From the NCBI GenBank assembly GCA_963924555.1, contig OZ004597.1, forward strand, positions 5,164,404-5,228,403: a DNA stretch of 64,000 bases. Direction: 5' to 3'. Of the stretch, positions 1 through 64,000 are shown piece after piece. The position numbers and the translations under genes were made by a program. Position 1 is the stretch's first letter. Each line of letters starts with the position of its first letter. The stretch is from Crambe crambe (lineage: Eukaryota; Porifera; Demospongiae; Poecilosclerida; Crambeidae). Under the pieces are notes generated by a model. It had not been told where the DNA came from and did no database searches. It saw nothing but the letters and a program-made list of their open reading frames with translations.

Positions 1-63
1 GTGCTTGTGACTTACCGAGGAAAGGTTCCAGTGGATTATGAATGCCACCAGAAAATTGGAAAG
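1..63 (+). CDS. PARP2: PARP2-like exon 1 (5' partial)
   Basis: Twenty-one codons, open from base 1, end at AAG before the donor gtaaaat. The residues GKVPVDYECHQKIGK match the stretch just before the PARP2 WGR domain (GKAPVDPEC-like). It ends in phase 0. The true start of this exon lies left of the window. Confidence 0.85.
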
Positions 64-1007
64 GTAAAATAGAGTTGCAAGAGATTGCCCCTAGCTATCA
101 TGTACAACAGGTCCATGTGGTGGGATGCCAAACTTGTAATAGTATATCTTGTAGGCCTGTGTGCTGCATGAGGATGGGGAGCACTGGGATGCCAACTTGT
201 AATCTTGTAGTATATCTTTGTGATCTTGTAGGCCCATGTGCTGCATGAGGATGGGGAGCACTGGGATGCCACACTGAACCAGACTAACCTGAAGAACAAT
301 AATAACAAGTTCTACATTCTCCAACTTCTTCAGGACAACAGCAGCAAGCGCTACTCAGTCTGGTTCCGCTGGGGCAGAGGTAATGCTAGTGAACACATTA
401 TGTCACTGGTGGGACTATGTTACATGTCATATGGTTTTTTTGCCCATTAAAAGGAACACGTTAATGGACTTATGAAGTCACCCATGATAATTTTTTCATG
501 GAGAAACACTGCAATGAAAACCACATGCAATTTTTTCTCAATGGTGGCCACGAAAAGAACATGAAAATAACATGAAAAATATTTTTTCATTGGTAATTCA
601 TTGCCTTTTCATTTCTTTTTCGCATACACTCGTGCTATGAAATGTTAACATTTCATGGGGTACAACACTAAAAAACCCATTGAGTTTTCATGGGTTCCAA
701 ACTAGTAGTGAGTATAAATACATACATCCCCACTCATCAGGGGGTAAGGCCTTAGTGTCAAAATTATTCTGGACTTGTACAGTATGTATTTAAGTAAATA
801 TCCAGTCCACCAGTCCACCAAGCTGAAAATGTAATTGGGATTTCTAGGTTGCAAATCAAACTGCCTATGACTCTGGGTGCCCACACCATTTGCTGAGATA
901 GTCCTCCTGTGAGTTCAGGTTGCCAGCACTGGCTCCTAGTGCCTGGTTTGACCAAGTGTGTGTGACCGGCTATATGATTTGATTTTGATTTTTGTGTGCA
1001 TGCGTGC

Positions 1008-1038
<31 letters not shown>

Positions 1039-2556
1039 TGTATGTATGTATGTATGTATGTATGTATGTATGTATGTATGTATGTATGTATGTATGTATG
1101 TATGTATGTATGCAATGGAGGTTTCTCCTCTAAAGGAGTGAAGCACCTTTAGTGAAGCATCCACTGATGGTGATCAAACAAACCCTCACATTCTTTGAAC
1201 CACCGCCATGCTTCCTATGAAGCTCTGTCATTCATGCTTCTCCTTAATGCTTGATTTATTTCAAATACATGCACGCACACGCACACACACACACACACGC
1301 GCGCACGCACGCACACGCACACACACACACACACACGTTTGCAGTGGGTAAGGCCGGCCAGCACTCACTCATTGAATGTGGAGGAGACTTGGATGAAGCT
1401 AAATCTCTCTTCACAAAGAAGTATGGATGTGTAAGACTATTGTGTGCTTATGCTCATTACTCTCCCTCCCTCCTCCCCTCACCACTCCCTCCCTCCCTCC
1501 CTCCCTCCTCTCCCTTCCCTCCCTTCTCCCCTCACCACTCCTGTACCACTCTCCCCCCTCACCACTCCCCTGATGACTTGACCCTGTCTCTGTTCTGTGT
1601 GTAGATTTCGAGACAAGACTTGTAATGATTGGACAGACAGAGGCTCCTTTATCAAGCATGCAGGAAAGTATGACCTCCTCTCAATGGATTATGAGGCCAA
1701 GGTTCGTGCAAATACCTCCATACAGGAGTGATCACCAACAGTATCAACAGATACTTAAAAGTGTCCTGATCGAAGAGATGTTAGTGATCAACTCATCTGT
1801 AGTTCATAGCAGTGCAAAAGCACAGAAGTACATGTATTGAGGGATATGTGCATTCCTGTACCATTATCATGGCTACTGTATGGCATGTGCAATGGCATGT
1901 GCAAGCAGTGGTGCATGGTATGTTCCTGTACCATGGATGAACATGTGCATGCAGTGGTGCATGGTATGTTCCTGTATCATGTCATGGATGAACATGTACA
2001 TGCAGTGGTGCATGGTATGTTCCTGTACCATGGATGAATACATGCAGTGGATGCATGGTAGTGGCACCTTTAACTTAAAAAGAAAAGATAATCACTGTAA
2101 TTAGAGCTGGTTTTGCCTGGGCCATGACAAGTGAGTGTCATAGTGCTGTACTGAACTGTACTCACTGCCTGATGGTGGACAGAGTGCGTATGGACTGAAC
2201 ACATGTTCACCATGTGTATAGCACATGTATGGCATGTGTGACTTGGCTCTATGTACATAAGTACTTCTGTATGTACGTATGTTTCTGCTTAGACTGTGTG
2301 TAGTCGTGTGTGGAGGTAACCTGGTAAGGTAATGGGATTGTGTTGACTTGCTTGAGCGTGTCGAAACCGTGGCAACACTACCAGTAGACCGTACATCATT
2401 TCGACTAGATGTAAATTTCTTCAGATGTTCTCATTAGGAACCTGAATTAATTTTGTGGTATGTCTAGTCAAAATGACCTAACACTGAAGAAGTGTGCATT
2501 CTAGTCACAACAACAACAACAACAGCAGCAGCAGCAGCAGCAGCAGCAATAACAAT

Positions 2557-2587
<31 letters not shown>

Positions 2588-5500
2588 TTGGTTATTGGGA
2601 GTATGAGCCATAAAGAAGTGTTTATTATTATGAGCTTTGTATGTTAATGTACTGCTGTCCATCTTTATGTGGAAAGGCCCAAGCTCTTGTATGTATACCT
2701 TACCTGCTCTGTCCCTTCTTCTTGGTCTTGCTGTCTTCTCTGAGTCCCTGGGTCTCAGTGGTCACTCTACTCTTATTGTAGTCCTCCAATTCAGCATCCT
2801 GGTTCCTCCTTTAGTTCTAGTTTTTGGGAAGTAAACAGGAAACAATGATGGAAGTAAGAAGTGATATGGGAAATGTGTGGTAGTTGAATATGGGAGTATC
2901 TTATGCAAACATTTCATCACATCTTGTTGCACTTTATGTTAGTATCCTATAATTGTACAATGTTATACAATCACTCTATACTAGGATCAGATCCCAATTA
3001 TATAGTGTACAATGTTACACTCTATACTGGTATCCCATTATACAATGTTACACTCTATACTAGTATCCCATTATACAATGTTACACTCTATACTAGTATC
3101 CCATTATACAATGTTACACTCTATACTAGTATCCCATTATACAATGTTACACTCTATACTGGTATCCCATTATACAATGTTACACTATACTAGTATCCCA
3201 TTATACAATGTTACACTCTATACTAGGGTATGTTCGTGTAACATATTCAATCTGCGAGCGAGCGAAGCAGTTGGTGAAAGTCATTTGTACTTTGACTAAG
3301 CCTAAGATATTGCAGTGGTTGTGGCAGCTCCATACACAGGAGGCTGTATAATGCTTACCACAAGCACTTAGAAAGCCATGGCCTACAATCCACTTAGCGC
3401 CTCTGTGACAAAATGCTGTAGAAAGCATGCAATAAGCTCTAGCTACACTTGTTCTAAGTGCTATGGGCACGTTTTATTTGTGGGGTCAAAGGTCAAACGA
3501 ATGTGTGCATGCCTACTATTAACTATGCCCGCTAGCCATGACGTAAGTATACATATATATATCTCGAGCTCCCGTTTACATGACCAGAGAGAGGCTCGCT
3601 TCGCTCGCCAACTAGTATCCCATTATACAATGTTACAATATTACATTTATGCGTATACAATCTTACACTCCATGCTAATATCCCATTATGCTAGTATCAC
3701 TATTACACTCTTGCTAGTATATTCTCTACTAGCATCTATAGTGATATTCATAGAAGGAGACTGACAGAATATCCTGTAGGAAAAATGAGGGGCTTGCCCT
3801 GTCACTCAGAGTGGTTTCCCTGTAAATGGCTTGCTTAGTCAGCAGGAAATGTTAAATGGTTGATTGGATTTGTCCTGTCTGGCTTCAGTTCTCTTTGGTG
3901 TCAAGTGCTGGAGCTCCTTGCCTATTGTAGGCTAACCATTTTTTGGTTAGTTCTGTTTGGTATCAGGTGGTGAGAGTAACCTTGCTCCATTGTAGGCTAA
4001 CCATTTTTGGCTCCAGATTTCTTATAACTCACGGATAAGTTTCATGTCCTTTGTAGTGGTGTTTTGCCTTGAACCTTAGCCTGGAGCTTAGCCTTGCACT
4101 CACTCACTGTATAACTAACTGTATTTCCTGGCAACTTTGTGTATAATAATTATGTTGTATACTCAACATCATACTGCAGATAGAGCAGGAATGAGTGCAT
4201 ATGTGAGAAATATCCCTCCCTTCATCACCTTTAATTTGTGTGTGTAGGAGGAGACAGATGTAGGGACAGCTGAAGAAGTGGATGGAGGAACAGCTGACAA
4301 ACCTGAACCTTCTAAACCTGTTCAGTCCAAGCTCGACATGAGAGTACAGGTATTATGTAGAAAGGGGGAAGGGGACATGAGAGTGCAGGTACATGTATCA
4401 GGACAGGTGGAGAGGTGAGGGGAAGGGAAGGGGACATGAGAGTGCAGGTACATGTATCAGGACAGGTGGAGAAGTGAGGGGAAGGGAAGGGGACATGAGA
4501 GTGCAGGTACATGTATCAGGACAGGTGGAGAAGTGAGGGGAAGGGAAGGGGACATGAGAGTGCAGGTACATGTATCAGGACAGGTGGAGAAGTGAGGGGA
4601 AGGGAAGGGGACATGAGAGTGCAGGTACATGTATCAGGACAGGTGGAGAGGTGAGGGGAAGGGAAGGGGACATGAGAGTGCAGGTACATGTATCAGGACA
4701 GGTGGAGAGGTGAGGGGGAGGGAAGGGGACATGAGAGTGCAGGTACATGTATCAGGACAGGTGGAGAGGTGAGGAGGGAAGGGGACATGAGAGTGCAGGT
4801 ACATGTATCAGGACAGGTGGAGAAGTGAGGGGAAGGGAAGGGGACATGAGAGTGCAGGTACATGTATCAGGACAGGTGGAGAAGTGAGGGGAAGGGAAGG
4901 GGACATGAGAGTGCAGGTACATGTATCAGGACAGGTGGAGAGGTGAGGGGAAGGGAAGGGGACATGAGAGTGCAGGTACATGTATCAGGACAGGTGGAGA
5001 GGTGAGGGGGAGGGAAGGGGACATGAGAGTGCAGGTACATGTATCAAGACAGGGTGAGAGGTGAGGAGAAGGGAAGGGAACATGAGAGTGCAGGTACATG
5101 TACCAAGACAGGTGGAGAGGTGAGGGGGGAAGGGGACATGAGAGTGCAGGTACATGTATCAGGACAGGTGGAGAGGTGAGGGGGAGGGAAGGGGACATGA
5201 GAGTACAGGTACATGTATCAGGACAGGTGGAGAGGTGAGGGGGAGGGAAGGGAACATGAGAGTGCAGGTACATGTACCAAGACAGGTGGAGAGGTGAGGG
5301 GGAGGGAAGGGGACATGAGAGTGCAGGTACATGTATCAGGACAGGTGGAGAGGTAAGGGAAGGGAACACGAGAGTGCAGGTACATGTATCAGGACAAGTG
5401 GAGAGGTGAGGGGGAGGGAAGGGAACATGAAAGTGCAGGTACATGTACCAAGACAGGTGGAGAGGGAAGGGAACATGAGAGTGCAGGTACATGTGAATAG

Positions 5501-8500
5501 AGAAGACAAGGGGAAAGGCCTGTGGGATGGGATTGGTTACTTTACATTAGTTGAGACCCTTTATCTTTCACTAGTTGTCCTTCAATTCACTAGCCGGGAC
5601 CCCTCTACCCTTCACTAAGCTGGAACCCCTCTACCCTTTATCCTTCACTAAGCTGGGACCCCTCTACCCTTTATCCTTCACTAAGCTGGGACCCCTCTAC
5701 CCTTTATCCTTCACTTGCTGTTGTCACTAGCCCCTGCAGCCATCCATGTGCCGCACAAACTGAATCACTTTAGCTTCAAATTGCCTTAAATAGAAACCTT
5801 GAAGAAAACAGGTCTTTTCCCTCCAGCTGGAAAGTTCTACAAGTGATAACTCTGGAATTGGGAAAATGTAGAGTGACTGACCATCACTCCAGTGAGGTGC
5901 CAAGCACCGAGTCTATTTCCTGTCAGCATTATATATGTATGTAAATATTGTGGCCTTTTTTGAATAAAAAAATTATATCATTATTTTGATGGCAGTCCTA
6001 GTTACTAAGTGATGTCAGTCCTAGTTACTGTTGTGGTGGTAGCATTCCTTTGGTCAGGAAGTTTAGGTGCCAGTAAGTCTGCATAACTCTAGTGGTAGCA
6101 AGCTATAAATTTCCATATTTTCAATAGTAAGATAGTATTAATAGTAGGAAATATTTGCGTAGTGCAAATGATAGTCATCTCCTAAATATATATTTCATAG
6201 TGTTTGAATATTATTGCAATGGATTGGATTGGAAGTTAGTGTATTGTGCAGTGTGAGCTGTAGGCTAAATAGAGCAGGACTTCTCTCCTCTTATTGTGTA
6301 GCACTTATTGTTGCCACTGGTGGTGGTGTCCTAAAATTAATATATCTGATGATCTCTATACCTATATGAGTATTTCTATCCTCTTATTGTGTAGCACTTG
6401 CATTGTTGCCACTGGTGGTATCCTAGAATTAATATGTCTGATGCAACTTATACGAGTAATTCTCTCCTCTTATTGTGTAGCACAGTGCCACTTATTGTGG
6501 TTGTTCTAAAATTTATGTATCTGATCTCTATAGCACCTTATACAAGTAATCACTTGTTGCCACTGGTTGTCCTAAAATTAATATATCTGATGATTTCTGC
6601 CAATATAATATTATGTGATGATCTTTATAGTAATTGTAGGAGCTCCCTGTACTCAGTCACCTACATAATCAGTTCTATCGTGTTAGGTCATTGTCAGAAG
6701 GGGTGAATTAAACCTGCTCACACCTGCTAGAGTTTGTGGTATCAAAAAGCGAGATGGTAGTGAATATTGAGGATAGTATTTTCATTATTACATAACAGTG
6801 AAAAAAATAAGTGAATATTAGTTCAGTACACTGCAAATCAGAAGGAAAAGATGAAACATAAAGTGTGATGTTCTCTATAGCAACTACTTAGGAACTCCCC
6901 GTATGAATTTATCATTAATTTTGTATGATAATAATACTGTCCCATGTAGAAAATGAACCCTTTTTAATCAGAAGCCTAATTCAATTCCTTGAACATTCTT
7001 CGATAGAAGTGTCCCAAACTCTTATCACATGTTCCATAATGGTTGCAAGGACCCTGTCCACAGGGGCAGTCTTGCAAAATAAGAGTTTCAGTTTGATGGG
7101 ACATTTTGCCCGACCAAATCCAACTTTGATCAGACATTATAGCAATTTTGCTGGTCATTTATCTTCTTGGAGTATATCTATGAATGTGACTTGTTCTGAC
7201 AAAATGTCTGACTATTGGAAAATGTGGAAAATGGCCAGTGGCCAGCAGTAATGTCTGGGAGGGGTGGTAGTAATATCAGAGGGGTAGTATGGGTGGTAGG
7301 TCAAGAAAGTATCAGAAACTAATGGTAACCTCATAATTTTATGTGATTGTAATGTGTGGTGTATCTGTAGAGATAGTCCCTTGTTATTGTAAGGTGACCA
7401 TCTTACCTAGGACAATAGCAGCAGGGATTTTACTGCAAGACTTTGTAATAGAGGGATCTACCCTTAGCTAATAGTGACCACCCACCTTTAGGGATATACC
7501 CCCCTCCCCTCTAGGGAGATAATTAATCACCCAGCTGTCCCTAAATATTATATTAGTGAAAGAATAGGGGTGGTTTCACACATCAAAGGGTATTTGTGGT
7601 AATCAGTATGGGTCCTTATGCTGGGGAGAACACTGGCTGTGGGGGTGATCATGTGACAAGAGTTAGATCCCTGGTGGGTAGTCACCAATAAAAGAGTTAG
7701 GTGGTCACTAATCACTACTAAAACAGCCAGGTGGTCACTAATAAAACAGCCAAGTGATGTAGTCATTAATAGAACACTAATAAGATCAAAACTACATTGC
7801 TTGGATATGTACAGGCCCTGCTGGAGCTGATCTGTGATGTGCAAGCTATGGAAGACACTGTGCTAGAGATGAAGTATGATGCCAAGAAGGCTCCACTAGG
7901 TCAGTGTAAATGATGCATTTTTATAACCCTTTACCGAATTGTATCGACCCTTTACCAATTTATGCAGACCCGTACCCGGTACCCTTGTGCCTTTTCCGAT
8001 TTAGAGCAACCCTTTACCAATTTCGATAGACCCTTTACCATTTGACCCTTTACCAGAGTCAACTTTTGCCTCTGACACGACCATGTACCTAAGTCCACAG
8101 CAATTAGCTGTGTAATATGATGGAGGTATGGACCAGAAGCTCTGCCCTGTAGTCCAAGTGCTAATTGGTTGGTGCTAACAGGTGGGAATAGAAGCCCAAG
8201 GTAGGCACCGCGTTAATCATAAGCACTACCCCATCCACCCCGGCTGCCTGCAGTGCCTCTTTGATGGCTGCTACACATCGTTCCCAAATTAACAGCCGGC
8301 CATCTAAACAGTGCCCCTCCTTCTCTGCCCCTCACTATCATGTAATTCAGTATTACCACCACTGGACAAAGGTCAGTACCTGTTTTTCCCAAGAAAAGGT
8401 CCACTCCTTTCCGAAATGGGTCCATCTTGGATTGTTTGATGGTAACTCTCAGGACTGAAGGGGCTGTCTGGTTGTCCACTGCTATGTCCTCCCTGTCCAA

Positions 8501-11500
8501 GTGGACTGATTAGTTGTACGACGTATTGTTGGGATTGTCATCTCCCTGGGTCTCAGAAAGCCAAAGAATACCAGGTAACATGCTGCCCACAGCATAATTA
8601 AGTCCCGACTCGGCCCTTGGCCATCCCAAACTGCTTTAATCTTTCTCAGGATGCTCGGTGAAATTGGCAGCCTGACCCTGTTCACCCCACTACCCTCAGA
8701 CTCGTACCTCTTCATTCCTTGCAGCACGTACTGAAGCCTATCAAGTGATGGTCCTCCTCCCCTTCTGAAATGTGCAGGAACCTCACTCCAGAAAGGTTGC
8801 ACTTTACTGAGGAGAGCTTCAGTTTCTCTCTCATAGATGGGTCATGAACCGACACAACACAGTTGGCACTGCCCTGAAGTTTCCCCTCCCTGCCGAGTGT
8901 CAAATATCTTTTTAGTCTGCTTTCATACAACTGCTGGGTGGATTCTGCCAAGCCCTTCGAGAACAGTTTGACAACAAGTTTGTCCAGGTCTGCGATGTCC
9001 AGTTGAATTGCTGATGAACCAGTGCCTGCAGCAGTTTCGCTGGGACCCTTTCTGGTTTTGGTGAGGTAGATGGGACAGTGACCACTCACTACCCCACAAT
9101 GCTATTCCAATCACAATAGGGATAACTCCTTCACTGTAATATGGATCTCCCCCCCCCCCCCCCCCCCCCAATCGCACCTGGAACCACCTCCCTGATGAAG
9201 AAAGACCTCCACATCCCCATGATCCTGATGCATCTGTTGTTAGGGTAGCCGAGAAGTGTCTCTCCAATCCTTCCTGCATCGTGTTCATACCATTCCAGGA
9301 TGGCAGAAAGGTGGCCCACCATGCTAGGTCTGACCGGAAGCCGCCATCTGGTACTCCAAATAATTATGAGGAAGTCGTCAAGGTAGTGGATGAGGTTGTT
9401 ATCAAGGTAGTGGATGGGGTTACCCCATTCGCTGAAAATATCCACTGGAGTGCATCTGCCACCGCATTAAAAATCTTAGGGGCTGACCTCAGGCCCAATG
9501 GTAGTGCCGTATCAATGTACAGGCCTCCCTTCCACATCATGCCCAGTAGTGGTCTATCAGTAGGGTGAACTGGCACAATCTCCACATACACTTTTGCCTT
9601 TCTAGTGCCTAGGCCCATCGAGCAGACCACCTGTACGGCTTTGTCCACTGATGTACAACTAAGTGAGCACAGCTGCTCCAGTTCTTTGCCATCATTCACA
9701 CTCACTCCTTTCGGATGAGAGAGGTCTACGATAAGTCTCCATTTCCCTGGCTGATGGGAATCACCTCCAAAACGGCTTATTTGGGCTGCTGGTAGTGAGC
9801 CAGATTCAAGCAGGCTGATAACCCTCTCCAACTCCACCTCCTTAGCCAGGTACCTGTCTATCACTGATGCTCTAACTATTGGGAAAAATCTGATTTTGGT
9901 GATGCGGCTCTGACTAGTCTAAGCCTGAGATTTACTGTTCCCCTACAGAAAGTTGGGGTTGAACTTAGCCTACTGAAGGAGGAATGGAAGGATATGTTGG
10001 ATTATGCCAAAAGGTATTTGAGTTTAGTTTGGGAATCTAACCAGGTTATTTGGTGGAAACTATTCAACATTTCTTGTTCCAGCAAGTGGACAAATATATT
10101 CTTACTGGTTGAGCTCTCTATTAGAATACTTCCATTGAGCACTTTTTTTGCATTTTCTACGTGGATATAAGATTCCCATTTCACATCTGTAATCTTCTTA
10201 CTGCCATCTTTGAGAACAATATGTTCAGGTATATTTTCATTCCTAAATTCCAGTTCTAATTCCAGTTTTTGGCGTTTCTCTGGAGATTCGCCAACATATT
10301 CCTCTCTTACATCTCCTTCCAGTGGCCTAATTGCCATCAAAGGCAAACGAGGCTGGTTTGTTATTGGGTCCACCGTCTGCATTCCATCAAAGAAATTATG
10401 GAAGGTTGCACTTCCTGTAAGGAGGTTGTTGGGATCGTCTTTAATTTTATCAAATCTGGCTTTGTTTTTTATGCGACATTTGTACGGTTTTAAAAAAGTA
10501 AATGTGGATTTTCTTTCAACTGATTGAAGTAGGGTTAATGGGTCACTTACACTTATTGTTGTACTTGTGTCTAAAGATGTGTGGCTAGCTGGAAAATCTT
10601 TCATACTCTGAAGTGGTGACTCAGTGTCACTAGGATAATAATCACTCCATAATACCCGTGGAAGTTCATCAACCTCAAGAGTAATAACGTCTATCTTCTT
10701 TTCAATCTTCACAACACCAGGCTTGACAACCAAAGGGTTATTTGAGTGCCACATTTCAAGATAACTCTGATCTACACACAGTTTGACCCTTTACCCAATC
10801 GGCCAACATATTTATTTTCATTAATAATAAGCGGTCCTCTGACCCAACTTACCACAACTTACCGTACCTGACCTGACTGCATAACTAAGTCCATAGCAAC
10901 TAGCTGGCGGAGGTGTGGACCGGAAGCTCCGCCCCTGTAGCCCAAGTGTTAATTGGTGCTAACAGGGGGATATAGGAGCTTAGGGTTGTGAAACCCAAGC
11001 CCGGCCCAACGATGAAATGCCATGAAAGGGGAAAGAACTGAAAATATCTGCACTCAACGAAGATTCCTTTTGCTGGCTGTAGCTTGTAGTTGTTGGAGCA
11101 CGAGGCAGCTACTGACTGGCCCTACGCATGCGCCCCGTGATCACCCTTTGTCATGCGGTCCTCATTATTAACTCGGTTTAACTGTATTATATATCCTGGC
11201 GCTTACCAAATATTTTCAAGCGTAACCAACATACAGCATGCAGCGCATGTTACTTGTGCTTATTATACATTATTTGTTACAAGTTATAGGGTATAGTGTG
11301 TGTAAGTATCTTTGGTCTTGTTGTGCTGATAGAGGTGCAGGGACTGGCACATTATGCTTTTTGCTTCCCTACTAGGGCAATGTGCAACATTAATTTTGAC
11401 AGCAAGCGAGCAAGCAAGTTAGTGCTACAACTCTTTAGAAGATTTTGCTGTTGAGTTTATATGTAACAAAGTACTTAAATTAGAGCCTCTACAACGACTA

Positions 11501-14500
11501 CTATAGCAATGTGCAGCATTTGACAGTGCTTGATATTGCTGACAGAGACAAGAGTCAGTTCCAACTGGAAGCTCCATACATAGAAAGCTGTAAATACTTA
11601 CCACAAGCACTTAGATAAGCCAAGTGCCTACAATCTATTTAGATAAGCATGGCACCTCTATGACAAAAGGCTGTAGAAAACAATCTATAGCTTGATTACA
11701 ATTGGAACATGCGCATTATGCACGGTGCACAGCGCTACTATTTCGGGACACATACATATAATACTTACCGTATGCCTGGGGCATTTTGGAGTGTAGACAT
11801 AAGCCCCGTTTACACGGGGGCTCTAACCCGGATTCGACCCGGATTTGCTTCGCGTGTGAATGGTGCCAACCCGGATTCCAATCTGGGTAGCCCAACCCAC
11901 ATCAATTAGGTTGATTGGAATCCGGATTGAATCTCAACCCGGGTTGGGCGCGCGTGTGAACACGGCTATAGATATGTATATTTAAAATTTCAATGAGTCA
12001 TGACCTGAGAGTCAGCTCGCTCGCTGCAATTATTCTATTCTTTAATTTCAGCTGTATAAAGTCATTATTCTTTTTTTTGCTGACCTATTATTCTTTAATT
12101 ATGCTTGTATAGCTGATGTCATATGTATTGAAAGACTACATAAATAGCTATTTTCAATCTCACTAGCAGACAAGTTTGGTCAATCTAGGCTAGCTAGTGT
12201 AGGCACACATGATAAATACATTCAAGATCGACCATGAAGTTCACTTTTGATAGCCTATTATGCCAACATTATGCTTCCTGCTTGAATCAATAGTGTAACG
12301 ACACTATAAGCAAGGCCATGTTCAGTGGTTGAATCAATAGTGGAATTTTTGTTTTACTTCCACCCCCCCTGGGCACCTCGACCTCCGCGAGCACCTCAAC
12401 CTCTCCAGGTACCTCGGGCACTTTGACCTCCCCAAGCACCCCAACTTCCCCGGGCACCTCGACCTCCACGATCATGTCCGGAACTCAAATCTAGACTTTT
12501 TGACTCCCTAAACATGAGTTGTCAGATGTCAGGTAAATATGTTTGGGAGGTGGGACTTGTACTGCTGTTCTTGACCTCTCCTGATTCAACATCACCAACA
12601 GAGGGACTACCAGAAAATTCCGTTGATGCATAAACTGATTCATCAATGATTCATCAGTCTCACTACCTTGCCACAGACTGCTTCCTGTAGACACATCAGT
12701 ACATAACTTTTACACCTGTTCGAGCACGCTCAGTACAATGTGAGGCAGGAAATTTGAACACTCGTACTACCTTGTAGAAAAGACAGCTGTCAATTAATTT
12801 TAAATACTTAAATGATACAAAATCTATACATTGTTGATTTTTATAAATAATATTCTCAAACTGGTACACCATATTAACTACAACTCAATCACTGTATCAG
12901 TACAGGGTTCTTTCTATTTTTTGTCCCTTGGGATCACTCTTTCTCTTTGTCCCTTGGGATCATTCTCTCTCTGTCCCTTGGGATCTCTCTCTCCTTGGTG
13001 ACTCCTGCATGCCAATCTTTTGTGGTCCCCGTGGCACACATGGTTGAAGTGACAGTAAGGGGCCCATTTTCCCACTCTCTTCCTATCCTGGCTCCTCCCC
13101 TGCATCTCGTCTCTCAAAGGAGGTAACGCTGCCTCCTTGAACTGTATCACTGGGACTGCCCTCCCTGGGTGCAGGGGACTCTCCTCCTGGAGAGCATGCA
13201 ACTCTGTCAGAACTGCCCCTTTGTTCCATAGGCTAAGAAAGTGGTGGAATAGAGGCCGTGGTTGATCTTTGAAAAATCCGCTGTAGCCATATCGGAACGG
13301 AAGGCTGAGTTGTACATCAGCCAGCCATGTCCCCCACACTGCCTATGCTCTGAGATTATCATGGCCTGATAGGCCCAGATATCCTTCACCTTTGCTGGGT
13401 ACTTCCTTCCCAGCACTGCCGCATACATGCTGAAACATTGCAGCCAGCTAAGCAGGTCGGGTTCCCTCCAGCTCGCTCAATATCTGGGACAGATGACCCC
13501 GGTCAGACTCTCCCCACCTCCTCCTCTCCACCTTCATATTGTCCTGCAACAACTCGGCCATGTCCACAAACTCCCCCTTTTGTACCTTCTTTACGAGCTT
13601 GCTGGCTTCAACTCACTCAGGATGAAGGGGGCTGCTTCTATAGCCCGGGGGGGGGGGGGGGGGGGGGGGGGGGCTCCTTCTCTTGGAGTCTCTTTGCCCC
13701 CATCCTCCCCCTCCCCAAATGTTGCTGTCTCACTGCCTTGTCATCCACGTCCTTAGACCTCAAACTCGACAAGGTGTTACAGTAACTGGTACTTTTGTGG
13801 TCGGCCAGACGTTTCTAAGAAATCTCTCTTGATTGAGGACTGTATTAATGTGCTCCATGCTCTCTGCCTTATTCAGCTCTATTTAAAGGGGGAAAGGAGG
13901 AATGTAAATCCATAAGGATTGATTGGCTTAACAAACCTTTTCTATCAGATCTACTGTTTGTGTACTTAGTGGGATATCTTCCACTCTTGGCAAGTGGTCA
14001 AGTGATGTTTGGATCACAGCATCTAGTGTTAGAGTCCTGGATGATATTTGGTCCACCAGTTAGCATGGAGTGTCCAAGAGCCATCCCTGCTATCTCTAGC
14101 TCAACCTCTATACCCCAGTGACTCGTCTTCCAGTCTTCCCTTCAAAGTACCTGCAAAGGAGAAATGAATTTTAGAGCAATTAATAGTCCTTCCTTTTTTA
14201 CCTCACTCAGAAACTTTCCAAAAAATTCACTCCTTAAGGCCCCAACATCCACCCCTTCTCCACCAAATTCAATGATAAGGTTCTTCCTCAAGACAGAGGT
14301 TGTTTGGAGAGCCTTTTTGGCCACTGTTCCAAACACAACTCCTGCTAGTATGAATGTGGTAGTCTTCATGCAGTTTAATACCTGATTCAGTGCTTTCAAG
14401 AAGCTGTGATTGATGCTGCTCCCTATCAGAGAACTCAGTCTTCTCACTTTCACTTATCTATTAACATAAAATACATTATGTTAAGATACACCTAGGCTGG

Positions 14501-17500
14501 TTTATAATTCTTCCATTTCTTTATGAAGTGAATGCCTCTTCCATTGACTTCCAGAGTCTCCCAAAATGTTTTGAAGGGACTATGCCACATATGGTCTGTG
14601 AATAATCTTAAAATAATGTTATTTTATTTATAATAAGAATAAGAGCACTAGAGTTAACCCTTCTACAGCCCCTCCTAGCCATCAGTGGTTCACCTGATGA
14701 GTCTGTTCCATCCCCCGTTGGGACCCTACCTGCCATGAATGTGTTGAATGCTGGAATTTTCCTGAGGTGCTGGCAGTGACTGTTTGTTGGAGATACTGGA
14801 CCAGCACAACAACACAGCAGCTATTTTCATTACAACTTACCCTGGTCCTGGAGCTCCTGTATGTGAGGAAACAAACCGAGTCACAACAGCCATGTTTAAA
14901 GAGCAATAGTAATACCGAACTATTTAGTACTCAAAACTCAAAAAACAGCTGCCTTTTAAACAGTTGTCAATAGTAGTGCACATGTTGAAGCAGTTGGATA
15001 AATCCTTTCACTGAAAGAGAGTGAAGGTGGCATATCAAAACCTAATGGATGGATTTCACTGGTCCTGGAACACATCTTTCAGCCCACCGTCACCTTTAAA
15101 ATCAAAATAATATTATAATTAATAGACCATTTCCTATATAAAATCAAGAGCGCAGTGCTTCACCCCTGCATTCCTCAAGATAATCTCCAAATAGCATGTT
15201 TCCTTTTCTCTCTCCTAGTTTGAACCTTCTTCCAAGTAAATGATGATGACTTGATAGATGCTACACAGAAGCCACTCCGCAGCTGATCCAATTCTTCCTT
15301 TGATTTTAGAATCAGATAGTGCAGTGATATTGCCTACTATGCATTGCTTGTCCTGCAGCCGGATCATACTTACAGGCTTGTTAATGCCACAATCCATCAA
15401 AAGTTCACTCAGTACCATAGCCACTCTTCTCATCTCTTCCTCATAACTAGCATTGTTTACCTAAAAACAAAATGGGCAGATTGGAACTTTGTAACTATAG
15501 TCCAAGTCTTATGCACAAGAGACTAGTAAAAATAAATAGTGGATAGGTAAGGGATCATCACATAAATTTTGACCTTACGACCTTTATAACTATATTTTCT
15601 TACCTTCTGCACTGTTTGCCTGAGATCATAGTCTGGGATTGCTGCACAATCCAGCTTGACGAAGGCATTTGACTATTAGACAAAATAATCAGAACTGAAT
15701 AACTATTCTTTGGAGAGCCTGCATGATGCTTCATGAGACTCATTACTAGTAGTAACACAACTACCTGGAGAGCAATCTATCACTAGATAACGCATACGTA
15801 CACTGAACAAGATAATATCCAATTAACGGTATTGCATATGGTCCATTGAATTTGATTTGTCTGACAGAATTCAATACTGTAATCATTAAATCTTGAAATT
15901 TTGTTAAAAATTTTTTTCATTTGTATGGAGTTTTTGTGCGCTGAATAATTTGAGGATTGAATAGTGCGTGTGGAGCATTTAATGTGCATGTGTAAGTGCA
16001 GACACAATCGAGGCTTGAGGATGGCTAGTTCTTCATTTGAGTTCGGGACGATCGAAGGCTATCACATCTACAGGGATCTGTTGATGGAGAACTACACCAG
16101 TCAATGCTTACTGAACTCGATATAATGGCGTTACAAAAGCACCTGAAGCCTGTCTCGGGTTCATATGAATCTGATAGCAAGAAGTAGAAGCTTGAAGAGT
16201 GCAAGAAAAGGGAAAATGAGTAACAACTTTTTTCAAGGATAAACGATAATTAAACCACCACGATGAAAATTAATATGATTACAGTAACTCTCCATGATAT
16301 GTATTATGTTCCCTCAGTATGTGCATTATTTTGTTAACCCTTTATCTGCAGGGAAGTTGACTGCTGATCAAGTTAAATCCGGATATTCTGCTCTCAAGAA
16401 GATAGAAGAGTGCATTAATAGAAGTGATTTTGGTGATCGTTTGGTACAAGCTTGCGATCAGTTTTACACCAGAATACCTCACAGTTTTGGGTGAGTTTGA
16501 AATGGGTAGGGTAAGATAAGAGGTAGAGTAAAGGTATATATGCTTGGTGGACAAGGGATAGATAGGTACTTTATTAGTGGCGCGTGCGCTTGCAGAGGAG
16601 CATGCATATGCCTGTTTGTACATAATTGAACATCTCACCTACGCATGCGCTAATGGAGACAGCTACTTTTTGGAGGAATGCCTACGACTACGAGTCATAC
16701 ATGTGGAAATATAAGGGAGTGAACCAAAAGACACGTTATAACTGATGATGTGGTGTGTGATTCCTTGGATTGTGAATGAGGTAAAGGGGGCATATAAAAG
16801 GCACTCTCTTTGTTTGCTAAAGAGGTATAATGAAAGTAATCCCTGGCAACCAGAGGTTTGGTTACTAGGGCTATGTATCCAAAGCTCTGTTCAATAATGG
16901 TGATATTAAAGGAAACCAAGCCCTCTTGATCCCTTTGCCCAATTTAGCAGTACTGTCATATCTAGTTTCTTAGAAGGTAAAATCCCATTTTATTTGTTGA
17001 CTAGCTACAAGGTTGTTGGAATTTCAGATTTAAAGTTTTTACAGAGCCACATGGAATTCCAAGTGCACTAGCTGGTAGATTTGTTCCCTCACCTTCTTTG
17101 ATCACAGTTGAACAGTTATTAGAACTGCGATCTGAAAACTCACTATCACAGCGCTCAGAGCACAGACACCTGAAGTTCAGACTTCATATGCAGGTAGTAG
17201 AGTAGCTAGACTTTCAGTGCTCCAAGTTTGGGACATCATCTTGTATGCTTATAAACCAGCTGCAAATACAGAAGGCCAAAAAGTGTTAGGGTCGACAGAT
17301 CTTCATTTTGGTGAGTTAAGAAAGATACTTTGGGATAAGGTAGTCTGATAACTAAAGATTTCTTTAGCTGCAAAGCAGCACTGCTTCTAGTGAACCACAA
17401 TGAAGCCATTGTTTAGTTGGCATTCTTCATACATAAACTAGCAGCTAGCTAGCTAGCTAAGCTGGATAGATGGAAACCCCACCCCTTGAAGCAATTATTC

Positions 17501-20500
17501 CTGTGACAACCTTTACCAGATATTCTAGCTAACTGCTTATAATTCTACTTGGTAGCCCTTATAAATTTAAACAAAACAAGACAAAAACAAACAAACAAAC
17601 AAAAAACAACAAGAAGAAGCTCTTACAGCTTTACTGTATTATAATCATAGAAGAGCCAAAACATTGTATGCAAAGAAGTTAATTTTAAGCTGACTTATAG
17701 CAGTGGTGACTCCAGCTACCAGTAGTACCACACACAACACAGGGAGTACTGAATTCATTTTTCTGATGAAGAGTGGATTCAGATGAGTGGAATGCTTAGT
17801 AGACTGAGTTAGCTCTTGTATTAACAGCTGTGAAACAAACCATGAAACCATGAAAGCTTAAGGCCATGAAACTTGAAACCTTGAAACCTCAAAACTTTGA
17901 AATCATAATCCCCTGTGAAACCCTGAATTCCTGTAATGTACAAGGCATATGAACTGCCATCTTGTATAATATTAATTTGCTGACAGAGATATTGAGGCAT
18001 TGCTAAATTACCTAAGTTACCTGGTAATACAGCAATACAGCAATTAATTTGTTATATAACCCCCCAATATCAAGCCACTACTGAGTTATAGGGGGAGACT
18101 CTGCACTTGGGATATTTCTTTTTCCCTGCATGGTTGAGTTTCCAATAGCTTCACCACTCATAGTCCACATGGAATACCATAGAAGCTGAATAGTAACGAC
18201 CCTCTACAAGCTTAATCTAGAAGTGGTAGCAATAACTTCACCACCCACCCATGCATGCATGCATGCATGCACAGTCAGGTAACAGCTTACATGAAATAAT
18301 TTTATGAGCTTGATGCATGATCCAGAACCATCTAAGGACAACTTTTACCAGACAGAATCGTCAGAGGACAACTTTTACCCAGGATCCAGGCTCCAGGGAA
18401 CTTTTAGTCAGGGTCCAGGGTACCAAATTTTACCATAATTAGGGATTAGGAAGTTACTGGGCTGGTGTTGGGTTTCTAGCTACAATTGATTTTTAAGATA
18501 TGAATAAGTACATGACTAAATTTCCTGTTTTTCTAACAGAGAGTGCATGACTGGATTTGTGATTAGTTATCCAAAAATCATTTGTTATGCTGGAGTAAGA
18601 AAATTCTAGCTCCGTCTTACTAAAGATGTAATCTTAAATTATAGAAATTTGTGGTTTGTGACAGACAAGGGAAACATTACACTTGCATTCAGTATTACTC
18701 TCTCTGGAAAGTTCCTACCAATGCAAGTTATTTTTACTGGTAAGACCAAAGCAGGTCAACCCCGTGGTTTTATATTTTCAAAGGGTTTTTTCCATCATGC
18801 AGCCAGAATCCAAAAGAATTTAAAAAGCTGTCTTTTAAGCCATTTGTTGTTCCGTGTCTGTAATGAAGCAGCTGGTAGTGCTAGAAATAAGATGCTCAAT
18901 TTGATTGATCATTACAAAGATTTAGTTGGACATTCGGTATCCTGTAATACTTAATGTAAATAGTGCATGTAAAGATTTAATGATATCTTAATTTCATTTC
19001 AACAACTGATAGCAAAGAGATAATATTCAAAGATTTGAATAAGTTATTTTTAATGGGAGTGGTCTAAATGGACTGCCTGAGTGTATTCCCATAAACCACA
19101 ATGAAGCCATAGTTTAACTGATACAAACTATTGATTGCAAGTGAACTGTGGGTTATGGAAGTTATAGTTTTAGCAATATAAACTATAGGCAGTGCCTTTG
19201 ATGTATGGCTTCACTATAGTACAAGGCTTATGAAACTTCTACCTGATGACTCCTTGAAGCGTCATAATCAGTAATACATTTAGCTATACTTAGAACATAG
19301 TTCAGTGGTTTTACAGTGTTTCTAACTGACTTAGAAAGACAGCAGGTTTTCTTAAGTGCCTAACAGTAGGTTTTCTAAGTGCCCCAGGCTCTTAGAAAAC
19401 CTACTGTTAAGCACTTAGAAAACCTACTGTTAGGCATTATCTTGTTTATGTTACTATAGCTACTAACGTGATCACCAAGGAGATGTGAAAAAAGTATTGA
19501 TGTTAGGAATTATCTTGTTTATGTTACTAATGTGATCACCAAGGAGATGTGAAAAAGTATTGACTGTTTCTTTTTGTGTTTTGTATAAGTAAATATAATC
19601 ATGATCATGGAATGATTAAGATAGCTAGATTTAGCTACATTAGTACAAACATAGCTATAATATGATCGAAGTTTGTTCTATCTAAGTTACTGAGCTGATC
19701 CAGCATTGTAGTTGTTGAAGTTAATTCATCCGTTTCTTCATTCGAAGGTTCACTGCTTGCTACGTACATGTACAATTACAAGCTACCTGGCCCCTCCCCT
19801 CACTTGCTGGTTCACGTCACACAATATACCCCACCCACTACACCAAGGCTCTCCCAAACAAGACGGATCACTGCAGCGTTCAGAAATAGAGAAGGGGTAC
19901 TCGTCAGTAGCTAATATCTCTGTTATTTACGTCGTAGAATCTTAGCATTATAGCTCTAGCTAGCTATCGCTCCTGCTGTGAAGATATGGAAGGTTTGCTG
20001 TTGCTAGGTAGTTTTTGCTATGTTCTAAATAAGTTAGACAGCTCGACCAACGGGATCTAAGTTATTTAGATCCCTCGGTCTCGCTGTCTAACTATTATTT
20101 AATACCCACTAAATACAAGAAAAGTGAAAATCGCTAAATAATTTGTTGTATAAAATAATTATAAAGTCATGATAAATCAAGTCTACAGTTCGATGCAGCA
20201 ATGTCACTTTCTTGCTTGGAGTTCATTGAATAATGCATGGTTTAGATTCACACTTGCAGCTGTTAGTCTTAGAATCACAGAAAGAGCCTTGAGGACAGAA
20301 GCCATTACAAGGAGGAGGAGTAGTGGGACGTGGTGGTCGAACACAGCTGCATGCTCCTATCAGAGAGTAGTGCCTAGGACAGGTTGGCGAAACCTGCATT
20401 TATGCATATGAATAAACCGTAGAGGCCAACTTGACAAATTATATGGACCAAGTAGGAGAAACAAAAAACAACAACAAAAAGCAAAAAATAAACAAAAAAC

Positions 20501-23500
20501 AACAACTAGCTCTTACAACTTTACTGTATTACAATCATAGAAGAGCCAAAAAATTGTATGCCATGTTGATCTGCCAATCGCTAGTTTAGCGTCCATTTGG
20601 CATTTTGTTATTACTTGGTATGCCATTACATAAAAAAACAACAGAAACAAAATAAACACAAACAAACAAACCAAAAAAAAAAAGAAGAGGAAAGCTTCTG
20701 TTCATGTACTGACTTACAGCAGTGGTGACTCCAGCTACCAGTAGTACCACACACAACACAGGGAGCACTGTATTCATTATTCTGATGAGAAATGGATTAA
20801 GATGATAAATGGAAGACGAAAAATTGGAAGTTTAAAATCCTAGACTGAGTTAGCTGTTGATGGTTGTAGAACTGTATAGTGTGTAATGGTCAAATGTCTT
20901 TTATAGCTTTTATGGGTGGCAGGGAAGCATGCATGCATGAGATAACCATCAAAGGACAGCTTTCACCATAATTCTGGATTGGGGGAGTCACTGGGTTAGT
21001 GTTTAGTGTGGCAGAGAAGCATTATGAGATGACAGGGTCTTAAACCATCAAAGGACAACTTTCATCATAAATCTGGATTGGGGAAGCCACTTGGCTAATG
21101 TTGAGTCTGAGTAAGGGGTGGCTGGGAAGCATTGGTATGTGGAACATTTGTAGTGAAAGTCATGTTAGGTCAGCAAACAGGAAACTTACTCATGTACTTC
21201 ATATCTTTTTTCTAATTATAGCCAGAAACCAAACACTAGCCCTGCCACTTTCATCCTATGCAATATATGTCACTTTGAATTAGTTGAGTCTGGATTAGTG
21301 ATTGTGTGAGTATGTAAGATGCACCACACATGCACAATTCTGTGAGGAGCTCTTTCTTAGAGTTTGAGTTCTACTTTCTTAGAGCTTCAGGAGCATGAGA
21401 CTATAGTTTCTTGAGAGCAGGTCTGCAGGTGGGGGTGATCCAGAATTGCTAATGCCACAGCCACTTTTGAATTAGTGTCATTTACTTATTCATGTCCTGT
21501 TGCTGTATATTGTTTAAAAGTTTGAACCATGTGAGTTCACAGAGTTCATGATTTTTCTCTTTCCACATATACCTTGCTTATATTATCAAATCACGCAACA
21601 GCAAATTGCACAAAAGCACATCAATATTTAGTATAGGTTTCATGCTTATGCTGCTTCTGGATTGTTACTGTTGCTGGTTTTGTAAGATATTGCATGTGTG
21701 TCAGCAGCTCAGCTACAACCATGCATAGTTCTCTGCTGGAATCATCACTGCACTTGCATAGACCTAGCAGAAACTACTCTACTTCTTGATTTAAGTCTGT
21801 GGTCTGAGCAGGATGGATGATTCACTTTAGGGTTCAATTTTACCTGTCCTTGATCTTATTCCTCAGAGTATGGAGAGTATTTCTTCCAGCCATATCTAAT
21901 ATTTTAGCCTTTATTTCCACCACAAAAACACTAATAGCCACCCACGGTCAGGTAATAGAAGATCATACATGCCACGGTCAGGTAATAAAAGATCATACAT
22001 GGAATAGCCACCCACGGTCAGGTAATAGAAGATCATACATGCTACGGTCAGGTAATAGAAGATCATACATGGAACATACCACCTATGGTCATACATGGAA
22101 TATGCCAGAGCAGTACAGTTGGAGAGGGTCCTACTTGATGAATAGAAAGCTGAAATGGCTGTATTAAACCCCTCCCTAGTGATCCTTTTACCAATTCACA
22201 GTACTGCTCAATCATGAGAAAGTATACATGTATGTATAGCTGAAAAGTTGTACAGAATCTGCCAGGTAGAGCTTTCTAACTAGAAAGCCTAGAATAGGAG
22301 CATAAACATCAAGTACTAGCTTAATGGGCAAGCTCATTATACCAGGCACGATTACATCATCATGTGATCAAGCACATGGCCACTTAAGGTACTTGGCTTA
22401 TCTAAGTGCTTGGATGTTGGCAGCCAGTTGAATATCATTGTACCTATGGAACAATTTTTTTTTTCAAATCTATTCTAGCCGAGATCAATACCTTGTGAGA
22501 AATAATGAAACTCTCTACATCTAATATTGAAACAAGTAGTCAGAAAGGTGTAAATGGCAAAATGTGGACCAAAAGAGTGAGTGGTAGGATACCCATCAAT
22601 ACTACAATGAAACAGCCAAATCTGAATAAAACCAGTTCATACTGCAACTCTAAATATGTCAAAAATATTTTTTAGGATCATGGAGTGAAGTAGAGCTAAA
22701 ATTATGGATCCACTTTTCTTTATGTTTAGGTGATGAATATGCATGCAATACCCTATGAACACTTGATCTATATATACAAAAAAACTACTGGATGAACTTT
22801 ACCACACAAGAATGATGATGCCATCATTCTTAGGATCATATGATACTTTTGTGCATGAAATACAATGATGCAGTAAAAAGCTAGTTACCTGGCTAGTCTA
22901 GCTAGCTAGAGTTATACTAGCTAAGCTAAGCCAGCTAGAGAGTCATGACTCACTGAAATTCTAGGTCTACACTCTAAAATGCCCCAGGTATATGTATGTG
23001 TAGCATCATAATGCTGTTATAACTAATTATGTTGGTACCTGTGCATGCCCGGATCAATACTTATAGCGTAAGGCATCAAATTTCGACCGCATCTTAAATC
23101 GACCGTTTTAATGACACGGAAAGTCTACGGTAGTAAACAAACGTGAACGGAGTCTAAGAAAATGGCTGCATTGGAAAATGTATGGGAAAAACTTACAAGC
23201 TATGGAAAGAAAACAGGACTTCAAGAGAACTATTTATCAGCTGTAGTATGAAAGTAAGTTGCTAGCTCACGTTACCCATCTCCATGGCTCCAGAAGATTG
23301 CTCAAAAGCTAGGAAATCTATCGACTAATGGTGGAATGGTAACTGCTGCAGAAGCTCTCCTTTTTGTTGGATTCAGATAATAATGCTCAGAAACAGTCTT
23401 CATTGGTCTGTGTTTCATATTCTTACAGAATCTAGTCATATCCATCTGTACAGCCCTTGCTATAACAAAGAGCAAATTCGACTGAAAGTTGTGAAGCCAT

Positions 23501-26500
23501 TTATGATAGAAAAGCTTCGTTCATTTTTTATAAAAATTTGGTATAATGATGTATTTTATGGCATAAAATAGTATAAAAGTATCTTTTTAAGGGCCCTGAC
23601 ATGTAGTGGAGCAAAACTTGAAAAGAAAGACTGGGTGGACGATTATTGATATTAAATTTTCAACGGGTGGTCGAAGATAGGTAACGGTGGTCGATTATTG
23701 GCTCTTTAGTTGATGTAGTAGATCCAGTGTTACAAAATTTCTATCCAATTGTGAAGAAAATGACGTTAAAGAGGAAGGAAATATCTTCCTTATGGTTCTT
23801 GTTTGAAGCTTTGACGACCATCGGTAAAGACGATACGGCACGAGGAAAATAGTCTGGTCGAATAATGATGCCTTACGCTATGTAGTTGGTCAATAAACAG
23901 GATGTGTATGCTATAAAACCATACCCCTCTTGATCAACCATTAGGTAGCTCTAAGTGCAATGTTTTCTCTAAACCACATGCACAAAACTATAATCTAACA
24001 CTGAGGGATCAATCCATGTGGCCTAGAAAATAACTGTCTAGTGCCTAGCAAGCTACTACTACGTAGTTTAGATACCAGCTCTGATTCTATTATCATAAAG
24101 AAAAAACATTTATTCAAATAAATGAAGGTGATGTAGGGATGATTATAGTTAACTGGTCAAAAAAGAGATGAAACAAGAACTGAATAGATGAGATTATGCA
24201 AGGATGAAGTCGAATGTGGGCACGTCACACCTAGTGACTGTACCCGGATTCGACTTCATCCTTGCATAATCTCATCTATTCAGTTCTTGTTTCATCTCTT
24301 TTTTGACCAGTTAACTATAGTCATCCCTACATCACCTTCATTTATTTGAATAAATGTTTTTTCTTTACTTGTTTCTTTCATTTTTTATTTATTTATTTAT
24401 TTATTTTTTGCAGGTCATTATATTCATCTCATTATAGCTAGCTAGCTACTTGTTATGCCAGGCCCAGGCCCATTATTCTTTGTGATTTCTTTTTTCAGGA
24501 GGTGGTCACTGCTGTACATCTATAGCTTCTTTTTTTCTTAAATTAACTACACATACCAGTTATACCAAGTCTTGTGTTGCATCACAATCAAGCCTGGTAA
24601 ACAACTTAGTGAGACTAAAGCCTTCAGTTCTGAATAAATACAGCTGAGCTGCTCTATCAGCCTGACAGGTTTTGTTTCTAAATAATGCACACCTCACTGG
24701 AACTCGAGTGTTACTTACCATTTAAAGTTTAAACGCTCTCCTTAGTACAGATAGCCTTATCTTACAATTGATTAGTTTTTTTTGTTGAAGAAATGGCTTT
24801 TGAGTTTTGTTTGAGAACAGTGATCGAGAGTCATGGCAACTTCGTTGTTTACGCATGCGCGTTATGTTTAATGGCTTCTTCGTATAGTCTACTGTACTAA
24901 GATAGCGGCTTTTTTTCTGAGTGAACTAGAGGCTAAACCGATGGGACGTGGACCTGGTCCGAGTAAAATGGAGCAGATTCATATATAGAACATGGCCCAA
25001 GCGTGGCCCAATTTTTCTCCAGATCGTACCATTATGATGATTATGAACAAGAAAATAAGAAATCATGAAAAAGTGCGCTTTTATTATTCTTCCGTATTGC
25101 CTCCAAAATTCTCCTGCATGATAAGAATGTGCATAAGAGACAGGGTAAGCAGTCATAGCAGCTACAACTTACTGTTTTCTGAGAAAATCCAACTTCATTT
25201 TGTATTAGTCCTATGGAGGGTCATAGGTCATCCCTACATAGAGAGCGCTACCGCGCTCTCTGATTATATGGCTGGAGGACAGGTACTACCACACAAGGAA
25301 TAAGATGTGGGGAAGTAATGAGTTATTTTGGCTGACAGATACTACACAAGAAATGCTAATACTACAGCCACTTTAATAAGTTAGTCTTTAAAAAGACTTG
25401 TGCCTCAGCACTGGTAGCATTGTATTTAGGCAATGTCTTATAGTGCACACTGTTGAAATTCAATTCTAGCTAAGCTTATGTATGTAAACATCAAATGAGT
25501 TAGATGATTCAAATGTCAATTTGAGTTACAGTTTTGTTTATGAATGTATTCACTGGTCAGTGCCTTTCTGATTGGCTTTTTCAAATATTCACCTCCATGC
25601 GAGGCCTGTAGTCTTGATCTCATTGTTTTTTCCTTTCCTGATGTCTAGCTAATCATCTGACATGATTTATGGTCGTCTCTGCTGTCTCTGTTCTTTACTT
25701 TCTGGCTTGTAGTCATCAGTCTCTCAGTGCAGTGATCTTGGCTTTCCTCGTACCCAGGCTCTAGATTATGTGGGGGAGGGAAAGAGAGCCTGGTACCCAG
25801 CATTTGCACATGCGCCAACAATAATTTACACTTTTTGCATTCATTACACAAAATGATGATGCATGACAAATGTACGGTTCAACGAATAAGAAGCTGACAT
25901 AAGCATAGACAACAATGATGCAGCTTCTGTTCTGACAATCAGCAAGGCCTAAGAGAAAAGGAAGGACCTGAAAGCAGATATTCTTGCCAATGCCGGCTGG
26001 CAAGAAGACAAAGACATCTTGTCCACTGTACATGGCAGCAACGGCTTGCTGCTGCTCATCCTCAAGCTTCAGGTCTGGCTTCCCTAGCTGAGACAGCTAG
26101 AGTGAAGGTAGAAGCAAACTAGAAAATGAACTAGAAGATGTAGAAACTGCCATTCTTTTGCAGGGCTGAAAATATGCCTACTCAGCATTATTGTATCGTT
26201 TGTACTGGGAGTTTACAATTTCCCAGAATTCAAGGAAATTTTAGCGCATGCGCAAACACTGGGTACCAGGCTCTCTTTCCCTCCCCCGCATAATTTAGTG
26301 TCTTGAGTATGAGGCTAGGCTTTCCTGTTGCCAGCTGGCTTGTCTTTCTTCAGCTATCATGGTCGACTAGACTGTTGTCTCTGCTGTTGCTGTTCTTTGC
26401 TTTCTGGCATGTAGTTGACATTCTCTGGTGCTGGCTAATTGTGGCCTGTAGTGAGCACCCTGTATACCTTGTTGAAATTGTGAGGTCCAAGCCCCACATA

Positions 26501-29500
26501 AACGCTTGAACACTCATTAGTAACTGTAACTGTAAGTCTATGTTATGTATGTTGCTAATTATGTCTTGTGTAACCACTTCTCATGTGCACATCATTTGTT
26601 CTGTAATTTCTCTTTAGTTGTGGTTTAGTTAATTAATACATTTTCTGTTAGGCTATTCTTAAAATACTACTTGTTCCCATTGGTCATCTAAAAATAACTC
26701 CCTTCCTCATTGGTCCACTCTCTCCTTATAATCCTTGATTTTTGTCATTTTCCTGAGTTCTCGTTCTTGTGCTCATTCTCTTGTATCCTACCCCTGTGTG
26801 TGTTTGTGTGCTGAACAATATCTTTATTACCTACTTGACGGGGTGGGGTCAGGCCAGGAGCGAAACCCACAGAAATGTTCACTTGTCCATCACCAATCAG
26901 CCTAGACTGTAGTCTCTGCCGTCTCATGTCCTTTGAATGTAACAGCCAGTGGCTAGACCTACCTGCACATGCATGCAATGTATTGCGTGGATGTACATGA
27001 ATGCCGGTATGCCACTATTACAGTGTATGTCCACCAGCACCACCATAGATGATTCCAGCACTGGCACTTTGGTGCCAAGGCAAAAAAGAAAAAAAGAAAG
27101 TTGAGCGAATAGCACTCCTCCCCTTTTGTTTATAATATTAATACCCAATAAATCATAATATATCAAACTACATGCATAACATTAAAAGTCACTGAAGTTA
27201 ACAGTGTCAAAGACTGACAGTCTGTTGACTAGACAGGGTGTGTCTAACATAATACTTCACCACACATGAGCCCAGTTTCGCAGCGGTTTTTAATAGGGTT
27301 GCAGTAATGATTGGGAGGACAGTGACCACCACAAGGAGGAGGAGTAGGAATACGTCTGCATTTGCATGATGCAACATCCAGATAAAAGTTACTAGAACAT
27401 GTTGGCCAAACCTGCATACACATTGAGTTATGGCAAATTAAAACATCTAAAAGGTTTACAAACAAATAGTATCAACTGAAGCATCAATATCTCATAAAGA
27501 GAAGACACAATTAACATTTACATGCAATTCACTTGAATGTAATATGTTCACATGCATTTGTCCTGAATGTTATTATGTTCATATGCATTTATCCTGAATG
27601 TAATATGTTCACATGTATGTTCATGAAAGCAATATATTCACATGCATTTGTCCTGATTGTAATATGTTCACATGCATTTGTCCTGAATGCAGTATGTCCA
27701 CAGGCATTTGTCCTGAATGCAATATTTCCTACAGGAAGTAATTTCTCAATCTTATTTCTTCATAGACACAAAGACCAAAATTGTATGAGCTGTAAATTCT
27801 TAGGGCAGAAACAGACTCTTCTGTTTATTAAATTAACTATGACTTACAGCAGTGGTGACTCCAGCTACCAGCAGTACCACACACAACACAGGGAGAACTG
27901 AATTCATTGTTCTGATGAAGAATGGATTAAGATTAAGATGATGATGTGAAGATAAGACTGAGTTAGCAGTGGATGGTTGTAGAACTGTGGTGTGTATTGG
28001 TGAAAAGTCTTTTATAGCAGGCAATGTTTTTCATACAGTTTGAGTGGGGGAGCAGCATTAATTTGCCTGGGAAGACATGGTCCAGAGCCATCAATGGACA
28101 ATATTTACTATATACACAGGATTGATTGGGAAGCCATTGGGTTAAATAGCTGAAGTGTTGGGGCTCTGGCTGAAGTTTAAGGTAATTATGAAGTATGTAC
28201 ATGACTAGGATTCCTGTTTTTGGCTGACCTAACGGAGAGTACATGACTTCCTGTACTGAAGCATTTCAGGACAAATACACTTTGTTTACACTTGTTAACA
28301 CAAGGAGCACTGATGAAGAGTGATGTTAAGTGGATACAGGAAGATGAAAATTAGGCTAGTACACTGAGTTAGCTGTTGAAGGTAGTAGAATTGTAGTGTG
28401 CCATGGTAAAATATATGTAGTAGCTAATATTTATGTTGAGTCTGTGGCAGGGAAGCATGAGATGACAGGGATATAAAAAACATGTCTGCAGTTTGCTGAC
28501 CTAACATATTCCTCACTATGCGCTATGAGCTAGCATGCAAGAGTTTGAATACTCATTTTTGGAATGTACCACACATGCACAATTCCTTGAATAGAGATGA
28601 GTCCAAATCTTTACCCAATACTCTTTTTGACAATTCTTTAAAAAATTGTAATTAAAAATTACGAATTATTCCCAGAATTATGCTCCAATAATAAGAATAT
28701 CATTCAGTATAACTAGCTGAGCTGACCAGTTAAATCTGACAGAGGCTTCTATATAAATCCTGTAAACTGTTGTCCTGTTGATCATTAAAAGAATTTAAAA
28801 TAGAAAAAAACATGTTCAGCAGCTGCTGATGAAGGCTGTACTGTAAGGACTTTCTTTGCTGAAGCAGCCCAAGCAGGTATAGATGACTCGTACTGCTTCC
28901 ACTTCTGAAGGGTATTGACAGTTATATTCACTCCATCTGCTTTAGATAGATAGGTAGAAAGTTCCTCCTTTAAGGCAGGTATATGACTGGTGAGTGAAAC
29001 AAAAGGAAAGATTTCTAGAGAATCCACATCAGATGAAGTTGGCCTCAGAGAGTTGACTTTGTGTGGGTATAAGAGTTGGGCAGCTTTAAAAGCTGCTAGT
29101 GGTGTTTTTAAACTACTGTGAAGGTGATTGTTGAAATAGTCCAAACCTTGTTGTATGCAACTCCTGGAATATGAACTAAGTTGTTTTTAAACAGTTGGAA
29201 GTGGAGAGATACTCTTTACAATGGGGTGTATTTGCTACTTGAATAGCCGAACTTCCACAAATACTTTTCCCCAGTCGACAATAGAAGCAAGTTCCAGCTT
29301 GAAGAAAGGGAGTTTCTGTGAAAAGGTCTTCATCAACTTTTGTCTAGACACAGGTCCAAGATCACTATTGATACGTAAGAAGGGCTCAATTGTAGTGAAT
29401 TTCCCTTCTACCCACCCACAGAGTAAGTAAGTAGGCAAAAAGTTGTTCACTTATGAGACGATAGAATTGTGACAAAACTAAAATCTAACAAAAATCAAGG

Positions 29501-32500
29501 AAAAAAACTAATAATTATATACTAGTGCAGGTGTGAGGATCATGTGAAGCGTGAAAAATGAAAGTGTCCAATGAGAGTCAGTTCAAGGTGTGATCCAAGT
29601 CTGATCCTATTACATAAGTGTGAGGTGATGGTGTGATCTTTGATTTTCTTACTTGTAGGTGTTGACTGTACATCAAGGGAACAACAGATATGGTCGTGGG
29701 AACAATAGACAAAATATGAGAAATAGAGGAGACTTAAGGATAGAGAGACAAACAGAACACTTAAAGTACCAAAATGCATCTAGCTTTAAATATACAAAAT
29801 GTAATGAGGGATTAACGATAGGGAAAGGGCTCAGTGACAAACAATACACACATGTAATGGGGCACGCGGCTACTGTGTGAAAGACCGCCGGCTGCAGACT
29901 TGCTGAAATGTATGCAAGTAAGGTGAGGGACTCACCACATCAATATCCCCAAACTGGACCAAAAGCTGAAAACCTATCTCGTAGCACTGTATGAGGCCAT
30001 TACTTTTCCTGTTAGCTCGTTCCACAGGGACTTGGCTTTTGAACTATGTGAGAGGAGATGTGGGAAAAACACCCTATGTCTACTGAAGCACATCTGCAAT
30101 AAGGCTACTTGGACCTATACTGTAATTAACGAATCAACTCACGAGCCACCTCCTCTCCCGTCATGCTCTTTGACAGCAATTGCATGCGGACAAGATGCTG
30201 CTCCAATTCCCAAGATTCACTAACAAAGTGGATGACTATGGCCACTGCTTCACCCAGCCTTGTCATTCTATTAAATATCACTCCAATATATTTTCCTTGA
30301 ATTTCACGCTTAATGTTAGTGTCTTCTTCCTCCAATATGAATAAAGCATCTGTCAGTGAGTCTATAGCCTGTCTCTTCAAGAAGGTTCCTGAAGACATCC
30401 AGTTTGCTTAGTGGTACACCTGCTAGTAGGAATGTCTTAACTACGTTGACTCGAAAGATTTGCTGTGACTCTGGGAGCATTTCTCCCCGTGGATGATCCT
30501 CCTTGTTATAGTTTTCAAGGTGCTTTGCAAGGTCTTGCTCTTGTGCTTTTCCCCTCCTGGTGCTTTTTTGACTTCAAATGATTCTTCACACTACTACTCT
30601 TTAAGCACAGTTTTCTCAACAAGCACGGCAGAACAACTTACTACAAGAAACTGTTAAGTGTTCATTGGGATACTCACGTACCCTCTGACTAATTTTCCTG
30701 GTTTTATTTTTCTAATGAGAGTGCATGATTTTCACCACAAAATTAATATAGCTACATGATGGTGCTATGAATTAGTTGAGTGATTTTATGAGCGTACCAG
30801 AGTTTGGAATGCATGAGGCCTTCATTTCTTAGAGCTTCAGGAACATGAAAAAAATAGTTATTTGAATGCATGTTTGAGAAGGTACATTACTACTACAAGA
30901 TGTGACTGAAAAAAGGTGTTGGGGTGGGGAAACTCAAGCTACCTCTGTATGAAACTTTGCTCCTCATCTTTCAAAGTAATGCCACAGCCACATTTGACTC
31001 ACTCATGTCCTGCATGACCTCCCCAGATTTTATTTGAAGGTATGGTGCCTTGTAAACTGAGATTAGCCACATGTACCAGAGTCCACCCTAGCTCTAGAAT
31101 ATAGACCTTTTACATCATTCAAACGGTAGCTGCTAGAGCATTGGAAAATTCAGTTATAATTTTCATCCATACATGGAATTTGATTGAAGCCAACATGAAC
31201 TGCTGTTCTAATAAAAAGAGTTGTAACACTCCCACACACTACTACTTTAGGCCTTCCTTCATGAACATGAAACTAGTTTCGTCAACACAGGTTTTGTACG
31301 CTCAGAGGCTACAGGGATAATTATTGAGCCTTAAGTATGTTTTTATAATTATTGTTGGGCCACTCCCACAGGAGTCAGGTTTATATATTTAGCTAAAATT
31401 AATACCCACTAAATATAAGAAAGGTGAAAAATGCTAAATTTCATTTGTATAAAATATAAAAATATCGCAACATTGAAGTCATGATAAATCAAGTCAACGG
31501 CTAGAAGTAGCAATGTCACTTTCGACCAGGAATGCATGGTTGAGATCCACACTCCTTGCAGATGTTAGTATGAACATTACAGGAGTCTGCAGAACAAAGG
31601 CCATCACAAGGAAGTGGTGTGGGAGTAGTGGGAGGTGGTGGTGGAACACAGCTGCATGCTCTGTCCAGAATGTAGTCACCAGGACAGGTTGGCCAAACCT
31701 GCATGGATACAAAGCAAACTGTAAAAGCTAACTTGAAAAATATAGGCACTCTAAAGATTTATTCTTCCCATCTCAGTACTGTGCTACAGTCGTAGAAGAG
31801 CAGCAAAAAATTGTCGAGGCATTTTTTTGGCATGTGGTTGGATTAAAAATAAACAATAACAAAAAACAAACGAAAAAAAACAAAAAAATAAACCGAGGGC
31901 AGCCAATGTTTATGTATTGTCTGGTGAGCGGCGTTAATTTGGTGTGGGAAGACAGTGGTTCAGAACTGATAATATTTACTGTACAGTCAGGATTAATTGG
32001 GAAGCCATTAGGCTATAGCTGAAGTGTTGGGGCTCTGGCTGAAGTATACGTGACCAAGATTCCTGTTTTTGGCTGACCTCACAGAGAGTATATGACTTTC
32101 AACACATCTCTGTACTGAAACATTCCAGGACATTTACTTAGTATATATAGAACACATCAGAGAGAGCAGTAGCTCTCTCTATGTATAGGGATGACGTGGA
32201 TGGCTGCGCGCACTGCATATAGCTTTTGTTAAGTTTAAGTGGGGGAACTAGAATTTCACTTTTGTATTAGTCTACTGTGAATAATTATCCAGCCTACTAG
32301 AGCCTACTACAAAGTGCAGATAAAGTTTCAGGACCAGGGAGCTTACTATTTCATAAATATGGCAAGCAGGTAAGTCGCTGGATTCTTCTTCTCTATCAGA
32401 GAGAGCGGTAGCTCTCTCTATGTAGGGATGACGTGGATGGCTGTGCATGCCACCTATAGACTAATACAAAAGTGAAATTCTAGTTCCCCTACTTAGACTT

Positions 32501-35500
32501 AACAAAAGCTACTGTGAATGATTATCCAGCCTACTAGCCTACTACAAAGTGCAGACCAAGTTTCAGGACCAAGCTTACCGTTTCAGAAATACGGCAAGCA
32601 GGTAAGTCACTGGATTCTTCTTCTCTATTGTTGTTGTTATTATTATTATTCTTAGACAACCATATCTCTCGAACCACTCGAGCTACGGTTATGATTTCTA
32701 GATAAATCCATTCCAAATTCTACCAGCTACAATCTTTTGTACTTGTCAATCCTCGAAAGAGTCGATGTAAAAGGAGACACTACGGAGCACAGTACTCGAC
32801 TAAATTATTGGAAGCCATTTTTTCAATAATACATTCAGCAACAAGAGAGTGAACTTCAGTCAAGTAACCCCTTAACCAATATTACCCAACTACGAGCTAA
32901 CTATTTCCAATGACAGGGCAAGATGAGATATAAAAGGAGTGAAGAAGGAATAGTTAGCTCGTAGTTTGGTAATATTGGTGATGGGTAAGGGGTTACTTGA
33001 CTGAAGTTCACTCTCTTGTTGCTGAACTTTTTTGAACTGCACACAGCCATCCCTACATTTCTTTTTTATTATACTTGTTCATCACTTTTTTTTGATGTAA
33101 TACTCTATATTTTATTATAGGCAACTGGATGCTGTGATCCTGCTATCCAAGTTAAAGTTCATGTATTGTAGCTATGTGGTTTATTGGAGGTTTCATTGTA
33201 TGAGCTGAAATGAATCTGATCTGGAAGGACAAATGCTGATTGGAGCTCATATCTATACAGTGTATAATATAATTGCCATTGACCATAATTTGTACAAGTA
33301 AAGGAAAAAAATATTTATTCTAAATAAAAAAGAGAAGTAGGGATGGCTGTGTGCGGTTCAAAAAAGTTCAGCAACAAAAGAGTGAACTTCAGTCAAGTAA
33401 CCCCTTACCCATCACCAACTACGAGCCAACTATTCCTACTTCACTCCCATGATGAGATATAAAGGGAGTGAAGTAGGAATAGTTACCTGCACGTCCGCGT
33501 GCAACTGCACGTGGACAAGATGCTGCTCCAATTCCCAAGATTCACTAACAAAGCGGACGACTGTGGCCATTGCTTCACCCAGCCTTGTCGTTCCATTAAA
33601 CATCACTCCAATATGTTTTCCTTTAATTTCACGCTTAATGTTAGTTTCTTCTTCCTCCAATATGAATAAAGCGTCTGTCTGTGAGTCGATAGCCTGTCTC
33701 TTCAAGAAAGATCCTGAAGACATCCAGCTTGCACTTGCTAGTAGGAATGTCTTAACTACCTTGACTCGAAAGATTTGCTGTGACTCTGGGAGCATTTCTC
33801 CCTGTGGATGATCCTCCTTGTTATACTTTTTAAGGTGCTTTGCAAGGTCTTGCTGTTGTGCTTTCCCCCTCCTGGTGCTTTTTCACTTCAAATGACTCTT
33901 CACACTGCTACTCTTTAAGCACAGTTTTTCTCGACGAGCACGGCAGAACAATTTACTACAAGAAACTGTTACGTGTTCATTGGGATACTCGCGTACCCTC
34001 TGACTAATTTTCCTGTTTTTATTTTTCTAATGAGAGTGCATGACTTTCACCACAAAATTAATATAGCTACATGATGGTGCTATGAATTAGTTGAGTGATT
34101 TTATGAGCATGCCAGAGTTTGGAATGCATGAGGCCTTCATTTCTTCTTCAGAAACATGAAAATAGTTATTTGAGTGCATGTCTGTACTCTGAGAAGGTAC
34201 ATTACTACTACAAGATGTGACTTTAAAAAGGGGTGGGGTGGGGTGGGAAAATCAAGCTCCTCATCCTTCAAAGTAATGCCACAGCCACATTTGACTCATT
34301 CATGTCCTGCATGACCTCCCCAGATTTTATTTGAAGGTATGGTACCTTATAAACTGAGATTAGCCACATGTACCAGACTCCACCCTAGCTCTAGAATATA
34401 GACCTTTTACATCATTCAAACGGTGGCTGCTAGAGCATTGGAATTTTCATCCATACATGGAATTTGATTGAAGCCAACATGAACTGCTGTCCTAATAAAA
34501 AGAGTAGTAACACTCCCACACACTACTACTTTAGGCCTTCCTTCATGAATATGAAACTAGTTTCATCAACACAGGTTTTGTACGCTCAGAGGCTACAGGG
34601 ATAATTATGGAGCCTTATAATTTTGAAGTATGTTTTTATAATTATTGTTGGGCCACTCCCACAGGAGTCAGATTTATATATTTTAGCTAAAATTAATGCC
34701 CACTAAAATATAAGAAAGGTGAAAAATGCTAAAGTTTGTTTATATAAAATATAAAAATATAGCAACATTGAAGTCATGATAAATCAATGGCTAGAAGTAG
34801 CAATGTCAATTTGGAGGAATGCATACTGAAGATCCACACCCCTTGCAGGTGTTAGTTCTAGCATCACAGGAGTCTGGACAAGGGCCATGACAAGGAAGTG
34901 GTGGGGGAGGATGTGTCTGTTGAACACAGCTGCATGCTCCTACCAGAGAGTAGTGACTAGAGCAGGTTGGCCTAACTGCATGGATACAAAACAAACTGTA
35001 AAAGCTAACTGCTTTTATAGGCACTCTAATATTATCATACACAATTCCGTGAGGAGCTCTTTCTTAGAGCTTGAGTTCTACTTTCTTAGAGCTTCAGGAA
35101 CATGAGACTATAGTTTCTTGAGTGTAGGTTTGCAGGTGGGGGTGATCCAGAATTGCCAATGCCACAGCCACTTTTGAATTAGTGTCATTTACTTATTCAT
35201 GTCCTGTTGCTGTATCATTGTTTAAAAGTTTGAACCATGTGAGTTCACAGAGTTCATGATTTTTCTCTTCTCACATATACCTTGCTTATATTATCAAATC
35301 ACACAACAGCAAATTTCACAAAAGCACATCAATATTTAGTATAGGTTTCATGCTTATGTTGCTTCTGAACTGTTACTGTTGCTGGTTTTGTAAGATATTG
35401 CATGTGTGTCAGCAGCTCAGCTATAACCATGCATAGTTCTCTGCTGGAATCATCACTGCACTTGCATAGACCTAGCAGAAACTACTCTACTTCTTGATTT

Positions 35501-38500
35501 AAATCTGTGGTCTGAGCAGGATGGATGATTCACTTCAGGGTTCAATTTTACCTGTCCTTGATCTTATTCCTCAGAGTATGGAGAGGATTTCTTCCAGCCA
35601 TATCTAATATTTTAGCCTTTATTTCCACCACAAAAACACTAATAGCCACCCACGGTCAGGTAATAGAAGATCATACATGCCACGGTCAGGTAATAGAAGA
35701 TCATACATGGAACATACCACCCATGGTCATACATGGAATATGCCAGAGCAGTACAGTTGGAGAAGGTTGATGAATAGAAAGCTGAAATGGCTGTATTAAA
35801 CCCCTCCCTAGTGATCCTTTCACCAATTCACAGTACTGCTCAATCATGAGAAAGTATACATGTATGTATAGCTGAAAAGTTGTACAGAATCTGCCAGGTA
35901 GAGCTTTCTAACTAGAAAGCCTAGAATAGGAGCATAAACATCAAGTACTAGCTTAATGGGCAAGCTCATTATACCTGGCATAATAGGCACGATTACATCA
36001 TATTTGCATCATGTGATCAAGCACATGGCCACTTAAGGTACTTGGCTTATCTAAGTGCTTGCAGTAAGCATTTACAGCTTTCTATGTATGGATCTTCCTG
36101 GTTGGAACCACCACTTACATGACTCATTATGATTCTTGTCTCTGACTGAAATATCAAGCACTGGAGCCTATCAGCTACTCTAATTGATCACTTGCTCACT
36201 GTCAAATGCTGCATAGTGGTAGTTGTATCGGCCCTAGGCTTATCTAAGTGCTTTGTTACATATAAACTCAACAGCAATGAAGCGCTTGCTTGCTTGCTGT
36301 CAAATGTTGCACATTGCCCTAGTTGTTCAGGGAGCGAGTGAGCTAGGGGCTGCTTGTGGTAAGCATTTATGTATGGAGCTTCCTGGTTGGAACCACCACT
36401 AACATGCTCTTGTCTCTGACAACAACATTTCTAACCATGTTTTTCTTTTAAACATACTAAGAATTTTTGATGTTGGCAGCCAGTTGAATATCATTGTACC
36501 TATGGAACAATTTTTTTTTCAAATCTATTCTAGCCGAGATCAATACCTTATGAGAAATAATGAAACTCTCTACATCTAATATTGAAACAAGTAGTCAGAA
36601 AGGTGTAAATGGCAAAATGTGGACCAAAAGAGTGAGTGGTAGGATACCCATCAATACTACAATGAAACAGCCAAATCTGAATAAAACCAGTTCATACTGC
36701 AACTCTAAATATGTCAAAAATATTTTTTAGGATCATGGAGTGAAGTCGAGGGATTCACTTTTCTTTATGTTTAGGTGATGAATATGCATGCAATACCCTA
36801 TGAACACTTGATCTATATGTACAAAAAAACTACTGGATGAACTTTACCACACAAGAATGATGATGCCATCATTCTTAGGATCATATGATACTTTTGTGCA
36901 TGAAATACAATGATGCAGTAGAAAGCTAGTTACCTGGCTAGTCTAGCTAGCTAGAGTTATACTAGCTAAGCTAAGCCAGCTAGAGAGTCATGACTCACTG
37001 AAATTCTAGGTCTACACTCTAAAATGCCCCAGGTATATGTATGTGTAGCATCATAATGCTGTTATAACTAATTATGTTGGTACCTGTGCATGCCCGGATC
37101 AATACTTATATGTAGTTGGTCAATAAACAGGATGTGTATGCTATAAAACCACACCCCTCTTGATCAACCATTAGGTAGCTCTAAGTGCAATGTTTTCTCT
37201 AAACCACATGCACAAAACTATAATCTAACACTGAGGGATCAATCCATGTGGCCTAGAAAATAACTGTCTAGTGCCTAGCAAGCTACTACTACGTAGTTTA
37301 GATACCAGCTCTGATTCTATTATCATAAAGAAAAAACATTTATTCAAATAAATGAAGGTGATGTAGGGATGATTATAGTTAACTGGTCAAAAAAGAGATG
37401 AAACAAGAACTGAATAAATGAGATTATGCAAGGATGAAGTCGAATGTGGGCACGTCACACCTAGTGACTGTACCCGGATTCGACTTCATCCTTGCATAAT
37501 CTCATCTATTCAGTTCTTGTTTCATCTCTTTTTTGACCAGTTAACTATAGTCATCCCTACATCACCTTCATTTATTTGAATAAATATTTTTTCTTTACTT
37601 GTTTCTTTCATTATTTATTTATTTATTTATTTATTTTTTGCAGGTCATTATATTCATCTCATTATAGCTAGCTAGCTACTTGTTATGCCAGGCCCAGGCC
37701 CATTATTCTTTGTGATTCTTTTTCAGGAGGTGGATCTATAGCTTCTTTTTTTCTTAAATTAACTACACATACCAGTTATACCAAGTCTTGTGTTGCATCA
37801 CAATCAAGCCTGGTAAACAACTTAGTGAGACTAAAGCCTTCAGTTCTGAATAAATACAGCTGAGCTGTTCTATCAGCCTGCCAGGTTTTGTTTCTAAATA
37901 ATGCACACCTCACTGGAACTCGAGTGTTACTTACCATTTAAAGTTTAAACGCTCTCCTTAGTACAGATAGCCTTATCTTACAATTGATTAGTTTTTTTTG
38001 TTGAAGAAATGGCTTTTGAGTTTTGTTTGAGAACAGTGATCGAGAGTCATGGCAACTTCGTTGTTTACGCATGCGCGTTATGTTTAATGGCTTCTTCGTA
38101 TAGTCTACTGTACTAAGATAGCGGCTTTTTTTCTGAGTGAACTAGAGGCTAAACCGATGGGACGTGGACCTGGTCCGAGTAAAATGGAGCAGATTCATAT
38201 ATAGAACATGGCCCAAGCGTGGCCCAATTTTTCTCCAGATCGTACCATTATGATGATTATGAACAAGAAAATAAGAAATCATGAAAAAGTGCGCTTTTAT
38301 TATTCTTCCGTATTGCCTCCAAAATTCTCCTGCATGATAAGAATGTGCATAAGAGACAGGGTAAGCAGTCATAGCAGCTACAACTTACTGTTTTCTGAGA
38401 AAATCCAACTTCATTTTGTATTAGTCCTATGGAGGGTCATAGGTCATCCCTACATAGAGAGCGCTACCGCGCTCTCTGATTATATGGCTGGAGGACAGGT

Positions 38501-41500
38501 ACTACCACACAAGGAATAAGATGTGGGGAAGTAATGAGTTATTTTGGCTGACAGATACTACACAAGAAATGCTAATACTACAGCCACTTTAATAAGTTAG
38601 TCTTTAAAAAGACTTGTGCCTCAGCACTGGTAGCATTGTATTTAGGCAATGTCTTATAGTGCACACTGTTGAAATTCAATTCTAGCTAAGCTTATGTATG
38701 TAAACATCAAATGAGTTAGATGATTCAAATGTCAATTTGAGTTACAGTTTTGTTTATGAATGTATTCACTGGTCAGTGCCTTTCTGATTGGCTTTTTCAA
38801 ATATTCACCTCCATGCGAGGCCTGTAGTCTTGATCTCATTGTTTTTTCCTTTCCTGATGTCTAGCTAATCATCTGACATGATTTATGGTCGTCTCTGCTG
38901 TCTCTGTTCTTTACTTTCTGGCTTGTAGTCATCAATCTCTCAGTGCAGTGATCTTGGCTTTCCTCGTACCCAGGCTCTAGATTATGTGGGGGAGGGAAAG
39001 AGAGCCTGGTACCCAGCATTTGCACATGCGCCAACAATAATTTACACTTTTTGCATTCATTACACAAAATGATGATGCATGACCAATGCACGGTTGAACG
39101 AATAAGCAGCTGACATAAGCATAGACAACAATGATGCAGCTTCTGTTCTGACAACCAGCAAGGCCTAAGAGAAAAGGAAGGACCTGAAAGCAGATATTCT
39201 TGCCAATGCCGGCTGGCAAGAAGACAAAGACATCTTGTCCACTGTACATGGCAGCAACGGCTTGCTGCTGCTCATCCTCAAGCTTCAGGTCTGGCTTCCC
39301 TAGCTGAGACAGCTAGAGTGAAGGTAGAAGCAAACTAGAAAATGAACTAGAAGATGTAGAAACTGCCATTCTTTTGCAGGGCTGAAAATATGCCTACTCA
39401 GCATTATTGTATCGTTTGTACTGGGAGTTTACAATTTCCCAGAATTCAAGGAAATTTTAGCGCATGCGCAAACACTGGGTACCAGGCTCTCTTTCCCTCC
39501 CCCGCATAATTTAGTGTCTTGAGTATGAGGCTAGGCTTTCCTGTTGCCAGCTGGCTTGTCTTTCTTCAGCTATCATGGTCGACTAGACTGTTGTCTCTGC
39601 TGTTGCTGTTCTTTGCTTTCTGGCATGTAATTGATGTTCTCTGGTGCTGGCTAATTGTGGCCTGTAGTGAGCACCCTGTATACCTTGTTGAAATGTTCAC
39701 TTGTCCATCACCAATCAGCCTAGACTGTAGTCTCTGCCGTCTCATGTCCTTTGAATGTAACAGCCAGTGGCTAGACCTACCTGCACATGCATGCAATGTA
39801 TTGCGTGGATGTACATGTGGATGTACATGAATGCCGGTATGCCACTATTACAGTGTATGTCCACCAGCACCACCATAGATGATTCCAGCACTGGCACTTT
39901 GGTGCCGAGGCAAAAAAGAAAAAAAGAAAGTTGAGCGAATAGCACTCCTCCCCTTTTGTTTATAATATTAATACCCAATAAATCATAATATATCAAACTA
40001 CATGCATAACATTAAAAGTCACTGAAGTTAACAGTGTCAAAGACTGACAGTCTGTTGACTAGACAGGGTGTGTCTAACACAATACTTCACCACACATGAT
40101 GGGTTCGCAGCGGTTTTTAATAGGGTTGCAGTGATGATTGGGAGGACAGTGACCACCACAAGGAGGAGGAAGAGTAGGAATAGGTCTGCATTTGCATGAT
40201 GCAACATCCAGATAAAAGTTACTAGAACATGTTGGCCAAACCTGCATACACATTGAGTTATGGCAAATTAAAACATCTAAAAGGTTTACAAACAAATAGT
40301 ATCAACTGAAGCATCAATATCTCATAAAGAGAAGACACAATTAACATTTACATGCAATTCACTTGAATGTAATATGTTCACATGCATTTGTCCTGAATGT
40401 TATTATGTTCATATGCATTTATCCTGAATGTAATATGTTCACATGTATGTTCATGAAAGCAATATATTCACATGGATTTGTCCTGATTGTAATATGTTCA
40501 CATGCATTTGTCCTGAATGCAGTATGTCCACAGGCATTTGTCCTGAATGCAATATTTCCTACAGGAAGTAATTTCTCAATCTTATTTCTTCATAGACACA
40601 AAGACCAAAATTGTATGAGCTGTAAATTCTTAGGGCAGAAACAGACTCTTCTGTTTATTAAATTAACTATGACTTACAGCAGTGGTGACTCCAGCTACCA
40701 GCAGTACCACGCACAACACAGGGAGAACTGAATTCATTGTTCTGATGAAGAGTGGATTAAGATGATGATGTGAAGATAGGACTGAGTTAGCAGTGGATGG
40801 TTGTAGAACTGTGGTGTGTATTGGTGAAAAGTCTTTTATAGCAGGCAATGTTTTTCATACAGTTTGAGTGGGGGAGCAGCATTAATTTGCATGGGAAGAC
40901 ATGGTCCAGAACCATCAATGGACAATATTTACTATATACACAGGATTGATTGGGAAGCCATTGGGTTAAATAGCTGAAGTGTTGGGGCTCTGGCTGAAGT
41001 TTAAGATAATTATGAAGTATGTACATGACTAGAGTGTTTAGGAGCAGCATTAATTTGCATGGGAAGACATGGTCCAGAGCCATCAATGGACAATATTTAC
41101 TATATACACAGGATTGATTGGGAAGCCATTGGGTTAAATAGCTGAAGTGTTGGGGCTCTGGCTGAAGTTTAAGATAATTATGAAGTATGTACATGACTAG
41201 GATTCCTGTTTTTGGCTGACCTAACGGAGAGTACATGACTTCCTGTACTGAAGTATTTCAGGACAAATACACTTTGTTTACACTTGTTAACACAAGGAGC
41301 ACTGATGAAGAGTGATGTTAAGTGGATACAGGAAGATGAAAATTAGGCTAGTACACTGAGTTAGCTGTTGAAGGTAGTAGAATTGTAGTGTGCCATGGTA
41401 AAATATATGTAGTAGCTAATATTTATGTTGAGTCTGTGGCAGGGAAGCATGAGATGACAGGGATATAAAAAACATGTCTGCAGTTTGCTGACCTAACATA

Positions 41501-44500
41501 TTCCTCACTATGCGCTATGAGCTAGCATGCAAGAGTTTGAATACTCATTTTTGGAATGTACCACACATGCACAATTCCTTGAATAGAGATGAGTCCAAAA
41601 CTTTACCCAATACTCTTTTTGACAATTCTTAAAAAAATTGTAATTAAAAATTACGAATTATTCCCAGAATTATGCTCCAATAATAAGAATATCATTCGGT
41701 ATAACTAGCTGAGCTGACCGGTTAAATCTCAACACAACAGAGGCTTCTATATAAATCCTGTAAACTGTTGTCCTGTTGATCATTAAAAGAATTTAAAATA
41801 GAAAAAAACATGTTCAGCAGCTGCTGATGAAGGCTGTACTGTAAGGACTTTCTTTGCTGAAGCAGCCCAAGCGGGTATAGATGACTCGTACTGCTTCCAC
41901 TTCTGAAGGGTATCGACAGTTATATTCACTCCATCTGCTTTAGATAGATAGGTAGAAAGTTCCTCATTTAAGGCAGGTATATGACTGGTGAGTGAAACAA
42001 AAGGAAAGATTTCTAGAGAATCCACATCAGATGAAGTTGGCCTCAGAGAGTTGACTTTGTGTGGGCATAAGAGTCGGGCAGCTTTAAAAGCTGCTAGTGG
42101 TGTTTTTAAACTACTGTGAAGGTGATTGTTGAAATAGTCCAAACCTTGTTGTATGCAACTCCTGGAATATGAACTAAGTTGTTTTTAAACAGTTGGAAGT
42201 GGAGAGATACTCTTTACAATGGGGTGTATTTGCTACTTGAATAGCCGAACTTTCACAAATACTTTTCCCCAGTCGACAATAGAAGCAAGTTCCAGCTTGA
42301 AGAAAGGGAGTTTTTGTGAAAAGGTCTTCATCAACTTTTGTCTAGACACAGGTCCAAGATCACTATTGATACGTAAGAAGGGCTCAATTGTAGTGAATTT
42401 CCCTTCTACCCACCCACAGAGTAAGTAAGTAGGCAAAAAGTCGTTCACTTATGAGACGATAGAATTGTGACAAAACTAAAATCTAACAAAAATCAAGGAA
42501 AAAAACTAATAATTATATACTAGTGCAGGTGTGAGGATCATGTGAAGCGTGAAAAATGAAAGTGTCCAATGAGAGTCAGTTCAAGGTGTGATCCAAGTCT
42601 GATCCTATTACATAAGTGTGAGGTGATGGTGTGATCTTTGGTTTTCTTACTTGTAGGTGTTGACTGTACATCAAGGGAACAACAGATATGATCTTGGGAA
42701 CAATAGACAAAATATGAGAAATAGAGGAGACTTAAGGATAGAGAGACAAACAGAACACTTAAAGTACCAAAATGCATCTAGCTATAAATATACAAAATGT
42801 AATGAGGGATTAACGATAGGGAAAGGGCTCAGTGACAAACAATACACACATGTAATGGGGCACGCGGCTACTGTGTGAAAGACCGCCGGCTGCAGACTTG
42901 CTGAAATGTATGCAAGTAAGGTGAGGGACTCACCACATCAATATCCCCAAACTGGACCAAAAGCTGAAAACCTATCTCGTAGCACTGTATGAGGCCATTA
43001 CTTTTCCTGTTAGCTCGTTCCACAGGGACTTGGCTTTTGAACTATGTGAGAGGAGATGTGGGAAAAACACCCTATGTCTACTGAAGCACATCTGCAATAA
43101 GGCTACTTGGACCTATACTGTAATTAACGAATCAACTCACGAGCCACCTCCTCTCCCGTCATGCTCTTTGACAGCAATTGCATGCGGACAAGATGCTGCT
43201 CCAATTCCCAAGATTCACTAACAAAGTGGATGACTATGGCCACTGCTTCACCCAGCCTTGTCATTCTATTAAATATCACTCCAATATATTTTCCTTGAAT
43301 TTCACGCTTAATGTTAGTGTCTTCTTCCTCCAATATGAATAAAGCATCTGTCAGTGAGTCTATAGCCTGTCTCTTCAAGAAGGTTCCTGAAGACATCCAG
43401 CTTGCTTAGTGGTACACCTGCTAGTAGGAATGTCTTAACTACGTTGACTCGAAAGATTTGCTGTGACTCTGGGAGCATTTCTCCCCGTGGATGATCCTCC
43501 TTGTTATAGTTTTCAAGGTGCTTTGCAAGGTCTTGCTCTTGTGCTTTTCCCCTCCTGGTGCTTTTTTGACTTCAAATGATTCTTCACACTACTACTCTTT
43601 AAGCACAGTTTTCTCAACAAGCACGGCAGAACAACTTACTACAAGAAACTGTTAAGTGTTCATTGGGATACTCACGTACCCTCTGACTAATTTTCCTGGT
43701 TTTATTTTTCTAATGAGAGTGCATGATTTTCACCACAAAATTAATATAGCTACATGATGGTGCTATGAATTAGTTGAGTGATTTTATGAGCGTACCAGAG
43801 TTTGGAATGCATGAGGCCTTCATTTCTTAGAGCTTCAGGAACATGAAAATAGTTATTTGAATGCATGTTTGAGAAGGTACATTACTACTACAAGATGTGA
43901 CTGAAAAAAGGTGTTGGGGTGGGGAAACTCAAGCTACCTCTGTATGAAACTTTGCTCCTCATCCTTCAAAGTAATGCCACAGCCACATTTGACTCACTCA
44001 TGTCCTGCATGACCTCCCCAGATTTTATTTGAAGGTATGGTGCCTTGTAAACTGAGATGAGCCACATGTACCAGAGTAAACCCTAGCTCTAGAATATAGA
44101 CCTTTTACATCATTCAAACGGTGGCTGCTAGAGCATTGGAAAATTCAGCTATAATTTTCATCCATACATGGAATTTGATTGAAGCCAACATGAACTGCTG
44201 TTCTAATAAAAAGAGTTGTAACACTCCCACACACTACTACTTTAGGCCTTCCTTCATGAACATGAAACTAGTTTCGTCAACACAGGTTTTGTACGCTCAG
44301 AGGCTACAGGGATAATTATTGAGCCTTAAGTATGTTTTTATAATTATTGTTGGGCCACTCCCACAGGAGTCAGGTTTATATATTTAGCTAAAATTAATAC
44401 CCACTAAATATAAGAAAGGTGAAAAATGCTAAATTTCATTTGTATAAAATATAAAAATATCGCAACATTGAAGTCATGATAAATCAAGTCAACGGCTAGA

Positions 44501-47500
44501 AGTAGCAATGTCACTTTCGACCAGGAATGCATGGTTGAGATCCACACTCCTTGCAGATGTTAGTATGAACATTACAGGAGTCTGCAGAACAAAGGCCATC
44601 ACAAGGAAGTGGTGTGGGAGTAGTGGGAGGTGGTGGTGGAACACAGCTGCATGCTCTGTCCAGAATGTAGTCACCAGGACAGGTCGGCCAAACCTGCATG
44701 GATACAAAGCAAACTGTAAAAGCTAACTTGAAAAATATAGGCACTCTAAAAATTTATTCTTCCCATCTCAGTACTGTGCTACAGTCGTAGAAGAGCAGCA
44801 AAAAATTGTCGAGGCATTTTTTTGGCATGTGGTTGGATTAAAAATAAACAATAACAAAAAACAAACGAAAAAAAACAAAAAAATAAACCGAGGGCAGCCA
44901 ATGTTTATGTATTGTCTGGTGAGCGGCGTTAATTTGGTGTGGGAAGACAGTGGTTCAGAACTGATAATATTTACTGTACAGTCAGGATTAATTGGGAAGC
45001 CATTAGGCTATAGCTGAAGTGTTGGGGCTCTGGCTGAAGTATACGTGACCAAGATTCCTGTTTTTGGCTGACCTCACAGAGAGTATATGACTTTCAATAC
45101 ATCTCTGTACTGAAACATTCCAGGACATTTACTTAGTATATATAGAACACATCAGAGAGAGCAGTAGCTCTCTCTATGTATAGGGATGACGTGGATGGCT
45201 GCGCGCACTGCATATAGCTTTTGTTAAGTTTAAGTGGGGGAACTAGAATTTCACTTTTGTATTAGTCTACTGTGAATAATTATCCAGCCTACTAGAGCCT
45301 ACTACAAAGTGCAGATAAAGTTTCAGGACCAGGGAGTTTACTATTTCATAAATATGGCAAGCAGGTAAGTCGCTGGATTCTTCTTCTCTATCAGAGAGAG
45401 CGGTAGCTCTCTCTATGTAGGGATGACGTGGATGGCTGTGCACGCCACCTATAGACTAATACAAAAGTGAAATTCTAGTTCCCCTACTTAGACTTAACAA
45501 AAGCTACTGTGAATGATTATCCAGCCTACTAGCCTACTACAAAGTGCAGACCAAGTTTCAGGACCAAGCTTACCGTTTCAGAAATACGGCAAGCCGGTAA
45601 GTCACTGGATTCTTCTTCTCTATTGTTGTTGTTATTATTATTATTCTTAGACAACCATATCTCTCGAACCACTCGAGCTACGGTTATGATTTCTAGATAA
45701 ATCCATTCCAAATTCTACCAGCTACGATCTTTTGTACTTGTCAATCCTCGAAAGAGTCGATGTAAAAGGAGACACTACGGAGCACAGTACTCGACTAAAT
45801 TATTGGAAGCCATTTTTTCAATAATACATTCAGCAACAAGAGAGTGAACTTCAGTCAAGTAACCCCTTACCCATCACCAATATTACCCAACTACGAGCTA
45901 ACTATTTCCAATGACAGGGCAAGATGAGATATAAAAGGAGTGAAGAAGGAATAGTTAGCTCGTAGTTTGGTAATATTGGTGATGGGTAAGGGGTTACTTG
46001 ACTGAAGTTCACTCTCTTGTTGCTGAACTTTTTTGAACTGCACACAGCCATCCCTACATTTCTTTTTTATTATACTTGTTCATCACTTTTTTTTGATGTA
46101 ATACTCTATATTTTATTATAGGCAACTGGATGCTGTGATCCTGCTATCCAAGTTAAAGTTCATGTATTGTAGCTATGTAGTTCATTGGAGGTTTCATTGT
46201 ATGAGCTGAAATGAATCTGATCTGGAAGGACAAATGCTGATTGGAGCTCATATCTATACAGTGTATAATATAATTGCCATTGACCATAATTTGTACAAGT
46301 AAAGGAAAAAAATATTTATTCTAAATAAAAAAGAGAAGTAGGGATGGCTGTGTGCGGTTCAAAAAAGTTCAGCAACAAAAGAGTGAACTTCAGTCAAGTA
46401 ACCCCTTACCCATCACCAACTACGAGCCAACTATTCCTACTTCATTCCCATGATGAGATATAAAGGGAGTGAAGTAGGAATAGTTACCTGCACGTCTGCG
46501 TGCAACTGCACATGGACGAGATGCTGCTCCAATTCCCAAGATTCACTAACAAAGCGGACGACTGTGGCCATTGCTTCACCCAGCCTTGTCGTTCCATTAA
46601 ACATCACTCCAATATGTTTTCCTTTAATTTCACGCTTAATGTTAGTTTCTTCTTCTTCCAATATGAATAAAGCTTCTGTCTGTGAGTCGATAGCCTGTCT
46701 CTTCAAGAAAGATCCTGAAGACATCCAGCTTGCACTTGCTAGTAGGAATGTCTTAACTACTTGACTCGAAAGATTTGCTGTGACTCTGGGAGCATTTCTC
46801 CCCGTGGATGATCCTCCTTGTTATACTTTTTAAGGTGCTTTGCAAGGTCTTGCTCTCGTGCTTTCCCCCTCCTGGTGCTTTTTTCACTTCAAATGACTCT
46901 TCACACTGCTACTCTTTAAGCACAGTTTTTCTCGACAAGCACGGCAGAACAATTTACTACAAGAAACTGTTATGTGTTCATTGGGATACTCGCGTACCCT
47001 CTGACTAATTTTCCTGTTTTTATTTTCTAACGAGAGTGCATGACTTTCACCACAAAATTTATATAGCTACATGATGGTGCTATGAATTAGTTGAGTGATT
47101 TTATGAGCATGCCAGAGTTTGGAATGCATGAGGCCTTCATTTCTTCTTCAGAAACATGAAAATAGTTATTTGAGTACATGTCTGTACTCCGAGAAGGTAC
47201 ATTACTACTACAAGATGTGACTTTAAAAAGGGGTGGGGTGGGGTGGGAAAATCAAGCTCCTCATCCTTCAAAGTAATGCCACAGCCACATTTGACTCATT
47301 CATGTCCTGCATGACCTCCCCAGATTTTATTTGAAGGTATGGTACCTTATAAACTGAGATTAGCCACATGTACCAGACTCCACCCTAGCTCTAGAATATA
47401 GACCTTTTACATCATTCAAACGGTGGCTGCTAGAGCATTGGAATTTTCATCCATACATGGAATTTGATTGAAGCCAACATGAACTGCTGTCCTAATAAAA

Positions 47501-50500
47501 AGAGTAGTAACACTCCCACACACTACTACTTTAGGCCTTCCTTCATGAATATGAAACTAGTTTCATCAACACAGGTTTTGTACGCTCAGAGGCTACAGGG
47601 ATAATTATGGAGCCTTATAATTTTGAAGTATGTTTTTATAATTATTGTTGGGCCACTCCCACAGGAGTCAGATTTATATATTTTAGCTAAAATTAATGCC
47701 CACTAAAATATAAGAAAGGTGAAAAATGCTAAAGTTTGTTTATATAAAATATAAAAATATAGCAACATTGAAGTCATGATAAATCAATGGCTAGAAGTAG
47801 CAATGTCAATTTGGAGGAATGCATACTGAAGATCCACACCCCTTGCAGGTGTTAGTTCTAGCATCACAGGAGTCTGGACAAGGGCCATGACAAGGAAGTG
47901 GTGGGGGAGGATGTGTCTGTCGAACACAGCTGCATGCTCCTACCAGAGAGTAGTGACTAGAGCAGGTTGGCCTAACTGCATGGATACAAAACAAACTGTA
48001 AAAGCTAACTGCTTTTATAGGCACTCTAATATTATCATACACAATTCCGTGAGGAGCTCTTTCTTAGAGCTTGAGTTCTACTTTCTTAGAGCTTCAGGAA
48101 CATGAGACTATAGTTTCTTGAGTGTAGGTTTGCAGGTGGGGGTGATCCAGAATTGCCAATGCCACAGCCACTTTGAATTAGTGTCATTTACTTATTCATG
48201 TCCTGTTGCTGTATCATTGTTTAAAAGTTTGAACCATGTGAGTTCACAGAGTTCATGATTTTTCTCTTCTCACATATACCTTGCTTATATTATCAAATCA
48301 CACAACAGCAAATTTCACAAAAGCACATCAATATTTAGTATAGGTTTCATGCTTATGTTGCTTCTGGATTGTTACTGTTGCTGGTTTTGTAAGATATTGC
48401 ATGTGTGTCAGCAGCTCAGCTATAACCATGCATAGTTCTCTGCTGGAATCATCACTGCACTTGCATAGACCTAGCAGAAACTACTCTACTTCTTGATTTA
48501 AATCTGTGGTCTGAGCAGGATGGATGATTCACTTCAGGGTTCAATTTTACCTGTCCTTGATCTTATTCCTCAGAGTATGGAGAGGATTTCTTCCAGCCAT
48601 ATCTAATATTTTAGCCTTTATTTCCACCACAAAAACACTAATAGCCACCCACGGTCAGGTAATAGAAGATCATACATGCCACGGTCAGGTAATAGAAGAT
48701 CATACATGGAACATACCACCCATGGTCATACATGGAATATGCCAGAGCAGTACAGTTGGAGAGGGTTGATGAATAGAAAGCTGAAATGGCTGTATTAAAC
48801 CCCTCCCTAGTGATCCTTTCACCAATTCACAGTACTGCTCAATCATGAGAAAGTATACATGTATGTATAGCTGAAAAGTTGTACAGAATCTGCCAGGTAG
48901 AGCTTTCTAACTAGAAAGCCTAGAATAGGAGCATAAACATCAAGTACTAGCTTAATGGGCAAGCTCATTATACCTGGCATAATAGGCACGATTACATCAT
49001 ATTTGCATCATGTGATCAAGCACATGGCCACTTAAGGTACTTGGCTTATCTAAGTGCTTGCAGTAAGCATTTACAGCTTTCTATGTATGGATCTTCCTGG
49101 TTGGAACCACCACTTACATGACTCATTATGATTCTTGTCTCTGACTGAAATATCAAGCACTGGAGCCTATCAGCTACTCTAATTGATCACTTGCTCACTG
49201 TCAAATGCTGCATAGTGGTAGTTGTATCGGCTCTAGGCTTATCTAAGTGCTTTGTTACATATAAACTCAACAGCAATGAAGCGCTTGCTTGCTTGCTGTC
49301 AAATGTTGCACATTGCCCTAGTTGTTCAGGGAGCGAGTGAGCTAGGGGCTGCTTGTGGTAAGCATTTATGTATGGAGCTTCCTGGTTGGAACCACCACTA
49401 ACATGCTCTTGTCTCTGACAACAACATTTCTAACCATGTTTTTCTTTTAAACATACTAAGAGTTTTTGATGTTGGCAGCCAGTTGAATATCATTGTACCT
49501 ATGGAACAATTTTTTTTTTCAAATCTATTCTAGCCGAGATCAATACCTTATGAGAAATAATGAAACTCTCTACATCTAATATTGAAACAAGTAGTCAGAA
49601 AGGTGTAAATGGCAAAATGTGGACCAAAAGAGTGAGTGGTAGGATACCCATCAATACTACAATGAAACAGCCAAATCTGAATAAAACCAGTTCATACTGC
49701 AACTCTAAATATGTCAAAAATATTTTTTAGGATCATGGAGTGAAGTCGAGGGATTCACTTTTCTTTATGTTTAGGTGATGAATATGCATGCAATACCCTA
49801 TGAACACTTGATCTATATGTACAAAAAAACTACTGGATGAACTTTACCACACAAGAATGATGATGCCATCATTCTTAGGATCATATGATACTTTTGTGCA
49901 TGAAATACAATGATGCAGTAGAAAGCTAGTTACCTGGCTATATAGTCTAGCTAGCTAGAGTTATACTAGCTAAGGCAAGCCAGCTAGAGAGTCATGATTC
50001 ATTGAAATTCTAGGTCTACACTCTAAAATGCCCCAGGTGCATGTATGTGTAGCATCATAATGCTGTTATAACTAATTATGTTGGTACCTGTGCATGCCCG
50101 GATCAATACTTATATGTAGTTGGTCAATAAACAGGATGCATGTGCATACTATAAAACCACACCCCTCTTGATCAACCATTAGGTAGCTCTAAGTGCAATG
50201 TTTTCTCTAAACCACATGCACAAAACTATAATCTAACACTGAGGGATCTCCATGTGGCCTAGAAAATAACTGTCTAGTGCTAGCAAGCTACTACTACGTA
50301 GTTTAGATACCAGCTCTGATTCTATTATCATTATATGGCTGGAGGACAAGTATCATTATATGGCTGGAGAACAGGTACTACCACACAAGGAATAAGATGT
50401 GGGGAAGTAATGAGTTATTTTGGCTGACAGATACTACACAAGAAATGCTAATACTACAGCCACTTTAATAAGTTAGTCTTTAAAAAGACTTGTGCCTCAG

Positions 50501-53500
50501 CACTGGTAGCATTGTATCTAGGCAATGTCTTATAGTGCACACTGTTGAAATTCAATTCTAGCTAAGCTTATGTATGTAAACATCAAATGAGTTAGATGAT
50601 TCAAATGTCAATTTGAGTTACAGTTTTGTTTATGAATGTATTCACTGGTCAGTGCCTTTCTGATTGGCTTTTTCAAATATTCACCTCCATGTGAGGCCTG
50701 TAGTCTTGATCTCATTGTTTTTCCTTTCCTGATGTCTAGCTATTCATCTGACATGATTTATGGTCGTCTCTGCTGTCTCTGTTCTTTACTTCCTGGCTTG
50801 TAGTCATCAGTCTCTCAGTGCAGTGATCTTGGCTTTCCTCATACCCAGGCTCTAGATTATGTGGGGGAGGGAAAGAGAGCCTGGTACCCAGCATTTGCAC
50901 ATGCGCCAACAACTTTTTGCATTCATTACACAAAATGATTCACTCTAGCTGTCTCAGCTAGGGAAGCCAGACCTGAAGCTTGAGGATGAGCAGCAGCAAG
51001 CCGTTGCTGCCGTGTACAGTGGACAAGATGTCTTTGTCTTCTTGCCAGCCGGCATTGGCAAGAATATTGTCTATGCTTATGTCAGCTGCTTATTCGTTCA
51101 ACTGTGGATTTGTCATGCATCAGGTAGAAGCAAACTAGAAAACGAACTAGAAGATGTAGAAACTGCCATTCTTTCGCAGGGCTGAAAATATGCCTACTCA
51201 GCATTATTGTATCGTTTGTACTGGGAGTTTACAATTTCCCAGAATTCAAGGAAATTTTAGCGCATGCGCAAACACTGGGTACCAGGCTCTCTTTCCCTCC
51301 CCCGCATAATTTAGTGTCTTGAGTATGAGGCTAGGCTTTCCTGTTGCCAGCTGGCTTGTCTTTCTTCAGCTATCATGGTTGACTAGACTGTTGTCTCTGC
51401 TGTTCTTTGCTTTCTGGCATGTAGTTGATGTTCTCTGGTGCTGGCTAATTGTGACCTGTAGTGAGCACCCTGTATACCTTGTTGAAATGTTCACTTGTCC
51501 ATCACCAATCAGCCTAGACTGTAGTCTCTGCCGTCTCATGTCCTTTGAATGTAACAGCCAGTGGCTAGACCTACCTGCACATGCATGCAATGTATTGCGT
51601 GGATGTACATGTGGATGTACATGAATGCCGGTATGCCACTATTACAGTGTATGTCCACCAGCACCACCATAGATGATTCCAGCACTGGCACTTTGGTGCC
51701 GAGGCAAAAAAGAAAAAAAGAAAGTTGAGCGAATAGCACTCCTCCCCTTTTGTTTATAATATTAATACCCAATAAATCATAATATATCAAACTACATGCA
51801 TAACATTAAAAGTCACTGAAGTTAACAGTGTCAAAGACTGACAGTCTGTTGACTAGACAGGGTGTGTCTAACACAATACTTCACCACACATGATGGGTTC
51901 GCAGCGGTTTTTAATAGGGTTGCAGTGATGATTGGGAGGACAGTGACCACCACAAGGAGGAGGAAGAGTAGGAATAGGTCTGCATTTGCATGATGCAACA
52001 TCCAGATAAAAGTTACTAGAACATGTTGGCCAAACCTGCATACACATTGAGTTATGGCAAATTAAAACATCTAAAAGGTTTACAAACAAATAGTATCAAC
52101 TGAAGCATCAATATCTCATAAAGAGAAGACACAATTAACATTTACATGCAATTCACTTGAATGTAATATGTTCACATGCATTTGTCCTGAATGTTATTAT
52201 GTTCATATGCATTTATCCTGAATGTAATATGTTCACATGTATGTTCATGAAAGCAATATATTCACATGGATTTGTCCTGATTGTAATATGTTCACATGCA
52301 TTTGTCCTGAATGCAGTATGTCCACAGGCATTTGTCCTGAATGCAATATTTCCTACAGGAAGTAATTTCTCAATCTTATTTCTTCATAGACACAAAGACC
52401 AAAATTGTATGAGCTGTAAATTCTTAGGGCAGAAACAGACTCTTCTGTTTATTAAATTAACTATGACTTACAGCAGTGGTGACTCCAGCTACCAGCAGTA
52501 CCACGCACAACACAGGGAGAACTGAATTCATTGTTCTGATGAAGAATGGATTAAGATGATGATGTGAAGATAAGACTGAGTTAGCAGTGGATGGTTGTAG
52601 AACTGTGGTGTGTATTGGTGAAAAATCTTTTATAGCAGGCAATGTTTTTCATACAGTTTGAGTGGGGGAGCAGCATTAATTTGCCTGGGAAGACATGGTC
52701 CAGAGCCATCAATGGACAATATTTACTATATACACAGGATTGATTGGGAAGCCATTGGGTTAAATAGCTGAAGTGTTGGGGCTCTGGCTGAAGTTTAAGA
52801 TAATTATGAAGTATGTACATGACTAGGATTCCTGTTTTTGGCTGACCTAACGGAGAGTACATGACTTCCTGTACTGAAGTATTTCAGGACAAATACACTT
52901 TGTTTACACTTGTTAACACAAGGAGCACTGATGAAGAGTGATGTTAAGTGGATACAGGAAGATGAAAATTAGGCTAGTACACTGAGTTAGCTGTTGAAGG
53001 TAGTAGAATTGTAGTGTGCCATGGTAAAATATATGTAGTAGCTAATATTTATGTTGAGTCTGTGGCAGGGAAGCATGAGATGACAGGGATATAAAAAACA
53101 TGTCTGCAGTTTGCTGACCTAACATATTCCTCACTATGCGCTATGAGCTAGCATGCAAGAGTTTGAATACTCATTTTTGGAATGTACCACACATGCACAA
53201 TTCCTTGAATAGAGATGAGTCCAAATCTTTACCCAATACTCTTTTTGACAATTCTTTAAAAAATTGTAATTAAAAATTACGAATTATTCCCAGAATTATG
53301 CTCCAATAATAAGAATATCATTCAGTATAACTAGCTGACCGGTTAAATCTCAACACAACAGAGGCTTCTATATAAATCCTGTAAACTGTTGTCCTGTTGA
53401 TCATTAAAAGAATTTAAAATAGAAAAAAATATGTTCAGCAGCTGCTGATGAAGGCTGTACTGTAAGGACTTTCTTTGCTGAAGCAGCCCAAGCAGGTATA

Positions 53501-56500
53501 GATGACTCGTACTGCTTCCACTTCTGAAGGGTATCGACAGTTATATTCACTCCATCTGCTTTAGATAGATAGGTAGAAAGTTCCTCCTTTAAGGCAGGTA
53601 TATGACTGGTGAGTGAAATAAAAGGAAAGATTTCTAGAGAATCCACATCAGATGAAGTTGGCCTCAGAGAGTTGACTTTGTGTGGGCATAAGAGTCGGGC
53701 AGCTTTAAAAGCTGCTAGTGGTGTTTTTAAACTACTGTGAAGGTGATTGTTGAAATAGTCCAAACCTTGTTGTATGCAACTCCTGGAATATGAACTAAGT
53801 TGTTTTTAAACAGTTGGAAGTGGAGAGATACTCTTTACAATGGGGTGTATTTGCTACTTGAATAGCCGAACTTTCACAAATACTTTTCCCCAGTCGACAA
53901 TAGAAGCAAGTTCCAGCTTGAAGAAAGGGAGTTTCTGTGAAAAGGTCTTCATCAACTTTTGTCTAGACACAGGTCCAAGATCACTATTGATACGTAAGAA
54001 GGGCTCAATTGTAGTGAATTTCCCTTCTACCCACCCACAGAGTAAGTAAGTAGGCAAAAAGTCGTTCACTTATGAGACGATAGAATTGTGACAAAACTAA
54101 AATCTAACAAAAATCAAGGAAACTAATAATTATATACTAGTGCAGGTGTGAGGATCATGTGAAGCGTGAAAAATGAAAGTGTCCAATGAGAGTCAGTTCA
54201 AGGTGTGATCCAAGTCTGATCCTATTACATAAGTGTGAGGTGATGGTGTGATCTTTGGTTTTCTTGCTTGTAGGTGTTGACTGTACATCAAGGGAACAAC
54301 AGATATGATCTTGGGAACAATAGACAAAATATGAGAAATAGAGGAGACTTAAGGATAGAGAGACAAACAGAACACTTAAAGTACCAAAATGCATCTAGCT
54401 ATAAATATACAAAATGTAATGAGGGATTAACGATAGGGAAAGGGCTCAGTGACAAACAATACACACATGTAATGGGGCACGCGGCTACTGTGTGAAAGAC
54501 CGCCGGCTGCAGACTTGCTGAAATGTATGCAAGTAAGGTGAGGGACTCACCACATCAATATCCCCAAACTGGACCAAAAGCTGAAAACCTATCTCGTAGC
54601 ACTGTATGAGGCCATTACTTTTCCTGTTAGCTCGTTCCACAGGGACTTGGCTTTTGAACTATGTGAGAGGAGATGTGGGAAAAACACCCTATGTCTACTG
54701 AAGCACATCTGCAATAAGGCTACTTGGACCTATACTGTAATTAACGAATCAACTCACGAGCCACCTCCTCTCCCGTCATGCTCTTTGACAGCAATTGCAT
54801 GCGGACAAGATGCTGCTCCAATTCCCAAGATTCACTAACAAAGTGGATGACTATGGCCACTGCTTCACCCAGCCTTGTCATTCTATTAAATATCACTCCA
54901 ATATATTTTCCTTGAATTTCACGCTTAATGTTAGTGTCTTCTTCCTCCAATATGAATAAAGCATCTGTCAGTGAGTCTATAGCCTGTCTCTTCAAGAAGG
55001 TTCCTGAAGACATCCAGTTTGCTTAGTGGTACACCTGCTAGTAGGAATGTCTTAACTACGTTGACTCGAAAGATTTGCTGTGACTCTGGGAGCATTTCTC
55101 CCCGTGGATGATCCTCCTTGTTATAGTTTTCAAGGTGCTTTGCAAGGTCTTGCTCTTGTGCTTTTCCCCTCCTGGTGCTTTTTTGACTTCAAATGATTCT
55201 TCACACTACTACTCTTTAAGCACAGTTTTCTCAACAAGCACGGCAGAACAACTTACTACAAGAAACTGTTAAGTGTTCATTGGGATACTCACGTACCCTC
55301 TGACTAATTTTCCTGGTTTTATTTTTCTAATGAGAGTGCATGATTTTCACCACAAAATTAATATAGCTACATGATGGTGCTATGAATTAGTTGAGTGATT
55401 TTATGAGCGTACCAGAGTTTGGAATGCATGAGGCCTTCATTTCTTAGAGCTTCAGGAACATGAAAAAAATAGTTATTTGAATGCATGTTTGAGAAGGTAC
55501 ATTACTACTACAAGATGTGACTGAAAAAAGGTGTTGGGGTGGGGAAACTCAAGCTACCTCTGTATGAAACTTTGCTCCTCATCTTTCAAAGTAATGCCAC
55601 AGCCACATTTGACTCACTCATGTCCTGCATGACCTCCCCAGATTTTATTTGAAGGTATGGTGCCTTGTAAACTGAGATTAGCCACATGTACCAGAGTCCA
55701 CCCTAGCTCTAGAATATAGACCTTTTACATCATTCAAACGGTAGCTGCTAGAGCATTGGAAAATTCAGTTATAATTTTCATCCATACATGGAATTTGATT
55801 GAAGCCAACATGAACTGCTGTTCTAATAAAAAGAGTTGTAACACTCCCACACACTACTACTTTAGGCCTTCCTTCATGAACATGAAACTAGTTTCGTCAA
55901 CACAGGTTTTGTACGCTCAGAGGCTACAGGGATAATTATTGAGCCTTAAGTATGTTTTTATAATTATTGTTGGGCCACTCCCACAGGAGTCAGGTTTATA
56001 TATTTAGCTAAAATTAATACCCACTAAATATAAGAAAGGTGAAAAATGCTAAATTTCATTTGTATAAAATATAAAAATATCGCAACATTGAAGTCATGAT
56101 AAATCAAGTCAACGGCTAGAAGTAGCAATGTCACTTTCGACCAGGAATGCATGGTTGAGATCCACACTCCTTGCAGATGTTAGTATGAACATTACAGGAG
56201 TCTGCAGAACAAAGGCCATCACAAGGAAGTGGTGTGGGAGTAGTGGGAGGTGGTGGTGGAACACAGCTGCATGCTCTGTCCAGAATGTAGTCACCAGGAC
56301 AGGTTGGCCAAACCTGCATGGATACAAAGCAAACTGTAAAAGCTAACTTGAAAAATATAGGCACTCTAAAGATTTATTCTTCCCATCTCAGTACTGTGCT
56401 ACAGTCGTAGAAGAGCAGCAAAAAATTGTCGAGGCATTTTTTTGGCATGTGGTTGGATTAAAAATAAACAATAACAAAAAACAAACGAAAAAAAACAAAA

Positions 56501-59500
56501 AAATAAACCGAGGGCAGCCAATGTTTATGTATTGTCTGGTGAGCGGCGTTAATTTGGTGTGGGAAGACAGTGGTTCAGAACTGATAATATTTACTGTACA
56601 GTCAGGATTAATTGGGAAGCCATTAGGCTATAGCTGAAGTGTTGGGGCTCTGGCTGAAGTATACGTGACCAAGATTCCTGTTTTTGGCTGACCTCACAGA
56701 GAGTATATGACTTTCAACACATCTCTGTACTGAAACATTCCAGGACATTTACTTAGTATATATAGAACACATCAGAGAGAGCAGTAGCTCTCTCTATGTA
56801 TAGGGATGACGTGGATGGCTGCGCGCACTGCATATAGCTTTTGTTAAGTTTAAGTGGGGGAACTAGAATTTCACTTTTGTATTAGTCTACTGTGAATAAT
56901 TATCCAGCCTACTAGAGCCTACTACAAAGTGCAGATAAAGTTTCAGGACCAGGGAGCTTACTATTTCATAAATATGGCAAGCAGGTAAGTCGCTGGATTC
57001 TTCTTCTCTATCAGAGAGAGCGGTAGCTCTCTCTATGTAGGGATGACGTGGATGGCTGTGCATGCCACCTATAGACTAATACAAAAGTGAAATTCTAGTT
57101 CCCCTACTTAGACTTAACAAAAGCTACTGTGAATGATTATCCAGCCTACTAGCCTACTACAAAGTGCAGACCAAGTTTCAGGACCAAGCTTACCATTTCA
57201 GAAATACGGCAAGCAGGTAAGTCACTGGATTCTTCTTCTCTATTGTTGTTGTTATTATTATTATTCTTAGACAACCATATCTCTCGAACCACTCGAGCTA
57301 CGGTTATGATTTCTAGATAAATCCATTCCAAATTCTACCAGCTACGATCTTTTGTACTTGTCAATCCTCGAAAGAGTCGATGTAAAAGGAGACACTACGG
57401 AGCACAGTACTCGACTAAATTATTGGAAGCCATTTTTTCAATAATACATTCAGCAACAAGAGAGTGAACTTCAGTCAAGTAACCCCTTACCCATCACCAA
57501 TATTACCCAACTACGAGCTAACTATTTCCAATGACAGGGCAAGATGAGATATAAAAGGAGTGAAGAAGGAATAGTTAGCTCGTAGTTTGGTAATATTGGT
57601 GATGGGTAAGGGGTTACTTGACTGAAGTTCACTCTCTTGTTGCTGAACTTTTTTGAACTGCACACAGCCATCCCTACATTTCTTTTTTATTATACTTGTT
57701 CATCACTTTTTTTTGATGTAATACTCTATATTTTATTATAGGCAACTGGATGCTGTGATCCTGCTATCCAAGTTAACGTTCATGTATTGTAGCTATGTGG
57801 TTTATTGGAGGTTTCATTGTATGAGCTGAAATGAATCTGATCTGGAAGGACAAATGCTGATTGGAGCTCATATCTATACAGTGTATAATATAATTGCCAT
57901 TGACCATAATTTGTACAAGTAAGGAAAAAATATTTATTCTAAATAAAAAAGAGAAGTAGGGATGGCTGTGTGCGGTTCAAAAAAGTTCAGCAACAAGAGA
58001 GTGAACTTCAGTCAAGTAACCCCTTACCCATCACCAACTACGAGCCAACTATTCCTACTTCACTCCCATGATGAGATATAAAGGGAGTGAAGTAGGAATA
58101 GTTACCTGCACGTCCGCATGCAACTGCACGTGGACAAGATGCTGCTCCAATTCCCAAGATTCACTAACAAAGCGGACGACTGTGGCCATTGCTTCACCCA
58201 GCCTTGTCATTCCATTAAACATCACTCCAATATGTTTTCCTTTAATTTCACACTTAATGTTAGTTTCTTCTTCCTCCAATATGAATAAAGCGTCTGTCAG
58301 TGAGTCGATAACCTGTCTCTTCAAGAAAGATCCTGAAGACATCCAGCTTGCACTTGCTAGTAGGAATGTCTTAACTACCTTGACTTGAAAGATTTGCTGT
58401 GACTCTGGGAGCATTTCTCCCCGTGGATGATCCTCCTTGTTGTACTTTTTAAGGTGCTTTGCAAGGTCTTGCTCTTGTGCTTTCCCCCTCCTGGTGCTTT
58501 TTTCACTTCAAATGACTCTTCACACTGCTACTCTTTAAGCACAGTTTTTCTCGACAAGCACGGCAGAACAATTTACTACAAGAAACTGTTACGTGTTCAT
58601 TGGGATACTCGCGTACCCTCTGACTAATTTTCCTGTTTTTATTTTTCTAATGAGAGTGCATGACTTTCACCACAAAATTTATATAGCTACATGATGGTGC
58701 TATGAATCAGTTGAGTGATTTTATGAGCATGCCAGAGTTTGGAATGCATGAGGCCTTCATTTCTTCTTCAGAAACCTGAAAATAGTTATTTGAGTGCATG
58801 TCTGTACTCTGAGAAGGTACATTACTACTACAAGATGTGACTTTTAAAAGGGGTGGGGTGGGGTGGGAAAATCAAGCTCCTCATCCTTCAAAGTAATGCC
58901 ACAGCCACATTTGACTCATTCATGTCCTGCATGACCTCCCCAGATTTTATTTGAAGGTATGGTACCTTATAAACTGAGATTAGCCACATGTACCAGACTC
59001 CACCCTAGCTCTAGAATATAGACCTTTTACATCATTCAAACGGTGGCTGCTAGAGCATTGGAATTTTCATCCATACATGGAATTTGATTGAAGCCAACAT
59101 GAACTGCTGTCCTAATAAAAAGAGTAGTAGCACTCCCACACACTACTACTTTAGGCCTTCCTTCATGAACATGAAACTAGTTTCGTCAACACAGGTTTTG
59201 TACGCTCAGAGGCTACAGGGATAATTATGGAGCCTTATAATTTTGAAGTATGTTTTTATAATTATTGTTGGGCCTCTCCCACAGGAGTCAGATTTATATA
59301 TTGAGCTAAAATTAATACCCACTAAAATATACAAATGGTGAAAAATGCTAAACTTTATTTGTATAAAATATAGTATAAAAGTATGTAACATTAAGGTCAT
59401 GATAAATCAAGTAAACAGTTAGATGTAGCAATGTCACTTTCTCAAATACATGGTCAATTGCAGGTGTTAGTTCCAGGATCACAGGAGTCTGCAGGACATT

Positions 59501-62500
59501 GGCCATAACAAGGAAAATATGAGGGAGGAATAGGAGGAAGTGTCTGTCGAACACAGCTGCATGCTCTATCCAGAGTATAGTGCGTAGGACAGATTGGCAT
59601 AACCTGCATGGATACAAAGCAAACTGTAAAAGCTAACTTGAAAAATTCTGCTTTTATAGGCACTCTAAAGATTTATTCTTCCCATCTCAGTACTATACTA
59701 CAGTTGTAGAAGCAGCAAAAAATTGTTGAGGCATTTTTTTGGCATGTGGTTGGATTAAAAAATAAAAAACAACAACAACAACAACAACAAAAACCAACAA
59801 ACTGAGGGCAGACTTACAGCAGTGGTAACTCCAGCTACCAGCAGTACCACACACAACACAGGGAGCACTGAATTCATTGTAGTGATTAAGATGATGATTT
59901 GAAAATGAAAAATCCTTAGACTGAGTTAGCTGTGGATGGTTGTAGAACTGCAGTGTGTATTGGTGAAATGTCTTTTATAGCAGCCAATGTTTATGTATAA
60001 TAATCTGGGTGGGGGAGCAGCGTTAATTTGGTGTGGGAAGACAGGGTAGACAATATTACTGCATAGTCAGGATTTATTAGGCTAACTAGCTGAAGTGTTG
60101 GGGCTCTGGCTGAGGTATACGTGACCAAGATTCCTGTTTTTGGCGAGTTTATGACTTTCGACACATCACCTTTTGACCCTGTACTGAAACATTCCAGGAA
60201 CTCGACTAACTTAATTATTGGAAGCCATTTTTTTCGATAATATGCATGCGCATGTACTCAGCTACTAGCTCTGTGCTAGATCGATCATAGACTATTCTAT
60301 CAACTCGGGGATTTTAGATTCACCAAGACTTATTATATGAGTCAGTGTGAGATATGGGGCGATATTTCACGAGCTGAAGGCAAGTGAATATCTCACAGCT
60401 GACAGAGTATAATAAGTGATTTATTCTTACAGTGCACTACATATGTCACAACTAACAAGTCTAAGGAGTGTTTATAGCCATCATATAAACATACGTCTGT
60501 AGGAAGCTGTTATGAAAACCTGTAATACTCACCACGAAGCACTTTAGATAAGCAGTGAGTATAATAAGTGATTTATTCTTACAGTGCAGGATATATGTCA
60601 CAACTAACAAGTCTAATGAATGTTTATAGCCATCATATAAACATACTCTGTAAGAAGCTGTTATGAGAACCTCTAATATTCACCACAAAGCACTTTAGAT
60701 AAGCCTAGCAGCCTACCAGGCCTACAAATAACAACTAATGCACTTTGATAAACTGCTGTAAGATTCAATTAAACTTGCCTATCATCTTCAGAAATGTGGC
60801 ATGACCTGAGAGTCAGCTCACTCAGCTTGCTGCAATTGATTTCCCAGAAATAAGTAGCTACACATGTTTTTCTTGAGGATCTTGATAGTATTGAGTCATT
60901 TATGCCTTTTTGAATTGGATCAATATTTGAAATCTTCCATCTTTTTGGGATCTTCCCCAACTGCGATGATCTTAAAAGTGTACATCTTACAGTTTGTATT
61001 ATTTTCCAGATGCCTTGGAACATTCATAAAATTAGTTGTTTATAGTGTAGATCAACCATGTAGTGCTCCAAATATGGTTATGGAAATGTTCCTTAAAAGG
61101 GTTGTACTCTGATTGGAGTAGATTTGCACAGATGTCAAGACTCTCTCCTTATCAATGTGAGTGTGTATTGAACAAAGGTGGCACTCAATATAATGGCATG
61201 ATTTGCTGAAGCAATCATATCACCATTGCTCAAAGTAGGGATTAGAGAAATAATTTTCAATGACTCAAAGGAAGTTGACAATCATAGCTAGGACTTTTTT
61301 TATAAATGGCTCCAAGCTTGCAATAGCCTGGCTGCTAGCTTGTTATTTGAGTATCATTTCTACTATTATTCTTGCATAGATTCTACTTGGTGAATAATGT
61401 TTCGATCAATGGCCTAGCAGGTGTGGCTATTATGGACACAGGGAAAAGCAAGATTGGTACAGATTGCATCCATCATACTATGATTGCACCATCTGATCCA
61501 GTTCACCAACTTGCTGCAGTTTCAATATGCTACTTTTTTTTTCTTTTTTCCTTTTCTTGACATGAAAGATTTCTGTATGGCATTGTCCAGTGAGGGTATT
61601 GGGCACCAATGGTGACTACATGATCATTCAGGACATAAGAGGTACCGGTTGAATTATAGGATCATAAAAGGAATATAATTAAGATTTGCAGTAACTAGAA
61701 CTCTCACTAGTGGAGTATGCTAGACTTGTTATTGTTCTGCAGCAAGTTCTGATTGTTGGTCAGGGCCTATAAGAATACTATCGCATTGCCTAGTCCTCCA
61801 GTTGCATCTGGTTCCTACAGGACAAAACCTGCCTCCACATAGTCCTTGGTTAGTAGGCACACACTGGTTGGTAAGAAGGTTGCATATTTCTCCTGGAGGA
61901 CAAGAACCTCCACATGGTCCTGCCACAATTATAGAGACACACTGGTTAGTCTGCTGATTGTGTTCAGAGTGTGTTGATTAGGACAGGTAGGCAAAATCTG
62001 TAAGGAAAATACTGTTTAAATTGTATATCCCATATCTCCAGAGTCTATAGTCACACCGGAATATTAGACAATTCTAATGATCTATCCTTGTGAGCCAGTA
62101 AGTAGCTGGTATGCTATAGAGGGCCACACTGGACCTCTGTTTTTATATTAATCATGAGTGGGTGTGGTTAATTAATCTCTGTGGTCCTTGTGTGGCCTGG
62201 GTGTCGGTCAGCTGGGGCAGTGGCCTGCCTAACAGGCATATCCTGTTCATGTCCTGCAGATTTACGCACTTGGCAGTCCTTCCCACTATTTTTCTTCATA
62301 GTCCAAGGTTTAGCTATGCACAACTTACAGCAGTGGTGACTCCAGCTACCAGCAGTACCACACACAACACAGGGAGCACTGGATTCATTATTCTGATGAA
62401 GAGTTAAAATGATTGGAGATTGATTGTTGATTGGCTGTTGAGATGCAAAAAGCTCTTTCTATGCTGCCTTTTATACAGCTAGCTAGCATCATGAGGTTAT

Positions 62501-64000: not shown

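Follow-up and report, generated by a model that had tools for sequence, protein, structure and literature searches.

The window, by which we mean the whole 64-kb stretch of DNA that was analysed (C20:5164404-5228403, in a genome of 143 Mb and 119 contigs), carries a PARP2-type gene on the plus strand and, within one of its introns, a family of small genes on the minus strand. The host is very probably a demosponge: COX1 of contig C119, translated with code 4, shares 84% identity with a UniRef cluster labelled Demospongiae and 86% with an ENA protein. Matches to the WGR domain (window ~262-378), the PARP regulatory domain PARP_reg (~7797-8015 and 16336-16494) and the PARP catalytic domain (from ~64069, the domain extending beyond the window end) follow each other on the plus strand in the order that characterizes PARP2. 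Both the exon ending at 16490 and the catalytic frame from ~63949 have PARP2 as their best PDB match (1gs0 with E 4.7e-14 for the former, E 1.4e-19 for the latter). The first-pass annotation had proposed a single 47-kb intron at this place, and this was confirmed by its GT/AG ends (donor GG/GTGAGT at 16491, acceptor AG ending at 63524) and by PARP2-like coding sequence on both sides. The seven signal-peptide exons and eleven Cys-rich second exons that it had listed, all on the minus strand, are likewise correct in number and strand. It had also spoken of complete genes of one build; the anatomy stands, but the complete copies are fewer than was worded, as only four are clearly intact. The features are:

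16288..16490, plus strand: PARP2-type exon (PARP regulatory domain, PARP_reg match), ending ...SFG; its start is the open-frame start
16491..63524, plus strand: single PARP2-type intron enclosing the nested family; GT...AG ends, PARP2-like coding on either side
17699..17758, minus strand: g1 signal exon, probably dead; without GT donor, without TATAAAA, exon 2 not found
20223..20393, minus strand: g2 exon 2, 56 aa, 9 Cys, intact
20718..20777, minus strand: g2 signal exon; TATAAAA 128 bp upstream of the ATG
27244..27411, minus strand: g3 exon 2, 55 aa, 9 Cys, intact
27848..27907, minus strand: g3 signal exon
28297..28459, 41289-41451 and 52915-53077, minus strand: decayed older promoter/signal-exon remnants upstream of g3, g4 and g5; 66-72% match to the TATA-to-signal region
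31516..31698, minus strand: orphan B1 (oB1) exon 2, 60 aa, 9 Cys; 5' block absent relative to g6
34806..34976, minus strand: orphan C1 (oC1) exon 2, 56 aa, 9 Cys; without signal exon, acceptor altered
40074..40241, minus strand: g4 exon 2, 55 aa, 9 Cys, intact
40678..40737, minus strand: g4 signal exon
44511..44693, minus strand: orphan B2 exon 2
47806..47976, minus strand: orphan C2 (oC2) exon 2
51868..52035, minus strand: g5 exon 2, protein same as that of g4
52472..52531, minus strand: g5 signal exon
56131..56313, minus strand: orphan B3 exon 2
59454..59603, minus strand: g6 exon 2, early stop, 49 aa, 7 Cys
59818..59877, minus strand: g6 signal exon
61729..61950, minus strand: g7 exon 2 with alternative acceptor, 73 aa, 9 Cys, four-Cys module twice
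62329..62388, minus strand: g7 signal exon; TATAAAA 87 bp upstream
63525..63588, plus strand: next PARP2-type exon (MRRPPLIRT...); its end is a GT read off the sequence

An intact gene would consist of its own TATA promoter, a first exon which, judged by eye, encodes the whole signal peptide and ends with ...TTA, and a second exon, joined to it by predicted splicing, which would encode the entire mature peptide without a propeptide. The signal-peptide exons are 60 bp each, nearly identical, and start with MN[S/T/P]VLPVLCVVLLVAGVTTA. The introns are of phase 0 and measure 324 bp in g2, 436 bp in g3-g5 and 214 bp in g6. TATA promoters had been annotated before, and TATAAAA is indeed present 87-128 bp upstream of the ATG in six of the seven signal exons, at a chance expectation of 0.106 per 250 bp. 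Because the signal exons are nearly identical in sequence and six of seven carry this box, a chance origin of them is excluded.

The mature peptides follow the order C1-x9/10-C2-x1-C3, a Pro-rich linker, C4-x3-C5-x5-C6-x6-C7 and finally C8-x4-C9. Nine Cys are found in nine of the ten mature readings in the canonical register, g6 having seven, and g7 contains nine when read via its alternative acceptor. Each of g2-g5 contains the module C-x3-C-x5-C-x6-C once, and g7 contains it twice, its second copy with x4 in the first gap; in the orphans and g6 the second spacing of the module is x3 or x4. In all eleven mature readings the number of Cys is odd (7 or 9), which suggests that a covalent dimer or a free Cys may exist. 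In the other genes the final Cys pair aligns with the start of the second module of g7, and the odd count may thereby be accounted for.

The clearly intact genes are g2, g3, g4 and g5, each with TATA, frame, donor, acceptor and nine Cys; the mature exons of g4 and g5 are identical. With the canonical acceptor (exon start 61997) g7 encodes 22 aa followed by a stop, and another in-frame acceptor gives the 73 aa listed above. For g1, a TATAAAA was sought within 250 bp upstream and a second exon was sought as well; neither was found. Five second exons are orphans, i.e. without a signal exon, starting at 31698, 44693 and 56313 (B) and at 34976 and 47976 (C). Compared to g6, oB1 lacks one block that holds the TATA box, the 5'UTR, the signal exon and the donor: the sequence resembles g6 until just before the TATA box and resumes just inside the intron. 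The alignment was made for B1; by BLAST, B2 and B3 match upstream in the same way. The B orphans keep an open frame, nine Cys and a good acceptor; in the C orphans the altered acceptor is out of frame. Copies of the family are seen here to arise through tandem duplication within the PARP2 intron and to die through loss of the 5' end.

Three tandem units of ~12-13 kb with 97-99% identity occupy 23879..59638, with approximate limits as taken from self-BLAST and repeat spacing (~12.8-13.2 and 11.6-11.9 kb). In the self-BLAST, 28049-37326 aligns to 41041-50331 with 98.98% identity across 9300 columns, and 26872-35010 aligns to 51484-59638 with 97.9%. The first slot of the units is taken by g3, g4 and g5, the second by the B orphans and the third by the C orphans or g6. 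The rapid copy turnover proposed by the first-pass annotation is real; it is, however, mostly due to a single recent tandem triplication in which the genes were copied as passengers, together with losses of 5' ends.

Each unit also contains a C-terminal fragment of a hAT transposase (28785-29186, 41783-42184 and 53404-53805), of which the first, the only one scanned, matches Dimer_Tnp_hAT with E 1.3e-6, and the units hold a helicase-like piece that stays below its cut-off. A near-palindrome of ~270 bp (93-95% identical to its own reverse complement) lies at 24096-24367 and 37326-37597, near the unit junctions, and is a possible player in the tandem amplification.

The Cys pattern had not been recognised as that of any known family, and this is borne out: no significant match was obtained in Pfam, NCBIfam, PDB, Foldseek or a large protein database. 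Within the genome, protein searches with exon 2 of g2, g3 and g7 and with the signal exon were significant only at the PARP2-intron locus; such a search scores the best candidates only, and strongly diverged paralogues could escape it. A DNA query gave five matches on contigs C13 and C18, all within query bases 364-436, which is the g3 intron. Two other genome matches were dismissed as chance, one on C8 (E 0.64) from its E value, the other on C16 (E 0.155) after inspection of the frames, which contain no such exon.

In Pfam, seven mature readings gave sub-threshold matches only (g7 to Granulin, E 0.025, and to Opy2, 0.46; oC1 to a TRAFD1-type zinc finger, 0.065). Granulin (PF00396) was rejected, as the piece of g7 scores 15.2 bits against a cut-off of 20.9 and the six other mature exons show no Granulin match. 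Eight mature readings scanned against NCBIfam returned one weak name for two members (best E 0.038), and the best E values of the PDB sequence search were 0.71 (g2), 0.16 (g7) and 9.6 (profile). A scan of viral_contigs with g3 exon 2 found no relative. Among 5.8 billion proteins the profile A1 found 31 candidates, none at E <= 0.01, a negative that weighs little because unspliced exon-2 frames without an ATG may escape protein prediction. The same applies to Foldseek, where nothing was significant (top row: a fibrillin-1 EGF fragment, E 1.7), because the model behind it is weak. The AlphaFold models reached a pLDDT of 66.8 with a pTM of 0.27 and, for the second, 71.0 with 0.33; the latter suggests two beta hairpins flanking the Pro linker, too weakly to claim a fold. 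The publications found by literature searches do not name the family, and the available text of PMC4704026 holds nothing of relevance to it.

The two exons of these genes have diverged very differently. Six signal exons (g5, which equals g4, was left out) differ at no more than 4 of 60 bases; each of the 15 pairs shows 0-1 nonsynonymous and 1-3 synonymous changes. Between g2 and g3 the signal exon differs at 3/60 bases, exon 2 at 58 of 150 aligned sites and the last 40 intron bases at 27. The Cys are kept nevertheless: 9/9 aligned Cys are retained in the six pairs tested (P 0.0003-0.006, in an alignment that is itself anchored on Cys), and this retention is non-random.

That the family is fast-evolving had also been claimed, and in several pairs exon 2 does outpace the flanking non-coding DNA, while in others the effect is absent or reversed. 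In the alignment of the g3 and g4 units (10,437 columns) exon 2 shows 6/168 substitutions and two 3-bp indels, i.e. 3.6% versus 0.68% in the remainder (p 0.0014, or p 0.03 if three neighbouring changes are counted as one event). For g3/g5 the same 6/168 stand against 1.16% elsewhere (p 0.016). Stronger contrasts are seen for g6/oB1 (34/147 in exon 2 versus 112/1511 elsewhere, p 2.3e-8), g6/oC1 (26/138 versus 46/1358, p 9.8e-11) and oB1/oC1 (32/171 versus 76/1320, p 7.3e-8), so that exon 2 differs by 18.7-23.1% and the other 1320-1511 aligned bases by 3.4-7.4%; each of these three comparisons includes at least one promoterless copy. Among exon-length windows that lie clear of the exon and have 70% or more of their bases aligned, the divergence of the exon is reached in 2/9953 cases for g3/g4 and in 0/1244, 2/1185 and 0/1158 cases for the three other alignments. 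Very small p values from a unit alignment of orphan C with g6 were discarded, since they were located at the alignment end, and are superseded by the local comparison.

The divergence has a sharp 5' edge, which coincides with the splice acceptor in all three pairs of g6, oB1 and oC1: in bins of 25 bases the last intron bin contains 0-1 differences and the first exon bin 5-7. On the 3' side the divergence reaches ~125 bases beyond the stop in both g6 pairs and mostly ends immediately in oB1/oC1. Other local peaks (17 differences per 82-100 aligned bases) exist in two of the three alignments. What is new at this locus is that exon 2 is the peak of divergence for g6 versus the orphans and for g3 versus g4, with its edge at the acceptor.

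Acceleration is absent between g4 and g5 (exon 2 0/168); the B orphans differ at 0-1 of 183 bases and C1 and C2 at 1/171. In deeper comparisons the flanks exceed the exon: the 3' flanks of g2 differ from those of oB1, oC1 and g6 by 29-36% and exon 2 by ~22-23%, and for g2/g3 the values are 50% and 39%. Exon 2 may therefore move fast up to a ceiling set by the Cys frame that has to be kept. By the method of Nei and Gojobori, dN is 0.19-0.32 and dS 0.30-0.33 among g6, oB1, oC1 and oC2, with ratios of 0.60-1.06 if the near-identical pair oC1/oC2 is set aside; oB1/g6 gives a dS of 0.306 and a dN of 0.317. Over all pairs with a defined ratio dN/dS ranges from 0.25 to 1.89 and is not above 1 as a rule. 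A dS of this height means that synonymous sites in exon 2 also exceed the level of the flanks. Because synonymous sites are raised and the deeper pairs lack an exon peak, positive selection is unproven.

We consider it probable that these genes represent a new, lineage-restricted demosponge family of diversifying small secreted Cys-rich peptides, for which secretion, splicing, disulfides and a target are predicted. The mature exon would diversify faster than its flanks with the Cys kept, as seen in several copy pairs though not in all. Most likely, selection would have favoured altered binding again and again as the targets outside, for instance microbes, competitors, predators or tissue partners, changed; defence, the role suggested by the first-pass annotation, may be among several interactions behind a change of this kind.

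A possible, though rather doubtful, alternative is that paralogues recombine or undergo gene conversion preferentially in the mature exon, the peak then reflecting segment exchange with little selection. The synonymous divergence of exon 2, as high as the nonsynonymous one next to flanks that differ by only ~3-12%, would fit this, as would the divergent tract that in the g6 pairs extends beyond the stop by up to ~125 bp. The coincidence of the 5' edge with a splice acceptor argues against it, and protein searches of the rest of the genome did not turn up a source from which the exchanged parts could have come. Both processes can coexist, and part of the variation in a diversifying peptide family may come from segment exchange.

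It is unlikely that the genes are relics of a peptide family which was formerly active and has by now died out largely or entirely, with the intact frames being young tandem copies which have not yet decayed. Only four of the twelve units (seven with a signal exon and five orphans) are clearly intact, three decayed promoter/signal remnants adjoin units, the peptides have no database match, and the tandem units are indeed young, because they are 97-99% identical. On the other hand, g2 and g3 both keep frame, splice sites, TATA and nine Cys in spite of the 58 differences in exon 2, and their signal exons have hardly changed next to an intron end in which two thirds of the bases differ.

Sponges possess allorecognition, and the peptides might serve within the species in gamete recognition, allorecognition or tissue signalling. 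A signal exon, richness in Cys, fast evolution and copy variability would be expected there too, and the sequence cannot separate the targets; this role is quite unlikely in our estimate. Another reading, to which we give a low probability, is that of a cassette system in which the promoterless B exons form a reservoir and a changing peptide repertoire is drawn from the intron-nested array. The B orphans would be spliced to an upstream signal exon ~3.5-9 kb away or be gene-converted into expressed genes. The near-frozen signal exon, the fast mature exons and the raised dS of exon 2 are compatible with it.

That alternative haplotypes were joined in tandem by the assembly and the triplication is false is highly improbable: the ~1% divergence of the units is within what heterozygous invertebrates may show, but the unit spacings differ (~12.8-13.2 versus 11.6-11.9 kb), a 168-bp duplication near 40.8-41.2 kb occurs in one unit only, the last unit has g6 in place of a C orphan, and g1, g2, g6 and g7 are independent of the triplication.

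For a diversifying secreted family, the faster change of the part that becomes the finished peptide, as found in several copy pairs, would parallel venom and defence peptides. Conotoxin gene superfamilies combine a conserved signal exon with a mature exon that is diverse and, as in the sponge family, has a higher Dn as well as a higher Ds than the signal exon; trinucleotide indels, which we count as a further likeness, are common in the mature exon, according to the available text of PMC3862624. Conotoxins differ in that they are from snail venom and that most superfamilies, as far as described there, have a pro-region and three exons. The exon pattern which the sponge genes share with them is a likeness of evolution and not membership; at the level of sequence, conotoxins were covered by the PDB and general protein searches. 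As the locus contains an internal non-coding control, venom-like acceleration limited to an exon can be tested here outside venom and in an early-branching animal. The three-finger toxins of snakes (ASSET) have some strongly diverging exon segments beside introns that are alike, and their Cys positions are kept, as reported in the available parts of PMC2474615 and PMC2711939. They have another fold and come from other animals, and segment switching proper would be a putative process in the sponge family.

The CRP-I peptides of Mytilus also combine a conserved signal with a diverse mature Cys-rich peptide, their function is described as unknown, and they occur in single- and multi-module forms and as pseudogenes (available text of PMC10138031). 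They are characterized there by a C-C-CC-C-C array, a propeptide with a dibasic site and three coding exons; the sponge genes, in contrast, have two coding exons and lack both a CC pair and a propeptide. Asteropsins, stryphnines and barrettides are small Cys-rich peptides from sponges, and for stryphnines and barrettides a ribosomal origin with a signal peptide is described (PMC13418204 and PMC8713285, available parts). The asteropsin/stryphnine knottins have six Cys with a CC pair, and stryphnines an intermediate region (PMC13418204, same parts), whereas a CC pair is found in 0/11 mature readings of the present family. Barrettides have two disulfides in one hairpin and a leader-like region in these accounts (PMC13418204, PMC8713285), in contrast to 7-9 Cys without a leader here. 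The likeness to Granulin or EGF-like hairpin modules consists of the sub-threshold match of g7 and the fibrillin-1 row in Foldseek, the one below its cut-off and the other from a low-confidence model. The discovery of sponge Cys-rich peptides is called surprisingly rare in the available text of PMC13418204; the locus presents promoters, exons and live and dead copies of one such family at a single site.

The locus is also an example of an opposite-strand gene family expanding within an intron of a housekeeping gene, and the PARP2 intron is probably just a permissive site for the peptide family. Between the WGR and PARP_reg matches the PARP2 gene contains tandem repeat units of ~59 bp (window 4366-5494; self-BLAST with 59-bp offsets). 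Larger open frames on the minus strand at 8482-10790, also in this gene, give the impression of a mobile-element remnant; pieces of them matched no family in Pfam. Genes with a PARP catalytic domain are numerous in the genome (42 matches, counted exon by exon, on contigs C1, C5, C6, C8 and C19), among them PARP14-like open frames of ~1,200-1,430 codons, one of which is 100% identical in an ENA contig.
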